64,000 bases of DNA, from contig CAMYLA010000003.1 of assembly GCA_947259095.1 (NCBI GenBank), positions 1-64,000 on the forward strand, in the 5' to 3' direction. Every line of letters starts with the position of its first letter. Within the stretch, counting starts at the first letter, position 1. Of this stretch, positions 1 through 64,000 are shown piece by piece. Made by a program: the position numbers and the translations under genes. Below the pieces are notes generated by a model that worked only from the letters and a program-made list of their open reading frames with translations, did not search any database and was not told the DNA's origin. The stretch is from an uncultured Acidimicrobiaceae bacterium. GTDB taxonomy: Bacteria; Actinomycetota; Acidimicrobiia; Acidimicrobiales; SZUA-35.

Positions 1-201
1 CCACTGGTGTGCGCCGAGACTGTCAGATTCTTTCACACCCACTTCCACAAGCTCTCTGGCATTCCCTCGTTCATCGCCCCCAACCGACCCGAGGGTGACG
101 GGGCGTTGGATAGCAATGACCCCAGGCGGGACGTTCGGCTCTGGGGTCGGGGGTGACGCTCTGGCAACATCGCCACATTGAACATGGAACGGAGTCCAGA
201 C
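1..201. other. 5' flank without a recognised gene
   Basis: Neither strand carries a convincing reading frame here. The last stretch before position 202 serves as leader for the next gene and contains a GGAG Shine-Dalgarno-like sequence about seven bases before the ATG at 202. Confidence 0.4.
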
Positions 202-678
202 ATGTGGCACAGACTGCGTAGACCCTTGCTTTCCATCGTCGCCATCCAGCTGTCAGCCTGGATCGTGGGTCAGATCTTGGCCAAGCGCTTTTCCAAGGGG
301 GACGAGCGGAGTGACGAGTTCCGAATTGCGGCCATCTTTGGTGGCAAGAAGTTCCAGAGCCATGCCGAACACCTGCGGTCGGGTTCGGTGGTGGTGTCGA
401 TGGGCGGGATCGATCTGGATCTCCGCGGCGCCACCCTCGACCCCGCCGGCGCATCCATCGACCTCAACGCCACAATGGGGGGTGTGAAGCTGACCGTGCC
501 CGAAGGGTGGGCTGTCATTGTCGAGACGTCTGCCCTCGCTGGTGGCGTAGAGGTGAAGGTCACCCCAGCCCAGGACCTGCCAGACGACGCCCCGACACTC
601 CACGTCCGGGCGGTTGCCCGGATGGGCGGCGCCCTGGTAACGACCGGCGCCCTGGTAACGACCGGCGCCGACCACTGA
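202..678 (+). CDS. LiaF/DUF1707-like cell-wall stress response membrane protein
   Basis: A 158-residue protein with one N-terminal hydrophobic segment (about residues 8-24, LLSIVAIQLSAWIVGQIL) followed by a soluble beta-rich domain with repeated MGGI/MGGV turns (VSMGGIDLDLRGA, ATMGGVKLTVPEGW). This glycine-turn pattern is typical of the C-terminal domain of LiaF-like and DUF1707 cell-wall-active-antibiotic response proteins, which sense or dampen envelope stress. The ATG at 202 is chosen because GGAG precedes it by seven bases; an in-frame TTG at 178 and ATG at 184 are alternatives. The C terminus carries an exact duplication of ALVTTG. Family assignment comes from pattern recognition only, so the function is tentative. 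Confidence 0.7.
   Translation: MWHRLRRPLLSIVAIQLSAWIVGQILAKRFSKGDERSDEFRIAAIFGGKKFQSHAEHLRSGSVVVSMGGIDLDLRGATLDPAGASIDLNATMGGVKLTVPEGWAVIVETSALAGGVEVKVTPAQDLPDDAPTLHVRAVARMGGALVTTGALVTTGADH
631..666. repeat. 18-bp perfect tandem duplication
   Basis: The unit GCCCTGGTAACGACCGGC occurs twice head to tail (631-648 and 649-666), in frame with the preceding gene, and duplicates the residues ALVTTG just before its stop codon. It is a likely slippage-prone site. Confidence 0.9.
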
Positions 679-787
679 CCGCAACAGCCAACCTCCGGGG
701 GTGGGGACGGGCGCGCTCGGCCCCAACGACCTCGTCGGATTCTCATGTCATCGAGTGACGGTCTCGAGAGATCGAAAGGACGTGGTC

Positions 788-913
788 ATGGAAGGACTTC
801 GACCGCAAGAGCTCATCATCATTCTCCTCGTGGTCCTCGTGCTGTTCGGTGGCAAACATCACACTGCCGTCGGTCGGCTCCAGGAGGCCGGCCGCGACCT
901 TGAGCAGCGTTGA
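788..913 (+). pseudogene. tatA: Truncated twin-arginine translocase subunit TatA
   Basis: The first 23 codons (788-856) read MEGLRPQELIIILLVVLVLF-GGK, a textbook TatA/TatB N terminus: a short periplasmic start, a transmembrane helix and the glycine hinge. A good AAGGA Shine-Dalgarno sequence lies seven bases upstream. After codon 23 the frame enters sequence that is the antisense of an ABC transporter ATPase gene and stops after 18 unrelated residues, so the amphipathic helix and charged tail that normally follow FGGKKLPELARGLG are gone. TatA forms the pore of the Tat export system, and this product could not do so. The break is exactly at 856/857. It may be a real deletion between two convergent genes or an assembly misjoin. 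Confidence 0.75.
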
Positions 914-1075
914 CTTGCCGGAGCCGTTGTGGCCGAGAAGCGCCACGGCCTGGCCGGCCTCGATGTCGAAGCTGACCGGACCGACCGCATGGGCCGCACC
1001 GAGGTACTTCGTCGTTCCAGAGAAGCTCAGCGCCGACCGCTTACGGGTCGGCCTGCGGCGGGCCCTTTTGGTCAT
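857..1075 (-). pseudogene. ABC transporter ATPase, 5' fragment only
   Basis: Starting at the ATG at 1075, about 73 residues are present and include the Walker A motif GHNGSGKST followed by LLKVAAGLLEPTDGSVM. At 857 the gene stops matching an ATPase and runs into the antisense of the tatA fragment, so the Q-loop, signature and Walker B motifs are missing. The start overlaps the stop of the upstream permease gene (ATGA at 1075-1072), so the two formed a coupled exporter operon. As read, the ATPase cannot hydrolyse ATP and the exporter is broken. The frame stays open past the junction to 743, which adds about 38 meaningless residues. Confidence 0.75.
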
Positions 1076-2726
1076 CCGGCCTGATCCGCGGCCGGAGCGA
1101 AGCCGGACAACCGGTCCCGGTAGCGCAGCCACCCCACGGCGACCGAGGCGACGATCGCCATCACCGCCGCCGTGTTGACGGCCGCCGCCGGCCCGTCGGC
1201 GCCGCTGGTGACGGCGTTGCGGGCGAACAGGACGGGGAGTGCGCCTGCGGTGGTCAGGGCCGGCGGCCACAGGAGCCGGTAGACGATGACACCGCCGCCG
1301 CCTTCGACCGGGGCGATGAGCGACGGCGAGTCGGCCCGTCTGATGCTGAACCCGGCCGCGGCGACTGCGATGGCCGAGGCCGGGACGGCGGCCACGGCGA
1401 TGGCCAGACCGAGACGGCCGTCCAGCGTCGTGGCAACGGCCGTCACGCCGGCGATGAGCCACAGCGGCAGCATGGCGACCACGGCGGTGAGGGCGTGGGC
1501 CAGCATGATCCTGCCCGACTCGACCGGGACGAGCTCGAGGATGCTCGGGTGGTCCAGTTCCTGACTCAGCGGCTCGATCACCTCGATGGCGGCCAGGTAG
1601 AAGGACGCGCCGACCAAGCCGATCGATGCCGTCGTGCCGTGCCACATCGTCGCCAGGGCGATCCCGGCCACGACCGCCAGTGCGGCGACCCGGACGATGC
1701 GGGTCAGCGGCCAACGGGCGTAGCTACGGGCATCACGTACCGCAACCGGAACACGTTCCTCGATCCAGCCCCCACCGGCGATGGAGAACCACGGCCGGCC
1801 CCGGGGCGCCTCGGCGGCCAACCGGCGGCGCAGGATGAGCAGGCTGCGGATGTCCTGTTGGGCCAGGGCGAAGCGGATCTGGGCCACGAGCCGTGAGCGG
1901 TCGCGGACCCGTTCGAGAGACAGGTACGCAACACGACGCCACCCGTACCAGACCAGCGCCGCGGCCATCACCGGCCCACCGACGGACCGGGCGGTGCCAT
2001 GCAGTGGCCACAGGGCCATGGCCCCCAACACCGAGGTGGGGGAGGTGGAGCCGCCGAGGACGAGATCCAAACCGGCCCATACCAGCGGCACGACGGAGGC
2101 TGCGAGGATGACACCTCGGCGGACCCGGGATCCGGCGGTGACCAGCGCCGCTCCGGCACCCGAGAGGGCGATGGCGGCACCGGTCACGAGACCGGCTCCG
2201 ACCCAGGAGGCCTGGCCTCCCGGCAATTGGCGGGCCACGACCAGCCCGACGGCGCCGCCCAGCATGGCCCCGACCGCGGCCGAACCGGCCAGGAACCGCC
2301 GGACGGGCGAGCGGAGACGTGATTCACTTCCAACTCGTCGAGCGCCAGCGGGCCGCCGTTGACCCCGGACCGGACACCGACCAGCAGGGCGGCCCCGGCC
2401 AGCACCGCAACACACCGGGGCCCGTTGTCGCGAACCGCGTCCAGCGCGGCTGCGTCGACCTCGACCCGATCGATGGCACCGCGGGCCACGTAGAGTGCCA
2501 GTGTGCTGATCAAACCCACCACGTAGATTCGGTAGAAGCGGTCGAATCGATCGGCTCCCCGGCGGCGTCGTGTTCGTCGCAGCGCCCGCAGGCGGGCCAG
2601 GGCCTCGGTGCCGCCGTCGTCATTTTCCGACGATCCGGCGGCCATACCGATCGGCGCCAGCGCATCGTCAGCCGGCGTTGTCATCGACCGGCTTTCCGAC
2701 ATGACGATCTGGCGATGTCTGCACAT
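1072..2726 (-). pseudogene. ABC exporter permease, frameshifted
   Basis: Two overlapping frames together make one polytopic membrane protein of about 550 residues. The N-terminal part starts at an ATG at 2726 and reads to LALDELEV near 2320. The C-terminal part continues with SRLRSPVRRFLAGSAAVG in the next frame and runs to the stop at 1072. One missing base between about 2318 and 2330 (GTGAATC, where GTGGAATC would restore the frame) explains the break. The C-terminal part has around ten hydrophobic segments. It is coupled by ATGA to the ATPase fragment downstream, consistent with an ABC-2-like exporter of unknown substrate. If the missing base is a consensus error, the gene is intact. Confidence 0.7.
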
Positions 2727-2731
2727 CGATG

Positions 2732-2737
2732 ATGGTA
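2732..2737 (-). promoter_or_regulatory. Leaderless-type -10 for the permease gene
   Basis: On the minus strand TACCAT lies five bases before the ATG at 2726, matching the TAnnnT-start arrangement seen at many genes in this window and supporting 2726 as the start. Confidence 0.35.
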
Positions 2738-2878
2738 CTGCCCGGAGCTGGACCGAAAGCTGCATGACGGGTCGAACGCACCCGATCGTTCCTCAGCCGC
2801 CCGTCGCCGCCGATCCCGGGAAGCGGGCCACCGCATTGAACCACCGGGGTTGCGAGCGGCCCGAATGATGGACCCGGC

Positions 2879-3259
2879 TCAGCTCCGCCAGCGTGACAGG
2901 TCAACCCGCTCGGCCAGCTGAACGAAGACCTGCAATCGAGGCCCATCGATCTGGCGGCTGATGTGGCCCTGACCGGTCAGGTCGTCGGCCAGGAGCACGT
3001 CGCCCGGCCCGAAGGTGCGCGTTGTTCCGTCGCCGACCTCTATCTCGGTGCGGCCGATGAGGTGGATGGCGAACTGGCGGCGGGGTGCGACATGGTAGTC
3101 CCAGACCTCGGGTCCGGCCTCGGTGGTGTCCCGGAAGAACATCGACTCCATCGGGATGGCCGATGACATGGCGCCGGCTGTGGAGATCGACAGTGGCAGA
3201 TCGAGCTCCTCGAAATGGCTCATGCCGTCGTCGCCGCTGTAGACGCGGGTGACCAGCAC
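2879..3259 (-). CDS. Cupin-domain protein
   Basis: A small (126 residues) single-domain protein with cupin-like spacing: RRQFAIHLIGRTEIEVGDG followed by RTFGPGDVLLADD and a later GQGHISR. Cupins of this size are beta-barrel proteins, often metal-dependent enzymes or small-ligand binders. The GTG at 3259 is chosen because it begins four bases after the stop of the upstream VOC gene and gives the usual VTRVYSGDDGMSHFEE opening; an ATG at 3223 is possible. The first cupin histidine motif is degraded (AIHLIG), so a catalytic role is uncertain. Tight spacing with the VOC gene suggests a two-gene transcript. Confidence 0.7.
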   Translation of the reverse strand: MLVTRVYSGDDGMSHFEELDLPLSISTAGAMSSAIPMESMFFRDTTEAGPEVWDYHVAPRRQFAIHLIGRTEIEVGDGTTRTFGPGDVLLADDLTGQGHISRQIDGPRLQVFVQLAERVDLSRWRS

Positions 3260-3263
3260 CCGC

Positions 3264-3824
3264 TCAACCGACCGCCTGGGCCCGTTCGCCGTTGGCGTTG
3301 GCCGGCGCATGTAAGATGTCGTCCGGCCCGAAGGTCTTGGTCCAGCAGGCGAACTCGAGGAGCACGCCATCGGGATCGCGGAAGTAGACGGAGCGGACGA
3401 AGACGCCGTCATGCATCTCGGCCGCAACGGTTCGCTCGCTGTCATCATGGTTCAACACCATGCTGGTCTCGACCCCCTTCGCCTTGAGCTTGTCGACGTA
3501 GTCGTCGAACAACTCGGCCGGCACGTCGAACGCCAGGTGGTTCATCGAGCCATGGGCCGACACGATGTTGCCTCCACCGGGCATCTCGCCCGCAGCGGCG
3601 ATCCCCGGAGCGTGGGGCGGTGCGCCGGGGAACCAGAAGAAGGCGACCGAGTCGCCGTTGCCGCAGTCGAAGAAGAAGTGCTGCCCGCCCCCCGGGATCT
3701 CCAGCGTCTTGATCAACGGCATGCCGAGGACATTGGTGTAGAAATCGACGGTGCGCTCCATATCGCTGCTGACCAGCGCAATGTGGTTGATTCCTCGAAA
3801 GTCGAATTCGGTGTTCTCGGCCAT
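3264..3824 (-). CDS. VOC/glyoxalase-family dioxygenase-like protein
   Basis: A 186-residue protein of the vicinal oxygen chelate fold. Residues 1-60 read GINHIALVSSDMERTVDFYTNVLGMPL, the classical first beta-alpha-beta module with a metal-binding His (NHIALV). The second module contains SMNHLAFDVPAE and ends with VYFRDPDGVLLEFACW, which supplies the second His and the metal-ligand Glu. Such proteins act on catechols, glyoxals or related substrates with a divalent metal. The ATG at 3824 follows GGGAGG by nine bases and is preferred over the longer in-frame GTG at 4037, which would overlap the divergent gene. It is the first gene of a pair with the cupin. Confidence 0.85.
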   Translation of the reverse strand: MAENTEFDFRGINHIALVSSDMERTVDFYTNVLGMPLIKTLEIPGGGQHFFFDCGNGDSVAFFWFPGAPPHAPGIAAAGEMPGGGNIVSAHGSMNHLAFDVPAELFDDYVDKLKAKGVETSMVLNHDDSERTVAAEMHDGVFVRSVYFRDPDGVLLEFACWTKTFGPDDILHAPANANGERAQAVG

Positions 3825-3857
3825 GGGTACCAGCCTCCCGGCTTGACGATTTCCTCC

Positions 3858-3863
3858 TACAGT
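3858..3863 (+). promoter_or_regulatory. Leaderless-type -10 TACAGT
   Basis: TACAGT is separated by six bases (ACGCCC) from the ATG at 3870, so transcription would begin at or next to the start codon. Confidence 0.45.
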
Positions 3864-3869
3864 ACGCCC

Positions 3870-4508
3870 ATGACTCGAACGAAGCAGATTCCACGCAGCG
3901 AGGTCGCCGAATCGGTGGCGCCGGTCTACGATCGACTCTTCGGCGATCGTGATCCGGTTGCCGAACCGGGCACGGCCACCGGGACTCCCGGCAACTGGTG
4001 GACGGTGTTCGCCCAGACCCCCGATCTGCTCGATCACATGGTGGCCGGCTTCGGCCTGTTCTCAAGCCCCGATCGGGTTCTCGATCCCCGGCTGCGGGAG
4101 TTGGCATTGACCAGGACCGGGTTCGTCGCCGGCAGCCAATTCGTGTTCAGCCAGCACTGCAAGGCGGCCCGGAATGTCGGGGTGACCGATGAGCAACTCG
4201 TTGCCATCCCGGCCTGGGCCACCGCCGAGGTCTTCTCGCCGGCCGAGCGGGCGGTGCTGGCCTACACCGATGAGCTGGTGCTGGCCGAGGGACGGGTGCA
4301 GGACGCCACCTATGACGTCCTGTCGAGCCACCTCGATGAGCAGGCCGTCATCGAACTCACCTACGCCGTCGCGACCTACCGGCTGCACGCCACGATGTGT
4401 CGTGCGCTTCGATTGGAGTTCGACGACGTGGCTGAGCGGATCGTCGAGGTCGCCGCTCCCGACGACGGCGGCCAGGATGTGATGGGCACGATCAGCATGC
4501 GGGACTGA
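3870..4508 (+). CDS. Carboxymuconolactone decarboxylase-family protein
   Basis: A 212-residue cytoplasmic helical protein of the CMD/AhpD-like superfamily. Diagnostic parts are DPRLRELALTRTGFVAGSQFVFSQHCKAARNVGVTDEQL (residues about 75-112), where the AhpD-like CxxC is reduced to a single Cys in SQHCKAA, and the later VIELTYAVATYRLHATM helix. Members are gamma-carboxymuconolactone decarboxylases or peroxiredoxin-recycling disulfide reductases. Loss of the CxxC pair argues against the AhpD type. The ATG start is supported by an adjacent TACAGT. The gene is divergent from the VOC gene, sharing a short 45-base promoter region, so the group may serve one aromatic catabolic function. Confidence 0.8.
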   Translation: MTRTKQIPRSEVAESVAPVYDRLFGDRDPVAEPGTATGTPGNWWTVFAQTPDLLDHMVAGFGLFSSPDRVLDPRLRELALTRTGFVAGSQFVFSQHCKAARNVGVTDEQLVAIPAWATAEVFSPAERAVLAYTDELVLAEGRVQDATYDVLSSHLDEQAVIELTYAVATYRLHATMCRALRLEFDDVAERIVEVAAPDDGGQDVMGTISMRD

Positions 4509-4530
4509 AGACCATGATGGGCCGGCCAAC

Positions 4531-4599
4531 CGGCGCCCGCCCACGGCGACGGCGCAAGCGTCTCGGGCACGAGCGATCACCTTGGAAAGGCGGGCGCCG
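4531..4599. repeat. 11-bp perfect inverted repeat with long loop
   Basis: CGGCGCCCGCC (4531-4541) is the exact reverse complement of GGCGGGCGCCG (4589-4599), with a 47-base loop. It lies between two same-strand genes. It could be a structured 3' end of the upstream transcript, but the loop is long and no T-run follows. Confidence 0.4.
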
Positions 4600-4636
4600 A
4601 GCGGTGGGCCGGTTCGAGGTCGAGCGGTGCTGGCGA

Positions 4637-4642
4637 TAACGT
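4637..4642 (+). promoter_or_regulatory. Leaderless-type -10 TAACGT
   Basis: TAACGT sits six bases before the ATG at 4649, in the spacing repeated across this window. Confidence 0.45.
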
Positions 4643-4648
4643 GCTTGC

Positions 4649-5065
4649 ATGGCCGAGCAGATGTTCGACGACCCGGGGCTTCAGCGATACCTGTCGGCGA
4701 AGGACGTGGTGATCCTGGCGGTGCTCACCGCCGGCGGGGGGCCGTTGGCCACCCCGATGTGGTTCGTCCACGACGAGGAACACCTGGCCATGGTGAGCGT
4801 GGACGGGCTGGCCAAGGTCCGCTACCTGGAGCGGGACCCTCGTGTGAGCGTCGTGGCCGAAGGTGGCGAGCGTGGCGCCATCAACGGGGTCGTCCTGACC
4901 GGCCAGGTTCGCTTCGTCGACGGCGACGAGCGACTCCTGTGGGGTCGTCGATTCTTCGACAAGTACGCCCCCGATATCGAGCGCCTCTGGGACGGCCCCG
5001 GTATCCCAGACAACCGGCGGGTCTTCGTGCTCCGGCCCCGGGTTGCATCCGCCTTCGGGCTCTGA
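4649..5065 (+). CDS. PPOX/split-barrel flavin or F420-binding protein
   Basis: A 138-residue protein of the pyridoxamine-5'-phosphate-oxidase-like split-barrel fold. It reads LSAKDVVILAVLTAGGGPLATPMWFVHDEEHLAMVSVDGLAKVRYLERDPRVSVVAEG, the usual order of the first barrel strands: a substrate strand, the PxWF strand, then the K-x-R-x-L-x-x-x-P cofactor-phosphate segment. The family uses FMN or F420 to reduce small substrates. Choice of cofactor cannot be read from the sequence, although two F420/flavin-type LLM oxidoreductases lie nearby in the genome. The start is supported by an adjacent TAACGT. Confidence 0.8.
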   Translation: MAEQMFDDPGLQRYLSAKDVVILAVLTAGGGPLATPMWFVHDEEHLAMVSVDGLAKVRYLERDPRVSVVAEGGERGAINGVVLTGQVRFVDGDERLLWGRRFFDKYAPDIERLWDGPGIPDNRRVFVLRPRVASAFGL

Positions 5066-5145
5066 ATCGCCAGTGGGGCTCGGCCACGAGCGTCCTCGGC
5101 CAACAGATCGTGCGGCGCACTGGGAAACGGCTGAAGGTGTTCCGT

Positions 5146-7359
5146 TCAGCTTGCCGACGAGGGCCGGTCGAAGAACGATGGTGGCGGCACGTAGAGATAC
5201 TCACCGCCCAGCAGCGTCACCACTTCGTTGCCGGCCGAAGGAACGAACACGTCGTTCCCTTCCCGACCACGTCGCTCGATCGGCAGGAACTGTGTGTCGA
5301 TCGAGTTGGTGTAGGCGGCGAAGAGAAGGCCCTTCGTCCGGTCGGAGGAGTTGGCAGGCCAATAGGGGACACCTCGCCTGACGATCGCCGCAGACCCGGG
5401 GTTCCGTTCATTCATCAACCAGACGTGTGGTGTCGGCAGGCGGGCATCGACCGCGGTCGGCTCCCCGGTGGTGGGCTGCTCGCCGTCCTCCGGCCAGCGG
5501 AAGTCGTTGAACTGGGGTCCGTCGCCGACGCCGGATCGATGGGTCGGCGAGCCGTCGGCGCGCCGACCGACCAGCGCCGCCTCGGCGCCGGCGACGTCAA
5601 GCCCATGAAGCTCGGCGAGTTGGTTCACCTTCTCTTCGTAGGCGGCCTGATCCTGCTCCAGTTTCTGGAACACCAGGAAGCTTCCGTAGCCCCTGCCCTC
5701 GTGTCCGACGAGGGCGATCTTGGGCGAGGCCCCCTCGTACCATTGATCAGCGCCGTTGGGGTGGGACCGGAGCGCATCGCAGGCGAAGAACCACGGGTTG
5801 CTGATCCCGTCGATGTTGCCGAACGGCTCCACGGTCCTGGCGAAGCGCCGCCGGCTGAAGTCATGGCCGGGCTGGTTCGGTTGCCCGGCGATTGACGCCG
5901 GCGCCGCTGCGCTGGTCGGAGGCTTGTCCGGATCATCCCGGGAGCCGCGCTCGACCACCACGGTGCACCCGACCCCCTCGAGCTCGCCGACCAACGTTGC
6001 GACCTTGGTCTCGACACCAGCGGCTGAGCCGGCCACGGTCAGGAGCAGGTGGATGTCGTGTTCGTAGGCCCAGCGGGCGTCGGCTCCCTGCCTCGCCTTC
6101 ATGCCATCGATGAAGGCGGCCCCGTCGACATGGGCCGGGCGGGCCAGGTCAAGCGCTTCGAAGCCCGTTGAACTGATGGCGCACAGCACGATGGCCGGGA
6201 GGTCTCGCTGGCCCATGCGGTAGTGCTCCAGCTCATCGAAGGCGGTCGCCAATTCGAACTCCTCGGTACCGAGGAGCTCCCGTAGTTCACTCGGCTCGGC
6301 GCCGACGGTGACCAGCAGGTGGCTCACCGCCTCCCGGTAGTGGGGCCGGAGGATATTGGCCTGGACCTGGTGAAGCTCGCCGGCCAGGTCCTCGGGAATG
6401 GCCCGGTCGGGGTCGGGGTACCACCGGATCGGGAATGAGCTGAGCAACGCCTCTTGTCGCCAGACAACCTCACAGCCGTCGCCCAGTGGGCCCGTCGGCC
6501 GGTCGGCATCAGCCGGCATCTGGTCTTCCCCGGGCTGTCGTTTGTTGGTGAATCTGTTGACCACAACCTGCCCCGGCTCGGGTGGCGGTGACTCGTAGCC
6601 GCCACCCCAATTGAACGGCACACCCTGGTTTCGGTAAGGCAGGTATGCTTCGTGGCCACGACTGACGACGCCGTCGATGTCGTTGAGGAGGCGCCGGCGA
6701 TCGGCGGAGCCCGGTCTGTAGTCCTTGTCGCGAGGCCACTGGGCTGCCACCTTCTTCAGCTCCTCGTCGATGTCAGCGCCCTCGACGGCAAACTCCTTCT
6801 CGCCCATCCACCCCGAGTTGGCGGGAACGAAGACCCAGACGTTGAAACTCTTCGATTCGCGGCTGTTGTGGATGGCGACCCGCATCCTGTTGTGATTGCA
6901 CTGGGTCATCATCCCGGTCGGGCGGGAGCCGTCCAGGACCAACTGCGCCATCTCGGCCCCGGTTCGCCGCATGATCTGGTGCATCTGACGGGGCGAGAGC
7001 TCGGAGTCGAAGCGCCACATGTTGTCGACGGCCAGGAACCAGTCGCGGTCGATGGACAGCGACTCGAACTTGAACGTCTCGCCCCTGGCTTCGCTCTCGG
7101 CCTTCATCTCGTCGAAGGCCGGTTCCCACCCGACGGTGCTCTCGGTGAGCGTGAGCAGTGCGCCGATCAGGCGGCTGGGCTCTAGAAGCGGATCGCTGTC
7201 GTCAGGAGGGTCCGGGGCGAGTGGGCCGAGTAGGATATCCCGGAAGGCCTCCAGCGCTTCACGATGTTCGTCGAGGTTGTCGGCGATCTGGTCGAAGAGC
7301 TTCACCACGAAGTCGAGCTCGTAGTGAACCCCTCCGGACCATTTGGCGAATATCGGCAT
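5146..7359 (-). CDS. DyP-type peroxidase with a ~320-residue N-terminal extension
   Basis: 737 residues. The C-terminal half (about 330-700) is a dye-decolorizing-type heme peroxidase: QANILRPHYREAVSHLLV, then FGNIDGISNP with the catalytic Asp (residue 517) of the GxxDG motif, GSFLVFQKLEQ, the proximal His in TPHVWLMNERNP (645), the distal Arg in IVRRGVPYW (661-662), and GLLFAAYTNSIDTQF. All three expected heme-pocket residues are therefore present. Residues 1-320 match no domain I recognise and contain no signal peptide; they include FDQIADNLDEHREALEAF and CNHNRMRVAIHNSRES. The protein is roughly twice the usual DyP length. It starts 18 bases after the stop of the cyclase-ATPase gene on the same strand, so the two are probably co-transcribed. 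Confidence 0.85.
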   Translation of the reverse strand: MPIFAKWSGGVHYELDFVVKLFDQIADNLDEHREALEAFRDILLGPLAPDPPDDSDPLLEPSRLIGALLTLTESTVGWEPAFDEMKAESEARGETFKFESLSIDRDWFLAVDNMWRFDSELSPRQMHQIMRRTGAEMAQLVLDGSRPTGMMTQCNHNRMRVAIHNSRESKSFNVWVFVPANSGWMGEKEFAVEGADIDEELKKVAAQWPRDKDYRPGSADRRRLLNDIDGVVSRGHEAYLPYRNQGVPFNWGGGYESPPPEPGQVVVNRFTNKRQPGEDQMPADADRPTGPLGDGCEVVWRQEALLSSFPIRWYPDPDRAIPEDLAGELHQVQANILRPHYREAVSHLLVTVGAEPSELRELLGTEEFELATAFDELEHYRMGQRDLPAIVLCAISSTGFEALDLARPAHVDGAAFIDGMKARQGADARWAYEHDIHLLLTVAGSAAGVETKVATLVGELEGVGCTVVVERGSRDDPDKPPTSAAAPASIAGQPNQPGHDFSRRRFARTVEPFGNIDGISNPWFFACDALRSHPNGADQWYEGASPKIALVGHEGRGYGSFLVFQKLEQDQAAYEEKVNQLAELHGLDVAGAEAALVGRRADGSPTHRSGVGDGPQFNDFRWPEDGEQPTTGEPTAVDARLPTPHVWLMNERNPGSAAIVRRGVPYWPANSSDRTKGLLFAAYTNSIDTQFLPIERRGREGNDVFVPSAGNEVVTLLGGEYLYVPPPSFFDRPSSAS

Positions 7360-7377
7360 GGCTTCAGCCTCCTCTGC

Positions 7378-10300
7378 TCACGGATTCGATCCGACGGCGA
7401 ACGACGCTGCGCTCGATCGCTGGTTTTTGGCGGCGTCGGCATCGAGAATGCTGATCGTGTGCGGTCCGATGCCCTTGAGATCTCGCGGTGCCAGCTGCGA
7501 AGCGATGAGATCCGGTGCCAGACTGTTGGCGACGGGTTCGTCGAGCAGGACCTGGCCGTCCCGAGCTTCATCCACGATGCGGAAGGCCCGATTCAGTACC
7601 AGTCCGTAGGGTCGATCGTGTCGAAACAGCGGCTCTCCTCCAGCCAGTGAGACCTTGACCGCCAGCCTCGGGCCGTCGGCCCGATGCACCGCCACCGCCC
7701 GTTGAATCTCCAATGCGGCTCGGATCGCCTCATCGGTGGCGTCGAACCAGAAGCACAGCCCATCGCCGCTGTCGGCGGTCTCGTGGCCGCCGAATCGCCG
7801 GCACGCATCGCGCACGATCTCGTGGTGGGCCATGACAATGTCGTGGTAGGTGACATCGCCGAAGTCGGTGCTGATCCTGGTCGAGCCGACGATGTCTGTG
7901 ACCAGAATGATCGTCCAGTCGCCGCCCCGAGCCTCCACCAGCGGGCGCTCTTCGGCCCCGGAACCGGCGAATGCCCGCGCCGCGTCGTGGGACCAGCTCA
8001 TGCCGGCCCGACCGGTCAGCTCCGCCGCCCGCGCCGCCAGGCGACGGGCGTTGTCCGGCGGCTCGTCGAGCTGGGCGGCGGCCCGGGCCTGGGCGAAGGA
8101 AGTCAGGGCGAGCTCGGCGTTGGCGCCGGTGGCCCGGAGGCGCTCGGCGGTTCTACCGAGAGCCTGGACCGCGTCGGCGGTGCGACCAAGGGCAAGGTCG
8201 AGCTCGCCGAGGAGTCGATCCAGTGCGAAGGGAGCCATGGGTGGGTGGGTCACCTCGCCTCGACGCAGCGGCTCGACCAGATGATCGAGTTGTTCGAGCC
8301 GTTGACTGTCGCCGGTGAGCAGCGCCGCTTGGAGGTCGAGCGTCAATGCCGCCACCGAGATCTGATTCTCCCGCCACCGGGGGAGAGGCGGTGGGGCATC
8401 GGCGGCCGGACCTTCCAGTTCATGAGCAGAGATCAACGCCAACAACTCACGTCGCAGGATGCCGGGAAGGGAGGGCCACCGCCCCACCGCCGCCCTGGCT
8501 TCTTCGTGTTCCCGCTCGTAGAGTGCGGCGAAGACCTCGACCGGGCCGAGGAACAGATCCGCCCCCCGGTAGGACGCCCGATCGGTTGCCAGCCTTGCCT
8601 CGTGGAGGTGGGAACGGGCCAGCCGGATGTCACCGGAGAGCAGTGACACCGTCGAGAGAACGGCGCCGCTGAGGGCTTGGGCCGAGTGCTCGCTGTGAGC
8701 AACCGCACTCTCGAGTGCCCGCTCGGCCGCGACCTGCGCTCGGTGAAGATCACCGACACCGAGGTGGGCGAACGCCAGCCGGGACTCCAGTGCCGACTCG
8801 ACATACCAATCGCCGCCCCGGTGGGCCAGGCGCGCTGCATCGAGCAGCGAGGGCAGTGAGCTGCGGACTCGAGACGCGGTCAGGTCGGCGTAACCGACGG
8901 CGTAGGCACAGACGGCCTGGGTCGTCTCGTCAGTGCCCCGTCCCGCAAGGCCGAGCGCCGCATCGGCCAGCTCCCGGCCCCGGTCGAGCTGACCGGCGGT
9001 GATATAGGTCTCGGCGCAGGCTTGGAGGAGCAGCGCCCGCAGGTCTGCCCGGTCGGAGGCTTCAACGAAGGCCATGGTCTCGGCCAGGTCGGTCGGTTGC
9101 CGGTAGGCGTTGACATCCATATTGTTGATGGTCCGCAGTCGGATGGTGAGGGCGTTGGCCTGGAGGTCCTCGTCGCCGAGGTGGTCGGCCAGGGATGCGG
9201 CGTCGGAGAGGGCCCCCACGGCACCGGTTCGATCGTGGTCGAAATAGTGGGCAACACCACAGAGGTAGAGGGCAGTCGCCCGATCGGAAGGGCGTAGTGC
9301 TCGTGGTCCACCGGCCGAGAGTGCTCGTCTGAAGAGCTGGGCCGACTCGAACCACTCGCCGAGGCCCAGCGCCGCTCGCCCGGCTCGTACGAAGGCCATC
9401 GCATCGACGCCGATCGCTTCGAGATCATCATCGGCCCGGACGAGATGGCGCCCGATCGAGAGCCAGACCGGCCCGTCTTCGGGGGCGTTTGCCAGGAGAG
9501 CGGCCGCTCGGCGGCCGTTGATCTCGCGTTGGAGTGTGTGCGGCGTCATGGAGTGCACGGCGTCCTGATAGAGCTGATGGACGAACCAATAGCGATGGCC
9601 GTCCGAGGCCAGGATGCCCAGGTCGACCGTCGCACCGAGCGCCCGGTCGACACCACCGTCGTGCGAATCGAGGTCCGGGGAGACCTGCTCCAAGTCCTCG
9701 ATCGTGCATGTCCCGCCGACGACGGCTGCAGCTCGAAGGACGGCAGTTGTCATCGAGGGGAAGGTCTTGAGCCATTCGGTGACGGGGTCGTCGGCCATTG
9801 AGGCCATTTCCACTCGAAGCGTGCTGACGTCGTGGTCGGCGTCGATGCTCGATACCACCCCAGACTGCCGTAGCATGCCGACCGCAGCCTTCGATCGCAG
9901 CGGATTGCCGCCCGATGCTGCCCTGACCATACCGATGAACGTGGGTGTCGCCGATAGCGTCTGCTGGCGTATCAGCTCCGATTCCTCGGCGCTGCTCAAG
10001 GGGCCGACGTCGAGGCCTATACAACCCTCAAACGAGCGCAGGTCGGCCAGAACCTTGGCTATTCCCGTGCCGCCGGGAGTCGGCCTCGCTGCCACCGCAA
10101 GGATGAATGGCAGGAAGGGTTGCTGTCGCATCCGTTGGATGAGGCGATCCGCCAGCTCGACCATGATCGGCGATGCGGCATGGACGTCGTCGAGGGCGAC
10201 GATGAGCGGTTCCCGCTCGGCATGCTGCATCACCTCGGTGGCGAGCGTCGAGAGTGCGGAGGCCTGCCGGGACAGGATGCGGTCGGCCCTGACCGGATGA

Positions 10301-10599
10301 TCATCTCCGCCTCGCCCAGCGGCCGAACCAGGGTCGGGGTTTGCGCCAAGCAGCTCGACCCAGAGGTGGTCGATGTCCTCCAGCCCTCGATCACAGCGGA
10401 TCAACCGCACCACGAAATGTTCCTCGGTCGCCTGCTTCATGAGTTGATCGAGCAGTCGCGATTTGCCGATTCCGCCGACGCCGGTGATGGCCAGCCCGGT
10501 CGTCTTTCCGCCGGCGGCCCGGCGAAGCGAATGATCGATCTCCGCCAACTCGTGCCGGCGGCCAATCGTCTCTCGCGTCCTCGATGAATTGCCGCGCAA
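7378..10599 (-). CDS. AAA ATPase / TPR-like regulator with C-terminal class III nucleotidyl cyclase domain
   Basis: 1073 residues. Residues 10-200 form a STAND-type AAA ATPase with Walker A GVGGIGKS (40-47) and Walker B LIVALDDVHAAS. The middle is a long helical repeat region of TPR character (many LGxxxxA-type helices, about 400-850). Residues 893-1050 are a class III cyclase domain with both metal-binding Asp residues (VTDIVGST, Asp902; DSGDGLCFWF, about Asp946) and the LNRAFRIVDEA helix. Such fusions usually carry the cyclase at the N terminus, so the order is reversed here. The start is a TTG at 10599 just upstream of TIGRRHELAEID, the usual first ATPase motif, and is uncertain. It likely senses a signal, possibly peroxide, and is co-transcribed with the DyP gene. 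Confidence 0.85.
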   Translation of the reverse strand: MRGNSSRTRETIGRRHELAEIDHSLRRAAGGKTTGLAITGVGGIGKSRLLDQLMKQATEEHFVVRLIRCDRGLEDIDHLWVELLGANPDPGSAAGRGGDDHPVRADRILSRQASALSTLATEVMQHAEREPLIVALDDVHAASPIMVELADRLIQRMRQQPFLPFILAVAARPTPGGTGIAKVLADLRSFEGCIGLDVGPLSSAEESELIRQQTLSATPTFIGMVRAASGGNPLRSKAAVGMLRQSGVVSSIDADHDVSTLRVEMASMADDPVTEWLKTFPSMTTAVLRAAAVVGGTCTIEDLEQVSPDLDSHDGGVDRALGATVDLGILASDGHRYWFVHQLYQDAVHSMTPHTLQREINGRRAAALLANAPEDGPVWLSIGRHLVRADDDLEAIGVDAMAFVRAGRAALGLGEWFESAQLFRRALSAGGPRALRPSDRATALYLCGVAHYFDHDRTGAVGALSDAASLADHLGDEDLQANALTIRLRTINNMDVNAYRQPTDLAETMAFVEASDRADLRALLLQACAETYITAGQLDRGRELADAALGLAGRGTDETTQAVCAYAVGYADLTASRVRSSLPSLLDAARLAHRGGDWYVESALESRLAFAHLGVGDLHRAQVAAERALESAVAHSEHSAQALSGAVLSTVSLLSGDIRLARSHLHEARLATDRASYRGADLFLGPVEVFAALYEREHEEARAAVGRWPSLPGILRRELLALISAHELEGPAADAPPPLPRWRENQISVAALTLDLQAALLTGDSQRLEQLDHLVEPLRRGEVTHPPMAPFALDRLLGELDLALGRTADAVQALGRTAERLRATGANAELALTSFAQARAAAQLDEPPDNARRLAARAAELTGRAGMSWSHDAARAFAGSGAEERPLVEARGGDWTIILVTDIVGSTRISTDFGDVTYHDIVMAHHEIVRDACRRFGGHETADSGDGLCFWFDATDEAIRAALEIQRAVAVHRADGPRLAVKVSLAGGEPLFRHDRPYGLVLNRAFRIVDEARDGQVLLDEPVANSLAPDLIASQLAPRDLKGIGPHTISILDADAAKNQRSSAASFAVGSNP

Positions 10600-10844
10600 T
10601 GACCCGTCCCCCAGCTTGCTGTTTCCAGCAATATACGGTCAGGCCGATAGTACGTCCTTTGAACCATCTTTCCCAGCTAGTTTCGCAATCGCCTCGTCGT
10701 CGGTCGCCGATGGGAGGCAGGGGAGGCGTCGGGCGTCGAGGCGAGGCAGGCCGGACCCTCCGGGCATTTCGCCGAGATATCGACAGGCCTGCGAGGCCGG
10801 CCCCTACCCTGAGGCCCGATCCAACCCGAGACGAACGGAACCCC

Positions 10845-11200
10845 ATGGTCGAGCCGAGACGCAACATCATCGAGGGCCGACCGGTTCTGGTGGTGATCGA
10901 TATTCAAGGAGGGGACTGCGCAGACGACGAGCCGTCGACGATGCCTTTCATGGCCGGGTACGGGGACCGTATGGATCGGGCTCCGGCGTTGGTGGCCAAG
11001 GCCACCAGCACGACTACTTCTGCCGCGTCGTCGAGGACTGCGTGGCCGGATCCAGCCTCGAAGCCCACGAGGCGGCCCTTCGGGCGATGGAATATCTGCA
11101 GACCGGCGCTCGCCGCTCCTCCGGCGAGATCATGGCCGCTTTCGAAGCCTGGCGGGTCTCATCGGAAGGTGCCGTCGCAGAGCCGGCCCTGCGACGATGA
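10845..11200 (+). pseudogene. Isochorismatase-family cysteine hydrolase with internal deletion
   Basis: The N-terminal 49 codons (MVEPRRNIIEGRPVLVVIDIQGG to YGDRMDRAPALVAKA) are a normal isochorismatase-like start including the first catalytic Asp in VVIDIQ. From about 11000 the next frame gives HQHDYFCRVVEDCVAGSS, then EAHEAALRAMEYLQTGA, the normal C terminus. The roughly 100 residues between, including the catalytic Lys and the Cys, are absent. The two parts are also out of frame, so the first frame runs into unrelated codons. Four bases (GGCC) near the break could be junction microhomology. No functional enzyme can be made from this sequence. Confidence 0.75.
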
Positions 11201-11221
11201 GCGCGGTGGACCCCTCCACCT

Positions 11222-11254
11222 CCTTGGAACCCCTGAAACAGCGGGGTTCCAAGG
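11222..11254. terminator. Perfect 12-bp hairpin, terminator-like
   Basis: CCTTGGAACCCC (11222-11233) pairs exactly with GGGGTTCCAAGG (11243-11254) around a nine-base loop. It lies 22 bases after the isochorismatase remnant and before the next promoter. There is no T-run, so intrinsic termination is plausible but unproven. Confidence 0.55.
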
Positions 11255-11335
11255 CAACGATCCGGCCCCGAATCGAGAACAGTCGAGAAATTACAAACTC
11301 TTCCTCGATTGACACACTCCGGGCCCGATAGGTAC

Positions 11336-11341
11336 TACATT
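11336..11341 (+). promoter_or_regulatory. Leaderless-type -10 TACATT
   Basis: TACATT ends eight bases before the GTG at 11350 in a locally AT-richer stretch, which supports that GTG as the start of the beta-helix gene. Confidence 0.45.
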
Positions 11342-11349
11342 AACTCCCT

Positions 11350-13248
11350 GTGCAGAACCGAACCTTGGCGGTGAAGGCGGGAGCAGGAATCAGCGCGGTG
11401 TTGCTCACCGCGTTATTCCTCGTGACCATTGGCCGCTGCCCCGATTGTGAGGGCTACTCGTTGTCGGCCTCCGATGGTGGCGGCCCGACGACGACTGTTG
11501 CCGTCGACGCCGCCGAGGACGGCCCCCGCTCGTCGCTGCTGGTCCAGCCGAGCGAGTTCGCCGAGCAGCTGGAGGAGTCTCTGGGCTTCAGCGAACTGCT
11601 GGCCCTCGAGGAGGCCGATCTGCTCGACCCAGCGGCCTCGACCACCACCGTTGCCGAGGCCGCTGCCTCGAGTTCAACCGAAACGACGGTCGCCGGCCAG
11701 GCCACGTCATCGACCGAAGCCGCCGCTGCCACTGCCGAGTCCGAGGCGGATGCAGAACCGAAGGCGGACGCCCAGGCCGCAGCAGCCGAGACCACCTCCA
11801 CCGCTGCCGGCGCCACCAGCTCCACCGCCGGTGGTTCCACCACGGTCGCTGCAGCCGCCGCAGCTCCTGCGGAGTCGTCGTCGACCACGGCCGCCGCTTC
11901 GGCCGAAACCACCGTGGTTGCCACCGACCCGTCGTCCGATCAGCCGTCGTCGGATGAGCCGTCGACCACGGCCGCTCCCACCACGGCCGCCCCCACCACC
12001 GCAGCCCCGCCGCCCCAGGTTGCGGCCGACCCGGGCTCGGCACCGGCGAACGGCCAGACGCTGTACGTGAGCTCGTCGTCCGGCAACGACAACAACGACG
12101 GCCTCAGCGCCGATCGGCCATGGAAGACCCTGCAGGGGGCGCTCCGGCGTGTGCAACCCGGTCAGACCATCCTGGTCATGAACGGCGAATACCGAGAGCT
12201 CAAGGCCGCCGGCGTCGCCCACTACTCGGTCGACCGGGGCGGCACCGCCGGGAACTGGGTCAAGATCGCCGCAGCACCAGGGCACAACCCCACCATCGTG
12301 GCCAGCCGTGGCACCGGGATCTCGATCCATGCGCCATACGTTGAGGTCTCCGGTCTCACGATCCGGGGGTCGGGATTCAACAGCGGCAACAATTGGGGCA
12401 TCGGCATCGCCATCACCGGCGTCCACAATGTCCGGGTGGTCGGGAACCGGGTCTCCAACATGCCGGTGACCGGCATCTCCGCCACCGATAGCTCCAAGTT
12501 CCAGATCATCGGTAATGACGTGGGCTACAACTCGTTCTGGAGCCCACTCCAGGGCAGTGGCATCTCGGTCTGGCACTCGAGGAACCTCGGCCAGGGGGCC
12601 GACTCGGCCGGGTACCACGATCGCATCGTCGGCAACAGGGTCTACGGCAACGAGAACAAGGTGTACTCGAGCCATTACTCCGACCTCAGAAAGACCGACG
12701 GCAACGGCATCATCGTCGACTCCAACGAGGAGACCGGTTACAGCGGGCGGACCTTGATCGCCAACAACCTCGTGTACGACAACGGCGGTCGTGGCGTTGT
12801 GGTGTGGAGGTCCAGCCGGGTCGACATCATACACAACACGGGTTACCAGAACGGGACGACCGAGGGCATCGCCGGTGGTGCGGCCGAGTTCGCCGCAGGT
12901 CGGGCCGACGACATCGTGTTCGCCAACAACGTCGGTTGGTCCCGGTCGGTCCATCCCGCCCTCATCTTCGATCGGGTGACCAACACCCGGAGCTACGGCA
13001 ACGTGCTGGTGAGCGGCAACCCCTCGGGGCACGCCAGCGGCAACGACACCGTCCACTCGGGTAATCCCGGTTTCCGCAACCCCAGTACCAATCCCGGTGG
13101 CGCCGATTTCCGGCCGACTTCGGGCAGCGTTCTCCAGGGTCGGGCCCAAAACACCCCGTGGTTCATCGGCAACGACCTGGTTGGAACCAGTCGAAAGAAC
13201 GGCACGCCAGACGTCGGCGCCTTCGAGGCCGAAGCCGCCTACCGCTGA
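11350..13248 (+). CDS. Secreted right-handed parallel beta-helix protein
   Basis: 632 residues. An N-terminal hydrophobic segment (about residues 8-27, AGAGISAVLLTALFLVTIG) acts as signal or anchor. It is followed by about 200 residues of low-complexity Ala/Ser/Thr-rich spacer. From residue 237 (TLYVSSSSGNDNNDGLSADRPWKTLQGAL) a typical beta-helix enzyme scaffold begins, with stacked coils of the VVGNRVSNMPVTGI and IVGNRVYGNEN type. The C terminus, TPDVGAFEA, is a motif common at the end of DUF1565-like secreted beta-helix proteins. These often bind or cleave extracellular polysaccharides, but no catalytic residues can be assigned. The long spacer suggests surface display. The GTG start is supported by the TACATT element. 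Confidence 0.85.
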   Translation: MQNRTLAVKAGAGISAVLLTALFLVTIGRCPDCEGYSLSASDGGGPTTTVAVDAAEDGPRSSLLVQPSEFAEQLEESLGFSELLALEEADLLDPAASTTTVAEAAASSSTETTVAGQATSSTEAAAATAESEADAEPKADAQAAAAETTSTAAGATSSTAGGSTTVAAAAAAPAESSSTTAAASAETTVVATDPSSDQPSSDEPSTTAAPTTAAPTTAAPPPQVAADPGSAPANGQTLYVSSSSGNDNNDGLSADRPWKTLQGALRRVQPGQTILVMNGEYRELKAAGVAHYSVDRGGTAGNWVKIAAAPGHNPTIVASRGTGISIHAPYVEVSGLTIRGSGFNSGNNWGIGIAITGVHNVRVVGNRVSNMPVTGISATDSSKFQIIGNDVGYNSFWSPLQGSGISVWHSRNLGQGADSAGYHDRIVGNRVYGNENKVYSSHYSDLRKTDGNGIIVDSNEETGYSGRTLIANNLVYDNGGRGVVVWRSSRVDIIHNTGYQNGTTEGIAGGAAEFAAGRADDIVFANNVGWSRSVHPALIFDRVTNTRSYGNVLVSGNPSGHASGNDTVHSGNPGFRNPSTNPGGADFRPTSGSVLQGRAQNTPWFIGNDLVGTSRKNGTPDVGAFEAEAAYR

Positions 13249-13390
13249 GTCCACGTCGTGACGACATCGGAGCCGGCCCGGATCGAACCAGGCCGAGCTG
13301 TCGGCCGGTGGCCGTCGATGGCGGCCCCGATCCGGGGGCGGGCTATGTTGGGGACATAGAGAGCGGCACCGACCGGCGGGAGGCTCGACC

Positions 13391-14473
13391 ATGACCGCAG
13401 CTGACGTCGAATTCGGCTGGTTTGTCCCGACCTACGGCGACGGACCGACGCTGACAGACGTTGCAACGATGGTGCCCCCGTCGAACGAGCTGTTCAGGAG
13501 GGTCGCCGTTGCGGCGGAGCGGGCCGGTTTCGAATACCTGCTGGTCCCGGTGGCGGCGCCGTGCTGGGAGGCGTGGATCACCACCGCCATGCTGATACCC
13601 CAGACCTCGTCGATCGATATGCTGGTGGCGGCCCGGCCCGGGGTGATCGCCCCGACGATGATGGCAAAGATGATCTCGACCTTTGATCGGCTGTCCGGGG
13701 GGCGGATCCGAATCAACCTGATCGCCGGAGGGGGTGAGCAGGAAAGCCGGGCCGATGGGGTCTACCTCGACCACGACCAACGGTACGAGCTGATGGACGA
13801 GACCGTCCGGCTGATGAAGCGGTGCTGGAGCGAGAACCGGCCGTTCGACTTCGAGGGCAGACACCTGCGGGTCGAGGGGGCCGACGTCCGGCCGAAGCCG
13901 CTTCAGGATCCCCATCCGCCGTTCTACATCGGGGGCATCTCTCCTTCGGCCATCGAGGTCGGGGCCAAACACGGCGATGTCTACCTCTTCTGGAGCAACA
14001 CCTTCGACCAGATCGCAGCCGACATGGAGACCGTCGCCGGGGCCGTCGACCATCACGGGCGCACCGGGCAGGTTCGCTACGGCCTGCGGAGCCACGTGCT
14101 GGTCCGATCGACGACCGAGGAGGCTCGACGGGACGCCGCTCGGTTGATTGCCGGGGCCTCTGATCGCATGCGCTCGAATCGCCATGACGGCTTGGGCAAC
14201 CAGTCCGAGGCCGACGCCAGGATGAGGGCCGTCGCCGAGACGTCGACCGAGGCCGACCATTGGCTCAGCGACACCCTGTGGGCCGGGATCACCACGATCC
14301 GACACGGCGCCGGCGTGACGATCGTCGGTTCGGCCGACCAGGTGATCGAGACCATCCAGACCTACATCGACCTCGGCATCACCAGCTTCTGCCTTTCCGG
14401 CTACCCCCACGATGACGAGGCGGAGCGATTCGGGGAGTTGGTGCTGCCGGCCTTCCGCCAGGACGACGGATGA
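13391..14473 (+). CDS. LLM-class flavin-dependent oxidoreductase (SsuD-like)
   Basis: 360 residues of the bacterial-luciferase-like TIM barrel. It reads EFGWFVPTYGDGPTL at the start, AAERAGFEYLLVPVA, the conserved ARPGVIAPTMMAKMISTFDRLSGGRIRINLIAGG block, and HPPFYIGGISPSAIEVGAKHGDVYLFW, all typical of alkanesulfonate-monooxygenase-type members. These use reduced FMN and oxygen to cleave sulfonates or related compounds. The ATG follows GGGAGG by eight bases. The gene is convergent with the MoxR operon, seven bases apart. The substrate cannot be read from the sequence. Confidence 0.9.
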   Translation: MTAADVEFGWFVPTYGDGPTLTDVATMVPPSNELFRRVAVAAERAGFEYLLVPVAAPCWEAWITTAMLIPQTSSIDMLVAARPGVIAPTMMAKMISTFDRLSGGRIRINLIAGGGEQESRADGVYLDHDQRYELMDETVRLMKRCWSENRPFDFEGRHLRVEGADVRPKPLQDPHPPFYIGGISPSAIEVGAKHGDVYLFWSNTFDQIAADMETVAGAVDHHGRTGQVRYGLRSHVLVRSTTEEARRDAARLIAGASDRMRSNRHDGLGNQSEADARMRAVAETSTEADHWLSDTLWAGITTIRHGAGVTIVGSADQVIETIQTYIDLGITSFCLSGYPHDDEAERFGELVLPAFRQDDG

Positions 14474-14479
14474 GGTCGG

Positions 14480-14860
14480 CTACGGTTGGCCCTCTTCGGA
14501 CAAGCCCCACCGCTGCTCCAATTCGCGGACCGACCGGTCGATCCGCTGCCACCGGCGATTGCGGCCCCTCCGGTTCGCCTTGGCGTCCGGCGGGGCCGAA
14601 CCGGCCCCCAGGTCCCGCAGGATCGGTTGGAGTTCGGTCCGGTAGGAGGCGTCGCTGAGCAGCGAGTCGGAGACGATGCCGATCAGCTGGTGGAGCTCGG
14701 CGGGCCGGACGGTCACCGACTTCGTGGTGGTCACGTCGATCAGCGGGTCGGGCTTGCGGACGTCGATCGGTGCGCCGGCAATCTGGCGGGACAACACCTG
14801 GAGCCCGAACGCAACGAACAGCACCGAAGCAACGACGGCGACGACCAGGACGCCGCTCAC
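14480..14860 (-). CDS. Small membrane-anchored protein of the MoxR operon
   Basis: 126 residues with one N-terminal membrane helix (MSGVLVVAVVASVLFVAFGL) and a charged cytoplasmic or periplasmic tail rich in Arg. No domain is recognised. Its GTG start overlaps the stop of the DUF4129 gene as GTGA, so it is translationally coupled and is the last gene of the operon. It probably belongs to the same envelope-associated complex. Confidence 0.7.
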   Translation of the reverse strand: MSGVLVVAVVASVLFVAFGLQVLSRQIAGAPIDVRKPDPLIDVTTTKSVTVRPAELHQLIGIVSDSLLSDASYRTELQPILRDLGAGSAPPDAKANRRGRNRRWQRIDRSVRELEQRWGLSEEGQP

Positions 14861-16170
14861 CGGTGGTCCGCCCCCGAATCGCCGTTCGCCGAGGTCCGGG
14901 GCTCCTCCTGGCGGTCCTGGTCGCCAAGCGAGTCCAGAAGCTCCTGGACCGCCCCCAGCGCCGCCTGCCGCATCCCCTCGTCGACGGGCTCGTGGCCGAA
15001 TCGAGCCCGTTCGAACAGCTTGGTCAAGGCCTGCATCGCCGAGCCCGAGCCTCCCAGCGACGGCATTGTCCGCTCCAGGAACTCCCGCTCGGTCTCACTG
15101 CCGGTCCGGCTCAGACCGACTTCGTCCAGTCGGCGCTCGATGTTGGCGTAACCGAAGCGGATGGCCCGGCCCGGATCGGTCTGCGAGGCCATGTCGAGCC
15201 GGAGTCCGTGCAGGAGGTCGGCCAAATCCTGGTCGTCGACGTCGATGATCTCGTCCTCCTGGTCGGCCTGACCGGGAAGCGCAAAGCCAAGCGTTCGGTC
15301 CTCGAGGCCGGTGTCGATCTCGTCCAACTCGAAGATCGCCTCCTGGCGCCGCAACGCCAGAAGCAGGGCACCGATGCCGAGAATCAGGATCACCACGCCA
15401 CTGAGCAACAGGATCCGCCGCCCCGCCTCGGGATCGATCACGGTTTCGCCGACCGTGGTCACCGGTGACGAGGTGGTCGCGGGCGCCGATGCGGTCGGGC
15501 CAGGGTCGGGGTCCGAATCGATGGCCGTTCTGGCCTGGGCGGCAACAACCACGATCGACAGCACCACCAACCCGCAGGCGGCGGCGGTGACCGCCCGGAG
15601 AACTGGATGTTCGAGCCGTTCACGCCTGGCCAGAGCGTCGGCTCCACTGCGGGCGAAGAGCGGCAGCGCCGCAGCCGCCAAACCGATGGGAATCCAGGCC
15701 GCAGAGCGAGCCGGCTGGTCGGCCAACCACCATGCGATTGTGGTCGCAATGGCCAGCAGCCCGGCGGTGGCCAACGATCTCCTCAGGTAGCCTGCGATCA
15801 GCCCCGGGCCGAACCGGCTGGGCCGTCGGGCATCGAGGGAGAAGCGGACCGTCTCGTGAACCGCAAGGATGGTCAGCACCAAGGCCAGCAACTCCGGCAG
15901 GGTCGGTGGTCCGTCGATGGCCAGGCCGGCGCCGCCGAGAACGGCCAACCCGAGGTAGAGCCCGAAGGACGCACCGGACAGCACCGTGACCAGAACCAGG
16001 GAGGCCGCCAGCGCGACCATCATCCAACCTCGGGGGGCGTCGGTGAATCCCACCATGGCCGAGCCGAGGGGCAGCATCGCAACCCCGATCAGGCCAACCA
16101 CGGCCGGCAGGATCGACAGCCTCCTTGCCAGCAGCGACGCGCTGGCCTCCTCGGTCAGGACCGAGGCCAT
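14857..16170 (-). CDS. DUF4129 polytopic membrane protein
   Basis: About 437 residues with some eight hydrophobic segments in the first 280, then a soluble C-terminal domain. The latter contains GYANIERRLDEVGLSRTGSETEREFLERTMPSL, which matches the DUF4129 domain commonly found beside MoxR and DUF58 genes (position FGYANIE followed by the T-xx-EFL pattern). The ATG at 16170 is chosen; an upstream extension to 16266 would overlap the DUF58 gene. DUF4129 proteins also occur fused to transglutaminase-like domains; none is present here. A role in envelope assembly is inferred from context only. Confidence 0.8.
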   Translation of the reverse strand: MASVLTEEASASLLARRLSILPAVVGLIGVAMLPLGSAMVGFTDAPRGWMMVALAASLVLVTVLSGASFGLYLGLAVLGGAGLAIDGPPTLPELLALVLTILAVHETVRFSLDARRPSRFGPGLIAGYLRRSLATAGLLAIATTIAWWLADQPARSAAWIPIGLAAAALPLFARSGADALARRERLEHPVLRAVTAAACGLVVLSIVVVAAQARTAIDSDPDPGPTASAPATTSSPVTTVGETVIDPEAGRRILLLSGVVILILGIGALLLALRRQEAIFELDEIDTGLEDRTLGFALPGQADQEDEIIDVDDQDLADLLHGLRLDMASQTDPGRAIRFGYANIERRLDEVGLSRTGSETEREFLERTMPSLGGSGSAMQALTKLFERARFGHEPVDEGMRQAALGAVQELLDSLGDQDRQEEPRTSANGDSGADHR

Positions 16171-16231
16171 CAGCAGCCGCCGCCGTCGGTCTGGAGCGGT
16201 GAAGCGCGTATGGCCCGCACCGACGGGTTCC

Positions 16232-17488
16232 TCATGAGGCGGGCCGCCGTCTGGCCATGGCCGCAACCGGGAGCTCCAGGGGCTGGTCGGCGGGCCACGG
16301 CGTGACGGGGACGCCGTGGCTGATCAGTTGCCGCCGCCGCCGCTGGCGGATGACCTCCCACAGCCTGATGGCAAGCTCGGTGGCTTCGTCTGGGTCCTCC
16401 ACGAAATGATCGTCCGCCGTGACCTCCAACACCGCAACCTCGAGACCGTGGGTCCGCAGCTCGATCGGCAACAGGGCCATGTCGGGATCGGTCAGGCCGG
16501 TCAGAACCACCACCATCGTGCCGGCGTCGAGCTCGTGGATCGGCAGCTGCTCCAAGCGGGGCGCCCGCAGGCCCTGCTCGACCTGTGACTCCAGCAGCGA
16601 ATCGAAGAGCCTGGCCTTCTGCAGCCGCCCCTGCCTGGGCCGGTGCCAGCGGATGTGGCGACCCACATCGAGGAGTCCGACCCTGTCGTGGGCGTCGAGG
16701 TTGCTCTCGGCCAGGCTCATCGCGGCCCGGACCGCCCGCTGGACCAGCCGGTTGCCCTCGGGGCCGAGGTCTCGGAAGGTGTCGAGCAGGAAGACCAGGT
16801 CGCCGGACTGGTCGGGGTGGCGGACGGTGACCCACCGTTCGCCACGCCGGGCCGAGACCCGCCAGTTGACCGAGCGCATCGTGTCCCCGGTTCGGAACGG
16901 CCGGACTTCGGCGAAGTCGGAACCCTCGCCGTGGCGTCGGGACCGGTGGTCCCCGACCCTGGCCCTGAGGCGGTGGGGGACGACCACCGATCGCCGGTTC
17001 CCGTCCCGGGGGTGGACCCGGATCGCCAGACGGGGATGGTGGACCCGGGCTCGGACAAAGAGGCCGAAAGGGCCTCTTGCCACCGTCTCGACCCGGCCCG
17101 GCCTGGCCACGCCCCACCGGGTGAGCTCAACCGGAAACCGCACCACCGCCTTCCGGCCGGCAGGAATCGACACCACTGCGTGTCGGATGCCGCTCACCGG
17201 ATCCAGATCGTTCGGCAGCTCGATGCCGACCTGCAACCACGGCACCCGCGTCGCACTCTGGGCGGTGATCACCAGGTCGACCCGGTCACCCTCGACGGCT
17301 CGAGCGGGACCGTCCAAGGAGACCTGAATGTCCGGGGCTCGGTAGAGCGCGGCGGCCAGCACCGCAACGAACATGGCCGGTGCGGCCACGATCGCCAACA
17401 GCGGCCGGCCGATCACGATCGCCAGCCCCATGCCGGCGACGGCCCCCAACACCAGGATGAGGAAGCGGGGGCTGGTGTGGTGGTTCAC
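16232..17488 (-). CDS. DUF58-domain membrane-associated protein
   Basis: 418 residues: two N-terminal membrane segments (FLILVLGAVAGMGLAIVIG and ALLAIVAAPAMFVAVLAAAL), a beta-rich middle, and the DUF58 signature around RHGEGSDFAEVRPFRTGDTMRSVNWRVSARRGERWVTV. This is followed by a VWA-like fold with DTFRDLGPEG in place of a canonical MIDAS. DUF58 proteins are usual partners of MoxR ATPases. Its GTG overlaps the MoxR stop (GTGA), so the two are coupled. Confidence 0.9.
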   Translation of the reverse strand: MNHHTSPRFLILVLGAVAGMGLAIVIGRPLLAIVAAPAMFVAVLAAALYRAPDIQVSLDGPARAVEGDRVDLVITAQSATRVPWLQVGIELPNDLDPVSGIRHAVVSIPAGRKAVVRFPVELTRWGVARPGRVETVARGPFGLFVRARVHHPRLAIRVHPRDGNRRSVVVPHRLRARVGDHRSRRHGEGSDFAEVRPFRTGDTMRSVNWRVSARRGERWVTVRHPDQSGDLVFLLDTFRDLGPEGNRLVQRAVRAAMSLAESNLDAHDRVGLLDVGRHIRWHRPRQGRLQKARLFDSLLESQVEQGLRAPRLEQLPIHELDAGTMVVVLTGLTDPDMALLPIELRTHGLEVAVLEVTADDHFVEDPDEATELAIRLWEVIRQRRRRQLISHGVPVTPWPADQPLELPVAAMARRRPAS

Positions 17489-18519
17489 CCCGGACGGGCG
17501 TCCGCCGCCGACCCCGTGCCGGCCGCAACTTCGACGTCGCCGTCGGTCAGGGTTGCCGGGGTTGGAACCAACGCCAGACAGTCGGTGATGACGTCCTCCT
17601 CCCGGACACCTCGAACCCAGGCCTCGGTCCGCAGGACGAGGCGGTGGGACAGCACCGCCGGAGCGAGCGACTTGACGTCGTTGGGGGTTGCGAAGCTGCG
17701 GCCCTCCAGTGCCGCTTTGGCCCTGGCGGTGCGGAGCAGGGCCAAGCCGCCTCGGGGGCTGGCTCCGACCTCCAGCGCATCGTGGGATCGGGTCGCCTCC
17801 ACGATCGAGACCACATAGTCGACGACGTCCTCGCTGGCTCGAACCAGTTCGACCGCACGTTGCATCTCGGCGATCTGGTCTGGGGAGATCACGGCCGCCA
17901 GCACCGGCTGGTCGGTGCCTCGCTCGATGCGTCGACGGAGCAGCTCCCGCTCGTCGGCCGGGGTGGGGTAGCCGACGCCGATGCGCAGCAGGAAGCGGTC
18001 GAGCTGAGCTTCGGGGAGCGGATAGGTACCTTCGGTCTCGATCGGATTCTGGGTGGCGAGCAGGAAGAACGGCCGGGGGAGGGGGTGGGACACGCCGTCG
18101 ACGGTGATCTGCCGCTCCTCCATGGCCTCCAGTGCCGCAGCCTGGGTTTTGGATGGACTGCGATTGATCTCGTCGCCGAGCACCAGGTTGGCGAACAGCG
18201 GTCCGGGGGAGAACACAGGACGGTCATCGGCGCCGGGCACGATCGACCCGGTGAGGTCCGAAGGGATCAGATCGGGGGTGAACTGGATCCGGGAGAACGA
18301 CAGCCCCGTCACCGAGGCCAGGGATCGAGCGATCAGTGTCTTGGCGACGCCGGGCACGTCCTCGATCAGCACGTGGCCGTCGGCCAGCAGCCCGATCAGG
18401 ACCATTTCCAGCACCGATCGTTTGCCGACCACCGCCCGCTCGATTTCGCTGATGATGCCGTTCGACAGCGATTCGATGTCGACCGGGCCGTCGCCGGCGG
18501 TGTTGTGGGGTGCGCTCAC
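17485..18519 (-). CDS. MoxR-family AAA+ ATPase
   Basis: 344 residues from the GTG at 18519. It carries the MoxR-type Walker A variant DVPGVAKT, Walker B LVLGDEINRSPSKTQAALLEAMEE-like sequence (here QAAALEAMEERQ), sensor I LATQNPIETEGTYPLPEAQLDRF and the arginine-finger region. MoxR ATPases remodel or activate partner complexes, often inserting metals or cofactors, together with DUF58/VWA proteins. The start is supported by TATCGT eight bases upstream. It is the first gene of a four-gene operon ending at 14480. Confidence 0.93.
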   Translation of the reverse strand: MSAPHNTAGDGPVDIESLSNGIISEIERAVVGKRSVLEMVLIGLLADGHVLIEDVPGVAKTLIARSLASVTGLSFSRIQFTPDLIPSDLTGSIVPGADDRPVFSPGPLFANLVLGDEINRSPSKTQAAALEAMEERQITVDGVSHPLPRPFFLLATQNPIETEGTYPLPEAQLDRFLLRIGVGYPTPADERELLRRRIERGTDQPVLAAVISPDQIAEMQRAVELVRASEDVVDYVVSIVEATRSHDALEVGASPRGGLALLRTARAKAALEGRSFATPNDVKSLAPAVLSHRLVLRTEAWVRGVREEDVITDCLALVPTPATLTDGDVEVAAGTGSAADARPG

Positions 18520-18527
18520 TCGAAGGC

Positions 18528-18533
18528 ACGATA
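18528..18533 (-). promoter_or_regulatory. Leaderless-type -10 for the MoxR operon
   Basis: TATCGT on the minus strand lies eight bases before the GTG at 18519; a second overlapping TACATT is five bases further upstream. Confidence 0.4.
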
Positions 18534-18645
18534 ATGTATCGCCCGGCTTCGGGCACATACGGGCGGCCCGCCTCGCCGACCTGTCCTCCCCACCAATGGT
18601 CGAGCGGTGCGGGCTGGTCGACTACCGCTTCCCTGACTGTTCTCT

Positions 18646-18651
18646 TAGGCT
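18646..18651 (+). promoter_or_regulatory. Leaderless-type -10 TAGGCT
   Basis: TAGGCT ends six bases before the GTG at 18658, consistent with leaderless transcription of the dioxygenase gene. Confidence 0.45.
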
Positions 18652-18657
18652 GGCCCG

Positions 18658-19509
18658 GTGGACCGCGCCCGGATGCAAGACCACTTGGCCCGTATCGAGC
18701 GGGACGGGTACACCGTTGTCGAGGGAGCCATAGGGCCCGAGCTGAACGACATGCTCCGAGACACCGTTCGCCGGCTCTTCGTCGAGCTCGACGTCCAGCC
18801 GAGGGGCAACCGGGCCGAAGGTTTCGCCACCAGGCGTCTCTACAACCTGGTGCCTCGCCACGAGGCGTTCCGGGAGCTGCCGATCCACGACAACGTGCTG
18901 CCGGTGGTGGAGCAACTCCTGGAACCGGAGTGCATCCTGTCCGGCACGACCGCCATGGACATCGGCCCGGGGGAGCGGCTGCAGGGTCTCCACGCCGACG
19001 ACGGGCTGTTCAAGATCGGGCGACCTCACCGGCCGATGATGTCGACCACCATCTGGGCCCTGACCGACTTCACCGCCGAGAACGGGGCCACCAGGATCGT
19101 TCCCGGCTCCCACCGGGAGCCGGGCCACCCCGACCCCGACGACGACTCGATCGCCATCCCGGCCGAAATGTCGGCCGGCAGCGTGCTCATCATGGACTCT
19201 CAGCTGTGGCACTGCGGCGGCCCGAACACCACCGCCGACGATTGGCGGCTCGGTCTCAACGTGCAGTATGTCCGCGGTTTCTTCCGGACCCAGCAGAATC
19301 AGTACCTGTCGATCCCGCCCGAGCAGGTCCGGGAGTACCCGCAGCGGCTGCGGGAGGTCCTCGGCTTCGAGTTGTACCGCGGCATCATGGGCCATGTCGA
19401 TGGTGCCAGCCCGGCTGCGGTGGTCGGTGCCCACTCGGCCAAGGCCACCGCCTACAGCGCCAGCAGCGACACCAACCCGTTCGGCGACGCCGGGGTCGCC
19501 GACACCTGA
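18658..19509 (+). CDS. Phytanoyl-CoA dioxygenase-family (PhyH-like) oxygenase
   Basis: 283 residues of the Fe(II)/2-oxoglutarate-dependent PhyH family. The iron-binding triad is visible as LQGLHADDG (H-x-D) and LIMDSQLWHCGG (distal His), with RLGLNVQYVRGFF supplying the Arg that usually binds 2-oxoglutarate, and NGATRIVPGSH between. Such enzymes hydroxylate or halogen-swap small lipids and natural products in the cytoplasm. The GTG start is supported by TAGGCT. It is divergent from the MoxR operon and is followed by a convergent LLM oxidoreductase, so no shared operon reveals the substrate. Confidence 0.88.
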   Translation: MDRARMQDHLARIERDGYTVVEGAIGPELNDMLRDTVRRLFVELDVQPRGNRAEGFATRRLYNLVPRHEAFRELPIHDNVLPVVEQLLEPECILSGTTAMDIGPGERLQGLHADDGLFKIGRPHRPMMSTTIWALTDFTAENGATRIVPGSHREPGHPDPDDDSIAIPAEMSAGSVLIMDSQLWHCGGPNTTADDWRLGLNVQYVRGFFRTQQNQYLSIPPEQVREYPQRLREVLGFELYRGIMGHVDGASPAAVVGAHSAKATAYSASSDTNPFGDAGVADT

Positions 19510-19533
19510 TCGAGGAAGGTGTCCGGGTGGCCG

Positions 19534-20604
19534 TCAGACGTAGGGCAGGATGTCGCGGCCGACCTGCTCCAGCACTTCGAACCGGGGGTCGAACGGGGGC
19601 AGGATCATGATCTGGTCCAACCCGGCCTCGGCCAGTGCGGCGATCCGTTCGACGAGCTGATCGGCGGTGCCGACCAGACAGGTCGATTCGATCAGGTTCC
19701 TGGTGAGGAACCGTCGCTCCTCCGGCAGGACCCAGCAGTTGTGGCCGGCGTGGACCCGCTGGTGGCGGCGTTCCGGCTCGACCTGTTCCACCACCGCCCG
19801 ATAGTCGTCCCACACCTCGGCCGCCGGGCCGCTTGGCGCTCGACCGTAGTTGCGGAACTGGTCATAGCTGTAGTGAAGCGAGGCCATGGCGAACGCCCCG
19901 CACAGATCCTTGACCCGTTCGGAGTCGGTGGCCTCCCCGGGTTCGAGGATCACCATGGTGGTGAGGCTGCATGTCAGATAGCTGCTGCGGTCGATGGTCG
20001 AGCCGGCCTCGTGGGCCCCTCGCTCGATGGCGGTCCAGACCCTGTCCATGAACGAGGGATCCGGCGGGATGGACAACACCGCTCCGTCACCGTGCTTGCC
20101 GGCCAGGCCCAATGATCGAGGTCCGAAGCCGGAGACGTAGAGGGGAATCGGGTCGGCGAAGTTGACGAACCCGTCGTCGGCCATGATGTGGCGGATCGGC
20201 GATGTCGTGCCCCGCCAGTGATGGTTCGCCTCTTGGCCGGCCAGCAGGGGACGCAGCACGTCCAGGTACTGGTCGAACTCGTCGATCCGCATCGGTTTGT
20301 GGCCCATGATCCGCATCGCGGTGTTGCCGGTGCCGATGCCGAGGAAGGTCCGTCCCGGTGCCAGCTGGTTGATGGTTGCGATCGAGGCCGCAGTGACCGG
20401 GGCCGGCCTGGTGGCGGCGACCGCCACCCCGGTCCCGAGCTTGATGGTGGAGGTGCGGGTGGCGGCCAGGGCCAGACAGGCGTAGGGGTCGCTCCAGATC
20501 ATGTGGCTGTCGGCCAGCCAGGCGTGGCTGTAGCCCAGCTCCTCGGCTCGCACCACATAGTCGATGTCGTCGATCTTGGAGGCAACACAGATGCCGATGT
20601 CCAT
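19534..20604 (-). CDS. LLM-class F420-dependent oxidoreductase
   Basis: 356 residues of the luciferase-like TIM barrel. MDIGICVASKIDDIDYVVRAEELGYSHAWLADSHMIWSDPYACLALAATRTSTIKLGTGVA is typical of actinobacterial F420-dependent members related to Fgd and methylene-H4MPT reductase (Mer), with the later NQLAPGRTFLGIGTGNTA cofactor loop. The ATG at 20604 follows AGGAG by nine bases; a TTG three codons upstream is less likely. It is a single gene in its direction, close to an FAD protein operon. Confidence 0.85.
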   Translation of the reverse strand: MDIGICVASKIDDIDYVVRAEELGYSHAWLADSHMIWSDPYACLALAATRTSTIKLGTGVAVAATRPAPVTAASIATINQLAPGRTFLGIGTGNTAMRIMGHKPMRIDEFDQYLDVLRPLLAGQEANHHWRGTTSPIRHIMADDGFVNFADPIPLYVSGFGPRSLGLAGKHGDGAVLSIPPDPSFMDRVWTAIERGAHEAGSTIDRSSYLTCSLTTMVILEPGEATDSERVKDLCGAFAMASLHYSYDQFRNYGRAPSGPAAEVWDDYRAVVEQVEPERRHQRVHAGHNCWVLPEERRFLTRNLIESTCLVGTADQLVERIAALAEAGLDQIMILPPFDPRFEVLEQVGRDILPYV

Positions 20605-20693
20605 CGGTCCCAACTCCTGATTCCGTCTCCGCCGCTGTCGACCAGCAGGCTAGTCCAGCAGCTCTTCGGATCGCAGTCCGGTGGAGCGGTGCC

Positions 20694-21995
20694 TCAGCGC
20701 CGGTCGAGCAGCCGCTCGACCGCTTTTTCACCGCTCAGATAGGACTCGTCGGTCCAGATGTAGGCCCAATCGCCGTAGCGGCCGCAGTAGTCGATCCCGA
20801 TGTCACTCAGATAGCCGTGGACGAGTTCGGTACAGGGGCCGGAGTCGAGGTCGAAGATCACGTTGGCGTACGGGATGTACCGGGCCTCCTCCACCACGTA
20901 GCGGTCATCCTCACGGAGGATGCCCATCTTCAGCAGCTCGGCCCGGACCGGTTCGATCTCGTCGGCCGGCTTGTGATCAAGGGGCTTGTACTTGTCGGAG
21001 TAGTAGACCTCGACCTGGACCGCACCGTGCCCGGGCGGGACCGTCGATTCGCTGAACATATGGGGAAAGCTCATCCGAACCGTCCGGATGTCCTCGTCGT
21101 ACACGTAGCGCCAGTGGCAGGGCGACAGATCGTTGCGGTCGACGCCGAAGTTCACCACCACACACTGGGAGCAGGAGAGGTTGGCTGCTGCGTCACGAAC
21201 GTCGGGTGGAGCCGGCAGCATCTTGATCAGCTCCGGCAGGGGAATCGAGCTGATCAGGTGGTCGTACCGCTCGACCGCCCCGTTGCCGAAGGTCACCGTT
21301 GAGGTGGTGGGGTCGATGGCCACCGCCTCGTGGTCGAGATGGAGTTCGGTGCCGGCGTGGAACTTCCGCAGGTACTCGACGAAGCCGTTCCGCTTCGGAT
21401 AGCGGAAGGTGTCGACGTAGTGCTGCTTGCCGGGCGATGGCGCCAGTGCGCTGCGGATGAGTTCGCCCAGGTCGGGACGGTACAGCCGTGGGCCGAGCCA
21501 CGACGTGTTCATCAGCTTGGGATCGACGGTGTGGTACTTGCGGCCGTAGGCGGCGGGGAAGTTCTCGGCGAAGGTTCGGCCGAAGGCGGCGAGGAGCCAC
21601 TCATGGTAGTTGGGGAAGGTGTCCGGTGTCGGCTGGGTGCTGACCTCGACGAAGTCCTCGATGATGCGGGCCACCAGCTCGGTCGGCAGACCGTGGAGGT
21701 TGGCGATGGCGGGGTGGACCACCCAGTGGCCCTCGTACCAGTTGTCGACATCGGCCCTGAGGATCTCGAACTCCCCGTCGACCGCGTCGGAGAACACCTC
21801 TTGCATCCGCTCCAGACCGGTGAACGAGATGTGGGGACCGTCGTCGAAGAAGAAGCCCTGGTTCTCGAAGGTTGCGGTGTGGCCGCCGGCGAACGGGTTC
21901 TTGTCGAACAGCCTCGGGGTCAGCCCCTCGGCCACCAGGCGGTCGGTTGCACCCCAGGCCGCCATTCCCGAGCCGAGAACTATGGTGCTGGTCAT
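20694..21995 (-). CDS. FAD-dependent amine-oxidase/protoporphyrinogen-oxidase-like protein
   Basis: 433 residues. The N terminus has a Rossmann FAD motif, IVLGSGMAAWGATDRLVAEG, somewhat degenerate from GxGxxG, and then PFAGGHTATFENQGFFFDDGPHISF, the usual GGH/DxGPH segment of the UDP-galactopyranose mutase, protoporphyrinogen-oxidase and phytoene-desaturase-like group. The C terminus, GRYGDWAYIWTDESYLSGEKAVERLL, matches the FAD-ribityl-binding end. Its ATG overlaps the stop of the epimerase gene (ATGA), so they are coupled. A role in sugar or glycan modification is suggested by the neighbour, not by the fold. Confidence 0.8.
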   Translation of the reverse strand: MTSTIVLGSGMAAWGATDRLVAEGLTPRLFDKNPFAGGHTATFENQGFFFDDGPHISFTGLERMQEVFSDAVDGEFEILRADVDNWYEGHWVVHPAIANLHGLPTELVARIIEDFVEVSTQPTPDTFPNYHEWLLAAFGRTFAENFPAAYGRKYHTVDPKLMNTSWLGPRLYRPDLGELIRSALAPSPGKQHYVDTFRYPKRNGFVEYLRKFHAGTELHLDHEAVAIDPTTSTVTFGNGAVERYDHLISSIPLPELIKMLPAPPDVRDAAANLSCSQCVVVNFGVDRNDLSPCHWRYVYDEDIRTVRMSFPHMFSESTVPPGHGAVQVEVYYSDKYKPLDHKPADEIEPVRAELLKMGILREDDRYVVEEARYIPYANVIFDLDSGPCTELVHGYLSDIGIDYCGRYGDWAYIWTDESYLSGEKAVERLLDRR

Positions 21996-23026
21996 TGCTC
22001 ATCCCCTTCGGTCAACCGGGCCGCGCCGAGTCGTTGCGACCACCATGCCGTTGTCTCTTCCAAGCCGCGCCCGAGTTCGATGGTTGGTTTCCAGTCCGTT
22101 GCCGAGGTTATGCGACCGATGTCGGCCACGATCTCCGCTGCGGTGTCGGCGCCATCCGGTCTGGCCCCGAAGTTCAACAGGGTAGCCCGTCCGGTGATGT
22201 CGCCGAGCCGTTCCGCGATGGAGCGGACTTCCACCGCTTCACCGGAGCCGATGTTGAACGGGCCGGTCGCGTCGGACCGCAACAGGGCCCACAGCGCGGC
22301 GGCGACATCCCTGGCGTGGAGGTAGTCCCGGCGCTGCCGTCCTTCGGTGAGATCGATCCGGCGGCCCTCGAGCAGCGCCAGGATGAGCGACGAGACCAGC
22401 CGGTCTGGCTGCTCGTGGGGGCCGTAGCTGAAGAACGGTCTGGCCACGGCCGTCGAAACGACCCAATCCTCGGCCAGGAGATGGTTGGACAGTTCGGCCT
22501 TGGCCCGGCCGTAGGCGGTGTCGGGATCGAGCGGTCGGGTTTCGACCCGGACACCGGTGGCGGCATTCCCGTACTCGATGCAGGATCCGAGGTGGACCAG
22601 CCGTTGCCCCCCCTGCCGGGCGAAGGCCTCGAACAGGTTCTTCGACGTCTCGACCCACCGTTGGTTCTCCGGCGAGCGGTAGCGATCCTCGGTCTCGGGA
22701 CCGAGCCAGGCCAGGTGGCACAGGTGGCTCGGTCGGATCCGGCCGACGAGCGACGAGGTGGCCCGATGGTCGAACAGGTCGCCGCGGTGTTGGATGAGAT
22801 GGGGGCCGTCGTGCGGCCCGGGGTCCGGCCTCGGTCGGTGTTCGGGGGAGCGCTGGATGACGTGGATCTCGGTCGGCGAACCGGTGCGGTCGGGCCCGGT
22901 GGGGCATCCGCCGGTCGTTCGGCTGGAATCGGATCGCTGGGTTGCGGCCGTGGCCGATGGGTCGAGCAGAAGGTCGAGGAGATTCGACCCGAAGAACCCG
23001 CCGGCGCCGGTCAGCAACAGTTTCAA
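21992..23026 (-). CDS. NAD-dependent epimerase/dehydratase (extended SDR)
   Basis: 344 residues. LKLLLTGAGGFFGSNLLDLLL is the GxxGxxG NAD-binding start, LVHLGSCIEYGN holds the catalytic Ser region, and DTAYGRAKAELSNHL the YxxxK pair. VARPFFSYGPHE and RDYLHARDVAAALWALL are standard nucleotide-sugar epimerase/dehydratase segments. The start is a TTG at 23026, where the Rossmann motif begins, with TAGGGT seven bases upstream; this is the least certain part. It reads from ten bases past the VOC stop and is coupled to the downstream FAD protein, suggesting a nucleotide-sugar pathway. Confidence 0.85.
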   Translation of the reverse strand: MKLLLTGAGGFFGSNLLDLLLDPSATAATQRSDSSRTTGGCPTGPDRTGSPTEIHVIQRSPEHRPRPDPGPHDGPHLIQHRGDLFDHRATSSLVGRIRPSHLCHLAWLGPETEDRYRSPENQRWVETSKNLFEAFARQGGQRLVHLGSCIEYGNAATGVRVETRPLDPDTAYGRAKAELSNHLLAEDWVVSTAVARPFFSYGPHEQPDRLVSSLILALLEGRRIDLTEGRQRRDYLHARDVAAALWALLRSDATGPFNIGSGEAVEVRSIAERLGDITGRATLLNFGARPDGADTAAEIVADIGRITSATDWKPTIELGRGLEETTAWWSQRLGAARLTEGDEQ

Positions 23027-23036
23027 GGGCCGTACC

Positions 23037-23855
23037 CTACCCAGGCGGGGCACTCGGCGCCGACGGGTCGGCCCCGTTTCGGCGAAGCAGGAGCCGGGTG
23101 CCAAGGTTGTTTTCCGGTGGCAGCTCGTGACCCTCGGGGCCGGGCACAAGGTCGGCGACGGGGTCGAGGTGATCAACGGAGAGCTCGACCTGGAACAGCC
23201 GTCCCGGCCGGTCGGCCAACCAGTGTCTGGCCCGCCCGTCTTGCGGGGCGAGAAGCTCCAGGGTCCACGGTCCGGACCGCAGCGTCGCCCGGGGGCCGGA
23301 TCCGTCTTCGTGGCGGGCCAGCTCCTCCATGCCGAGGACCTCGGTGAACAGGCGGACCGCACCGTCGAGATCGGCCACCAGGTGGATGATGCGGTCGATC
23401 GTTGTGTTGGAGCCCTGATCGGTCGGAGGCAATGGTGGCGGTTCCTCCCAGCCGGCATCGCCACCGGGTTGGGAGAACTGGATGACGATGCCGTGGCTCT
23501 GCTTCGGATGGAGGAATGCCTCTTTCCATGCCGGGTCGTCGAGGCTCTCGTTCACGATGTCGTAGCCGGCGTTCCTGGCGTCGGCCATGGTGGCCTCGAT
23601 GTCTTTCACCTTGTAGGTGTAGTGGTGGGGGCCGGGGCCGTTCCGGTCGAGGAAGCGGCGAACGAAGTCGCTGCCGGGCCCGGGGTACGGCTCGACGAAT
23701 TCGAGCTTGGTTCCCCCCTTGAACTCCACTTGGCAGAAGTAGAACGGGTCGACCTCGGGGTCGGTGGGGCCGCCAAGCCACCGCCCGCCGAGCTGCTGTC
23801 CGTAGCGCTCCAGGTTGTCCCATGCTCGGCGGCTGGCGAGCGCCAGGTGATCCAT
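23037..23855 (-). CDS. Two-domain VOC/glyoxalase-like protein
   Basis: 272 residues with two VOC modules. The first reads MDHLALASRRAWDNLERYGQQLGGRW and the HHYTYKVKDIEATMADARNAGYDIV half. The second reads IDRIIHLVADLDGAVRLFTEVLGMEELARHEDG. Metal ligands are present in part (MDHLAL, GPHHYTYKV), as in methylmalonyl-CoA epimerase and dioxygenase relatives. The ATG at 23855 is the first codon that gives the normal fold. It lies upstream of and close to the epimerase gene on the same strand. Confidence 0.75.
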   Translation of the reverse strand: MDHLALASRRAWDNLERYGQQLGGRWLGGPTDPEVDPFYFCQVEFKGGTKLEFVEPYPGPGSDFVRRFLDRNGPGPHHYTYKVKDIEATMADARNAGYDIVNESLDDPAWKEAFLHPKQSHGIVIQFSQPGGDAGWEEPPPLPPTDQGSNTTIDRIIHLVADLDGAVRLFTEVLGMEELARHEDGSGPRATLRSGPWTLELLAPQDGRARHWLADRPGRLFQVELSVDHLDPVADLVPGPEGHELPPENNLGTRLLLRRNGADPSAPSAPPG

Positions 23856-23949
23856 GATCGGCCGGTTGGACGGCGAGCCGGTCACGGCCGCCGCTCCGGA
23901 AGTCGGTTTTGATTCGCCATCGCCAAAACCTATCGAGCCGGATCGCCGC

Positions 23950-25077
23950 TCAGCGGACGGTGGCGAAGAACCTCCGAACATCGTCGATGAAGAGGTCCGG
24001 CTGCTCGAACGCCGCAAAATGGCCGCCCCGATCCATGTCGGTCCACCGGGTGACGTTCGGATAGATCGGGGCGCACCACCGGGGCGAGGAGGGGAGGATC
24101 TCCTTGGGGAACGCCGCAACTCCGGTGGGAACGGGCACGGGTTTGGGTCGGAAGCTGCCGAAGCTCTCCCAATAGAGTCGGGCCGATGAGGTGGCGGCGG
24201 CGTTCAACCAGTAGAGCATGATGTTGTCCAGCATCTCGTCCCGGCTCAGGGCGTTCTCCGGATGGCCGTCGCAGTCCGTCCAGGCCCAGAACTTCTCCAG
24301 GATCCAGGCCGCCTGGCCGGCCGGCGAGTCGGTGAGGCCGTAGCCCAGGGTCTGGGGTCGGGTGGCCTGCTGCTTGGAGTAGCCGGAGTCCCAGGTCTGG
24401 TAGTGGTTGATGGCCTCGATGGCCCTGGTCTCGGCGTCGTCGGTGGGGGAGTCGTCGGGGCCCGGCCTGCCGAGCGGCATGTTCACGTGGATTGCCGTGC
24501 AGCCAACACCCTCGATCGCTCCCAGCGCGGTGGTGACCGCTGCACCCCAATCGCCGCCCTGGGCCCCATAGTGGGCGTAGCCGAGATCGGCCATCAGGGC
24601 GGCCCAGGTCTCGGCCACCTTGGCGACGCCCCAACCGGTCGTGGTCGGCTTGCCGGAGAATCCGTAGCCGGGCAAGGAGGGGCAGATCACATCGAAGGCG
24701 TCTACGCCATCTCCACCGTGGCGTCGGGGGTCGGTCAACGGTTCGATGACCTTGTGGAATTCGACAACGGAGCCGGGCCAGCCGTGGGTGATGATCAGGG
24801 GAAAGGCCTCGGGCTCGGGCGACCGGACATGGATGTAGTGGATGTCGAGGCCGTTGACGTCGTGGGTGAATTGGTCGAACCGGTTCAGCGACGCCTCCCG
24901 GGCCCGCCAGTCGTACTCCGAGGCCCAGTACCGGCACACGTCCTGGACGTAGGCCAGGGGCACACCCTGGCTCCAGTCGTCGACCGGTTCCTTGTCCGGC
25001 CAGCGGGTCCCGGCCAGCCTTCGCCGCAGATCGACAAGGGTTTCGTCTGGGACGGCAATGGAAAACGGTTGGACCAT
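23950..25077 (-). CDS. Epoxide hydrolase (alpha/beta hydrolase, EPHX1-like N terminus)
   Basis: 375 residues. The N terminus, FSIAVPDETLVDLRRRLAGTRWPDKEPVDDWSQGVPLAYVQDVCRYW, is the EHN domain that precedes microsomal-type epoxide hydrolases. The hydrolase core shows the oxyanion HGWPGS motif, YGAQGGDWGA with the nucleophile Asp, and near the end GGHFAAFEQPDLF with the catalytic His. The enzyme opens epoxides by a covalent ester intermediate. The ATG at 25077 follows a GGAG. It may belong with the neighbouring catabolic genes, but no shared operon is visible. Confidence 0.92.
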   Translation of the reverse strand: MVQPFSIAVPDETLVDLRRRLAGTRWPDKEPVDDWSQGVPLAYVQDVCRYWASEYDWRAREASLNRFDQFTHDVNGLDIHYIHVRSPEPEAFPLIITHGWPGSVVEFHKVIEPLTDPRRHGGDGVDAFDVICPSLPGYGFSGKPTTTGWGVAKVAETWAALMADLGYAHYGAQGGDWGAAVTTALGAIEGVGCTAIHVNMPLGRPGPDDSPTDDAETRAIEAINHYQTWDSGYSKQQATRPQTLGYGLTDSPAGQAAWILEKFWAWTDCDGHPENALSRDEMLDNIMLYWLNAAATSSARLYWESFGSFRPKPVPVPTGVAAFPKEILPSSPRWCAPIYPNVTRWTDMDRGGHFAAFEQPDLFIDDVRRFFATVR

Positions 25078-25647
25078 GACGGCACTCCAGCAGATGCCAA
25101 GCCAATCCTCAAGTCCCGATCTTCGTCTCCGGGCCCCGCCGAACTGGCGATGCATCGCGGTGCAGACCTGTTGCACCGGTGGTCCAGAGAGGCTGAAGTA
25201 GCCATGCATGTATGCTGCACGTCGTAAGAGCTATATGGAACGGGATGCTTCTGTATCCTACCCGTACAATAGATTTCGAAAAACAACACCGATTTCTTTC
25301 AAATGGCTCCGGAGCGCTCTGCGGTTCTGGTGTAGGGTTTCGTTATTCGCCACACCGTCGTCACCGCCGAATCGAACCGGGCCGCCCTCGGCGCCCCGTT
25401 CGTCGAATCCGACGCTTCCCCCGCCGGGAGAAAGCGCAAACGGCGCCGATCCTCAGGCGGCCTCGGCCGGGGTCTGGCCAGAATCCTGACCGACAATCAG
25501 GCCGGTCCACCACCGTCGGTCCCCGGCACATCGGGGCTCCTGCAACTGGTCGGTGGGGAGGGCGGCACCAACAACGACGGGATTCGACGGTTCGTCATCG
25601 ATGCCGCACTCGCTTCGATCGCCGAGGGGTTCACCCTCGATGGCGTC
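25078..25647. other. Long inter-start region with AT-rich patch and an orphan upstream reading frame
   Basis: The first part (about 25200-25330) is markedly more AT-rich than its surroundings and carries no gene I can support. From 25336 to 25647 the frame of the following gene stays open and reads like protein (GRKRKRRRSSGGLGRGLARI, then IRRFVIDAALASIAEGFTLDGV), but contains no ATG, GTG or TTG start. Confidence 0.5.
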
Positions 25648-26430
25648 GTGCTGGCGGCCCAGGTGGCCCAGCCCCCGGTCGATGAGCCGCACCGGGAGCC
25701 GATCGGCGATCCCGTCCCGGCCCCGGTGTTTCTGGCGGCCAGGCTGCCGCCCAGCTGGGCCGCCGATTCCCAGGTGCTGTTCGAGATCTACGGAAACCTG
25801 TGGCGGGTGCTCGAGGAAGCACCAGACGATCACCGACCGCCGCCGATCGAGACGCAACAACCCGATGGGGCCATCCTTCACCAGCAGTGGCAGATCCCGG
25901 TCGGTCGGCACTGGGCCCTCCTGTCCCGGATCGACGACGAATCGGGTCCCGTTGCCGCCGTGGCCATCAGGAAGGCGTCGTTCTCGGCCGAGGAATCACA
26001 GGCGTTGGGGGCCGTCATGGGTTCGGTGGTCGACGCCTGTTCCGACACCGAATCCAAGCATCTGGTCCGCGAGCTCATCAGGGCCGGGACCACCGCATCG
26101 CTCAAGTCGGAGGGCCCCGACCTGCTGGCCGAGGTCAATGCCGACTGGCATCGGCCGTCGGCGACCGGGCGCCCAGTCGGCCCGGCGGCCGGCCGCAGGA
26201 CCGGCGTCGGCCGTGGCTCCGACCCGGTCACGGCGGTGGCCAGGGCGGCGGCCAAGGCCTGCCGCCCCCGCTGCGAGCTGGTCTTCGCCGGCGCCTCGGA
26301 ACTGGACGGGGCCGAGGTGTCGATCGTCATGGTCCGCGAGCCGAACGACGGCCTCCGGCTGGGCTACGCGGTGCGCCCCCCGGGCGATCACGGTGGCCCT
26401 GCCGAGGCGGTCTTCACCGCCGCCGGCTGA
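25648..26430 (+). CDS. Uncharacterised GAF-like actinobacterial protein, start unclear
   Basis: At least 260 residues from the GTG at 25648. The reading frame is protein-like back to 25336, just after a TAG, and could begin at an ATT at 25345. The body, GRHWALLSRIDDESGPVAAVAIRKASFSAEESQALGAVMGSVVDAC, has the alternating strand-helix pattern of a GAF-type sensor domain, and the end, ELVFAGASELDGAEVSIVMVREPNDGLRLGYAVRPP, is a separate alpha-beta unit. No catalytic motif is seen. It precedes the PBP gene by 78 bases on the same strand, but that gene has its own promoter. Confidence 0.6.
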   Translation: MLAAQVAQPPVDEPHREPIGDPVPAPVFLAARLPPSWAADSQVLFEIYGNLWRVLEEAPDDHRPPPIETQQPDGAILHQQWQIPVGRHWALLSRIDDESGPVAAVAIRKASFSAEESQALGAVMGSVVDACSDTESKHLVRELIRAGTTASLKSEGPDLLAEVNADWHRPSATGRPVGPAAGRRTGVGRGSDPVTAVARAAAKACRPRCELVFAGASELDGAEVSIVMVREPNDGLRLGYAVRPPGDHGGPAEAVFTAAG

Positions 26431-26496
26431 TCTCGAGCCGAGACAAAACCCGGCCAGGGATCGCTTCGGTGACCCGATAAGCCCGGGTCGAAGTTG

Positions 26497-26502
26497 TACG
26501 CT
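26497..26502 (+). promoter_or_regulatory. Leaderless-type -10 TACGCT
   Basis: TACGCT ends six bases before the GTG at 26509, which favours this start over the TTG at 26494. Confidence 0.45.
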
Positions 26503-26508
26503 TGGGCG

Positions 26509-28689
26509 GTGTTCATCCTGCGCTTCACAAAGCGGATCGCATCGCTCGGCATCGTCTTGATCGCCATCGCCGCCGTTTCGGCCACTGCGGCGGTGATCGT
26601 GATCCCCGAAGTCGGCACCATCGTCACCGCCCACGAGGGCACGGCCGCCGACCTGGAGCTCACCGAACTGGCCGAGCGCTCCTCGATGTTCGCAAGTGAC
26701 GGGTCCTTCCTCACCGTGTTGGCCGAGGAGGAGAATCGGGAGCCGATCAGCCTCGACGACACCCCGCAGGAGGTCGTCGACGCCATTCTCACCATCGAGG
26801 ATGCCGATTTCTACGAACATGACGGCGTGAACCTCCGGGGCACCTTCCGGGCGCTGGTGGAGAACATCAATGCCGGAGGGATCACCCAGGGTGGGTCCAC
26901 CATCACCCAGCAGCTGGTCAAGATCTCGATCCTCAGCTCGGAGCAGAATTTCTCCCGCAAGAGCACCGAGGCGTTCTACGCCCTGCGGCTGGAACGACAG
27001 ATGACCAAGGATGAGATCCTCGAGCGTTACCTGAACACCGTCTACTTCGGCTCCGGGGCCTACGGCATCCAGGCCGCAGCGGAGACCTACTGGGGCTACG
27101 AGGACGCCTCCCAGCTGGGCTGGGCCGAGTCGGCGTTGCTGGCCGCCATCATCAGGAATCCCACCCAGTTCGACCCCACCCGATTCCCGGAGGCGGCCAG
27201 GGAGCGTCGCGAGGTGGTCCTCAACCGGCTGGTCGCCACCGAGCATCTCACCGAGGAGGAGGCCGACATCTACAAGCTGGCCCCGCTCCCCGCCGAGCGA
27301 CAGGAGCCGATCTCCACCAAGCCCACCGACTACTTCGTCGAAGAGGCGCTGCAGGCACTCCTCAAGGACCCGAACATCCTCGGCGGCGATGCCCAGGATC
27401 GGTTCAACCTGATCTACCGGGGCGGGCTGAAGATCTACACCACCTTCGACCCAGAAGCCCAGCAAGCGGCGGAGCAGGCCAGGGCCGATCTGCTCCCCGA
27501 GACGGAGCAGGGTTTCACCGTGGCGATAGCCACCGTCGACACCCACAGCGGGGCCGTGCGGGCCGTGGTCGGCGGCCCCGAGTTCGAGAAGGAGAAGTTC
27601 AACCTCGCCACCCAGGGGCTTCGCCAGCCGGGCTCGTCGATGAAGACCTTCGTCCTGGCAGCCCTCTTCGAGGCCGGTTTCTCGCCCCGGGATACGGTTC
27701 GGGCCGATGGCCCGTGCTCGTTCAAGGACTCCACGGCCCGCAACGGCAAATACACCGTTGGCGGTCGCTTCCGCGGCCGCGGCACGATCGCATCGGTCAC
27801 CAGGTCCTCGAACAACTGCGCCTTCGTCCGCCTCGGCCAGGTGGTCGGCAACGACAAGGTGGCCCAGGCCGCCAGGCGTCTCGGCATCAGCACCCTGCCC
27901 GCCGAGGCCGGGGAGTTCCTGTCCCTTCCGCTCGGCGTGACCGTCGTCCACCCGATGGAGATGGCCAGCGCCTACGCGGCCCTCGGCAACGACGGCCGGT
28001 ACAACGCACCGTGGTACATCGAGCGGGTGGAGGATCGCGACGGGAACGTCATCTACGAGAAGGGGGAGGCCTGGACACGGGCCGTCAGCGAGCAGACCGG
28101 TCGGCAGGTCTCCGGTGTCCTCGAGAGCAACGTCCAGTCCGGCACTGGCACCCGCGCCCAACTCGATGGCGGGCACGCCGCAGCCGGCAAGACCGGTACC
28201 ACCAACGGCTTCGTCGACGCCTGGTTCGTCGGCTACACCGACTACTACGCCACTGCGGTATGGCTCGGCAATCCCGATGATGCCACCACTCGGATCCGCA
28301 TTCCCGGTTGGAACAGCTTCGGTGGTGGACTCCCCGCAACCATCTGGGGGGCCTACATGAACGAGATCCATGCCGACCTCGAACCGGTGCCGTTCGCCGA
28401 GCCCGAGCCGGCGCGGGGTGGCCGGTACCTCAGGGTCGAGGGTGAGATCGATTTCTGCGATCAGTTCCAGGTGGAGGGCCGGACCGTTGGCACCGAGTTG
28501 ATCGATCAGAACAACGACGGTCGCTTCGACTGCTTCCGGCCGGTCACCACCACCACCGCACCGCCGGAAACGCAGCCTCCGAACCCCGAGCCGGCCGAAG
28601 GCGCCGCCCCGCAGCCGCAGCCCACCGCTCCCGCCCAGCCGGCCGGCCCCGATCAGACCAATGGCCCCGGCGAGGTCGTGCCAGACTGA
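26509..28689 (+). CDS. Bifunctional penicillin-binding protein (GT51 transglycosylase plus transpeptidase)
   Basis: 726 residues. After one N-terminal membrane anchor (about residues 9-35) comes the GT51 glycosyltransferase: EDADFYEHDGVNLRGTFRAL with the catalytic Glu, ITQGGSTITQQLVK, and LERYLNTVYFGSGAYGIQAAAETYWG. The transpeptidase domain has SxxK in QPGSSMKTF, SxN in TRSSNNCAF and KTG in AAGKTGTTNGFVDAWFVGY. The tail from about 680 is Pro/Ala-rich and extracellular. It polymerises and cross-links peptidoglycan at the outer face of the membrane. The gene is monocistronic and ends at a hairpin. Confidence 0.96.
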   Translation: MFILRFTKRIASLGIVLIAIAAVSATAAVIVIPEVGTIVTAHEGTAADLELTELAERSSMFASDGSFLTVLAEEENREPISLDDTPQEVVDAILTIEDADFYEHDGVNLRGTFRALVENINAGGITQGGSTITQQLVKISILSSEQNFSRKSTEAFYALRLERQMTKDEILERYLNTVYFGSGAYGIQAAAETYWGYEDASQLGWAESALLAAIIRNPTQFDPTRFPEAARERREVVLNRLVATEHLTEEEADIYKLAPLPAERQEPISTKPTDYFVEEALQALLKDPNILGGDAQDRFNLIYRGGLKIYTTFDPEAQQAAEQARADLLPETEQGFTVAIATVDTHSGAVRAVVGGPEFEKEKFNLATQGLRQPGSSMKTFVLAALFEAGFSPRDTVRADGPCSFKDSTARNGKYTVGGRFRGRGTIASVTRSSNNCAFVRLGQVVGNDKVAQAARRLGISTLPAEAGEFLSLPLGVTVVHPMEMASAYAALGNDGRYNAPWYIERVEDRDGNVIYEKGEAWTRAVSEQTGRQVSGVLESNVQSGTGTRAQLDGGHAAAGKTGTTNGFVDAWFVGYTDYYATAVWLGNPDDATTRIRIPGWNSFGGGLPATIWGAYMNEIHADLEPVPFAEPEPARGGRYLRVEGEIDFCDQFQVEGRTVGTELIDQNNDGRFDCFRPVTTTTAPPETQPPNPEPAEGAAPQPQPTAPAQPAGPDQTNGPGEVVPD

Positions 28690-28701
28690 GCGGTGACGAT
28701 T

Positions 28702-28722
28702 CGACCACCGCCCTGGTGGTCG
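28702..28722 (+). terminator. Hairpin after the PBP gene
   Basis: CGACCACC and GGTGGTCG form a perfect 8-bp stem with a five-base loop, 13 bases after the PBP stop. No T-run follows. Confidence 0.45.
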
Positions 28723-28785
28723 GCGGTCCCAGCCAATAGGGTTTGAACCGATCAGTCGACCAACACCCACCGAGGACGGACCGGA

Positions 28786-29505
28786 TTGGCCTCTCAGGCG
28801 TACGAACAGATTCTCGAGGTCCAGGCGCTCGACCTGTCACTCACCCGGCTCCGTCATCGCCGGGACCACCACCCGACGAGGGCCGCAATCGATCAGATCG
28901 ACGCCCAGTTGGCGGTCAACGATGCCGCACAGAGCGAGATCGGCGAACGACGCCACGAGTTGCAGCGTCGCCAGAAACGGCTCGATGACGAGGTGGCCAC
29001 GATCGCAGCCAGGCGGAACGATGTGGACGGCAAACTCTACGGTGGTGAGGTGACGGCATCCAAGGACCTGCTGGCCCTCCAGGAGGAGGCGGCGCTGCTG
29101 CTCACCCGACAGACCGAGATGGAGGACGACGACCTCGAGGTGATGGAGCAGATCGAACAGGTCGACGGCGAGGTCGCCGAACTGGCAGGCGAGCGGGCAG
29201 CGGTGGAGTCGCAGCGTCGGGATCTGGAACGTGAACTGGCTGATGCGGTGGCCGAGATCGACACCGAGATCGCCGCACTGGAAGCACAACGGGTGGCGGC
29301 GGCTGAGCCGGCCAATCCCGACCTGCTCGAGCGGTATCAGGGGCTGCGGGACCAGTACGACGGGGTGCCGGTGGCCAGATTGGTCGACGGTCGCTGCGAC
29401 GGCTGTCACATCCAGCTCTCCGCCGTCGCCGTCGATCGGTTGTCGAAGATGGCAGACGAAGCCGTCGTGACCTGCGAAGAGTGCGGTCGGCTGCTGGTCC
29501 GGTAG
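28786..29505 (+). CDS. C4-type zinc-ribbon coiled-coil protein (CdsZ-like)
   Basis: 239 residues. The first 170 are a long heptad coiled coil (many E/R/L at a/d positions). Then comes LVDGRCDGCHIQLSAVAVDRL and AVVTCEECGRLLVR, giving two CxxC pairs of a zinc ribbon at the C terminus. This is the widespread bacterial zf-RING_7 family, for which a role in cell division or nucleic-acid contact has been proposed elsewhere. The start is a TTG at 28786 with a weak GAGG upstream. The next gene begins five bases after the stop, so both are likely one transcript. Confidence 0.85.
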   Translation: MASQAYEQILEVQALDLSLTRLRHRRDHHPTRAAIDQIDAQLAVNDAAQSEIGERRHELQRRQKRLDDEVATIAARRNDVDGKLYGGEVTASKDLLALQEEAALLLTRQTEMEDDDLEVMEQIEQVDGEVAELAGERAAVESQRRDLERELADAVAEIDTEIAALEAQRVAAAEPANPDLLERYQGLRDQYDGVPVARLVDGRCDGCHIQLSAVAVDRLSKMADEAVVTCEECGRLLVR

Positions 29506-29509
29506 CGGC

Positions 29510-29989
29510 GTGTTCCTCTGGTTCGTGGTGGTTGCCCCTTTTCTGGTGGCCGAAATCTTCAAGAGTCCGATGGTCGACTACCGGCTGGTGGCGTTTGGTG
29601 CGGCACTTCCCCTCGGTGAGCTGGCGTTCGGACAGCCGTTCATCCTCCATACGCTGCTCGGCCCTGTGGTGGTGCTGACCTTGGTGATGTTGGCCACGAT
29701 GGGACGCCGGCTGGTCCGTCGGCGACTGCTCGGCATCCCGATCGGGATGTTTTTCCATCTGCTGCTCGACGCCAGCTGGAGCTCGGCCAAGCTCTTCTGG
29801 TGGCCGGCGTTCGGCTTCTCGCTGGCCGACGAGCCGATCCCGGAGTCCACCGCACTGGGGTGGCGGCTCGTGCTGGAATTGGTGGCGGTGGGGGTTGGCG
29901 TCTTCGCCGTGCGACGCTATGAGTTGGACAAGCCGGAGAACCGGACACGGTTGTTGCGGACGGGCCACCTGGCAACCCGATGGTCCTGA
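29510..29989 (+). CDS. Polytopic membrane protein, YdjM-like metal-dependent hydrolase candidate
   Basis: 159 residues with about four membrane segments (FLWFVVVAPFLVAEIF, LLGPVVVLTLVMLATM, LGIPIGMFFHLLLDASW, LVLELVAVGVGVFAVRR). The arrangement HTLLGP and FFHLLLDASW places conserved His and Asp near membrane ends, as in the YdjM family of inner-membrane hydrolases. The resemblance is only motif-level. GTG start; it follows the zinc-ribbon gene directly. Confidence 0.6.
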   Translation: MFLWFVVVAPFLVAEIFKSPMVDYRLVAFGAALPLGELAFGQPFILHTLLGPVVVLTLVMLATMGRRLVRRRLLGIPIGMFFHLLLDASWSSAKLFWWPAFGFSLADEPIPESTALGWRLVLELVAVGVGVFAVRRYELDKPENRTRLLRTGHLATRWS

Positions 29990-30110
29990 GGTCGTCGAGG
30001 ATGCGAAGAACGGTGCAGTGAGCAGTGTGATGATCGATTCGATGAAGCTTGTTGTGAACGGCCGATGATCCGGTGACGGTCCATCGAAACGTTGCAGAAT
30101 CGGGAGCCCT

Positions 30111-30713
30111 GTGACCCTCTACATCTGCCGCCACGGGCGTACCGGGGCCAACGCCTCCGGCCTCCTGCTCGGTCGGGCCGATCCCGACCTCGACGCCACC
30201 GGGCAGGCCCAGGCCAAGGCGATTGCCGCCGCTGTCGTCGACCCGGCCATCGTGGTCAGCAGTCCTCTGGCCCGCTGCCGTCAGACCGCCGAAGCGTTCG
30301 ATCGCCCGGTGGAGGTCGATGATCGGCTGATCGAACTGGACTACGGAGAATTCGACCTGAAGCCGCTGCGGGACATCCCGGCCGAGGTGTGGGCCCGGTG
30401 GCGAAGCGACAGCGACTTCCGGCCCCCGGGGGGAGAGACCCTGAACGAGCTGGGGGAGCGGGTCATGGCCAGCTTGGACGAGCTGGCCGAATCGGCAGTC
30501 GACCGGGACGTTGTCGTGGTCAGCCACGTCTCGCCGATCAAGGCGTCGGTTGCCTGGGCCCTCGACTGCCCGATGGCGGTCTCGTGGCGCTGCTTCGTGG
30601 CCCAGGCGTCGATCACCGAAATCGCAGTGTCGGCCAACGGGCCCTCGTTGCGACTGTTCAACGGCGTCTCCCACCTGGAGACCATCGACCTCGACCGACC
30701 CGACAATGGCTGA
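30111..30713 (+). CDS. Histidine phosphatase-family protein (phosphoglycerate mutase-like)
   Basis: 200 residues. The catalytic RHG motif sits at residues 7-9 (YICRHGRTGANASG), followed by SPLARCRQTAEAF, the ELDYGEFD acid segment and VVSHVSPIKA with the second catalytic His. Such enzymes remove phosphate from small molecules or proteins through a phosphohistidine. In actinobacteria relatives are often fused to RNase H or cobalamin genes; neither is present here. The GTG follows GGGAG by five bases. It overlaps the next gene by eight bases. Confidence 0.9.
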   Translation: MTLYICRHGRTGANASGLLLGRADPDLDATGQAQAKAIAAAVVDPAIVVSSPLARCRQTAEAFDRPVEVDDRLIELDYGEFDLKPLRDIPAEVWARWRSDSDFRPPGGETLNELGERVMASLDELAESAVDRDVVVVSHVSPIKASVAWALDCPMAVSWRCFVAQASITEIAVSANGPSLRLFNGVSHLETIDLDRPDNG

Positions 30714-31434
30714 GCGGGAGCCGGACGGTCCGCATCGGTCGGGCTCAGCCCGGGCTTCGGGAAAGCGCCGGGGCCCGGTGTTCTCGGTTGCCGACGGCCA
30801 GTACCGGCCTCGATGGCGGGGACGGATCCACCTCGCAGGGTTCCTGGTCAGCTTCCCGGCCGGCGCAGCGCTGGTCTGGGCCGCCGATTCGGTGCAGGAG
30901 GCAGTGGGGCTGTTGATCTATGTGTTCAGCCTGATGCTGCTGTTCGGCACCTCGGCCGCCTACCATCTGCTGGCCCGCTCCGAACGGGCGCAGGGGATCA
31001 TGCGGCGACTCGACCACTCGATGATCTACGTGCAGATCGCCGGCACCTACACCCCGGTCTGCCTGTTGGCTCTGCCCCCGGCCTGGGGGCTCCCCATCCT
31101 CATCCTGATCTGGGTCAGTGCGTTGGTCGGCGTCGTTGTGAAGCTGTTCGGAGGCCCGGCGCTGCTGCGGATAAGCAATGCCGGCTACATCGTGCTGGGC
31201 TGGGTGGCCCTGGCCGCACTGCCGGTGATCCTGCGCCACCTCAGCCCCGGTGAGTTCGTGCTGCTCGTCATCGGCGGTGTGATGTACACGGCGGGGGCGA
31301 TCCTGTTCTTCTGTCGTCTGCCGAGACTTCGGCCGACCACCTTCGGGTATCACGAGGTGTGGCACGGCTTCACCGTCGTCGCTGCCCTGGCGCACTTCGC
31401 CATGGTGTGGTCGGTCGCCGTGGGGTCGGCCGGG

Positions 31435-31437
<3 letters not shown>
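30706..31437 (+). CDS. Hemolysin III / progestin-AdipoQ-receptor (PAQR)-family membrane protein
   Basis: 243 residues with seven hydrophobic segments. Conserved family marks are FGTSAAYHLL (metal-binding His), RRLDHSMIYVQIAGTYTPVCL (D-H-x-x-I and TY-P) and HEVWHGFTVVAALAHF near the C terminus with the last two His residues. Members are PAQR-like membrane hydrolases. The start ATG at 30706 lies inside the previous gene, so translation is coupled. The stop codon abuts the 3' end of the convergent RNase P RNA gene. Confidence 0.9.
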
Positions 31438-31807
<370 letters not shown>

Positions 31808-31896
31808 CCGACAACCCGAAGCTAGCAGCTACCACCTCGGATTGGAATGGCGATGTCGGCCCGTCGGGGCGATGGTCCAGCGACGGCCGTCGGCGA

Positions 31897-32289
31897 TCAG
31901 GCCACCCTGGCCGCTCGGCGGTGGGCGCGGTCGCCGATCAGGGCGCCGGCCACACCCATCGAGACCGCCAGGACGGCGGTCAGCGGGATCACGATCCAGC
32001 TGATGGAGCCTCCCCTGACAATCGTGACGGCGATCCCGAAGGCCTGAGCCACCACGAACGCCAGCAGGGCCCCGGCGGCACCATGGAGCATCGGGGTGTC
32101 CGGCCTGCGCCTGCCGCCGAGATATCCGGAGACCGCGAACCCGACCAGCACCAGGAGGAAGAAGATCCAGGCCCAGCCCGGGGCCGACTCACCGCTGAAG
32201 AGTTGGGCGGCGATGAACGCTCCGGGCACGATTATGATGAGCCCGCCGGTGGCCGCAGTGCGGACGATCGTCCAGTCGAATCTGCTCAC
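31897..32289 (-). CDS. Small four-helix membrane protein (TIGR04086-like)
   Basis: 130 residues forming four hydrophobic segments (GGLIIIVPGAFIAAQLF, WIFFLLVLVGFAVSGYLGG, GAAGALLAFVVAQAFGIAV, VIPLTAVLAVSMGVAGALIG), resembling the TIGR04086 family of unknown function. The GTG at 32289 has TACTCT eight bases upstream. It points toward rnpB, upstream of it on the same strand. Confidence 0.6.
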   Translation of the reverse strand: MSRFDWTIVRTAATGGLIIIVPGAFIAAQLFSGESAPGWAWIFFLLVLVGFAVSGYLGGRRRPDTPMLHGAAGALLAFVVAQAFGIAVTIVRGGSISWIVIPLTAVLAVSMGVAGALIGDRAHRRAARVA

Positions 32290-32297
32290 TGTGACAA

Positions 32298-32303
32298 AGA
32301 GTA
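32298..32303 (-). promoter_or_regulatory. Leaderless-type -10 TACTCT
   Basis: On the minus strand TACTCT is eight bases before the GTG at 32289. Confidence 0.4.
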
Positions 32304-32376
32304 GCGAAGATTACCGTAGTGATGGGCCCGGCCATGGCCCCATCGTCGACCGGCCGTTCGGGAAGGAAGTCGTCAT

Positions 32377-33930
32377 ATGTCGAAGCTGGGTGGGTCACGG
32401 ACCGAAGCCAATCTCCGGACCGCATTCGCCATCGAGAGCCAGGCGAGCCGCCGGTTCCTGTATTTTGCCCAGCAGGCCGACGTCGAGGGCCATCCCGAGA
32501 CCGCCGCACTGTTCCGTGCGGTTGCCGAGGGAGAATCCGGCCATGCGATCGGGCACCTCGACTTCCTGGCCGAGATCGGCGACCCGGCGACCGGGCTCCC
32601 CATCGGCGACACCGAGGAGAACCTGGCGGCGGCGGCCGCCGGCGAGGAGGCCGAGGCCGAAACCGTCTATCCCGGATTCGCCGAAACGGCCCGCGACGAG
32701 GGCTTCGACGAGATCGCCGAGTGGATGGAGAGCCTCGGTCGGGCCGAGGCCCACTACGCAAAGCGGTTCTCCGAGGCTCTCGATGCGCTGAAGCAACCCG
32801 GCAGCGTCACCCGGTCGGGGGCCCGTCGCTATAGTGGCTGGACGACTACTTCAAGTGAAACGAACCCCCCATCGACGCAGTCGAAGGTGGCCGAGCACGG
32901 CGGTTGGCCCGGGCTGTTGGCCACGCTCATCGACGGTCGCGACCTCACCCGGCCGGCAGCCGAGGCGGCGATGGCCGAGATTCTCGCCGGCCAGGCGACC
33001 CCGGCCCAGATAGCCGGCCTTCTGGTGGCGCTCAGGGCCAAGGGGGAAACGGTCGACGAACTGACCGGATTCGCCTCGGCCATGGTCGAGGCGGCCGAGC
33101 CGCTGGCGGTCGACCGGCGAGCGGTCGACATCGTCGGAACGGGCGGCTCCGAGCACCGACGACGTCATGCCTTGAACGTGTCGACCATGGCCAGCGTTGT
33201 TGCCGCATCGGCGGGTGTCGTCATTTGCAAACACGGCAACCGCAAGGCGTCGTCGACCTCCGGCTCCTTCGACTTCCTCGAAGCCCTCGGCGTGGCCATC
33301 GAGATAGGGCCCCGCCAGCTCGAAGTATGCGTGGACGAGGTCGGGCTCGGGTTCGCCTTCGCCCGCACGTTCCATCCCGCCATGCGCTTCGCCGGCCCGG
33401 TCAGGGCCGAACTCGGCATTCCGACCGTGTTCAACCTGTTGGGCCCGTTGGCCAATCCCGGTCGGGTGTCGAGGCAGGTGGTCGGGGTCTCCTCGCCGGA
33501 GCGGGCTGCATTGATGGCCGAAGCGCTCCAGTCCCTGGGTTCGGTTTCGGCCTGGGTCGTCGCCGGTGCCGGAGGGCTGGACGAACTGTCGACCGGGGGA
33601 GACTCGCTGGTGTTCGAGGTGAGCCCCGATGCCATCGAGGAGCGGGTCATCGGTCCCGGCTCGCTCGGCATCCCGCCCGCTGATCTGGCCGATCTGGCCG
33701 GTGGCTCGGCCGAGGCCAATGCGGCGATCTTCGAACGATTGCTTCGAGGCGAACTCGGTCCCTACCGCGATGTCGTGGTTCTCAACGCCGCCGCGGCGGT
33801 GGTGGTCGCCGGCGAGGCACCGGATCTCCCATCCGGCCTGGTCGCCTGTCGATCGGCGATCGACGACGGTCGTGCCCTGGCCAAGCTCGACCAACTGCGA
33901 GTCGTCAGCAATCGGCTGCATACCACCTAG
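32377..33930 (+). CDS. trpD: Rubrerythrin read in frame into anthranilate phosphoribosyltransferase
   Basis: One 517-codon open frame. Residues 1-143 are a diiron rubrerythrin without a rubredoxin domain: AFAIESQASRRFLYFAQQ, EGESGHAIGHLDFL and GRAEAHYAKRF hold the ExxH ligands. After a 27-residue linker, residues 171-517 are a whole TrpD: VDIVGTGGSE, HALNVSTMASVVAASAGV, KHGNRKASSTSGSFDFLEALGV and HPAMRFAGPVRAELGIPTVFNLLGPLANPG. TrpD normally starts at the GTG at 32887 (VAEHGGWPGLL), and the linker contains TATAGT at 32830. So these may be two genes whose first stop has been lost by a point change, for example CAA from TAA just after ALDALK, or a real fusion. Rubrerythrin detoxifies peroxide; TrpD makes phosphoribosyl-anthranilate in tryptophan synthesis. 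The rubrerythrin start follows GGAAGGAAG. Confidence 0.85.
   Translation: MSKLGGSRTEANLRTAFAIESQASRRFLYFAQQADVEGHPETAALFRAVAEGESGHAIGHLDFLAEIGDPATGLPIGDTEENLAAAAAGEEAEAETVYPGFAETARDEGFDEIAEWMESLGRAEAHYAKRFSEALDALKQPGSVTRSGARRYSGWTTTSSETNPPSTQSKVAEHGGWPGLLATLIDGRDLTRPAAEAAMAEILAGQATPAQIAGLLVALRAKGETVDELTGFASAMVEAAEPLAVDRRAVDIVGTGGSEHRRRHALNVSTMASVVAASAGVVICKHGNRKASSTSGSFDFLEALGVAIEIGPRQLEVCVDEVGLGFAFARTFHPAMRFAGPVRAELGIPTVFNLLGPLANPGRVSRQVVGVSSPERAALMAEALQSLGSVSAWVVAGAGGLDELSTGGDSLVFEVSPDAIEERVIGPGSLGIPPADLADLAGGSAEANAAIFERLLRGELGPYRDVVVLNAAAAVVVAGEAPDLPSGLVACRSAIDDGRALAKLDQLRVVSNRLHTT
32830..32835 (+). promoter_or_regulatory. Possible -10 TATAGT inside the rubrerythrin-TrpD linker
   Basis: TATAGT is a near-consensus -10 element situated 51 bases before the GTG at 32887. 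Its presence between the two domains supports separate expression of trpD in an ancestral arrangement. Confidence 0.35.
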
Positions 33931-33937
33931 TGGAGAG

Positions 33938-33960
33938 GGCCGAAGGTAGGCCGTTCGGCC
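33938..33960 (+). terminator. Hairpin after trpD
   Basis: GGCCGAA (33938-33944) pairs with TTCGGCC (33954-33960) around a nine-base loop, seven bases after the trpD stop. No T-run follows. Confidence 0.5.
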
Positions 33961-33962
33961 CA

Positions 33963-33977
33963 GTCACTCTGAGTGAC
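33963..33977. repeat. Perfect 7-bp palindrome, candidate operator
   Basis: GTCACTC and GAGTGAC flank a single T. It sits 25 bases before the -10 of the zinc-ribbon gene, where an operator for that operon could lie. It could also be part of the upstream terminator. Confidence 0.45.
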
Positions 33978-34001
33978 CAACTTTCGGCGTCTGGGTCAAG
34001 A

Positions 34002-34007
34002 TAGCCT
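34002..34007 (+). promoter_or_regulatory. Leaderless-type -10 TAGCCT
   Basis: TAGCCT ends eight bases before the GTG at 34016, the start of the two-gene operon with the giant protein. Confidence 0.4.
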
Positions 34008-34015
34008 GTACCAGC

Positions 34016-34234
34016 GTGGTGAAGATTCGCTACCGTTGTGTTACCTGCGGCAACATGACAAGGTTCGAAGTAGTGGTTTCACGGCGTATCAAAGAGATAC
34101 AGAGCATCACGGTTGACGGGCTTGCGGGGCCGCCGGAGTCGACGCTGATCTCGGAGACGATCGAACAGGTACTTTGCGGGTGGTGCGGGACTGACGATGC
34201 GGTGAGTGAGCTGGGACAGACGGGGGCCATTTGA
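34016..34234 (+). CDS. Small zinc-ribbon protein
   Basis: 72 residues with two CxxC pairs, RCVTCGNMTRFEVVV at the N terminus and VLCGWCGTDD near the C terminus, giving a compact treble-clef or ribbon zinc site. It is a conserved-looking small actinobacterial protein of unknown function, positively charged in the middle (SRRIKEI), so it may contact nucleic acid. Its stop TGA overlaps the ATG of the giant NYN gene by one base (TGATG), indicating coupled translation and a shared task, possibly RNA-related. Confidence 0.75.
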   Translation: MVKIRYRCVTCGNMTRFEVVVSRRIKEIQSITVDGLAGPPESTLISETIEQVLCGWCGTDDAVSELGQTGAI

Positions 34235-37200
34235 TGGGGGCGGAGTCATTGCAGGCGGCATGTGAGCTCGCTTTCGTCGTCGCCCGAGACGATTCCGAGT
34301 CCGATTACCCCGTCGATTCGCCGGCCAGCATGCGCAGTTTCCTCTACGTGTCGGAGCTTCCCCGTCGGGCCATCACCGTCGCCCAGCAGGCGATCGAGGA
34401 CGATTCGGAATTCCGGGCCAGAGTGGCGTCCCGGGCAACGGAGGAATCGGTTGGCCGGGCGGGGTACCTGTGGTTGCATCGGCCGAAGGGGTGGGCCCAG
34501 GAATTCGAAATGCTCACCGCCGATCTCGACGACGACCACGACGGCCTGGACGTCCCGGAGCCCGATCCCGAACTGGAACAGGTCTACAACGAACTGGTCG
34601 CAGCGCCGGTCGAACTGGTCAGGGCACAGCCTCCCGAACCGCAGGAACCCGACTACAGCTTCGACCCGGGGGAGACCTTCACCCCGGCCAGCCCACCGAT
34701 CGCCGATGCCGCCATGGCCGACTCGGCGATGGCCGGCGTCGGCCCAGTCGGCGGCCCAGATGACATCCGCCAGGAGCCGCCTCCACCACCGTTCGATTTC
34801 TCCTCCTCCCCACTTGGACTTGCTGCCGTGACCAATCAAGCTGACCATCAACAACCGGTAGAAGGGGACTTCCCGCCTCTCGCCGAGGCCGGTCACCCGC
34901 CCACCGAAGCCAACGGCGGGGAGCCCGACTTCGAGGCCAATGCGTTGGAGAGCGAACTGTCGAGTCTGCGAGGCCTGGTCGACAGGCTGGCCGGGGAGCG
35001 GGACACCGTGGTCAACAGCATCGCCGCCGTACCTTCGCCAGAAGGCTACGAGAGCTCGCAGGTGGACAGCGCCATGGACACCGACGTCAGGGCCCTCGAG
35101 AGCGATCTGGCCACCGCCCGCCACGAGCTGTCGATTGCCCAGGCCGACCTGGCCACCGCCCGCCACGAGCGTGAGGAGGCCCAGCGCCTCCACTCCGAAA
35201 CGCTGAAACGCCAGGTCCAGTTGGAGAAGGAACTGGCCGCGGTCCGAGATGAACGGATCGAGATCGAGAACCGGGCCTCCGATGCCCAGGTCTCGGCCAT
35301 CAGCCTGGACGACAAGCTGTCCAGGACCCAGCACATACTCGACGAGGCCGAGCGGGAACGGAGCGTCGTCAAGTCGCAGCTCGAAGTCATGACCTCCGAG
35401 CGCAACCAGATCCGGGAGGATCGGATCGCCGTCAAGGCCGAGCGTGACGAGTTGCTGGCCAGGGTGATCGAGGTCGAGGAGAAGTCCGGCGGAGTCGACG
35501 TCGGGGAGCTGAGTGCGTCCAACAAGTCACTGACCACCGAGCTGGAGGCCACCAGCCGCGAACTGGCCAGGATGATCGCCCAGGCGGAGAGCTTCGAGGA
35601 GCAGATCAAGACCAGCACCTCGGCCGCCGACAGCCTCAAGACCCAGAACGTCGAGTTGACCTCACGGCTGGCCGACACGGAACTGGCACTGGAGACCACC
35701 CGAACCCAGCACCAGGCGCTGAAGGTCGACAGCGAGCGATTGGCGGCCGAAGTCGGCACGTTACGGGCCGAGCGCGACGGCCTCCAGAGCCAGCTCACCG
35801 AGCTCCAGGCCAGCCTGGCCGAGGTGCTGAGCGAGCAGGCCGAGACCCGCCAGCGGAACGACACCGACCGTCGGACCCTGAACGAATTGCGGGTCGAGCG
35901 CGATGTGTTGCTGGCGAGGATGAACGACCTGGAGCAGTCGGACCGCGAGTACGAATCGCGGATCAACTCCCTGGTCCGGGAACGCGATGATCTTGTCGAT
36001 GCCCGCGATGAGCTGATCAACGAGCGGGGCCAGCTGCGGGGCGAAGCTGCGGCCTCGGCCGCAGACCGGGATCAGCTGCACGAGAAGGCCCGATCCCTCG
36101 AAGCCCGGGTCGGCCCGCTGGAGAACGACCTCCTGGCCGAGCGCCGCCAGCGCGAGGAGTTGGCGAACCGGCTGCTCGAACTCGATGACCTCACCGAGCA
36201 GAGCGCCGCCGAGATCGACCGGCTCACCGAGGAACGCGATACGTTGTCGGCATCGCTCGATGATCTGCAGGCCGACCTGGTCGCTGCCGCCGAAGTCCGG
36301 GTCGAGAAGGAGCAGTTGGCTTCCCAGCTCGAGCAGAGCGAGCATCGGTACGAGGGTGAGGCCGAACGGGCCAGGCAGAAGATCACCGAGCTGACCGAGC
36401 AACTCTCCCAGGCCGAGACATCTCGAACCTCACTCGATCAGCGGCTGGCTGAAGCGGTCGGTGAACTCGAGACGATCCGGCTGGAACACGAGGATGGCAG
36501 CCGGGAGCTGGCCAGGATCAAGGTTGCCCAGGACAACACCAGCGCTGCGCTGTCCGAGGCGAACCTGGAGTTGGAGGAGGTCCGTCACGACTTCAACGAG
36601 GCCAAAGCGGAGCTGGGACGATTGCGGGCGTCGGAGGACGACGCCAGGGTTGCGTTGGTCGACGCGGAGTCCGCGGTGCACGCCATCCGGGCCGAGCTGG
36701 ACACCAAGCAGACCGAGATCGACACCAATCGGGCCGAGATCGAGGCAAATCGGGTCGAGTTCGGTTCGAAACTGAGCGAGATCGATGAGGTACGGAGCGA
36801 GTTGCAGGCCGTTCGGTCAGAGCTCGACGCCAAGCAGGCGGAGTCGGAGACGAAACAGGCCGAACTGGATCGGGCCGGAGCCGACCTTCAGGCGCTGCAC
36901 GCGGAGCTCGATCTCAAACAGGCCGAGTCGGAGACCAGACGCGCCGACCTGGAACGTGTCGAGGTCGAGCTGGAGGCGGGAAAGGCCGACTTCCGCGGCG
37001 CCCAGGCGGAGCTGGAGACCAAGCAGGCCACCCTGGACGGTGTTCAGGCCGAGCTGGCATCGACACAGTCCGAGCTGGCATCGACACAGGGCGATCTGGC
37101 GTCGACACAGGGCGAGCTGGCGTCGACACAAGGCGATCTGGCGTCGACACAGGGCGAGCTGGATGGTGTTCAGTCCGAGCTGGCGTCTACGCAGGCCGAT

Positions 37201-38853
37201 CTCGACGGCATTCACGCCGAGCTGGCGTCTACGCAGGGCGATCTGGATGGTGTTCAGGCCGAGCTGGCGTCTACGCAGTCCGATCTGGATGGTGTTCAGG
37301 CCGAGCTGGCATCCAAGCAGGGCGATCTGGGCGGTCTTCAGGCCGAGCTGGCATCCAAGCAGGGCGATCTGGATGGTCTTCAGGGCGAACTGGCTGCGAA
37401 GCAGGGCGAACTGGACAACAAGCAGGGCGAACTGGACGGCAAGCAGGCGGAGCTGGACAGGGCGGTGGCGGCATCTCAGCGCTCGGTCGCCGCCTTCGCC
37501 TCCCCGTCACCATTGGCGACCAAGCCGCCGTCGTTGGTCGACGACGAGGCGGAAACCTCGGACGGTCCTGGCGACGACGAAGCACCCGCGCAGGCCGACG
37601 AGCCGGTCACCGATGAAGCGGCCGGCGAAACGCAGGCAGAGGAGGCCGCCACCGAAGAAGAGGCTGGTGGGGCCACGGTCGACGAGGCCGCAACCGACGA
37701 AGCGGCCGCTGACGAGGGTGGCGACACCGACGGTGACGCGTCGGTTGATGAAGCGGTGGCCGAGGAGAAGACCGATGAAGCCGGCCCGGCCACCGGGCCC
37801 CGGCCGTCGGTGTTGGAAGGCGAGAGCGAAGAGGCGGGCGGAGACGTCGACCTCGAAGACGAACCGGAGAAGGTCGATCTGTCATGGGCCGGATCGGTCG
37901 ATGGCCCCGCAATCGAGGCGCCGTCGGCCGACGACGAGAGCCACGATGAGCTGGCCGAGGTCCAGGAGGCGGTGGCGGCCCAAGTCGACAAATTCGGCGG
38001 CATCCCCGCCGCCGAGGAGCTGACATCGGCCGCTGAGGCCGACGACGAGGACCTCGACGAGATCAGCGATCTGATCTCCCAGAAGGTGAGCAGCTTCAAC
38101 GAGGAGGATGGGCCGCTGGAGATCGACCTCGCCGCCGATGCGGTGGACGACGACCGCCCGTTCGGAGTGTCCCCGATCGACGGTCCCTTCGAGGACGATT
38201 CGCCGCTGGGTGCACCACCTTCGGACGACACGACCCAGCTCCTGCCCCGGATCGCTCCGACACCGCCGAGTATCTTCGCCGATGCAGACGGGCCGGCCGT
38301 TGTCGACGAGCGGCCGGAGCGACCGCCGATCCTCGGTGGCCTCGACGGCCGACCGCTGGAGGATCCGACCGAGCCGGGGACCCGCCGTCTTCCCGGCCGC
38401 AAACGCCGTGAGATCGACGTCCCGAGCGACATCCTCGACGATGAGGTGGCGGTGGCCCAGTTCGTTGTCTCCTCGCCCGATGTGGTCCTCCTGGTCGACG
38501 GTGACTCGGTGGCGAAGCTTGGATGGCCCAGCCTTCCGGTCGCCCAGCAGCGCGACGCCCTGGTCACCTACCTCGCCGATCTGTCGACCACCAGCGGTGC
38601 CGCACCGGACGTGGTGTTCGACGGCCGGATCGGTGACGATCAGTCGCTGCCCGCCTCCCGAGCGGTGCGGATCCGGCTGAGCACGCCGCCGACCGAACCG
38701 GCGGCAGCCCTCGACGAGCTGGTCGACGCCTACCCCGAACAGTGGCCGATCGCCCTGGTCACCGATGACCCGGACCTGGCCTCCTCGGCCAACGAACGGG
38801 GTGCTGCGGTGTTGAACAACGGCCAGCTCCTCGACCTCTTCATCGCCGAGTAG
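34234..38853 (+). CDS. Giant YacP-like NYN/PIN protein with coiled-coil and heptad-repeat insert
   Basis: 1539 residues. Residues 1-95 match the N-terminal domain of actinobacterial YacP-like proteins (ASMRSFLYVSELPRRAITVA, EFRARVASRATEESVGRAGYLWLHRPKGW). Residues 236-1085 are an almost unbroken coiled coil, ending in 21 near-identical heptads (about 933-1079). Residues 1090-1400 are acidic and Thr/Glu/Asp-rich. From 1400, DVVLLVDGDSVAKLGWPSL, APDVVFDGRIGD and ALVTDDPDLASSANERGAAVL match the NYN/PIN ribonuclease fold. The usual VDGYN is VDGDS and the SADD acidic pair is TEPAA, so catalysis may be weakened or lost. Typical relatives are about 300-450 residues long. ATG at 34234 is used (TGATG overlap), a TTG one codon before is possible. 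Confidence 0.85.
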   Translation: MGAESLQAACELAFVVARDDSESDYPVDSPASMRSFLYVSELPRRAITVAQQAIEDDSEFRARVASRATEESVGRAGYLWLHRPKGWAQEFEMLTADLDDDHDGLDVPEPDPELEQVYNELVAAPVELVRAQPPEPQEPDYSFDPGETFTPASPPIADAAMADSAMAGVGPVGGPDDIRQEPPPPPFDFSSSPLGLAAVTNQADHQQPVEGDFPPLAEAGHPPTEANGGEPDFEANALESELSSLRGLVDRLAGERDTVVNSIAAVPSPEGYESSQVDSAMDTDVRALESDLATARHELSIAQADLATARHEREEAQRLHSETLKRQVQLEKELAAVRDERIEIENRASDAQVSAISLDDKLSRTQHILDEAERERSVVKSQLEVMTSERNQIREDRIAVKAERDELLARVIEVEEKSGGVDVGELSASNKSLTTELEATSRELARMIAQAESFEEQIKTSTSAADSLKTQNVELTSRLADTELALETTRTQHQALKVDSERLAAEVGTLRAERDGLQSQLTELQASLAEVLSEQAETRQRNDTDRRTLNELRVERDVLLARMNDLEQSDREYESRINSLVRERDDLVDARDELINERGQLRGEAAASAADRDQLHEKARSLEARVGPLENDLLAERRQREELANRLLELDDLTEQSAAEIDRLTEERDTLSASLDDLQADLVAAAEVRVEKEQLASQLEQSEHRYEGEAERARQKITELTEQLSQAETSRTSLDQRLAEAVGELETIRLEHEDGSRELARIKVAQDNTSAALSEANLELEEVRHDFNEAKAELGRLRASEDDARVALVDAESAVHAIRAELDTKQTEIDTNRAEIEANRVEFGSKLSEIDEVRSELQAVRSELDAKQAESETKQAELDRAGADLQALHAELDLKQAESETRRADLERVEVELEAGKADFRGAQAELETKQATLDGVQAELASTQSELASTQGDLASTQGELASTQGDLASTQGELDGVQSELASTQADLDGIHAELASTQGDLDGVQAELASTQSDLDGVQAELASKQGDLGGLQAELASKQGDLDGLQGELAAKQGELDNKQGELDGKQAELDRAVAASQRSVAAFASPSPLATKPPSLVDDEAETSDGPGDDEAPAQADEPVTDEAAGETQAEEAATEEEAGGATVDEAATDEAAADEGGDTDGDASVDEAVAEEKTDEAGPATGPRPSVLEGESEEAGGDVDLEDEPEKVDLSWAGSVDGPAIEAPSADDESHDELAEVQEAVAAQVDKFGGIPAAEELTSAAEADDEDLDEISDLISQKVSSFNEEDGPLEIDLAADAVDDDRPFGVSPIDGPFEDDSPLGAPPSDDTTQLLPRIAPTPPSIFADADGPAVVDERPERPPILGGLDGRPLEDPTEPGTRRLPGRKRREIDVPSDILDDEVAVAQFVVSSPDVVLLVDGDSVAKLGWPSLPVAQQRDALVTYLADLSTTSGAAPDVVFDGRIGDDQSLPASRAVRIRLSTPPTEPAAALDELVDAYPEQWPIALVTDDPDLASSANERGAAVLNNGQLLDLFIAE
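37030..37470. repeat. 21 tandem 21-bp heptad units
   Basis: The unit is 21 bp, encoding seven residues of type ELASTQG / DLDGVQA / ELASKQG. It runs 21 times without interruption inside the giant coiled-coil gene. Neighbouring copies are nearly identical at the DNA level (GAGCTGGCGTCGACACAG and GATCTGGATGGTGTTCAG types alternate), pointing to recent expansion and likely length variation. Confidence 0.9.
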
Positions 38854-40345
38854 CGTCCGGCTGCCCATTGCGGGCCCGGACCGGCTGCGATCGGGCTGGT
38901 TTCGGCCATGCGGTGAACGCCGGGGCAAGCGCCTTCAGCGATCGCTGCCGCAGCGCGCCGAGCCACAGCCCGCCGCAGTAGGCCAGATCGTCGACCACGC
39001 CCATTGCCACGTCCACGGCCGCCGCTTCTGGTGATCTCGGCCCGTCCAGCAACCGGCGGGCGAACCCGGCGGCGGCGATCGTAGCCAACCTGCGGCGTTG
39101 GGACGGCAGGACCAAGGCAACAACGGCCAGGAACGGGGCCCAGGCCCTCACGACTGCGGTCAGGACCGACAGCCCGGCGTACCAGTGGCCTCTGGCGGTG
39201 AGCGACAACGCTTCGACGGTGAGATCGGGCATCGGCCGGATCTTCGGCCGAAGCGCCAATCCGGTCCCGATGATGGTGACCACGGCCAGGAACGGCCGGC
39301 CGAACACTGCCAGGGCGAAGACAAGCAGGCTCCATGGTGAGATCCTGACCGGCGCAACGGCCGAGCCATGACGGGCCGCCAGCGGGGCCGCCGAACTGCC
39401 GTAGGCGATCCGCTGACGGGCCATGGCGGCCAACGTTGCTCTCGGCGAATGACCGACCTCGACCGCCGGCTGGTACCGGACGGTGCCGATGCGGCCCAGT
39501 CGCCACACCAGATCGACGTCCTCGCCGTAGCGTAGGGCCGGGTCGAAGCCCCCGACCGAGCGTACGGCGTCGGTGGATGCCACGAGGCAGGCGGTCGGGA
39601 CGTACGGGACCGGCCGCCCTGGACCGACCAACGAATCGGCCGGTCCGAGGTCGAGTGGCGATCGCCTGGAGTCGAATCGGGCCACCGCGTGCCGGGTCGG
39701 CATCGACCGGACCCGGGGAGCTGTGGCCACCATGGTTCGGTCGTCGAGCAGCGCCGCCAGCCGGTGGAGCTCGGCCGGACCGGCTATCACGCCGGCATCG
39801 AGGAACACCACCACCGGATCGTCGACCTCGGCCAGACCGGTCTGGCGGGCCGGCCCCGGCCCACCGGTTCGGGACCGTCGAAGCAGCCGTACCGGCCGGT
39901 CGCCGATATCGATCGGTGGGGTCGAACCGTCGTCGACCACGATCACCGCCAGCTCGGACGTCGACGTCGTGGCGAGAAGGTGATCGAGAGTCGCTGCCAG
40001 CCCCGATGGGTCGTCCTTGACCGGGATGACCACCGCCAACCCGGTCTGGCGACCGGACCCGGTCGGGAGCCGGAGATTGGCCATGCCGTTGCCGCTCAGC
40101 CGGCGGGCCAGGGCTTGGTGAGCTCGACCGTTGCCGACCGGTTGACCGGCGAACCACCGCTTGACCAGGTCGGCCCCGGCCGGGCTGAGCCGGGTGATGG
40201 TCAGGGGCGAGCCGCCGATGAGGATGCGGAACCCGGCCCGGGTCCGAAGGTCGCCTGCCGGCTCCAGCGTGGAGCCCGACGGTATCGGGGCCGATATTGG
40301 ATCATCGGGGCCGGGCGTGAGGTCGGAGGCCTCGGGCCGGGTCAT
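38840..40345 (-). CDS. mftF: Mycofactocin glycosyltransferase MftF
   Basis: 501 residues. An N-terminal recognition region (about 1-95, GFRILIGGSPLTITRLSPAGADLVKRWFAGQ, resembling the MftF start) is followed by a GT2 glycosyltransferase: TGLAVVIPVKDDPSGLAATL, VIVVDDGS, VVVFLDAG and GGFDPALRYGEDVDLVWRLG. The C-terminal part has several membrane segments (FALAVFGRPFLAVVTIIGTGLAL, WYAGLSVLTAVVRAWAPFLAVVALVL). MftF adds beta-1,4-glucose units to the mycofactocin head. Its ATG overlaps the stop of the VWA gene (ATGA), and it is the last gene of the fixX-etfB-mftE-moxR-VWA-mftF operon. It is convergent with the giant gene and overlaps it by 14 bases. Confidence 0.9.
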   Translation of the reverse strand: MTRPEASDLTPGPDDPISAPIPSGSTLEPAGDLRTRAGFRILIGGSPLTITRLSPAGADLVKRWFAGQPVGNGRAHQALARRLSGNGMANLRLPTGSGRQTGLAVVIPVKDDPSGLAATLDHLLATTSTSELAVIVVDDGSTPPIDIGDRPVRLLRRSRTGGPGPARQTGLAEVDDPVVVFLDAGVIAGPAELHRLAALLDDRTMVATAPRVRSMPTRHAVARFDSRRSPLDLGPADSLVGPGRPVPYVPTACLVASTDAVRSVGGFDPALRYGEDVDLVWRLGRIGTVRYQPAVEVGHSPRATLAAMARQRIAYGSSAAPLAARHGSAVAPVRISPWSLLVFALAVFGRPFLAVVTIIGTGLALRPKIRPMPDLTVEALSLTARGHWYAGLSVLTAVVRAWAPFLAVVALVLPSQRRRLATIAAAGFARRLLDGPRSPEAAAVDVAMGVVDDLAYCGGLWLGALRQRSLKALAPAFTAWPKPARSQPVRARNGQPDATRR

Positions 40346-41208
40346 TGCACCAGCGCCCGCAGTGCGTCGAGGACCGAGAACGGCCCACCGACTTCGGCCA
40401 CCCGAGCGCCGCAGCTCGCGGCCAACTTCCTGGCGTGATCCGGCTCGTCCTCGGGGGCCAGGATCGTCAGTTCGTCGAGGGCCTTGGCGATCGGGGTCGG
40501 GTCACCGCCGGTGGTGACCTCGGCGTCTGACAACAGGATGGTCAATTTCCTGGAGGCCCGGGATCCGGCCAGCTGCAGTTGTGCGGCATGCAGGGCCAGC
40601 TGGACGTCGGTCGTTCCATGGCCCCGCAACGCCAGCACTTCGGCAACCACCGATTCCGGCGACTTGGTCTGGTTCAGTTCCTTGATCGAGACGACACGAT
40701 CCCCGAACGCCAGCACGGCGAACTCGGCCGGCGCCCGCCAGCTGCAGACCGCAGCGGCCAGGGCGGCGCTGGCCAACCGCTCACCGTTCATCGACCCCGA
40801 TCGGTCGACCAGCAGGCAGATGGCGGTCCGGGGTCGCTGCCAGGCGGTGGTGGTGAGCTCGTCGATGGCCGGCGGCCGACCTTCCGCCTTGGCCGACACC
40901 AGTTGATCGAGGCTCCCGTCGATGTCGATGTCGCCACCGTCGATGGTGGCCTTGGTCCTGACCAACTTGCCGACGCCCCGGGTCCGGGCGGTGCCGGTTC
41001 TCGTCAGGTCCAGCACCAGCCTGCCCGCCAGCTGCCTGGCCAGCCTTGCCAGCTCCGAATCGGTGGCCTGGGCCATCTTGGCCAGCAGTTCCAGCGCTTC
41101 GTCCGGGTCTTCCGACAACAACTCCTCGAACTGCTCCGTGTCGAGTTTCCCCAGCTCAGGGGATATGTCGGAGAACGATTCGTTCCGATCGAGGTCGCGG
41201 CGGCTCAC
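40342..41208 (-). CDS. VWA-domain protein paired with MoxR
   Basis: About 288 residues from a GTG at 41208, though the frame stays open upstream and the true start may be nearer the MoxR stop at 41271. After a charged helical segment (ELGKLDTEQFEELLSEDPDEALELLAKMAQ) comes a von Willebrand A domain with an intact MIDAS: CLLVDRSGSMNGERLAS (DxSxS), GHGTTDVQLALHAA (Thr ligand) and LLSDAEVTTGGD. MoxR-VWA pairs act as AAA+ chaperones that activate or load cofactors into partner enzymes. Position between moxR and mftF inside a mycofactocin operon suggests such a role here. The gene overlaps mftF. Confidence 0.88.
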   Translation of the reverse strand: MSRRDLDRNESFSDISPELGKLDTEQFEELLSEDPDEALELLAKMAQATDSELARLARQLAGRLVLDLTRTGTARTRGVGKLVRTKATIDGGDIDIDGSLDQLVSAKAEGRPPAIDELTTTAWQRPRTAICLLVDRSGSMNGERLASAALAAAVCSWRAPAEFAVLAFGDRVVSIKELNQTKSPESVVAEVLALRGHGTTDVQLALHAAQLQLAGSRASRKLTILLSDAEVTTGGDPTPIAKALDELTILAPEDEPDHARKLAASCGARVAEVGGPFSVLDALRALVQ

Positions 41209-41270
41209 CGTTCGACGTCGGTCATCGGCCAGGGCCTTCTCGGCGTCCTCACCGGTCAGGATGCGTTCGT

Positions 41271-42353
41271 CTAGGTTCGGGCTGCCGCCGGGCGGCTGGG
41301 GGCTTTTCCCGCCGGGTCCGAACTCGCGTCGCCGGTAGTCTCGTCCGGTGGAGCCCCGACGATCGAGGTCCACAGCTCGGTGACGATCTCCTCCGGCGTG
41401 GCATTCGTCGACTCGTGCAACCGGATCCGGCCAGACAGGGCGGCCAATGCACAATCCAAACCGATGTGGAAGTCGGTGGCCGGTTGGCCCCGCAGCGCCC
41501 CCAGATCATTCGACAGAGCCAGCAGATCGACCGCACCCCGGACCGATGAGCCGACCCGGACCTCGGAGTGGTCTCTCGTCGCCCGGACCACCTGAACCAC
41601 CTTGTCGATGTGATCACGGGGAAGATCCGACGTCATGGCGGCGATGTCGACTTCCTCGGCATCGCTCTGGTAGCCCATGGCCACCCGGCAGACCCGATCG
41701 TAGATGGCACCCGAGATTCGGGCCGTGCCAACCGCATCGAAGGGGTTCATGGCGGCAACGAACCGGAACCTGGGGCTCGCCTCGACCCGACCCAGCCGGG
41801 GGATGGTCAACTCACCCTCGGACATCACCGTCACCAGCAGGTTGAGCGTTTCCTCCGGCACCCGGTTGATCTCTTCCAGGTAGAGGATCCGGCCATCCCG
41901 CAAGGCCCGAACCAGCGGCCCGTCGACCCACACCGCCTCGGAATATCCGGCCTCCATCACCTGGGCTGGATCGAAATGGCCGGCAAGGCGGGCCGGGGTG
42001 AGCTCGGCATTGCCCTCCACGAACTCCATTTCCTGATGCCCGGCGTGGGAGATGGCCCGCAGCAGTGTGGACTTGCCGGTGCCGGGTGGGCCCTCCAGGA
42101 GCAGATGCCGGCCGGCCATCAACGACGCCACCACCAGCTCGGCCTCCCTGGACCGTCCGACGACCTCACGGCGGAGCCTCGCCAGCGTTTCGGGGCCATA
42201 GATCTCGGCCGGGGCGCCGTCAGCGGTCAACGTGGCCACCTCGAGGAGGTCGGGCGCAGCCGCCGTGGTCGGTCGCTGCTGGCTGCTGTGATCACTCGGC
42301 AATCCTTTTCGGTTCTGTTCCGGTCGATTGGGTACGGGTCGGTCGGCCGGCAC
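41271..42353 (-). CDS. MoxR-family AAA+ ATPase in the mycofactocin operon
   Basis: 360 residues from a GTG. Walker A is the canonical GPPGTGKST (unlike the DVPGVAKT of the other MoxR at 17.5 kb), Walker B is ILYLEEINRVPEETLNLL, and FVAAMNPFDAVGTARISGAIYDR holds sensor I and the arginine-finger region. That places it nearer the NorQ/CbbQ-GvpN branch, whose members partner with VWA proteins to insert metals or remodel enzymes. Downstream lies the VWA gene; upstream, 15 bases away, mftE. No such pair is part of the described core mycofactocin pathway. Confidence 0.9.
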   Translation of the reverse strand: MPADRPVPNRPEQNRKGLPSDHSSQQRPTTAAAPDLLEVATLTADGAPAEIYGPETLARLRREVVGRSREAELVVASLMAGRHLLLEGPPGTGKSTLLRAISHAGHQEMEFVEGNAELTPARLAGHFDPAQVMEAGYSEAVWVDGPLVRALRDGRILYLEEINRVPEETLNLLVTVMSEGELTIPRLGRVEASPRFRFVAAMNPFDAVGTARISGAIYDRVCRVAMGYQSDAEEVDIAAMTSDLPRDHIDKVVQVVRATRDHSEVRVGSSVRGAVDLLALSNDLGALRGQPATDFHIGLDCALAALSGRIRLHESTNATPEEIVTELWTSIVGAPPDETTGDASSDPAGKAPSRPAAART

Positions 42354-42368
42354 GGACCCAAACAGTAG

Positions 42369-43091
42369 TCAGTGGGCGTCGCCGCTGTCGTATTGACCAG
42401 CCCCGGGTGCGGGGTCGGCCAGGAGCCGGTCCACCGTCCTGGTCACCAGGTCGGCCAGCAGATCACGGCCCTCGTCCCGATCGGCATCGGTCGGGTCGCC
42501 CAGGATGCCGTTCTCCGACACCACACCGACACCGCCGGATCGCAAGGCGGCCATGATCTCCCGCAGTGGTCTGGTGTCGCCGGGTGCGGCCCGGCCGGAT
42601 CTGATGTCGCCGGGACGAAGGTGGAGCAGCAGCGAGGTTTCGGTGCGACCGGCGTGGGCGTCGATCTCCCAGCCGAGGTTGGCGGGCCAGGCGGGAACGA
42701 GATGGTCGACCCGGTGGCCCTCGGCCACGAGCTGTTCGACGGCGTCGGCGACCGGCTCCAGGTTCCCGGCGTGCCCCGAGAGATAGACCACACGGTCGAA
42801 GGTCTGCAAGGCCGACCTCGTCAGCTCCACGATCACCACTCGCAGCGCATCGGCCCCGATCGACACCGTGCCGGGGAACATCTGATGCTCGCCGGACGAG
42901 CCGTAGGCCAGTGCCGGCCCGACCACGGTGGGGCGGCCGGCCCCGTTCATCGACTCGGCCACACGGCGGGCCCAGGCCTCGGCGATGGTGGTGTCGGTGT
43001 CGAGGGGGAGGTGAGGGCCATGTTGCTCGGTCGCCCCCAGGGGGACCAGCAGGGTGGCCGGGCCCATGCCGGCCACCTCGTTGCTGGTCAT
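42369..43091 (-). CDS. mftE: Mycofactocin creatininase-family peptidase MftE
   Basis: 240 residues of the creatininase fold: LLVPLGATEQHGPHLPLDTDTTIAEAWARRVAE carries the metal-binding EQHGxHLPxxTD signature. GSSGEHQMFPGTVSIG and VYLSGHAGNLEPVADAVEQ supply further ligands, and HAGRTETSLLLHLRP the last. MftE cleaves the C-terminal Val-Tyr dipeptide, modified by MftC, from the MftA leader. The annotated start MTSNEVAGMGPATLLV is at 43091. It sits 28 bases after etfB and 15 before moxR in one operon. Confidence 0.93.
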   Translation of the reverse strand: MTSNEVAGMGPATLLVPLGATEQHGPHLPLDTDTTIAEAWARRVAESMNGAGRPTVVGPALAYGSSGEHQMFPGTVSIGADALRVVIVELTRSALQTFDRVVYLSGHAGNLEPVADAVEQLVAEGHRVDHLVPAWPANLGWEIDAHAGRTETSLLLHLRPGDIRSGRAAPGDTRPLREIMAALRSGGVGVVSENGILGDPTDADRDEGRDLLADLVTRTVDRLLADPAPGAGQYDSGDAH

Positions 43092-43119
43092 CGACGCCAG
43101 CGGTCTCGCCGCCTCCCGG

Positions 43120-44001
43120 CTAGTCGGCGGCAGGCTGGTCATCGAGGTAGCCCCACTCCCGAAGGCGGTTGAGCACCGTCTCGGCCGCCTCATCGGCGTC
43201 GAGCTCCAGTTGTTGGGAGGCCGGCCGTTCCCGATCGACCCCGGTGAGCTGTTTGATCCGGTCCGGTGTCGAACCGTCGGGGGCGGCCAGCATCCTGGCC
43301 CGGGGACGGAACGGCCCGGACCCCACCACCGAGGTCGAGCCGGGACCGGCCGTGCTCGGCAGCTCCCGGACGTGGATGGGCAAGTCGGGCGAACCGATCG
43401 CCGCCCCCAGCGGGGCTCGGCGGAGCTCCTGACCGCCCTCGAACGACAGCACGGTGGCCCGATCGGTCGACAGCCGCTCCCGCCGCCCCTGGTCGAGCCG
43501 ACGTTCGGCCACCAGCGGTTCGGCGATATGGCCCCCGGTCGTGCACTCCAGGCCCACACAGCCCAGGGCCTGGCCGAACCCCAACTCATGGGCCACGAAG
43601 GCCGGCACCGACCCCGACCCGCGATCGAGGCTGTGATTGCCACAGAAGACAAGTGAGGCCCGGCCGCAGGCCGAGGCCAGGCCCCGGGCCACGTCTCGAC
43701 TGGTCAGCAGGTGGGGTTCGTCGCAGTGGATCCGGTAGGCGGAAGACGCCCCGTGGGCCATGGCCTCACGTAGCCCGGCGTCGGCCGCCGCCGATCCGAC
43801 CGAGATCGCCACCACCTCGGCGTTGCGAACGTCGGCCACTCGAAGCGCCCATTCGAGCGCCGCCCGGTCGGCCGGGCTCAGGCCGCTGAAGCGCTCGTCA
43901 GTGGTGATCGTGCCGGTCAGGGGATCTATCTCGGGCCGCGTCGGAACCCACTTGAGGCAGGCGGCGATCGTTACCGGCGGTGCGGCCTGACCGTCCGGCA
44001 A
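43120..44001 (-). CDS. etfB: Mycofactocin-associated electron transfer flavoprotein beta subunit
   Basis: 293 residues. IAACLKWVPTRPEIDPLTG is the standard EtfB start, SPADRAALEWALRVADVRNAEVVAISVG matches the conserved nucleotide-binding helix-strand, and the later MAHGASSAYRIHCDE and LVFCGNHSLDRGSGSVPAFVAHELGFGQALG segments are the flavin/AMP domain. EtfB forms a heterodimer with EtfA (47.9 kb) carrying electrons from dehydrogenases to an ETF:quinone oxidoreductase. The start is a TTG at 44001, three bases after the fixX stop. It is separated from etfA by several genes on the same strand. Confidence 0.85.
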   Translation of the reverse strand: MPDGQAAPPVTIAACLKWVPTRPEIDPLTGTITTDERFSGLSPADRAALEWALRVADVRNAEVVAISVGSAAADAGLREAMAHGASSAYRIHCDEPHLLTSRDVARGLASACGRASLVFCGNHSLDRGSGSVPAFVAHELGFGQALGCVGLECTTGGHIAEPLVAERRLDQGRRERLSTDRATVLSFEGGQELRRAPLGAAIGSPDLPIHVRELPSTAGPGSTSVVGSGPFRPRARMLAAPDGSTPDRIKQLTGVDRERPASQQLELDADEAAETVLNRLREWGYLDDQPAAD

Positions 44002-44004
44002 CGG

Positions 44005-44262
44005 TCAGCTCCGTTTGAAGACCACGCCGTGGCCACCGTCGGGGTAGGTCCAGGCGATGGCGCCCTCGTTGTTGCACACCAGGTAGCAGGTGCCGCACTC
44101 GAAACACTGTTCGTAGTTGAACAGGATGCCGCCGTCGCTGGTGGGGACGAAGAGGTTGGCCGGACAGCACACCACACAGGCCTTGGTGGTGCAGGACCGG
44201 CAGACCTCGGTCTCCACGGTGATGTGGGCTCGTGAACCGACCCGGAATTCCACCGTGGACAT
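44005..44262 (-). CDS. fixX: FixX-like ferredoxin
   Basis: 85 residues with 4Fe-4S ferredoxin cysteines: VCRSCTTKACVVCCPANLF and QCFECGTCYLVCNNEGAI. The order and size match FixX, the ferredoxin partner of FixC (ETF dehydrogenase) in Fix/ETF electron transfer. The ATG at 44262 follows GAGG by six bases; an ATG at 44313, one base after the DUF937 stop, would add 17 residues. Tight spacing with etfB shows one operon. Confidence 0.88.
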   Translation of the reverse strand: MSTVEFRVGSRAHITVETEVCRSCTTKACVVCCPANLFVPTSDGGILFNYEQCFECGTCYLVCNNEGAIAWTYPDGGHGVVFKRS

Positions 44263-44314
44263 GCGATCCTCGAACGAGATCGTCGATGTGGGGGGCCGGC
44301 TCACGAGCGTCATC

Positions 44315-44541
44315 CTATTGGCCGGTCAGCTTGCCCAGGATGTCGTCGACGATGGAGCCGTCGCCGTCGGCGTCGAGCATCGAGGCCAGCCCGCCGAGGC
44401 TCGGTCCCTGGGCCTCGTCTCGCTGCCGTTCCTCGTTCAGCACGCGCCGACATCGCTCTCGTCGGCCCCGAGGCCCTTGGCGATCTGTGAGAGACCGGAC
44501 GGCCCGAGTTGCGTCAGGATTCCGTCGACTAGTCCGGACAT
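44315..44541 (-). pseudogene. DUF937/YidB-like gene with internal deletion and frameshift
   Basis: The first 34 codons (MSGLVDGILTQLGPSGLSQIAKGLGADESDV) are a normal DUF937 start with a good AAAGGAA Shine-Dalgarno. The next frame then gives LNEERQRDEAQGPSLGGL and ASMLDADGDGSIVDDILGKL, the normal DUF937 C terminus. The central region (about 130 residues in full-length relatives) is missing and the two ends are out of frame, so the actual frame stops near 44437. The pattern matches the isochorismatase remnant at 10.9 kb. Confidence 0.7.
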
Positions 44542-44729
44542 GTTGTTTCCTTTCACGGAGCCCACGCACCAGCTTTCCGGACGGAAAGAAGACCCCGTAG
44601 CAGCCAACGGTAGCGGTTCCGCCGCTGGTCGCGGATGGTCGGATCGATCGCTGGGCCGCCGACGCCGTCGTGGGATGTCGGCGGTCGGGGGTCGGTCGGC
44701 GGTCGCCGGGGTGGCCGGGTCGGTTCGAG

Positions 44730-45233
44730 TCAGCGGCCGCTGCGATCGGGCGGGTTGGCACCGAGCTCGCTGGTCGTTCGAACCTCGATGCCGCCTCGGG
44801 GGCGCTGCGTCACCGAAACCCTGACCCACTGCGGCGCAGCGGTGGTCCACACCTCCCGGGCCACGGCCGCCGAAAGTGCCTCGGCGAAGATGGGCCGATC
44901 CCGGAAGCTCCACAGGTAGAGCTTCAGCGACTTGGATTCGACGCAGCTGCGCTCCGGCGCGTACTCGATGATGATCGACGAGAGGTCGGGCTGGCCGGTG
45001 ACCGGGCACAGCGAGCTCAACTCGTCCGAGGCGAAACGCACCGTCGAGCAGCCCTCGGGGGCGGGAAAACACTCGACATGGTCGACGGGGTGTCGAACGG
45101 TCCGGCCGAGGATCGACAGGTCGGGTGCCTCCCCATCGGCGGCCTTCCCGGCGGGCCGGGCCGAACCTCGGGAACCGGGCCCGTCCGACGGCTCGGCGCT
45201 GCTCTGGTCTCCGTCGGTCGGCTGGGCGCTCAT
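44730..45233 (-). CDS. queF: NADPH-dependent preQ0 reductase QueF
   Basis: 167 residues of the tunnelling-fold QueF type I. Signature: FASDELSSLCPVTGQPDLSSI with the catalytic Cys that forms the covalent thioimide with the nitrile, and CVESKSLKLYLWSFRDRPIF, the QueF motif binding NADPH. It reduces 7-cyano-7-deazaguanine to preQ1 on the way to queuosine. The first 45 residues are a Ser/Gly/Asp-rich extension not needed for the fold. ATG at 45233 has TAGGGT seven bases upstream. QueG, a later step of the same pathway, is at 57.6 kb. Confidence 0.93.
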   Translation of the reverse strand: MSAQPTDGDQSSAEPSDGPGSRGSARPAGKAADGEAPDLSILGRTVRHPVDHVECFPAPEGCSTVRFASDELSSLCPVTGQPDLSSIIIEYAPERSCVESKSLKLYLWSFRDRPIFAEALSAAVAREVWTTAAPQWVRVSVTQRPRGGIEVRTTSELGANPPDRSGR

Positions 45234-45240
45234 GGCGCCA

Positions 45241-45246
45241 ACCCTA
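45241..45246 (-). promoter_or_regulatory. Leaderless-type -10 TAGGGT
   Basis: TAGGGT on the minus strand is seven bases before the ATG of queF. Confidence 0.4.
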
Positions 45247-45327
45247 GTGGACCACTCGTGGTGCACGGCCGAGACCATCAGAGCTCCGGGGCCGTGGCGG
45301 TGACGTGTGATGGGTCCGTGGCCCTGG

Positions 45328-45333
45328 TATAAC
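45328..45333 (+). promoter_or_regulatory. -10-like TATAAC
   Basis: TATAAC lies 37 bases before the ATG at 45371, a normal distance for a led transcript. No good -35 is visible at the expected spacing. Confidence 0.3.
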
Positions 45334-45370
45334 AAGGTCGCGGGAGAAGCCTCCTTGCAAGGCATGGCGG

Positions 45371-46510
45371 ATGGTGATGAGGCAACGGATACCGGGCATC
45401 GCTCATGTCCCAGTGACGAGCTCCTCTGGTCGGTCGACGACGTCGCGCCCCATCGGGCTGGGGGCCCTGGCGGCGATCGTATCGCTGGCGGTCGTGTTGC
45501 TCGTCGCCGCACCGGCCGTGGCGCAGGTGGTGGCGGTTCCAAGCGCCGACCTGAGGCTCACCGGCTCGGTCGAGGAGCGGCCCCAGGGTGGGGGGATCAC
45601 CACCGGTTCGGAGATGCGGTACCGGATCACGATCGAGAACCGGGGCCCGGATCCGATACCGGCTGCATCGGTCTCGCTTGTCATCTTCGTCGATCGCGAC
45701 GACAGCACCGAGACCGCAACCATCGAGGTATCCCGCTTCTCATCGGGGGGCCTGCAGAACCTGCCCGGCAACGCCTGCGGTGTCGGGCGCCATCAGATCC
45801 TGCGGTGCACCAACCGCCAGACAATCGACCCTGGCGGCGAGCTGTCGTTGGTGATCGCCCACCGTCATCCGGCGCCACTTTCGGGGCGGTTGTCGTTCTT
45901 CGCCGAGGCCTCGTCCCGCAACGGCGAGTTCGTCGATCCGGACGGCTCGAGGAACGGCTTCGAGGGGCCGGGGTACTCGTTCCGCAACCCGCCGGCCACG
46001 ACGACCACCTCGATGACCACCACAACGACCACGACCAACATCGCCCCAACCAGCACCGACGGCTCCAGTTCCTCGATGACCGAGTCGACCCCGACCAGCG
46101 AACCCTCGACCACCTCCCCACCAACGTCGTCGACCACCACCGTCGCCTCGTCCACCACCACCACGGCCCCCACAACCACGACCACTGCGCCGACGACGAC
46201 CACGGCCGTGGCCACCACCACGACCCTGCCGACCACGTCGTCCATCGAGCTGATGGCCGGCTCCGGAGCCATCCTGGTGCCGCCCGCCCCATCGGTCGGA
46301 TCGGTACTGGATGCCACCGGTCGCGGTACCGACCCGGATCAGTTGGTGGCGCTGCCGACAGTCACCGAGGACGGCGGGGGAGATCCTCCGTATCTGCTCA
46401 TCGGCGGCCTCCTGGCCGCTCTCGTACTACTCAGCGGCGTCGGGCTGGCAACCTACGCCCAGCTTCGATACCGCGATCCACCGCTGGTCGACATCCGCCA
46501 GTACGACTGA
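45371..46510 (+). CDS. Secreted or membrane-anchored DUF11-like protein with Thr-rich spacer
   Basis: 379 residues. Signal-like segment at about 27-52 (IGLGALAAIVSLAVVLLVAAPAVAQ), then a beta-sandwich domain with TTGSEMRYRITIENRGPDPIPAASVSLVIFV, a DUF11/CARDB-like conserved strand, then about 110 residues of Thr/Ser-rich repeats. A C-terminal membrane helix (LLIGGLLAALVLLSGVGLATY) and a short tail of basic residues follow. The layout is a cell-surface protein anchored at its C terminus, similar in style to the beta-helix protein at 11.3 kb. No enzymatic motif is visible. ATG at 45371 or 45377 is possible. Confidence 0.75.
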   Translation: MVMRQRIPGIAHVPVTSSSGRSTTSRPIGLGALAAIVSLAVVLLVAAPAVAQVVAVPSADLRLTGSVEERPQGGGITTGSEMRYRITIENRGPDPIPAASVSLVIFVDRDDSTETATIEVSRFSSGGLQNLPGNACGVGRHQILRCTNRQTIDPGGELSLVIAHRHPAPLSGRLSFFAEASSRNGEFVDPDGSRNGFEGPGYSFRNPPATTTTSMTTTTTTTNIAPTSTDGSSSSMTESTPTSEPSTTSPPTSSTTTVASSTTTTAPTTTTTAPTTTTAVATTTTLPTTSSIELMAGSGAILVPPAPSVGSVLDATGRGTDPDQLVALPTVTEDGGGDPPYLLIGGLLAALVLLSGVGLATYAQLRYRDPPLVDIRQYD

Positions 46511-46544
46511 CCGGACCGATCGGGGTCGGTCGAGGACCCGACAC

Positions 46545-46550
46545 TAGGCT
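46545..46550 (+). promoter_or_regulatory. Leaderless-type -10 TAGGCT
   Basis: TAGGCT ends six bases before the GTG of fixC at 46557. Confidence 0.45.
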
Positions 46551-46556
46551 GATGCG

Positions 46557-47864
46557 GTGACAGCAGCCCAGGAAGTGGATGTGATCGTGGTCGGAGCGGG
46601 CCCGGCCGGGTCGGCGTCGGCGATGGTGGCGGCCAGGGCCGGGTTGTCGGTGGTGCTGCTCGAACGGGGTCCGTTCCCCGGCTCGAAGAACATGTATGGC
46701 GGGGTCGTCTACGGTCGGATCCTCGATGACCTGGTGCCCCGATGGTACGACGAGATGCCGGTCCAGCGGTGGGTGACGCGACGCTCCACGATGGTCATGG
46801 ACCAGGACCGAGCCTTGACCGTGGACTTCCGGGCCCCGGCCTGGGGCCGCCAACCATACAACGGTGCGACCATCTACCGGCCCGACTTCGACGCCTGGCT
46901 GGCCGACAAGGCGGTCGCCGCCGGGGCCCGGCTGGTCACCTCCACCACCGCCCGGGAGTTACTGATGGAGCGGGGCTCGGTCGTTGGGGTGGCGACCGAC
47001 CGTCCAGACGGTCTGCTTCGGGCCCCGGTGGTGATCGCCTGCGACGGGGTCAACTCCTTTCTGGCCAAGCAGGCCGGGCTCTACCCCCACACCGAGTCCT
47101 CACACTTCACGCTGGGGGCCAAGGAGACGCTCGCCCTGCCCAAGGAGCTGATCGACCAACGCTTTGGTGTTCGCGGCCGGGAAGGGGTCGACATCGAGAT
47201 CATCGGCGCCACCCAGGGCCTGGCCGGCGGCGGCTTCGTCTACACCAACCTCGACTCGGTGGCCGTCGGTGTGGTGGTCGGCGTCGACGAGTTGTCCAAG
47301 GCCGGTCTTCGGCCGGAGGAGCTGATTGCCAGGCTGAAGTTGCATTCGGCGATCGCTCCGTTGATCGAGGGGGCGGAGCTGAAGGAGTACTCGGCCCACC
47401 TGATCCCCGAAGGGGGCTACAAGACGATGCCCGAGCTCTGCACCGATGGCATGTTGGTGGCCGGTGATGCCGCCTGTATGACCCTGGCGGCCGGCATCTG
47501 GCTCGAGGGGGTCAACTTCGCCATCGGTTCGGGGGCGGTTGCGGGGGAGGTCGCAGTCGCAGCCCACGCCCGCAAGGACTTCACGGCTGCGTCGCTCGGC
47601 CGATACCCGAAGCTGTTGGAGCAGTCGTTCGTGCTGGCCGACCACCGACGGTTCCAGGATGCCCCCGAGTTGGTGCTGTCGGAACGGGTCCAGACCGCCT
47701 ACCCGGCGATGGTGTGCGACATCGTCGAGCGGCTGTTCACCGTCACCAACCCCACGCCGAAACCGGGACTGCGTCGGTTGCTGCGGACGGCGGCCAAAAA
47801 CAATGGTGTGAAGCTGCGGGACCTGGCCCGGGACGGGCTCCGCGGGTTGCGGACCTTCGGCTGA
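46557..47864 (+). CDS. fixC: FixC-like FAD-dependent electron transfer flavoprotein dehydrogenase
   Basis: 435 residues. VDVIVVGAGPAGSASAMVAARAGLSVVLLERG is the FAD GxGxxG-Rossmann start; PFPGSKNMYGGVVYGR is the FixC/ETF-QO fingerprint, and LVAGDAACMTLAAGIWLEGVNFAIGSG the second FAD-binding loop. This enzyme takes electrons from EtfAB and passes them on, usually with the ferredoxin FixX, to quinone. Its opposite orientation to etfA (convergent, six bases apart) and distance from fixX show separate transcription. The GTG is supported by TAGGCT. Confidence 0.92.
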   Translation: MTAAQEVDVIVVGAGPAGSASAMVAARAGLSVVLLERGPFPGSKNMYGGVVYGRILDDLVPRWYDEMPVQRWVTRRSTMVMDQDRALTVDFRAPAWGRQPYNGATIYRPDFDAWLADKAVAAGARLVTSTTARELLMERGSVVGVATDRPDGLLRAPVVIACDGVNSFLAKQAGLYPHTESSHFTLGAKETLALPKELIDQRFGVRGREGVDIEIIGATQGLAGGGFVYTNLDSVAVGVVVGVDELSKAGLRPEELIARLKLHSAIAPLIEGAELKEYSAHLIPEGGYKTMPELCTDGMLVAGDAACMTLAAGIWLEGVNFAIGSGAVAGEVAVAAHARKDFTAASLGRYPKLLEQSFVLADHRRFQDAPELVLSERVQTAYPAMVCDIVERLFTVTNPTPKPGLRRLLRTAAKNNGVKLRDLARDGLRGLRTFG

Positions 47865-47870
47865 GGCCGT

Positions 47871-48869
47871 TCAGCCGTCGAGCAGGGCCAGGAGCCGATC
47901 GAGTACCGCCGGACCGTCGCACACGATGGCGAGGTCGGCCATGCCCATCATCGGGCAATGGGGATCGAGGTTGATGCTGATGACATGGCTGGGGGAGCCG
48001 AGTCCAGCGGTGTGTTGCACCGCACCGGAGACGCCGAGGGCAACGTAGAGCGACGGGTCCACGATCACGCCGGTGGTCCCGATCTGCCGCTCGACCGGGA
48101 GCCAGCCCCAGTCGGTGACCACCCGGGTGCCGCCGGTGGAGGCCCCGAGCCGGTCCGCCAGTTCTCGCAGCCGGCCGAACGCTTCCGGGGACCCGAGGCC
48201 GGCCCCGCCACCGATGATCCGGTCGGCTTCGGCCAGGTCCATCGTCGATGGGTCGGCAGGCAGCTCCTCGAGCAGCACCGGATCGAGCCCGAGGCCATCC
48301 CCGGTCACCGTTCGATCGACGGTCGGCGAGGCCGGCGGTGGAGTCGGCGGTTCGATCCGGATCACCGTCGGCGGCCCCGCCCCGCCGACCGACTCGACAC
48401 CTCGGACACCCGGTTGCAGGGTGGCGACAACCGGCCCGGCCAGGCTGAGCGTCTCGGTGATCCGCCCGCCGAATCTCGTGACCTCGGCCATCGTCGGATC
48501 GAATCTGATGGCCGAGGCCACGAAGTCACGGTCCAGAACGGCGGCCAGCCGGGGCCCGAGATCACGACCGTCGGGAGAGGCCGGCAACAACATGTGGTGT
48601 CGGTCCGCGGTCACCTCTCGGCCCGGGAGGTCGAGGTTGGCCACGACCTCGACCACCGCCTTGGCCCAGGCGCCGGCGGCGTAGTTCCCCAGCTCCACGG
48701 TGTGGATCGACCGGGCGGCCCGACCCAGGTCGTTGGCGGCATCGAGGCAGCCGGAGCCGACCAGCAACGTCGTACCGCCGGCCTCGGCCGCGGTCTCGTC
48801 GGCACCCAGCGGGAGGACACCGTTGCGGACCGGGATCACCGCGATGATCGGGCGCTCGCCGTTGGTCAT
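47871..48869 (-). CDS. etfA: Mycofactocin-associated electron transfer flavoprotein alpha subunit
   Basis: 332 residues. The end, GVIVDPSLYVALGVSGAVQHTAGL and VISINLDPHCPMMGMADLAIVCD, is the FAD-binding signature of EtfA. The first half is the less conserved alpha-beta domain (IIAVIPVRNGVLPLGADET). The ATG at 48869 overlaps the stop of the OYE-1 gene (ATGA). It ends the OYE2-OYE1-etfA operon. Its partner EtfB is encoded 4 kb away, so the two subunits are not in one transcript. Confidence 0.9.
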   Translation of the reverse strand: MTNGERPIIAVIPVRNGVLPLGADETAAEAGGTTLLVGSGCLDAANDLGRAARSIHTVELGNYAAGAWAKAVVEVVANLDLPGREVTADRHHMLLPASPDGRDLGPRLAAVLDRDFVASAIRFDPTMAEVTRFGGRITETLSLAGPVVATLQPGVRGVESVGGAGPPTVIRIEPPTPPPASPTVDRTVTGDGLGLDPVLLEELPADPSTMDLAEADRIIGGGAGLGSPEAFGRLRELADRLGASTGGTRVVTDWGWLPVERQIGTTGVIVDPSLYVALGVSGAVQHTAGLGSPSHVISINLDPHCPMMGMADLAIVCDGPAVLDRLLALLDG

Positions 48870-50932
48870 GGCGGTGATACCAGCGACACCTGAGGCCGCG
48901 ACCCTGTGCCATCGAGCAGCATGGCGCTGAGTTCGTCTGCCACCCGGCGGCCGTCGATCACCGCCGAGTGGGCGCGGCGGGGGGCGAGGCAGTCGCCGAT
49001 ACGTCGGAGCTGCGGTCGGGCGGTGCCCCCCGGTGTCGGACCCCGGAGGGCGAAGTAGAGGTCCGCCTTGGGTTGGGGCGCAGCGGCGAGGACGATCCAG
49101 TCCGGGGATCTGGTCTCCTGGACGCCGGTCGGGTGGTGCAGCAGGTCGAGCGTGCCGTCGCCGTAGCCCATGGCCACGAGGTCGGTCGACTGGACGATGC
49201 CCTTGGCCGAGGCCCGAACCCACCACGTCTCCATGTCGAGGGTGATGCCGAGGTCCTGGCCGACCACCATGGCCTTCGTCACGACCTCGACCCGGCAGCC
49301 TCGATCGGCCAGCAACTCGGCCACCGAGGTGGCCTGATGGAAGCCAACGTCGTCGATGACCAGGACGGACCCGGTCGGCTCGGCCCGGCCGGACACCACG
49401 TCGAGGACGTCGACGATGGTTCGGCCCGCGTCGTCATCGGTCGGGGGTGCCCAGTACGGTCGGGCCGGCGTGGCGCCGGTGGCGATGACGACGCCGTCGG
49501 GGGCCAGCGAGGCGATGGTCTCGACCGTCGCCTCGGCTCCCAACTCGATCTCCACCCCGAACCGTCGACACTCTGCGGCCAGGTTCCGAACCAGGTCACC
49601 GAACTCGGCCCGGTTCGGCACCGATGCCGCCAGGCGAACCTGGCCCCCGAGCTTGTCGGTGGCCTCCAGCAGGGTGACCGCCAGCCCGTTTGCCGCCGCC
49701 GACGAGGCGGCCTGGAGGCCGGCCGGGCCGCCGCCGACCACCAGGAGCCGAGGCCGTCGGGCCCGCTTCGAGGTGAGCCGGACCGAATCCGGGGGTCGGC
49801 CGAGGGTGGCCTCGCGCCCGGTGTAGGGATTCTCGATGCAGCCGAGCCACCGGTTGAGGCCCATCCGGCCAACACACTCCTGATTGCACGACAGGCACAG
49901 GCGGGTGTCCTCGGGTCGACCGGCCTTGGCCTTGTTCACGAAATCAGGGTCGGCGATCTGACCTCGAACCACCCCGATCATGTCGGCGTGACCGGCGGCC
50001 AGGGCCCGTTCGGCCTGGATCGGATCCTTGAACCGGCCGACACCGATCACCGGCAGGTCCACCGCCTTGCGAATGGCCGACGGGATGAACATGGCGTACT
50101 CGGGCGGGATGTGCATCGAGGCCTCGATCATGAACAGCGAGGCGGTGGCAACGCCGATCGAGGTGTTGATGTAGTCGACCCCACCATTGCGTTCGATCTG
50201 TCTGGCCACCTCCACCGCGTCGTCGATGGTGGTGCCATCGTCGATCAGCTCGTCGCCGCACAACCGGACCCCCAGCACCGGCTCGGGACCCATCCGGTGG
50301 CGGACCGCGGCCACGATCTCATGGAGGATCCGAGCCCGGTTCTCGGCTGTACCCCCGTAGTGGTCGGCTCGGTGGTTGGTGGCAGGGGAGAGGAAGCCTC
50401 GAACGATCGACGAGTGGGAGCACTGGAGCTCGACGCCGTCGAACCCGCCCTCGATGCAGCGGGCCGCCACCACCGCATAGGACTCGATGATCTCGTCGAT
50501 CTCGTGCTGGCCGACCGCCTTCGGGACCTCACGGAACAGGGGGTCGGGAACCGGCGACGGGGCCCACACCGGCAGCCTGGTGTACATCGAGGAGGCCTGG
50601 CCCCCGTTGTGATTGATCTGGGCCAGGATCGGCACGCCGTGGCGGTGGACCGCGTCTGTCATCTTGCGGTAGCCGGGCACCACGTCGGCGTGGAAGGCGT
50701 GGATCATCTTCTCGTATGGCCAGTCCGTGGGATGGACTGAGTGCTCCTCGGTGATGATCAGCCCGGCCCCGCCCGCCGCTCTGGCCTCGTAGTACGCCGC
50801 ATGCTGATCCGAGGGCTTGCCGTCCTGGGTGGCGTAGTTGGTCAGGTGGGCGCTGAACACGATGCGGTTGTCGACCGTGATCGACCCCAGCGCCAGCGGG
50901 CTGAACAGGTAGCGGTAGTGTCCACCGCTCAT
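48866..50932 (-). CDS. Mycofactocin-system OYE/FadH-family flavoprotein 1
   Basis: 688 residues in the 2,4-dienoyl-CoA-reductase layout. Residues 1-345 form the OYE FMN barrel: FSPLALGSITVDNRIVFSAH, HNGGQASS and LQCSHSSIVRGFLSPATN. Then CLSCNQECVGRMGLNRWLGCIENP holds the 4Fe-4S cysteines, followed by a pyridine nucleotide/FAD domain starting LLVVGGGPAGLQAASSAAANG. Usual role: reduction of enoyl substrates with electrons from NAD(P)H through FAD and Fe-S to FMN. Two such proteins beside mycofactocin genes are described as mycofactocin-system members. The overlap with etfA and OYE2 is ATGA on both sides. Confidence 0.88.
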   Translation of the reverse strand: MSGGHYRYLFSPLALGSITVDNRIVFSAHLTNYATQDGKPSDQHAAYYEARAAGGAGLIITEEHSVHPTDWPYEKMIHAFHADVVPGYRKMTDAVHRHGVPILAQINHNGGQASSMYTRLPVWAPSPVPDPLFREVPKAVGQHEIDEIIESYAVVAARCIEGGFDGVELQCSHSSIVRGFLSPATNHRADHYGGTAENRARILHEIVAAVRHRMGPEPVLGVRLCGDELIDDGTTIDDAVEVARQIERNGGVDYINTSIGVATASLFMIEASMHIPPEYAMFIPSAIRKAVDLPVIGVGRFKDPIQAERALAAGHADMIGVVRGQIADPDFVNKAKAGRPEDTRLCLSCNQECVGRMGLNRWLGCIENPYTGREATLGRPPDSVRLTSKRARRPRLLVVGGGPAGLQAASSAAANGLAVTLLEATDKLGGQVRLAASVPNRAEFGDLVRNLAAECRRFGVEIELGAEATVETIASLAPDGVVIATGATPARPYWAPPTDDDAGRTIVDVLDVVSGRAEPTGSVLVIDDVGFHQATSVAELLADRGCRVEVVTKAMVVGQDLGITLDMETWWVRASAKGIVQSTDLVAMGYGDGTLDLLHHPTGVQETRSPDWIVLAAAPQPKADLYFALRGPTPGGTARPQLRRIGDCLAPRRAHSAVIDGRRVADELSAMLLDGTGSRPQVSLVSPP

Positions 50933-53139
50933 GTCGGTGCCCCGTCCTTCACCCGGGGTCCGGCCGCCGTTACCGCCGTTGGCCCCGGTTCGAGCGCCAG
51001 GGCTGCGGCCCGGCCCTCCCTGATCGCTTCGGCCACCGTGCGGGGTGCCACCGCATCACCGATCGTGATCGTCGTGGCCGGGTTGCCCCCGACCGGTCCC
51101 GCCACCCCGGGTACCCGGGGGTCGGCCATCGGTGGTTGCGGTCCCGGGTCGGGATGGCGGCTCGAGGCGTCGACCACCACATCGGCCGGGAGGTGATCGG
51201 AGGCTCCGGTGAAGGTGTGGACCAGATCGAGACCGTCGGCCGAGACCGTTCGCAGCCGTCGACGGCGGACGATGGCGACCCCCGCCTGCTGAAGCCGGAC
51301 ATTGGCTCCTGCCAGATCACCGGTCAGCGACAACATCGTGCCTGCGATGGCGTCGGGGGTGATGAGGCTGACCTTGGGTCGCCGCCCGGCGAGCAGCTCG
51401 GCGATCGCCACCCCGGCCGGGCCGCCGATCGGATCCCAGATCGCAATCTCCTCGCCGTCGAGCACGGTGTCGAGGGAGGCGGTCACCGGAGCAGTCTCGG
51501 CGGGATCCGCAGGGTCGTTGCGGTCGACAGGGTCGGCATGGTCGGCAGGGTCGGTGGCGTCGGCGGGCCCGACAGCGCCGGTCTCGGCTCCGATGGCGGC
51601 CAGGACCTCGGCGCCATCGACCACCCGGGCCGCCGGGTCGACGGTGAAGGTCGGGGGAGCGGGGGTGCTTCCGGTGGCCACGATGACGTGATGGCCGGCC
51701 TCGACCCGGCGATCGAGCTCCTCGGCGGTGACGGTGTGGGCCAGGTGGATCCGCACCCCATGGTGGCGAGCATCGTCCTCGAGCCACGACATCAGGCCGG
51801 CAAGCCGGCGGTGGGCCGGCGCAACCGCGGCGGTCATCGCCATACCCCCGACCCGGTCGGTCGACTCGTACAGGTCGACCGGGAAACCTCGGCGAGCGGC
51901 GATCCGGGCCGCCTCGAGACCGGCAGGGCCGGCCCCGACCACGACGACGGCCCCCACCGGCACCGGCACCCCGGCCCCTGCCGCCACTTGCTCGGCCCCC
52001 GGCGACGAGGCCGGCATCGGTCGGATCGGTGGCTCCGGTTGGTCGGTGGTCTCGTGCCCAGCCCGGGGATTGGCGATGCAGGAGATGATCGGGTTGCGAT
52101 TGTCGCGGACGTTGCACAGCTGATTGCACAGCACACAGGGTCGGCTCGACCTCCCGACCCGAGCGTTTGCCACCAGTGCGGGATCGGCCATTTGGGCCCT
52201 CGTCATCTCCACTGCGTCGCAGATGCCGTCGGTCAGGGCCTTTTCTGCCTGGGAGACCGACACGATCGAACCCTGAGCGATGACGGGGACCCGGTGATCC
52301 GATGCCGCAACCGCAGCACCGATCTGGGAAACCAGATCCAGGTTGAAGCCCGGCTGATGGTGGGCCGTCGGGCGGGTCTCGGACACCGAGAAGATCGAAC
52401 CGCGGACCACCACCAGGTAGTCGATCATCGGGGCCAATTCGGCGGCGAAAGCGGCGGCCGATTCCGGGGTGATCCCGGCCCACGGCGCCAATTCGTCACA
52501 ACTTAGCCTGAGTCCGACCAGGGCGTCGTTGCCGACACCGGCCCGGACCGCCCCCAGCACCTGCCTGGCGAACAGGGAGCGATCCTGCCCGTAGCCGTCG
52601 GTGCGGCGGTTGGTCAGCCCGGACAGGAATTGGCGGACCAGGCTGAATTGCCCGCCGTTGACCTCGACCCCGGCCATGCCGGCCTCGGCCGCGGTGGCGG
52701 CCGCGGTGCCGAAACCGGCCACCACCGCATCGACGTCGACCTGCTCCATGATCTTCGGCACTTCCCGGGTGTTGACGTCTGGCTCGTCCGATGGCGCCCA
52801 CAGCTCCAGCTGGCTGAACGCCGAGCTCGACTGGCCACCGGCATGGGACACCCCGGCCACCGCCACCGTGCCGAACTCCGCACAGGCGGCGGCGATCGCC
52901 GACCAGCCGGGCCCGGCGGTGGCGGCATCGGGACATCGCTCATAGGGCCAGTCCGACGGATGGACCGAGGCATCCTCGGTGACGATGAGGCCGCACCCTC
53001 CGGCCGCCCGCTCCCGGTAGAAGGCTGCGTGGCGGTCGGAAAAGCGGCGGCCGTCGCCGAGGTTGGTCACGATCGGCCCGAAGGTCACCCGGCTCGGGAG
53101 TTGGTGACCGCGGATCATCAGCGGCTCCAGCAATCTCAC
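50929..53139 (-). CDS. Mycofactocin-system OYE/FadH-family flavoprotein 2
   Basis: 736 residues with the same layout as its neighbour: VRLLEPLMIRGHQLPSRVTFGP, SHAGGQSSSAFSQ, VEVNGGQFSLVRQFLSGLTN, the Fe-S segment CVLCNQLCNVRDNRNPIISC, then VVVVGAGPAGLEAARIAARRG. Its FMN-barrel active-site residues differ from the first paralogue (SHAGGQ for NHNGGQ), so the two may take different substrates. A low-complexity stretch rich in Ala/Asp/Pro (about 600-625) interrupts the FAD domain. The GTG at 53139 opens just before the barrel; an upstream extension is possible. It is the first gene of the operon. Confidence 0.85.
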   Translation of the reverse strand: MRLLEPLMIRGHQLPSRVTFGPIVTNLGDGRRFSDRHAAFYRERAAGGCGLIVTEDASVHPSDWPYERCPDAATAGPGWSAIAAACAEFGTVAVAGVSHAGGQSSSAFSQLELWAPSDEPDVNTREVPKIMEQVDVDAVVAGFGTAAATAAEAGMAGVEVNGGQFSLVRQFLSGLTNRRTDGYGQDRSLFARQVLGAVRAGVGNDALVGLRLSCDELAPWAGITPESAAAFAAELAPMIDYLVVVRGSIFSVSETRPTAHHQPGFNLDLVSQIGAAVAASDHRVPVIAQGSIVSVSQAEKALTDGICDAVEMTRAQMADPALVANARVGRSSRPCVLCNQLCNVRDNRNPIISCIANPRAGHETTDQPEPPIRPMPASSPGAEQVAAGAGVPVPVGAVVVVGAGPAGLEAARIAARRGFPVDLYESTDRVGGMAMTAAVAPAHRRLAGLMSWLEDDARHHGVRIHLAHTVTAEELDRRVEAGHHVIVATGSTPAPPTFTVDPAARVVDGAEVLAAIGAETGAVGPADATDPADHADPVDRNDPADPAETAPVTASLDTVLDGEEIAIWDPIGGPAGVAIAELLAGRRPKVSLITPDAIAGTMLSLTGDLAGANVRLQQAGVAIVRRRRLRTVSADGLDLVHTFTGASDHLPADVVVDASSRHPDPGPQPPMADPRVPGVAGPVGGNPATTITIGDAVAPRTVAEAIREGRAAALALEPGPTAVTAAGPRVKDGAPT

Positions 53140-53314
53140 CGGCTCGAGCCCTTGGCGAGTGGCGATGGGAATGGCTTGGTCGTTCGGCCGCCGGCCGCAG
53201 CTTGGAATGACATTGTCCGAAGATCGTAGTCGGCATCGATGACCGAGCCCGTGTCGAGCCCGTCGGCCGAGCCGCACGGGGCCGGGCCTGCTCCGGAGCC
53301 ACAGCGCCGCTGGT

Positions 53315-53320
53315 TAGACT
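53315..53320 (+). promoter_or_regulatory. Leaderless-type -10 TAGACT
   Basis: TAGACT ends eight bases before the ATG at 53329, supporting this start over the ATG at 53239. Confidence 0.4.
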
Positions 53321-53328
53321 CGGGCGCT

Positions 53329-54084
53329 ATGGAGTCGACAATCCGGCCCGACCAGCAGCAGGCGTTCGACAGCAAGTGGGTCGGTGATTACGAGAACGGC
53401 CTCGTCACCGAGGGCCACTACGTGTGGGTCCGCCAGCGCCGAATGCGGCTGGCCGTCGATCGCACGTTCGAGTTGCTCGATCGGGACCCTGCCGAGCTGA
53501 CCGCACTCACCATCTGTGGCGGCACCGGGGGGGAGGCCTCCTACCTGGCCGACCGGGGGTTCGGCCAGGTCACCAACTCCGATTTCTCGGCCGGGGCGCT
53601 CGAGGTGGCCGAGAAACGGGACAGCCGGCTTCTGGTGCGGACGATCGACATCGAGAACAACGACGTGCCAGACGAGTCATATGACGTGGTCATGGTCCAG
53701 GACGGGCTGCACCACCTGACCCGGCCGGTCCAGGGCTTCAACGAGATGATCCGCATGGCCCGGCTGGCCGTCATCGTGGTCGAACCCCATCAAAGCCTGG
53801 TCGGGCGATTGATCGGCACCGAATGGGAGAAGGTCGGTGACGCGGTGAACTACGTGTTCCGCTGGGATCACGACCTCTTCGCCCAGACCGCCAGGAGCCA
53901 GCTGGTGAGGGAGCCGACCGACATCTGGACGAAACGGCTGTGGGATCACAATCAGGCGGTGTCCAAGCTCAGCAACTGGACCGAGGACGAGCCGAGGAAG
54001 ATGGCCATCACCCGCACCGCCTACGGCATGCTGACCCCGGCCAACCGGTTGGGCAACATGTTCCTCGGCGTCCTCATCAAGTAG
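53329..54084 (+). CDS. SAM-dependent class I methyltransferase at the mycofactocin locus
   Basis: 251 residues with a Rossmann methyltransferase core: LTALTICGGTGGEASYLADRGFGQVTNSDFSAGALEVAEK (motif I modified to ICGGTGG instead of LDVGCGTG), VRTIDIENNDVPDESYDVVMVQDGLHHL (motifs II/III). The flanking RQRRMRLAVD region and the C-terminal helix are unassigned. Its divergent position from the OYE operon and opposite direction to mftC suggest a role in cofactor tailoring, for example methylation of the mycofactocin glycan as known in some mycobacteria, but homology to that enzyme was not tested. Confidence 0.75.
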   Translation: MESTIRPDQQQAFDSKWVGDYENGLVTEGHYVWVRQRRMRLAVDRTFELLDRDPAELTALTICGGTGGEASYLADRGFGQVTNSDFSAGALEVAEKRDSRLLVRTIDIENNDVPDESYDVVMVQDGLHHLTRPVQGFNEMIRMARLAVIVVEPHQSLVGRLIGTEWEKVGDAVNYVFRWDHDLFAQTARSQLVREPTDIWTKRLWDHNQAVSKLSNWTEDEPRKMAITRTAYGMLTPANRLGNMFLGVLIK

Positions 54085-54205
54085 CGCAGCGCCGCTCGGA
54101 GGCTCGGCACCGGTGGTTCGACGTCCGTAGCGATTCGGTGATGGCGGTGGCACAGCGCTGGTCGGTCTGTATGACCTCGCGGACGAAGGCCGACCGGGCG
54201 GTCGG

Positions 54206-55324
54206 TCAGACCCGGGTCGGGCCCAGCTCGACCGGGACCGGTTTGGAGTGGTTCGAGGTCGGCCGGGGCAGCTCCTCGGCACCGACGGCGGCCAGGGGAA
54301 CCGTGCCATGACCGCTGACGCATTCCGGGTCCGGTCCGTCCAGGGGCAGGCCGGTGAAGAACTTGGCCGCCATACAGCCGCCCTGGCAGGCGTCGAACTG
54401 CCCACAGCTGGCGCAGGCGCCCGCCGATTGTGGTTCCCTGAGCTCGGTGAACAACGTCGATGCCTTCCATACCCGAGCGAAACCGCCATCGTCCCGGACG
54501 TTGCCCGCCCTGAACTCGTCATGAAGTACGAACGGGCAGGCGTAGACGTCGCCGACCGGGTCGATCAGGCATACCACCCGGCCTGCGCCGCAGAGGTTGA
54601 GCCCGGGGAGGTTCTCGTCGCCGAGGGCGTTGAGGTGGAAGAACGAGTCGCCGGTCAGCACGTTCGGCCGGTCGAGCAGCCACCGGTACAGATCCACCTG
54701 TTGATCCTGGGTCGGGTGCAGTTGGTGCCAGGTGTCGGCGCCCCGGCCAGACGGGCGGAGCCTGGTCAGCCGCAGTTCCGCGCCGTAGGCATCGGCCAGC
54801 GCCTCGAACCGGTCGAGCTGGGGGATGTTCTGCCGGGTCATGACCACGCTGATCTTGAACGGGCCGAAGTCGGCCGAGGCGAGGTGATCCATGGCCGCCG
54901 TGGCGGTGGCGAACGATCCCTGGCCCCGCACCGCATCGTTGGTGGCGGCATCGGCCCCGTCGATGGAGATCTGGATATCGGTGTATGGCATGGCGGCCAG
55001 CCGCCGTGCCCCGTCGGCGTCGATGCGGGAGCCGTTGGTGGAGAATTTCACACCGACACCGTTGCCGGTGGCGTAGTCGACCAGCTCGTAGAAGTCGGGC
55101 CGGATCATCGGCTCACCGCCGCCGATGTTGACGTAGAAGACCTGGAGATCCCGCATCTCATCGATGACCGCCCGTGCCTCGGCGGTGCTCAGCTCTCGAG
55201 GGTCTCGCCGACCAGATGAGCTGAGGCAGTGCACGCAGGCCAGGTTGCAGGCGTAGGTCAGCTCCCAGGTCAGGCAGATCGGGGCGTCGAGGCCAAGTTT
55301 CAGCTCGTCGGTCAAGGCGCTCAT
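54206..55324 (-). CDS. mftC: Mycofactocin radical SAM maturase MftC
   Basis: 372 residues. The radical SAM cluster motif is CNLACVHC at 26-33 (CxxxCxxC), followed by NIGGGEPMIRPDFYELVDY. The C-terminal SPASM region has CGAGRVVCLIDPVGDVYACPF and CASCGQFDACQGGC, giving two auxiliary clusters. MftC oxidatively decarboxylates the C-terminal Tyr of MftA and makes a Val-Tyr cross-link. Its ATG overlaps the mftB stop (ATGA). The mftABC order and direction are classic. The tail runs about 25 residues past the last cysteine. Confidence 0.95.
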   Translation of the reverse strand: MSALTDELKLGLDAPICLTWELTYACNLACVHCLSSSGRRDPRELSTAEARAVIDEMRDLQVFYVNIGGGEPMIRPDFYELVDYATGNGVGVKFSTNGSRIDADGARRLAAMPYTDIQISIDGADAATNDAVRGQGSFATATAAMDHLASADFGPFKISVVMTRQNIPQLDRFEALADAYGAELRLTRLRPSGRGADTWHQLHPTQDQQVDLYRWLLDRPNVLTGDSFFHLNALGDENLPGLNLCGAGRVVCLIDPVGDVYACPFVLHDEFRAGNVRDDGGFARVWKASTLFTELREPQSAGACASCGQFDACQGGCMAAKFFTGLPLDGPDPECVSGHGTVPLAAVGAEELPRPTSNHSKPVPVELGPTRV

Positions 55325-55674
55325 CTGCTGCTCCTGGTCGTCTCCGGGCGGGTCCGGTCGATCTGGTCCCGCTCACCGATCTCGTCGATCGGTTGCAGGA
55401 AGTCGGATCGGGCAAGGGCGGTCAAGGCCGTGGCGAACGCCGGCCACCGCCGGTCATCGAGGCCGGTGGCGTCGAACGCCGCCCGCGGGCTCTCGTGATC
55501 TTCCAGCGATCGGACGAGTTCGACCAGGTCCGGTGACCGGAGAAAGTTCAGCCGCCGGTTGTCGTAGTGGTAGGCCAGTGCTCCGAAGGGCTCCGGTCGC
55601 AGCGAGACCCGCGGATGGAGCCGCCATCGGCCTGCCATCCCATCGATGCCGGTCACGTCGGACGTCGGTTGCAC
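55321..55674 (-). CDS. mftB: Mycofactocin precursor chaperone MftB
   Basis: 117 residues. The body WRLHPRVSLRPEPFGALAYHYDNRRLNFLRSPDLVELVRSLEDH fits the PqqD-like RiPP recognition fold of MftB, which binds the MftA leader and delivers it to MftC. Start: GTG at 55674 (VQPTSDVTGIDGMAG), 23 bases downstream of the mftA stop; a GTG at 55713 inside mftA is also open. The last ATGA overlaps mftC. Confidence 0.9.
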   Translation of the reverse strand: MQPTSDVTGIDGMAGRWRLHPRVSLRPEPFGALAYHYDNRRLNFLRSPDLVELVRSLEDHESPRAAFDATGLDDRRWPAFATALTALARSDFLQPIDEIGERDQIDRTRPETTRSSR

Positions 55675-55697
55675 GAGTTGGTCGGTGCGGCCGTTGA

Positions 55698-55829
55698 TCA
55701 GTAGACGCCGCACATGCCGTCGATGGAGATCTCCTCTACCAGGAGTTCCTCCTCGACGAGGGCAGCGTCTTCGTGGTCGGTCTCGAGCGGGGTCGCCGTC
55801 TGGTCGACAGCGGTCGGTTCGGTTTCCAC
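55698..55829 (-). CDS. mftA: Mycofactocin precursor peptide MftA
   Basis: A 43-codon gene too short for many gene callers. The product begins with a Glu/Asp/Thr-rich leader and ends LLVEEISIDGMCGVY, which is the diagnostic MftA C terminus IDGMCGVY. The final Val-Tyr is the substrate for MftC. GTG start at 55829 has GGAGGA five bases upstream. The stop is 23 bases before mftB. Confidence 0.96.
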   Translation of the reverse strand: METEPTAVDQTATPLETDHEDAALVEEELLVEEISIDGMCGVY

Positions 55830-55838
55830 GGTTCCTCC

Positions 55839-55844
55839 AACGTA
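55839..55844 (-). promoter_or_regulatory. -10-like TACGTT upstream of mftA
   Basis: On the minus strand TACGTT lies nine bases before the GTG of mftA and just upstream of its GGAGGA. The GGAGGA implies a short leader, so the true promoter may be further upstream. Confidence 0.3.
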
Positions 55845-55982
55845 TCGCCCGCCCGCCCCGGGGCGTTCGGGCTCATCTCGGCGCCAACCGGCCTGGCCGG
55901 CGTGGACACGATGGTAGCCGCACGAAGGGGGAGGCGGCGAAGTCTCGGCTCCGTCGGCGGCCCATCGAGCGGAGGGCCGGAA

Positions 55983-57146
55983 CTAACGGAGGTCGAAGCA
56001 GACCTTGATCGACCCGAGCGAGCCGGCCGAGGCGGCGTGGGTCATGGCCCGCTCGTAGTCCTCCAAAGGGTATGTGGCCGAGACCAGCCGACCGAGGTCG
56101 GCCGCCTCCGCCAGTTCGATCGCCATGTCGAAGCTCCGACGGGAGGTGCCGTCGGCCAGTTGCTCGGTACCGTAGGTATAGGCCCCGACCAATTCGGTTT
56201 CCCGATGCCACAGCGCCGTGAGGTCCACCGAGACCCGGCCCGGCATGCCGACGAGCACCACCCGGCCCCGGGGACGGGCCGTGCCGATGGCCTGGTCGAC
56301 CGAGGCCGCGGAGCCGACCGCATCGATGACCACGTCGGCGCCACCGGAGAGATCGTCACCGATCATGAAACTGCCGGAAGCCCGGCGCACGGCCCGGCCG
56401 AACTCGGTCGGTTCGACCACCAGGTCGGCTCCCAGCGAGCGGGCCAGAGCCTGCTGTTCCGGGTATTTCGCCCCCACGATGACCGTGGCGGCGGGGCAGA
56501 AGTGGCGAATGGCGGCCAACGCCATCAGCCCCATGGTGCCGGCGCCAAGGATGGCCACGGTCTGACCTTCGACGATCCGAGCCTTCATTGCGGCGTGGAC
56601 CCCGACCGCAGCGGGCTCGACCATCACAGCCGCCTCGTCCGACATCGTGTCCGGGACCGGGTGGAGCTGGCTGTCGTGAGCGACGAAACCGGTGGACCAG
56701 CCGCCGCCGGTGGATGCGCAGTAGCCGGTCTGGATCCCCGGTTCGAGGTGACCCCCGACCAGGTGGCGGTAGTCCTCGCCGTCGCCAGGGGCCGCACCGG
56801 GGAACGGTGGCTGGAAACCCCGGGCCTCGTGTCCCAGCACCGGTTCCAGGACGACACGGACACCGTCTTCGCGGTCGCCGACGACCTCATGGCCCGGGAT
56901 GAACGGGAACGACACCCACGGCTCGAAATAGCGCGACGACTTGCCGTCGACGGTGGCGAGATCCGATCCGCAGATCCCGGCCAGGCGCGTCTTCACCCGG
57001 CGCCAGCCCGGGCCCGGGAGTTCGATGTCGTCGGCTTCGACCAGCGCCAGCGGACCGGTGCTGGCACCACTCCCGGGGCGGATCCGAGACGAGATGGCGG
57101 CCGCCACATAGCGGGCTTCCTTGCGACTGAACTCCAGTGCTCTCAC
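55983..57146 (-). CDS. Zinc-type medium-chain alcohol dehydrogenase
   Basis: 387 residues of the MDR superfamily. RLAGICGSDLATVDG holds the catalytic-zinc Cys and its following GSD. PFIPGHEVVG supplies the GHE His-Glu, and VEPAAVGVHAA is the usual second zinc segment. VAILGAGTMGLMALAAI is the NAD(P) Rossmann motif. The structural-zinc Cys cluster is not obvious (STGGGWSTGFVAHD in its place). It is upstream of mftA on the same strand, 150 bases away, so it may be a substrate-side dehydrogenase using mycofactocin, which is inference from position only. Confidence 0.85.
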   Translation of the reverse strand: MRALEFSRKEARYVAAAISSRIRPGSGASTGPLALVEADDIELPGPGWRRVKTRLAGICGSDLATVDGKSSRYFEPWVSFPFIPGHEVVGDREDGVRVVLEPVLGHEARGFQPPFPGAAPGDGEDYRHLVGGHLEPGIQTGYCASTGGGWSTGFVAHDSQLHPVPDTMSDEAAVMVEPAAVGVHAAMKARIVEGQTVAILGAGTMGLMALAAIRHFCPAATVIVGAKYPEQQALARSLGADLVVEPTEFGRAVRRASGSFMIGDDLSGGADVVIDAVGSAASVDQAIGTARPRGRVVLVGMPGRVSVDLTALWHRETELVGAYTYGTEQLADGTSRRSFDMAIELAEAADLGRLVSATYPLEDYERAMTHAASAGSLGSIKVCFDLR

Positions 57147-57153
57147 CGGGGCA

Positions 57154-57159
57154 ACGGTA
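57154..57159 (-). promoter_or_regulatory. Leaderless-type -10 TACCGT
   Basis: TACCGT on the minus strand is seven bases before the GTG of the alcohol dehydrogenase. Confidence 0.4.
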
Positions 57160-57280
57160 CCAGTGAGAACCGCCCGCCGGCCCTGGCTCGCAGCCTGACG
57201 CTGCGATCTGCAACCCGCCGGCGGTGATCTGCGGCCCGGCCGTTGCGGGGTTTTGCGGCTTGGCTGTCACAGACCGCCCG

Positions 57281-57286
57281 TAGTGT
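57281..57286 (+). promoter_or_regulatory. Leaderless-type -10 TAGTGT
   Basis: TAGTGT ends seven bases before the ATG at 57294. Confidence 0.45.
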
Positions 57287-57293
57287 CCCCGTC

Positions 57294-57524
57294 ATGAGTA
57301 TGACCATCGACTGCGGCACCTGCACCCGCCAGCACACACCAACCTGCGATGATTGTGTCGTCAGCTTCATCGTCAACCGCCAGCCGGAGGAGGCGGTGGT
57401 CATCGATGTGGCCGAGTTCTCGGCTCTGAAGCGGCTCCAGTCGGCGGGCCTGGTGCCCGACTTGTTGCACCACAGCGGCGTCGATACCAGCGGATCCCCC
57501 CGTCGGCAGGCCGAAGGGCTCTGA
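57294..57524 (+). CDS. Small Cys-rich (zinc-binding) protein
   Basis: 76 residues. MSMTIDCGTCTRQHTPTCDDC holds a CxxC-x8-CxxC arrangement fitting a zinc site. The rest (VVSFIVNRQPEEAVVIDVAEFSALKRLQSAGLVPDLL) is a short alpha-beta domain. The sequence looks like a widely conserved actinobacterial small protein of unknown function. Start 57294 has TAGTGT seven bases before it. It precedes queG by 48 bases on the same strand. Confidence 0.7.
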   Translation: MSMTIDCGTCTRQHTPTCDDCVVSFIVNRQPEEAVVIDVAEFSALKRLQSAGLVPDLLHHSGVDTSGSPRRQAEGL

Positions 57525-57572
57525 TGGGGGCCCGCGTGAGGGGGAGAAGGGGAATTCGGGCACCATGGAGTC

Positions 57573-58790
57573 GTGTCGAGCTCGACCGAACCCGAATCGA
57601 CCGCAGACCAGCACCCTGGCTCGGCCGTCACGGCGGCAGAACTGGTGGCACTGGGGTGTGCTGCGGGGCTTGCTGCGGTCGGGGTGGCCCGGGCCGAGGT
57701 CCTGGAGCCGGCTCGCACCGTGCTCCACCTGCGGAAACAGGCCGGCATGGCAGGGTCGATGCAGTTCACCTACCGCAATCCGGATCGATCAACCGACCCG
57801 TCGCGTATCGTGGCCGGAGCTCGATCGATCGTCGCTGCGGCTTGGCCGTACGGTCATTGGCGGCGTCCGGATCCCCCGGCCGGGGTGCCGGCGGCCGTCG
57901 TTGCCCGCTACAGCTGGCACGACCACTACCAAGACCTGGAACGAGCGTTGCAGCCGATCGCAGACCGGCTGATCATGGGCGGCCACCGGGCTCGTATCGT
58001 GGCCGACACGAATGCGCTGGTCGATCGGCAGGTCGCATGGGCTGCCGGGATCGGCTGGTACGGCAAGAACAGCAATCTGTTGCTGCCGGGCGCAGGCAGC
58101 TGGTTCGTGCTCGGCGCAGTTGTCACCGATGCCGAGTTGGCGCCCACCGGGCCACCGGTCGACGATGGTTGCGGGTCGTGCAGCCAGTGCATCGACGACT
58201 GCCCGACCGAAGCCATCGTGGGCCCCGGGGTGGTCGATGCCACTCGTTGTCTGGCGTGGATCGTCCAAGCCGGTGGCGCCATTCCCGTCCAGTATCGCCA
58301 GGCCATCGGCGCCAGGATCTACGGCTGTGACGACTGCCAGGAGGTCTGCCCACCGAATCGGAACGCCGATCGCGGCCCCGGTCCGGGCTCGGCCGGCGCC
58401 GTCAACCCCGGCGCCGTCAAGCCCCTTGCCGGTGTGGAGCGGGCCTGGGTCGATGTCCACTGGTTGCTGTCGGCAACCGACGATGAGATCGTTGCTCGAC
58501 ACGGGCGGTGGTACATCGCCGACCGCAACGTCGACTACCTCCGCCGCACGGCCCTGGTGGTGCTCGGCAATATCGCCACCCCTACCGACGGCGGCGTTGC
58601 CGCCGTCCTGGAACGCCATCTCCGGCACCCCGATGCGTTGTTGCGGGGCCATGCCGTCTGGGCCGCAAAACGGCTGGGTCGGCCCGATCTGCTGGAGCCG
58701 CTGGCCGACGAGACCGACGAGTCGGTCAAGGCCGAGCTGCGGACCCAGGTCGAGCCTCGGCTCGGGCCGGGGGATTGGGGGATCGCTTGA
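57573..58790 (+). CDS. queG: Epoxyqueuosine reductase QueG
   Basis: 405 residues. After the cobalamin-binding domain (HLRKQAGMAGSMQFTYRNPDRSTDP and IVADTNALVDRQVAWAAGIGWYGKNSNLL) come two 4Fe-4S clusters in CGSCSQCIDDCPTEAI and GCDDCQEVCPPN, then HEAT-like helical repeats (ERHLRHPDALLRGHAVWAAKRLG). It reduces the epoxide in tRNA anticodon epoxyqueuosine to queuosine with cobalamin and Fe-S. GTG start at 57573. The glycosyltransferase gene begins inside its stop codon (TTGA). Confidence 0.93.
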   Translation: MSSSTEPESTADQHPGSAVTAAELVALGCAAGLAAVGVARAEVLEPARTVLHLRKQAGMAGSMQFTYRNPDRSTDPSRIVAGARSIVAAAWPYGHWRRPDPPAGVPAAVVARYSWHDHYQDLERALQPIADRLIMGGHRARIVADTNALVDRQVAWAAGIGWYGKNSNLLLPGAGSWFVLGAVVTDAELAPTGPPVDDGCGSCSQCIDDCPTEAIVGPGVVDATRCLAWIVQAGGAIPVQYRQAIGARIYGCDDCQEVCPPNRNADRGPGPGSAGAVNPGAVKPLAGVERAWVDVHWLLSATDDEIVARHGRWYIADRNVDYLRRTALVVLGNIATPTDGGVAAVLERHLRHPDALLRGHAVWAAKRLGRPDLLEPLADETDESVKAELRTQVEPRLGPGDWGIA

Positions 58791-60037
58791 GAACCAATCT
58801 GTTGGTCACGAACGACTATCCGCCGAAGATCGGCGGCATCCAGAACTACCTCTGGGAACTGTGGCGCAGGTTGCCCACCGGTGCGACCTCGATCTACGCA
58901 ACCCCCCATGCCGGCGCAGTGGCCTTCGACGCCGGCCACCCGCACCCGATCGAGCGATGCCCCGAACCGTGGCTGCTTCCGTACCCATGGCTGGGCCGTC
59001 GGGTGCGGCGGCTGGCCGGCGAAGCGGGGGCGGACATCGTCATGTTCGATCCCGCCGTCCCGGTCGGTGCGCTCGGCCCCGGTCTCGGTTTGCCCTATGG
59101 AGTGGTGCTCCATGGTGCCGAGGTGACCATACCGGGGCGGCTGCCCCTGCTCCGGACGCCGCTGGCCAGCACCCTGCGAGGGGCCTCGCTGGTGGTCTCG
59201 GCCGGCCGCTACGCCCTGGCCGAGGCGGTCCGCTGCGCCGGTCGGCCGTTGCCGTCGGTGGTGATTCCTCCCGGTGTCGACGCCCACCGTTTCGCGCCGC
59301 CCACCCCGGCCGCCAGGGAGGCTACACGACGCCGTCACGGCATCGGGCCCGACGATGTGCTCCTGGCGACGGTGAGCCGTCTGGTTCCGAGAAAAGGCAT
59401 GGACACACTGATCCGGGCCGGGGCCGAGGTTGCCAGGCGGCGTCGTGGCGGCTCGGACCGGGGCGGGCGGGGCGACGTGGTCAACGTGGCGGCCGACAAT
59501 GCCGCCGCCACCGATCAGCGCGCCCCTCGGACCGCAGCGGGCAGTGGCCCCCGCTTCCGAATGATCATCGGTGGCACGGGCCGTCAAGCTGCCGGTCTTC
59601 GTCGGCTGGCCGACGAGCTGGGGGCACCGGTCGAGTTGCCGGGTCGGCTGAGCGATGAGGAGGTCGTCGAGCTCTACGGCGCCGCCGACCTCATGGCCAT
59701 GCTCTGCAACGAGCGTTGGTTCGGCCTGGAGCAGGAGGGCTTCGGCATCGTGTTCCTCGAGGCGGCCGCAGTCGGCGTACCGCAGGTCGCCGGACGCTCC
59801 GGCGGGGCCCACGAGGCCGTTGAGCACGGTGTGACGGGCCTCATCGTCGATGACCCCACCGACGTCCGGGCCGCCGCCGACGCGCTGGAGGCCCTCATCG
59901 ATGATCCTGACCGCCGCCGGGCCATGAGCGCTGCGGCCCGACGTCGAGCGGTCGAGCACTTCGACTACTCGGCCCTGGCCGAGCGCTTGCAGCACGCTGT
60001 CGACGACTGTCAGATGGTTCGGCCGCCGGGCCGGTAG
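58787..60037 (+). CDS. GT4-family glycosyltransferase
   Basis: 416 residues of the GT-B fold. The N-terminal half starts NLLVTNDYPPKIGGIQNYLWELWRRL, a hallmark of GT4 enzymes, and shows GVVLHGAEVTIPGRLPLL. The C-terminal half has LATVSRLVPRKGMDTLIRA, VELPGRLSDEEVVELYGAADL, and FGIVFLEAAAVGVPQVAGRSGGAHEAV with the ExxxxGxP donor-phosphate site. Related actinobacterial enzymes add mannose to phosphatidylinositol (PimB'-type) or make polysaccharide; which is not certain here. A TTG at 58787 overlaps the queG stop. A short Gly/Arg/Asn-rich insertion (about 220-245) interrupts the C-terminal domain. Confidence 0.88.
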   Translation: MRTNLLVTNDYPPKIGGIQNYLWELWRRLPTGATSIYATPHAGAVAFDAGHPHPIERCPEPWLLPYPWLGRRVRRLAGEAGADIVMFDPAVPVGALGPGLGLPYGVVLHGAEVTIPGRLPLLRTPLASTLRGASLVVSAGRYALAEAVRCAGRPLPSVVIPPGVDAHRFAPPTPAAREATRRRHGIGPDDVLLATVSRLVPRKGMDTLIRAGAEVARRRRGGSDRGGRGDVVNVAADNAAATDQRAPRTAAGSGPRFRMIIGGTGRQAAGLRRLADELGAPVELPGRLSDEEVVELYGAADLMAMLCNERWFGLEQEGFGIVFLEAAAVGVPQVAGRSGGAHEAVEHGVTGLIVDDPTDVRAAADALEALIDDPDRRRAMSAAARRRAVEHFDYSALAERLQHAVDDCQMVRPPGR

Positions 60038-60084
60038 CGGCCCGCTGCGAGCGGCCATGGCTCGCCAAATGCTGTCGGCCAACC

Positions 60085-60090
60085 TAGTCT
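60085..60090 (+). promoter_or_regulatory. Leaderless-type -10 TAGTCT
   Basis: TAGTCT ends nine bases before the GTG at 60100. Confidence 0.35.
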
Positions 60091-60099
60091 GAGGGGCCT

Positions 60100-60591
60100 G
60101 TGTCCGATTATCAGCCGGAAACGAGATCGTTGGAGCACACCGGAGCCTCGGTCGTGGTCCAGGCCACGGTCGAAGACTGCTTCGCAGTGGGGGTTGACAT
60201 CGGCCGGTACCCGGAGTGGGTCGAGAACCTGCGCTCGGCCGACATCCTGACCACCGACGAGCTGGCAAGGCCCCGGACGGTGCGATTCGAGGCCGCCGGT
60301 CTTGGTCGGATGTCGAGCTACGTGCTGGAGTACGACCTCAGCGACGCCCCCCACCGGTTGGAGTGGAGCCTGGTGGCCGGCGACCTCACCCGAGCGATCG
60401 AGGGCCGCTATCTGTTCCACGACATGACTGAGGATCCGGCGATACCGCTGACCGAGGTCGACTACGAGCTGACCATCGATTTGGCGGTCCCGCTGCCGGG
60501 GTTCGTCAAGCGGCGGGCCGAGGACAAGATCGTCAAGGCGGCCCTCAGCCGATTCAAGCAACGGGTCGAGGGGAAACCGGCAACTGCTTGA
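60100..60591 (+). CDS. SRPBCC-family protein (polyketide cyclase/coenzyme Q-binding-like)
   Basis: 163 residues. TGASVVVQATVEDCFAVGVDIGRYPEWVENLRSADILTTDE is the typical SRPBCC start, with a hydrophobic-ligand cavity in a START-like fold. The C-terminal helix, KRRAEDKIVKAALSRFKQRVE, is standard. Bacterial members bind lipids, polyketides or quinones. GTG start with TAGTCT nine bases upstream. The next gene is 72 bases away on the same strand. Confidence 0.8.
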   Translation: MSDYQPETRSLEHTGASVVVQATVEDCFAVGVDIGRYPEWVENLRSADILTTDELARPRTVRFEAAGLGRMSSYVLEYDLSDAPHRLEWSLVAGDLTRAIEGRYLFHDMTEDPAIPLTEVDYELTIDLAVPLPGFVKRRAEDKIVKAALSRFKQRVEGKPATA

Positions 60592-60663
60592 GCGCCGGCT
60601 GCGGATCGCAATGCCTCCGGGTTCTTACTTGAGTCGGCCGGGAAAGTCGTCGAAGACTCCATC

Positions 60664-62403
60664 ATGCGGTTACTTCGCTTCGATTTTCGGGATGATCTCA
60701 GCAGCGTTGATCTTCACCCCCTCATCACCGTTGTCTCGAACCTGAAACCTGCTCACAAGCGGCAGCTGTTCGAAGCCGTCCGGCGCCTGTCGAACGGCTC
60801 GACGCTGGGACTCCGGGGGCTGATCGAGCATCAGGGACTGCTTGTCGAGCTCGACGCCGGCGCCGGCGACCCGCTGGGCTCGGTGGCGACCAGCGCCACC
60901 GTGCTGGCCTATGTCGACGGACCGTCCGGGGCTGCGGCGGAGGTCGGCCTCCAGGCCGAGATCGACCAGTGGGAACGCCAGGCGGCCATCGATGCGGTGT
61001 CGGTGGAGGAGATCCGCTCCGATCTGAACCTGGCGCTCAAGGCCAGGACCAGCGAGCTGCGGCGCTTGGTGGAACCGGGCTTCGAGGCCGAGGGCGGACA
61101 CGGCGCCTCCCCGAGGAAACTGATGATCGCCACCATCCGGCGGGCGTTCGAAGAGGCCATCGGTCACGAACCGGAGATCTCACAGTGCGATCCCGCCATC
61201 CCGGCACTGCTGCAACGGTGGGAGCAGAACATGGCCGGCCGGCAGGAGGCCGAGGAGCATCTTTCCCGGTTGGCGGCCGAGGCTGCGGAGGCGGAACGGC
61301 TCGTGCGCGACCGCACCCGCGACCTCGACATTGCAACCAAGGCGGCCAAGCCGGTGTTCCTGAACACCGAGCAGGAGGCAAGGCTGGAGGAGCTCTGTGA
61401 CGCCTCGAGCGCCTCGGACTCCCCATCGAGATTAGGTCTTTGGAAGCGTTCGTTCAGCAACGAGGACGAGGCCGAGCGCCGAGCCCTGCTCGATCTCGTC
61501 GGTGTGAGGAGCTGGACCGAGTACTCGGTGTTCCGACTGTCGCCGACGGTCTCGGCGGACCGGCTGGCCGCGGTGTCCAGAGCCGAAGCGGCGCTTGGGG
61601 AAGCCAGGGCGACGCTCGACGGAGTTCGGGCCCGCCATGCCGCAGACCCCATTGCGTCGGCACTCGACAACGAGCTGGAACGGATCAAAGTCGAGAGTCA
61701 GCCGTTTCTCGGCGTGGTGGTCCCGTCTGACATCGGGGCCGTCCTCCGGGAACAGATCGTCCGGGTCGAGAACCCGGACTGGACCGTGGCCATCAATCAC
61801 CTCCGCGACGCCCTGTCGAGCAACGATCTCCACCCCCCGTACGGCCTCGAGCCCCAGGAGATCCTGGGCTGGACCGACTCGTGGCTTCGAGCCCAGGAGA
61901 GTCTCGACGAGTCCGGCGATGACGACGACGATGGCGACGGCTCGGTCAGGGCCAAGGCCCGGGAACAGGATCTGTTGCAGGCGGCCGAGGCCGTCGCCGC
62001 CGACGGGAAGCGGCTGGCCAGGCACCATCGAGCGCTGTCCCAGATCGACAAAGCGGAGCAGGACGCGGCCCGCTCGGCTCACCGGGTCCGGGAACTCGAG
62101 GAGCAGCTGCAGTCACGCTCCACCGGACCACAGATCACCACTGCCGACGAGGTGCTGGCTCTCGTCAGCCCGATTGCCGAGCAGGTCCTGCTCGATGTCG
62201 GTGGCTCGCTACCGATCGTCGTCGTCGGCGACATGGCCGGGCTCGTCGCGGCCGAAGTCGAGGCGATGATGGGTGCGCTGGAGGAGGTTGCCGAGCAGGT
62301 CCAGGTGATCCTGGTCACCGGCCACGGTGGCATCACCGACTGGGTGCTCGGGGCCGGACTGGAACGGGCGTCGGTGGCCGCCGAGGCCCCGGCCCCGCTG
62401 TAG
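60664..62403 (+). CDS. SMC/RecN-like coiled-coil protein with a lost Walker A motif
   Basis: 579 residues. The start, MRLLRFDFRDDLSSVDLHPLITVVSNLKPAHKRQLFEAV, has the strand arrangement of SMC/RecF-like ATPase heads, where GPNGxGKS should be; here it reads SNLKPAHKRQ, so ATP binding is unlikely. Long coiled-coil segments follow (about 175-235, 290-335, 430-495), with VGDMAGL near the end in place of a Walker B and D-loop block, then EQVQVILVTGHGGITDW, which matches the H-loop segment of such heads. It probably has a structural or regulatory role; DNA or partner binding is inferred only. Confidence 0.65.
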   Translation: MRLLRFDFRDDLSSVDLHPLITVVSNLKPAHKRQLFEAVRRLSNGSTLGLRGLIEHQGLLVELDAGAGDPLGSVATSATVLAYVDGPSGAAAEVGLQAEIDQWERQAAIDAVSVEEIRSDLNLALKARTSELRRLVEPGFEAEGGHGASPRKLMIATIRRAFEEAIGHEPEISQCDPAIPALLQRWEQNMAGRQEAEEHLSRLAAEAAEAERLVRDRTRDLDIATKAAKPVFLNTEQEARLEELCDASSASDSPSRLGLWKRSFSNEDEAERRALLDLVGVRSWTEYSVFRLSPTVSADRLAAVSRAEAALGEARATLDGVRARHAADPIASALDNELERIKVESQPFLGVVVPSDIGAVLREQIVRVENPDWTVAINHLRDALSSNDLHPPYGLEPQEILGWTDSWLRAQESLDESGDDDDDGDGSVRAKAREQDLLQAAEAVAADGKRLARHHRALSQIDKAEQDAARSAHRVRELEEQLQSRSTGPQITTADEVLALVSPIAEQVLLDVGGSLPIVVVGDMAGLVAAEVEAMMGALEEVAEQVQVILVTGHGGITDWVLGAGLERASVAAEAPAPL

Positions 62404-62586
62404 CAATCGCCCTCCCTGGTCGGAGGCCCCCGGTCGGTGGCCCGTGGCCGGTCTGGTCCGGGTCGGTGCCGATACGCTGATCGTTCGACGGCCGGGTCGC
62501 TGACTGCTTCCAGACCGCTTGCCGACGGCGTGGCCGGCCTCGCAGTGTCGGTCCGATCCGAGCCGGTGGGCAAGCGAGGGTGAGAG

Positions 62587-63597
62587 ATGAAGGTCTGGAG
62601 GTCCAGGGTCGGCAACGCCGATACGGCAACCGCTCCACGGCAGGGTTCGAGTTTCGTCGGCGTCGACGTCGGCGGGACGAAGATCCTCGGGGTCATCACC
62701 GACGGTCTCGGCGCCATCGAACAGGATCGTGAGCTGCAGCCCACCCCCGAGGCCCCCGATCTGCTGGCCCCGGCGATCGTCGAGGTGGTTCGAACCCTGC
62801 TCGAACGTAACCCCCGGGGGGTTGGCATCGGCGTCGGGGTGCCTGGCCTGGTCGACCACGCCGGGGTACTGCACTACGGGCCAAACGTCCAGGGTGTGCT
62901 CGGCCTCGACATCGCCGGCCGGCTCAACGAGGTGTTCGATCTGCCGGCGGTGGCGGAGAACGACGGGTACCTGACCGCGGTGACCGAGCATCGTCTGGGC
63001 GCGGCCCGCGGCCATGACCACGCCATCATCATCACCCAGGGCACCGGCATCGGCGGTGGCCTGATCGTGGGCGGCCAGGTGCTGCGGGGGGCCAACGGTT
63101 TCGCCGGCGAGCCGGGTCATATGCTGATCGACCGTTTTGGTCACCGCTGCGCTTGTGGCCGGACCGGATGCTGGGAATCGGTTTCCTCCGGCGCCGGGCT
63201 GGCCAACATCGCCCGCGACCTGGTGGGTGAGGGTCGCGGTTCCAGGATCCTGGAGGCGGCCGGCGGTGATCCGACCGCCATTCGCGGTGAGCATGTGTCG
63301 GCCGCCGCCGCCCTCGACGATCCCGATGCGGCCGAGATCCTGGATCGTTTCTCCTGGTGGGTGGCACAGGGGATCGGCAGCCTGATCGCCCTGCTCGATC
63401 CCAGCATCGTCGTTCTCGGCGGTGGCCTGTCTGCCATCAGCGAGGAGTTCATCGACGGGGTCTCCGGCAAGGTCACCGATGCGGTGGTCGGCGGCCTCTA
63501 CCGCCCGGTGGTGCCCATCGTGGCGGCCGACTTCGGCGCCGAGGCCGGTGCCCTCGGGGCCGCCCTCCGGGCCAGGGACTTCGTCATCAACGGGTGA
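62587..63597 (+). CDS. ROK-family sugar kinase (glucokinase-like)
   Basis: 336 residues. SFVGVDVGGTKILGVITDG is the ATP-phosphate motif. GVGVPGLVDHAGVLHYGPNVQG and AENDGYLTAVTEH provide the sugar site. GEPGHMLID, GHRCACGRTGCWESVSSGAGL is the ROK zinc-binding CxCGxxGCxE signature. The C terminus has IVVLGGGLSAISEEFI. It phosphorylates a hexose such as glucose or N-acetylglucosamine; the exact sugar is unknown. ATG at 62587 follows a GAG-rich leader. The first 22 residues are an extension. Confidence 0.9.
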   Translation: MKVWRSRVGNADTATAPRQGSSFVGVDVGGTKILGVITDGLGAIEQDRELQPTPEAPDLLAPAIVEVVRTLLERNPRGVGIGVGVPGLVDHAGVLHYGPNVQGVLGLDIAGRLNEVFDLPAVAENDGYLTAVTEHRLGAARGHDHAIIITQGTGIGGGLIVGGQVLRGANGFAGEPGHMLIDRFGHRCACGRTGCWESVSSGAGLANIARDLVGEGRGSRILEAAGGDPTAIRGEHVSAAAALDDPDAAEILDRFSWWVAQGIGSLIALLDPSIVVLGGGLSAISEEFIDGVSGKVTDAVVGGLYRPVVPIVAADFGAEAGALGAALRARDFVING

Positions 63598-63650
63598 GTC
63601 CCGGGCTTCGGCCGGGCTGAGCTCGAGGAACACCCAAACCGTCGGCTCAA

Positions 63651-63710
63651 TCGCAGTTGGCGATCGTAGGAAATCGCAGTGGGCGATTCGCCGAGGGCCA
63701 CAGTTGGCGA
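63651..63710. repeat. Three 13-bp palindromic direct repeats
   Basis: TCGCAGTTGGCGA (63651), TCGCAGTGGGCGA (63674) and CCACAGTTGGCGA (63698) recur at 23-24 bp spacing. The first two have TCGC/GCGA arms around a five-base core. They lie about 85-145 bases before the aminotransferase start and could be an operator array. Confidence 0.6.
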
Positions 63711-63782
63711 CCGACCGGGGACCGTGGCGAGGATCGGCCCGGACCGCTTGTCGGGCTCCCGCTCGACCCCGGCACGGGCCAG

Positions 63783-63788
63783 TAGGAT
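63783..63788 (+). promoter_or_regulatory. Leaderless-type -10 TAGGAT
   Basis: TAGGAT ends seven bases before the ATG at 63796. Confidence 0.45.
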
Positions 63789-63795
63789 CTCAGCC

Positions 63796-64000
63796 ATGGA
63801 CTTCCGGCGAATCGACCACCTCCCGCCCTACGTGTTCTCGATCATCAACGACCTGAAGATGGACGCCCGGCGGGGCGGAGCCGACGTGATCGACTGCGGC
63901 TTCGGCAACCCGGACCTGCCGTCGCCGGACATCGCCGCCGACAAGCTGGCCGAGGCGGCGAAGTTGGGTCGCAACCACCGCTACTCGGCCAGCCGGGGGA
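63796..64000 (+). CDS. PLP-dependent aminotransferase, cut by the window end
   Basis: The first 68 residues, MDFRRIDHLPPYVFSIINDLKMDARRGGADVIDCGFGNPDLPSPDIAADKLAEAA, read like the N terminus of a class I aminotransferase (AlaA/AlaC or LL-diaminopimelate-type), with the DxGxGNPDxPxP segment that precedes the substrate-binding strand. The catalytic Lys lies beyond the window. The ATG follows TAGGAT, and the palindromic repeat array sits upstream. Confidence 0.85.
   Translation, partial: MDFRRIDHLPPYVFSIINDLKMDARRGGADVIDCGFGNPDLPSPDIAADKLAEAAKLGRNHRYSASRG

Follow-up and report, generated by a model that had tools for sequence, protein, structure and literature searches.

Inverted Repeat in the Spacer Between the CMD and Split-Barrel Genes

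The inverted repeat found between the genes for a carboxymuconolactone decarboxylase (CMD) family protein and a PNPOx-like split-barrel protein is real, yet unremarkable, and it is probably a lineage-specific, GC-driven structure in an ordinary intergenic spacer that has no dedicated conserved function. In the window, i.e., the whole 64-kb stretch of DNA analyzed (68% GC), recomputation gave the 5' arm (CGGCGCCCGCC) at 4531–4541 and the 3' arm (GGCGGGCGCCG), its exact reverse complement, at 4589–4599, both on the + strand and separated by the 47-nt loop of the predicted fold (4542–4588). Accordingly, the coordinates, the perfect 11-bp arms and the loop size of the preliminary description are all exactly correct. 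When mismatches are allowed, the ungapped arms grow to 22 nt with 77% complementarity (4520–4541/4589–4610), and in the MFE structure predicted for the + strand an imperfect outward extension of the stem spans 4510–4621. The repeat lies in the 140-bp gap from the CMD stop (4508) to the split-barrel ATG (4649) and begins 22 nt past the stop codon. Its description as sitting between two redox genes agrees with the Pfam assignments, as the CMD gene (3870–4508, PF02627, E 4.7e-14) and the split-barrel gene (4649–5065, PF01243, E 4e-12) belong to redox-type families and are both encoded on the + strand. Beyond the latter, a 737-aa protein is encoded on the – strand (5146–7359), with a Dyp-type peroxidase C-terminal domain (residues 634–698, E 6.4e-5) as its single Pfam match at E ≤ 0.001, the long N-terminal part being without a match at this threshold.

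Chance Expectation and Predicted Folding

When the 140-bp gap was dinucleotide-shuffled 2000 times, 14 of the shuffled sequences contained a perfect repeat of at least 11 bp with a loop of 3–60, hence the repeat is mildly above chance within its own gap. This local rarity, however, must be weighed against the choice of the repeat out of 64 kb of DNA with 68% GC, in which an occasional pair of perfect 11-bp arms is to be expected. Across the whole window, seven such repeats were counted versus 0–5 (mean 2.4) in 12 shuffles, and five of the seven are located inside predicted genes. Two lie in the predicted gaps that exceed 40 bp (28 in total), with at least one repeat being found in 41/200 shuffles and at least two in 5/200; the borders of these gaps are rough, as genes were predicted by a simple GC-by-codon-position script (CMD start at 3411 versus 3870). 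As a class, gaps may thus be slightly enriched in such repeats. The arm sequence itself is at chance level, with 15 matches in the window at one mismatch versus 15.85 expected.

Folding of positions 4510–4622 yields an MFE of –63.7 kcal/mol on the + strand (z –2.93) and of –60.4 kcal/mol on the – strand (z –2.91), each being reached by one of 200 shuffles. Among 6390 overlapping 113-nt windows, the + strand fold ranks 57th by raw energy and, after GC correction, 120th by residual (z –1.96). Pairing within the loop is weak on the + strand, where MFE and centroid structures differ, and is predicted to be firmer on the – strand. The outer 3' side of the predicted stem overlaps the place where the –35 element of the split-barrel gene would be expected from spacing.

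Likeness to Terminators, Dispersed Repeats and Known RNAs

Like an intrinsic (Rho-independent) terminator, the repeat provides a GC-rich stem, here of 11 perfect pairs, soon after a stop codon. In contrast to such terminators, it has a loop of 47 nt instead of a few bases, lacks a U-run and is missing behind the orthologs examined. The stem is directly followed by AGCGGTGGGCC on the + strand and by GTTGGCCGGCC on the – strand, neither being a T-run, and in its loop size and this lack of a T-run on either strand the repeat falls short of an intrinsic terminator. A terminator scan of 3800–5300 returned 0 sites (shuffles mean 0.8), but it covers loops of 3–8 and is blind to one of 47 nt; as loops this large lie outside its range, the scan is uninformative on the repeat.

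In the own genome (6.4-Mb assembly, 229 contigs), the exact arm pair with 20–50 bases between the arms occurs once, with no second copy. A dispersed palindromic repeat (REP, MITE), which would need many copies, is therefore not supported by this exact-pattern search. At least 21 other own-genome DNA matches at E ≤ 1 were obtained when scoring 40 of 97 candidates, all short GC-rich pieces with a best E of 0.003. Likewise, a known structured RNA is rejected, since no Rfam 15 covariance model matches at the repeat when the whole window is searched at gathering scores. A permissive search (E up to 5) of 4440–4720 gave only a weak eukaryotic snoRNA match at 4680–4720, outside the repeat, and no tRNA or tmRNA was found in 4000–5200. 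Elsewhere in the window, the bacterial class A RNase P RNA is encoded at 31431–31806 on the – strand (RF00010, 244.7 bits). Another hairpin, CCTTGGAACCCC at 11222–11254, with a perfect 12-bp stem and a 9-nt loop but without a T-run, is situated in a 750-bp gap between divergent predicted genes; it has no second own-genome match at E ≤ 0.1.

Conservation in Relatives

A CMD protein search gave matches at E ≤ 1e-30 in 21 of 61 genomes, with close orthologs (72–82% identity) in six relatives (L033–L038). At all six of these loci a divergent glyoxalase-family gene lies beside the CMD gene, and at none of them was the split-barrel gene detected within about 1500 bases beyond CMD (tblastn, E ≤ 1e-5). 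Within 140 nt behind the CMD stop, the best perfect arms in L033 to L038 measure 7, 7, 8, 5, 7, and 8 bp, respectively. Among 22 CMD-family loci, which include the window itself and a paralogue from the own genome, two, namely the window and L043, have perfect arms that reach 11 bp or more in the first 140 nt behind the stop. The latter, a distant CMD homologue (54%), has 15-bp arms enclosing a loop of 16 behind its stop, with a different stem sequence. Palindromic stretches with CTGGAGGCC are present downstream of the CMD homologue in both L043, where they form the 15-bp perfect arms, and L040. Both loci come from genomes of another genus in the family (g8), in which the CTGGAGGCC palindromes are possibly a dispersed repeat.

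For the split-barrel gene, 38 other family genomes yielded three full-length orthologs (67–75% identity) and one partial homologue (L013). The upstream comparison covered the three full-length orthologs, ahead of which the best arms measure 7 bp (L011), 7 bp (L012), and 6 bp (L054). The spacer (4509–4636) has no match at E ≤ 0.001 in any of 11 congeners among the candidates scored (at most 40). When querying with 4440–4720, matches at E ≤ 0.001 were obtained in at least 16 of the 61 genomes, counting the own genome, with at most 12 candidates scored per genome. The larger matches correspond to coding ends, either the CMD end (G012, G013, and G050) or the split-barrel start (G003 and G023), and others are pieces of 22–45 bases that by query position fall into the CMD coding end or the first bases after the stop. 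Two short matches within the spacer (E about 2e-4) cover one arm each, in G053 (4519–4554, 85%) and G037 (4591–4625, 86%). They do not represent a conserved repeat, as neither locus carries either 11-bp arm, the best repeats there are 7 and 8 bp, and both are located in long open frames; we read them as probable GC-rich chance matches. From these comparisons, the spacer appears to be lineage-specific and GC-rich.

Putative Leaderless-Type Promoter of the Split-Barrel Gene

The leaderless-type promoter that the preliminary description placed just behind the repeat is borne out by its motif and is the better-supported part of the finding. A leaderless-type –10 element, TAACGT (4637–4642, + strand), ends six bases before the split-barrel ATG, in line with the TANNNT-to-start arrangement of leaderless promoters; TANNNT is given as the –10 of leaderless starts of Mycobacterium tuberculosis in a published study (PMC10937400). 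At the same spacing and within a short similar block, the motif is present in two of the three orthologs (TAACGT in L012 and TAGCGT in L011), while L054 has no TANNNT there. A sigma-70 consensus scan requiring both hexamers found none in 3800–5300, which leaves the split-barrel promoter without a clear –35.

Possible Roles of the Repeat

For the GC-driven reading speak the frequency of such repeats in shuffled gaps (41/200), the fold rank (120/6390), the short arms at orthologs, the unmatched spacer, the single genome copy and the lack of both a T-run and an Rfam match. Against it stand the scarcity in shuffles of the own gap (14/2000), a fold more stable than its shuffles by about 3 sd on either strand, the seven window repeats exceeding all 12 shuffles, the pair of repeats in gaps seen in only 5/200 shuffles, the site right behind a stop codon, where 3' structure would be expected, and the strong stem of other sequence behind the stop of the distant homologue L043 (54%). 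The preliminary suggestion of a structured 3' end of the upstream transcript is left unsupported by the missing T-run, the oversized loop and the lack of an equivalent stem at orthologs of the upstream gene. A 3'-end structure of the CMD-family mRNA might nevertheless work without a U-run, the stem pausing RNA polymerase (with or without Rho/NusG) or blocking 3' exonucleases and thereby keeping read-through off the next promoter. The position of the repeat 22 nt after the stop and ahead of the next gene's own promoter would suit this, as would the stability of the predicted stem and the view, expressed in a hairpin-cluster study, that a U trail is non-essential (PMC8355165). The same study, however, gives typical stems of 4–14 bp and loops of 5–10 (PMC8355165), the latter far from 47 nt. 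With T-runs missing on both strands and six close orthologs without a comparable stem, we consider such a role unlikely: it is possible but unsupported. A specialized version, in which the long-loop U-less stem would mark a boundary between gene end and leaderless promoter by terminating transcription or making it pause, the next leaderless mRNA thereby arising from its own start alone, appears highly improbable. REP/BIME-like elements are 3' UTR stabilizing stem-loops belonging to repeated families. The repeat resembles them in that a stem predicted to be stable follows a stop codon, but differs by its single-copy arm pair and large loop.

At the DNA level, an operator or cruciform governing the split-barrel promoter could be imagined, considering that the outer predicted stem extends to the place of the –35 region. 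Yet, the arms are 47 bases apart, unlike in a usual operator, L011 and L012 share the –10 but have no comparable upstream arms, and the arm pair lacks a second genome copy, making a site of this kind highly improbable. Also highly improbable is a structured regulatory or small RNA closed by the 11-bp stem. The long closing helix is compatible with it, as is a certain amount of pairing inside, stronger on the – strand, whereas the snoRNA match outside the repeat, the sole one in 4440–4720 at E up to 5, and a spacer unmatched in 11 congeners argue against it.

Under the favored, GC-driven reading, a CMD transcript running into the repeat would be predicted to fold into a stable large-loop stem, at most slowing polymerase or exonucleases near its 3' end. 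Judging from the shared –10, transcription of the split-barrel gene most likely begins at its own leaderless promoter downstream, independent of the repeat. If both CMD and the split-barrel gene are leaderless, the repeat would reside in the CMD 3' untranslated region and be irrelevant to the split-barrel gene. Loop size, tail and conservation should serve as filters for repeats of this type, and the adjacent leaderless-type –10 is the better lead.

By visual inspection of ten chosen predicted starts, TANNNT was found exactly six bases ahead at four, i.e., 3870, 4649, 18658, and 46557 (spans including the start, 3858–3870, 4637–4649, 18646–18658, and 46545–46557), and seven bases ahead at 57146. 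On the basis of this motif, leaderless transcription looks common in the genome.

What the first reader, a model, noticed from the sequence alone, without database searches (positions are those of the whole stretch)
38840..57146. Expanded mycofactocin locus with redox partner genes
mftA, mftB, mftC, mftE and mftF are spread over three transcription units and interleaved with etfA, etfB, fixC, fixX, two OYE/FadH flavoproteins, a MoxR/VWA pair, a methyltransferase and a zinc alcohol dehydrogenase. Seen directly: the motifs of each protein and coupled starts (ATGA) within operons. Known: MftA-F make mycofactocin. Inferred: the ETF/FixCX and OYE proteins form a dedicated route by which mycofactocin is reoxidised or used. 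Recognisable mftD, mftG and mftR are not in the window, so either they lie elsewhere or part of the pathway is served differently.
Basis: partly seen in the sequence, partly recalled or inferred. Interest (0 to 1): 0.8.

Follow-up and report, generated by a model that had tools for sequence, protein, structure and literature searches.

The report
MftD-free mycofactocin locus with flavoprotein relay
An uncultured actinobacterium carries the genes for the redox cofactor mycofactocin without the usual enzyme for its redox centre, and genome comparisons suggest that a set of flavoproteins feeding electrons into respiration does that job instead.

Summary
The genes are real: mftA, B, C, E, F are interleaved with OYE1, OYE2, etfA, etfB, fixC and fixX in an Acidimicrobiia MAG. 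NCBIfam already names four of these partners "mycofactocin-associated", so the association is known. What they replace I did not find in print. In 80 mftC+ genomes of the phylum, each carries mftD (premycofactocin synthase) or OYE2 with an adjacent or dispersed etfA: 58 versus 22; the window genome's own mftD hit lies on a probable contaminant contig. In 53 mftC+ genomes of the Amycolatopsis family the rule weakens to "at least one": 33 mftD without the full module, 11 module only, 9 both, none neither. There, 11 OYE2 loci lacking ETF-FixCX all sit in mftD+ genomes. On an MftC tree the traits switch in opposite directions (10 independent pairs: 7.9 opposite, 0 same; p about 0.008). In a Streptomyces plasmid the module fills mftD's slot; two haloarchaeal plasmids carry a similar one. 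OYE2 belongs to the FadH/histamine dehydrogenase family, keeps the amine dehydrogenases' His, and loses it in 9 of 11 ETF-less copies. Best reading: OYE2-ETF-FixCX is an alternative AHDP dehydrogenase, not a reoxidation route. No biochemistry was tested.

The parts
55698..55829 (-). mftA, precursor peptide, 43 aa, GTG start, C-terminus ISIDGMCGVY
   Evidence: TIGR03969 50.9 bits over cut-off; translation
55321..55713 (-). mftB, RRE chaperone (ORF start uncertain)
   Evidence: TIGR03967 102.3 bits
54206..55324 (-). mftC, radical SAM/SPASM maturase
   Evidence: TIGR03962 604.7 bits
53239..54084 (+). SAM methyltransferase, not MftM; probably not part of the system
   Evidence: Pfam Methyltransf_11; MftM model 21.8 bits, cut-off 200; seen in 1 of 29 relatives' stretches
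50929..53214 (-). OYE1, FadH/OYE flavoprotein 1 (start uncertain)
   Evidence: TIGR03996 677.3 bits
48866..50932 (-). OYE2, proposed ETF-linked AHDP dehydrogenase; conserved H173, D303, 4Fe-4S Cys 346/349/353/365
   Evidence: TIGR03997 930.5 bits; alignment A1; residue counts
47871..48869 (-). etfA (mycofactocin-associated), ATGA overlap with OYE2
   Evidence: NF038209 344.9 bits; junction
46557..47864 (+). fixC, ETF:quinone oxidoreductase-type flavoprotein
   Evidence: NF007450 338.5 bits, below cut-off 466
44730..45122 (-). queF, preQ1 synthase (start uncertain); neighbour, not part of the system
   Evidence: TIGR03139 over cut-off
44005..44313 (-). fixX, ferredoxin partner of FixC
   Evidence: NF011993 48.8 bits, below cut-off 166
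43120..44001 (-). etfB (mycofactocin-associated)
   Evidence: TIGR04503 232.1 bits; Pfam ETF
42369..43112 (-). mftE, creatininase-family peptidase (start set by the profile match)
   Evidence: TIGR03964 259.3 bits
41271..42353 (-). MoxR-type AAA ATPase
   Evidence: Pfam AAA_5 101.7 bits
40342..41271 (-). CoxE-like VWA protein (start uncertain)
   Evidence: Pfam VWA_CoxE 44.5 bits
38840..40345 (-). mftF, glycosyltransferase
   Evidence: TIGR03965 312.7 bits
55983..57146 (-). zinc-type alcohol dehydrogenase, frequent neighbour of mftAB in this family
   Evidence: best NCBIfam hit 92 bits, below cut-off; beside mftB/mftC in 20 of 29 relatives' stretches

Best explanation
The window holds an MftD-free mycofactocin pathway. 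MftA-MftB-MftC-MftE make AHDP as usual (established elsewhere). Instead of MftD, the FMN/4Fe-4S flavoprotein OYE2 oxidises the 3-amino group of AHDP (or glycosylated AHDP) to give premycofactocin, passes the electrons to a dedicated EtfAB, and FixC-FixX hands them to the quinone pool; MftF glycosylates. Shown here: in the genomes examined the module is present wherever MftD is absent, can fill its genomic slot, and switches against it on a tree. Inferred: that OYE2 is the catalyst, that the acceptors are ETF then quinone, and that the step needs no oxygen.
For: Set A, 80 mftC+ genomes: 58 MftD (57 full-length plus G036, partial 463 bits), 22 OYE2, 0 neither, 0 both once contig C179 is set aside. 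12 of the 22 have no MftD-like match at E<=1e-60. Named OYE2+ genomes: 0 of 50 tested have MftD over cut-off. Set B, 120 genomes of the Amycolatopsis xylanica family, 53 with mftC: neither 0; the 67 without mftC have neither gene at the limits used. 11 of 11 ETF-less OYE2 loci are in MftD+ genomes and 11 of 11 MftD- genomes have EtfAB-FixCX beside OYE2 (Fisher p 0.002, not corrected for kinship). Tree: at least 21 changes; 10 supported independent pairs, 7.9 opposite, 0 same, 2.1 no difference; median p 0.0078. Plasmids with mftC: 12; OYE2 on 6, MftD on 4, an OYE/ETF/FixC-like module on 2 haloarchaeal ones, none with both at the limits used. mftC-OYE1-OYE2-etfA-fixC-fixX-etfB-mftE versus mftC-mftD-mftE. 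OYE2 relatives include histamine and trimethylamine dehydrogenases. His173 in 39 of 39 ETF-linked OYE2 examined and 2 of 2 haloarchaeal ones, in 2 of 11 ETF-less. MftD is needed for PMFT in M. smegmatis (PMC7491314, passages).
Against: Nine of 53 set-B genomes carry both the full module and mftD, and counting ETF-less OYE2 loci 20 of 53 carry OYE2 and mftD: exclusion is not strict. Of 80 named OYE2 loci, 16 show no EtfA in the stretch held (4 of these under 5 kb; L148 is G419's contig, whose etfA lies elsewhere; the others were not followed up). OYE2's best-scoring homologues are reductases (2-naphthoyl-CoA reductase, FadH) as well as amine dehydrogenases. OYE2 lacks the Cys that binds FMN covalently in histamine dehydrogenase and has Gln where that enzyme has Tyr (alignment). 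OYE1 has no assigned step. No activity, product or expression was tested. In a single MAG absence of mftD cannot be proved.
Confidence: 0.62

Rival explanations
1. One reading: the ETF/FixCX/OYE proteins reoxidise mycofactocinol (MftG-like) or use mycofactocin as donor for quinone reduction; MftD's step is done by something unseen.
For: ETF-FixCX would end at quinone; MftG links mycofactocinol to respiration in mycobacteria and about 25% of mftC genomes lack MftG, an open question (PMC11778925, section 5 read). No module+ genome of set A has TIGR03970 over cut-off.
Against: 54 of the 58 MftD+ set-A genomes also lack TIGR03970 over cut-off, so the module does not track MftG; it tracks MftD, which this view leaves unexplained.
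Confidence: 0.17
2. The module replaces MftD, but the catalyst is not OYE2: OYE1, FixC or the ETF itself oxidises AHDP and OYE2 does something else.
For: Loci with OYE1 and OYE2 but no ETF-FixCX always have mftD in the genome (11 of 11), so the ETF part is what tracks MftD loss there.
Against: OYE1 has no hit at E<=1e-150 in the three f65 genomes, G381 and G040 (weaker OYE1-like hits, 31 and 44% identical, do lie in G381's and G040's loci), and the haloarchaeal stretches show a single OYE-like gene; OYE2 keeps H173 and D303 together only when ETF-linked.
Confidence: 0.11
3. MftD-less clusters make a different cofactor in which the amine is kept, and OYE/ETF are its users.
For: No MftD; part of the OYE2 superfamily acts on amines.
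Against: The BGCFlow paper states that Saccharopolyspora clusters lack mftD and carry TIGR03997 and that S. erythraea was shown to make a methylated mycofactocin (PMC11162802, section 28 read; the primary paper was not held). A second mftD elsewhere in that genome was not excluded.
Confidence: 0.06
4. EtfAB-FixCX bifurcates NADH electrons to supply a low-potential reductant for the radical SAM enzyme MftC.
For: FixABCX complexes bifurcate in other bacteria (recalled; reviews only seen in a listing).
Against: Gives no reason for the link to MftD loss; genomes with MftD and no module have MftC too.
Confidence: 0.04

Closest known systems
Canonical mycofactocin cluster mftA-F with mftG and mftR, e.g. 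Streptomyces sp. NBC_00080 plasmid
   Same: mftA, B, C, E, F and the IDGMCGVY-type precursor
   Different: mftD replaced by OYE1-OYE2-EtfAB-FixCX; no MftG over cut-off
NCBIfam 'mycofactocin system FadH/OYE 1 and 2' and 'mycofactocin-associated ETF alpha/beta'
   Same: the window genes are members over cut-off; association with mycofactocin already annotated
   Different: the family names give no reaction; the substitution for MftD is proposed here
Saccharopolyspora mycofactocin-like clusters (PMC11162802)
   Same: lack mftD in the cluster and carry a TIGR03997 gene
   Different: section 28 does not mention ETF/FixCX (the word flavoprotein is absent from the main text), whole-genome tests for mftD, or a replacement of MftD
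Trimethylamine/histamine dehydrogenase and the nicotine enzyme Pno with EtfAB and ETF:quinone oxidoreductase genes nearby (PMC5500553, passages)
   Same: FMN/4Fe-4S dehydrogenase fold; ETF and ETF:QO genes at hand
   Different: OYE2 lacks the covalent-FMN Cys and the Tyr next to the His; substrate differs
2,4-dienoyl-CoA reductase FadH (1ps9)
   Same: same three-domain fold and 4Fe-4S motif
   Different: OYE2 has Ser175 at FadH Tyr166 and no GxGxxG in the third domain

Membership tests
Mycofactocin biosynthesis locus | mftA with IDGMCGVY-type end, mftB and mftC adjacent | tested here: met
Mycofactocin biosynthesis locus | mftE and mftF | tested here: met
   both over cut-off
Canonical (MftD-type) mycofactocin locus | mftD, TIGR03966 over 470.85 bits, in the genome | tested here: not met
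   the only hit over cut-off is on contig C179, whose bases 595-5348 are 94-98% identical to G004:C31; judged a contaminant
Canonical mycofactocin locus with MftG | mftG TIGR03970 over 387.45 bits | tested here: not met
   best 329 bits; models TIGR04542 and NF038210 not searched
Canonical mycofactocin locus | mftR regulator | not tested
mycofact_OYE_2 (TIGR03997) | score over curated cut-off 793.15 | tested here: met
   930.5 bits
Trimethylamine/histamine dehydrogenase family | 4Fe-4S Cys motif after the TIM barrel | tested here: met
   C346, C353, C365 invariant and C349 in 18 of 19 rows
Trimethylamine/histamine dehydrogenase family | 6-S-cysteinyl FMN Cys (role recalled; a reference title names it) | tested here: not met
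   Leu30 at the aligned place
Trimethylamine/histamine dehydrogenase family | active-site His (3k30 His179 by counting; TMADH His172 and the catalytic role recalled) | tested here: met
   H173 aligned; 39 of 39 ETF-linked
Trimethylamine/histamine dehydrogenase family | oxidises an amine and reduces ETF | not testable with these tools
   needs enzymology
FadH-type NADPH ene-reductase | catalytic Tyr166 and GxGxxG NADPH motif (roles recalled) | tested here: not met
   Ser175 and VIDDVGFHQATS at the aligned places

The most novel reading that the evidence does not exclude
A second, respiration-coupled and possibly oxygen-independent premycofactocin synthase, OYE2-EtfAB-FixCX, that has replaced or joined MftD many times across Actinomycetota and is also used by haloarchaea; the amine dehydrogenase/ETF/quinone relay known from amine catabolism has been recruited to build a cofactor's redox centre.
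Probability: 0.5. Interest if true: 0.85.

Novelty: new variant of a known kind. Interest (0 to 1): 0.72.

Why it matters
MftD builds the redox-active keto group of mycofactocin, yet a share of mycofactocin genomes lack it (22 of 80 and 11 of 53 here). Naming the substitute would give two NCBIfam flavoprotein families and a dedicated ETF a function, help annotation tools (antiSMASH 6.1.1 called Saccharopolyspora clusters ranthipeptides, likely for lack of mftD, PMC11162802), and make the step directly testable in ordinary actinomycetes.

Tried and rejected
Strict exclusion of MftD and OYE2: held in set A and in the 50 named genomes tested, but rejected by set B, where 20 of 53 mftC+ genomes carry OYE2 and mftD; after splitting OYE2 loci by presence of ETF-FixCX the rule became 'at least one'.

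G000's own mftD: looked like an exception. Contig C179 (5348 bp) matches G004:C31 in three pieces covering bases 595-5348 at 94.9, 93.7 and 98.1% DNA identity, and its MftD is 98% identical, whereas eight window proteins are 41-79% identical to G004's. Tetranucleotide distance did not settle it (C179 to window 0.169, inside the window chunks' own range 0.113-0.190).

Fold comparison to decide reductase or dehydrogenase: not discriminating; NCR, histamine dehydrogenase and FadH score alike, and the model is weak at residues 111-138, 260-278 and 349-363.

MoxR/VWA and the methyltransferase as part of the module: rejected, see report.

Rows dropped: 22 of 102 mftC+ genomes were left out of set A because a call takes 80 handles: G006, G014, G030, G266 (partial mftC), G340, G345, and 16 further f63 genomes. 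The 80 loci were found by conserved peptide patterns, so their 80 of 80 His173 is not independent evidence.
Full report
What is there. The window is contig C3 of a 6.39-Mb metagenome-assembled genome (96.5% complete, 7.1% contaminated). By OYE2 its nearest named relatives are Acidimicrobiales/Acidimicrobiia MAGs. The finding's genes are all present (coordinates under parts). On the minus strand lie mftA-mftB-mftC; OYE1-OYE2-etfA; and fixX-etfB-mftE-moxR-VWA-mftF; fixC and a methyltransferase are on the plus strand.

What was known. NCBIfam already names OYE1, OYE2, etfA and etfB as mycofactocin-associated, so the grouping is not a discovery. Haft 2011 (PMC3023750, passages) noted that the MftD family (TIGR03966) occurs in most but not all mycofactocin species. 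MftD was later shown to deaminate AHDP to premycofactocin, and a delta-mftD strain of M. smegmatis accumulates AHDP and makes no mycofactocin congeners (PMC7491314, passages; PMC8728441, passages). MftG links mycofactocin oxidation to respiration and is missing from about 25% of mftC genomes (PMC11778925, section 5 read). One paper notes that 17 Saccharopolyspora clusters lack mftD but hold a TIGR03997 gene, and cites that S. erythraea makes a methylated mycofactocin (PMC11162802, section 28 read). Mycofactocin together with 'electron transfer flavoprotein' gave 0 papers; of 45 papers with at least two of five terms the 15 listed show none with mycofactocin and trimethylamine dehydrogenase; TIGR03997 occurs in 1 paper. 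'Not found in print' means in these searches of an open-licence library only.

Test 1, same phylum. From two mftC searches I took 80 of 102 mftC+ genomes (dropped rows under Tried and rejected). mft_etfA is over cut-off in 18 of 80, mftD in 58 of 80, OYE2 in 20 of 80, plus G431 (787 bits, truncated) and G381 (764 bits) just under the cut-off; TIGR03970 (MftG) in 4 of 80. No other genome has an OYE2 score above 562 bits. The 22 OYE2 genomes are the 18 etfA genomes plus G381, G234, G364 and G380; these four have a more distant etfA next to OYE2 (118-134 bits), with fixC and fixX matches beside it but no match to the window's EtfB, and an mftA tail. MftD and OYE2 meet only in the window's own genome, where the mftD contig is probably a contaminant. 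G036 is scored MftD+ on a partial 463-bit hit. So: 58 MftD, 22 OYE2, none with neither. In set A 'module' means OYE2 plus an etfA; the complete gene set was not seen in every genome (contig ends, stretches not fetched). In seven module genomes etfA and mftC lie on different contigs (some of these may be assembly breaks), yet the rule holds.

Test 2, named genomes. A scan with the OYE2 alignment gave 80 named loci. Of 50 genomes tested, 0 have mftD over cut-off. In the 80 stretches held, 64 show EtfA and 16 do not (4 of those under 5 kb), 31 show MftC.

Test 3, plasmid records. Twelve hold mftC. OYE2 is on 6, all Streptomyces (a seventh OYE hit, Shinella, is 37% identical and not among the mftC records); mftD is on 4. 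In Streptomyces sp. NBC_00564 the order is mftA-B-C-OYE1-OYE2-etfA-fixC-fixX-etfB-mftE; in NBC_00080 it is mftA-B-C-D-E-F: the module occupies mftD's place. The other five OYE2 plasmids were not opened. The last two of the twelve are haloarchaeal (Haloterrigena turkmenica, Halolamina): in both stretches a flavin oxidoreductase gene, etfA, a FixC-like gene, a 4Fe-4S ferredoxin and an ETF subunit lie together and no mftD is annotated; the H. turkmenica oxidoreductase scores 625 bits to TIGR03997 and is 37% identical to the window's OYE2, below the cut-off of 793. The chromosomes of these twelve strains were not searched.

Test 4, against strict exclusion. In 120 genomes of the family of A. xylanica, 53 have mftC; 42 have mftD; 31 have OYE2 (26 over cut-off, 5 at 680-706 bits); 20 have both; none of the 53 has neither, and none of the 67 without mftC has either at the limits used (lists compared by hand). 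I fetched all 31 OYE2 loci: 20 have etfA-fixC-fixX-etfB beside OYE2, 11 show none of the four. All 11 without are in mftD+ genomes, all 11 mftD- genomes have the full set, 9 have the full set and mftD. In 9 such genomes the stretch around mftD (12-13 kb; L186-L193, L202) holds no other match to the window's mft genes; G543 has a separate mftB-C-D locus. Redundant isozymes, as in other aerobic/anaerobic enzyme pairs (recalled), fit this; strict exclusion does not.

Test 5, shared ancestry. On an MftC tree ('quick' method, 133 genomes plus a second copy of G543) both traits change at least 21 times. Among 10 independent pairs on supported branches that differ in the module, MftD goes the other way in 7.9, the same way in 0.0 and does not differ in 2.1 on average; sign test median p 0.0078, range 0.0039-0.0312. 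If the traits were independent, 22.6 of 133 genomes would have neither; 0 do (not corrected for kinship). Labels rest on the scoring of G000 and G036 given above.

Which protein is the enzyme. OYE2's full-length relatives in the PDB are 2-naphthoyl-CoA reductase, FadH, two histamine dehydrogenases, the amine oxidase HisD and trimethylamine dehydrogenase. Counting on the alignments, OYE2 has Ser175 where FadH has Tyr166 and no GxGxxG in the third domain, which histamine dehydrogenase and HisD lack as well; H173 falls on a His of both. H173 and D303 are kept in 39 of 39 ETF-linked OYE2 examined (19 of the 22 of set A, all 20 of set B) and in 2 of 2 haloarchaeal ones; in the 11 ETF-less ones H173 is Gln in 9, D303 is changed in 9, and each has at least one of the two changed. 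Against the amine reading: no Cys for covalent FMN and Gln in place of the neighbouring Tyr. A trimethylamine-dehydrogenase-like enzyme has ETF and ETF:quinone oxidoreductase genes at hand in a nicotine degrader, where the ETF role is itself a prediction (PMC5500553, passages). OYE2 and etfA overlap by ATGA in the window.

Mechanism and weight. Shown: co-occurrence, slot sharing (one plasmid pair), opposite switching, residue loss. Inferred: catalysis by OYE2, ETF and quinone as acceptors, oxygen independence. That MftD uses oxygen is recalled; the primary paper was not held. I put 0.62 on the whole statement and more on the plain claim that the module makes MftD dispensable.

Noticed in passing
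L061 (G000 contig C179, 1-5348): mftD-P450-methyltransferase contig in the window's assembly; bases 595-5348 are 94-98% identical to G004:C31; probably a contaminant from a congener.
   Followed up: yes
window 55983-57146: Zinc-type dehydrogenase beside mftAB/C in 20 of 29 relatives' stretches (68-87% identical), with both MftD and OYE2 types; candidate mycofactocin-dependent dehydrogenase outside the NDMA-dependent family.
   Followed up: partly
window 40342-42353: MoxR/CoxE-like VWA pair found beside mftE/mftF in 7 of 29 relatives' stretches (5 MftD, 2 module); a gene annotated VWA also flanks the haloarchaeal module (L183, L185). Role unknown.
   Followed up: partly
window 44730-45122 and 57573-58790: queF inside and queG just beyond the locus.
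   Followed up: no
L062, L063, L064: Three genomes of one family (f65) have a divergent MftC (325-340 bits; 40-41% identical) with precursors ending VDGICGVY and a compact mftC-OYE2-etfA-fixC-fixX order; L063 OYE2 has lost one cluster Cys (CVADNQMC).
   Followed up: partly
L204, L205, L211, L212, L217, L220, L223, L224, L229, L230, L231: OYE1-OYE2 clusters without ETF; OYE2 mostly has Gln for the active-site His, as the window's OYE1 has at the aligned place; function open.
   Followed up: partly
L197 and L198 (G543); also G576: Genomes with two mftC copies: one beside mftD, one beside OYE2.
   Followed up: partly
G000:C15:48000-49493: GMC oxidoreductase at 329 bits to the MftG model, below cut-off; similar hits (319-332 bits) in G003, G023, G011; possible MftG-like paralogue.
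   Followed up: no
window 34231-38853: 1540-aa ORF with SMC-like coiled-coil matches next to mftF.
   Followed up: no
L121, L123, L134, L140, L161: Records titled Bifidobacterium breve that carry OYE2 66-68% identical to the window's; titles look wrong.
   Followed up: no
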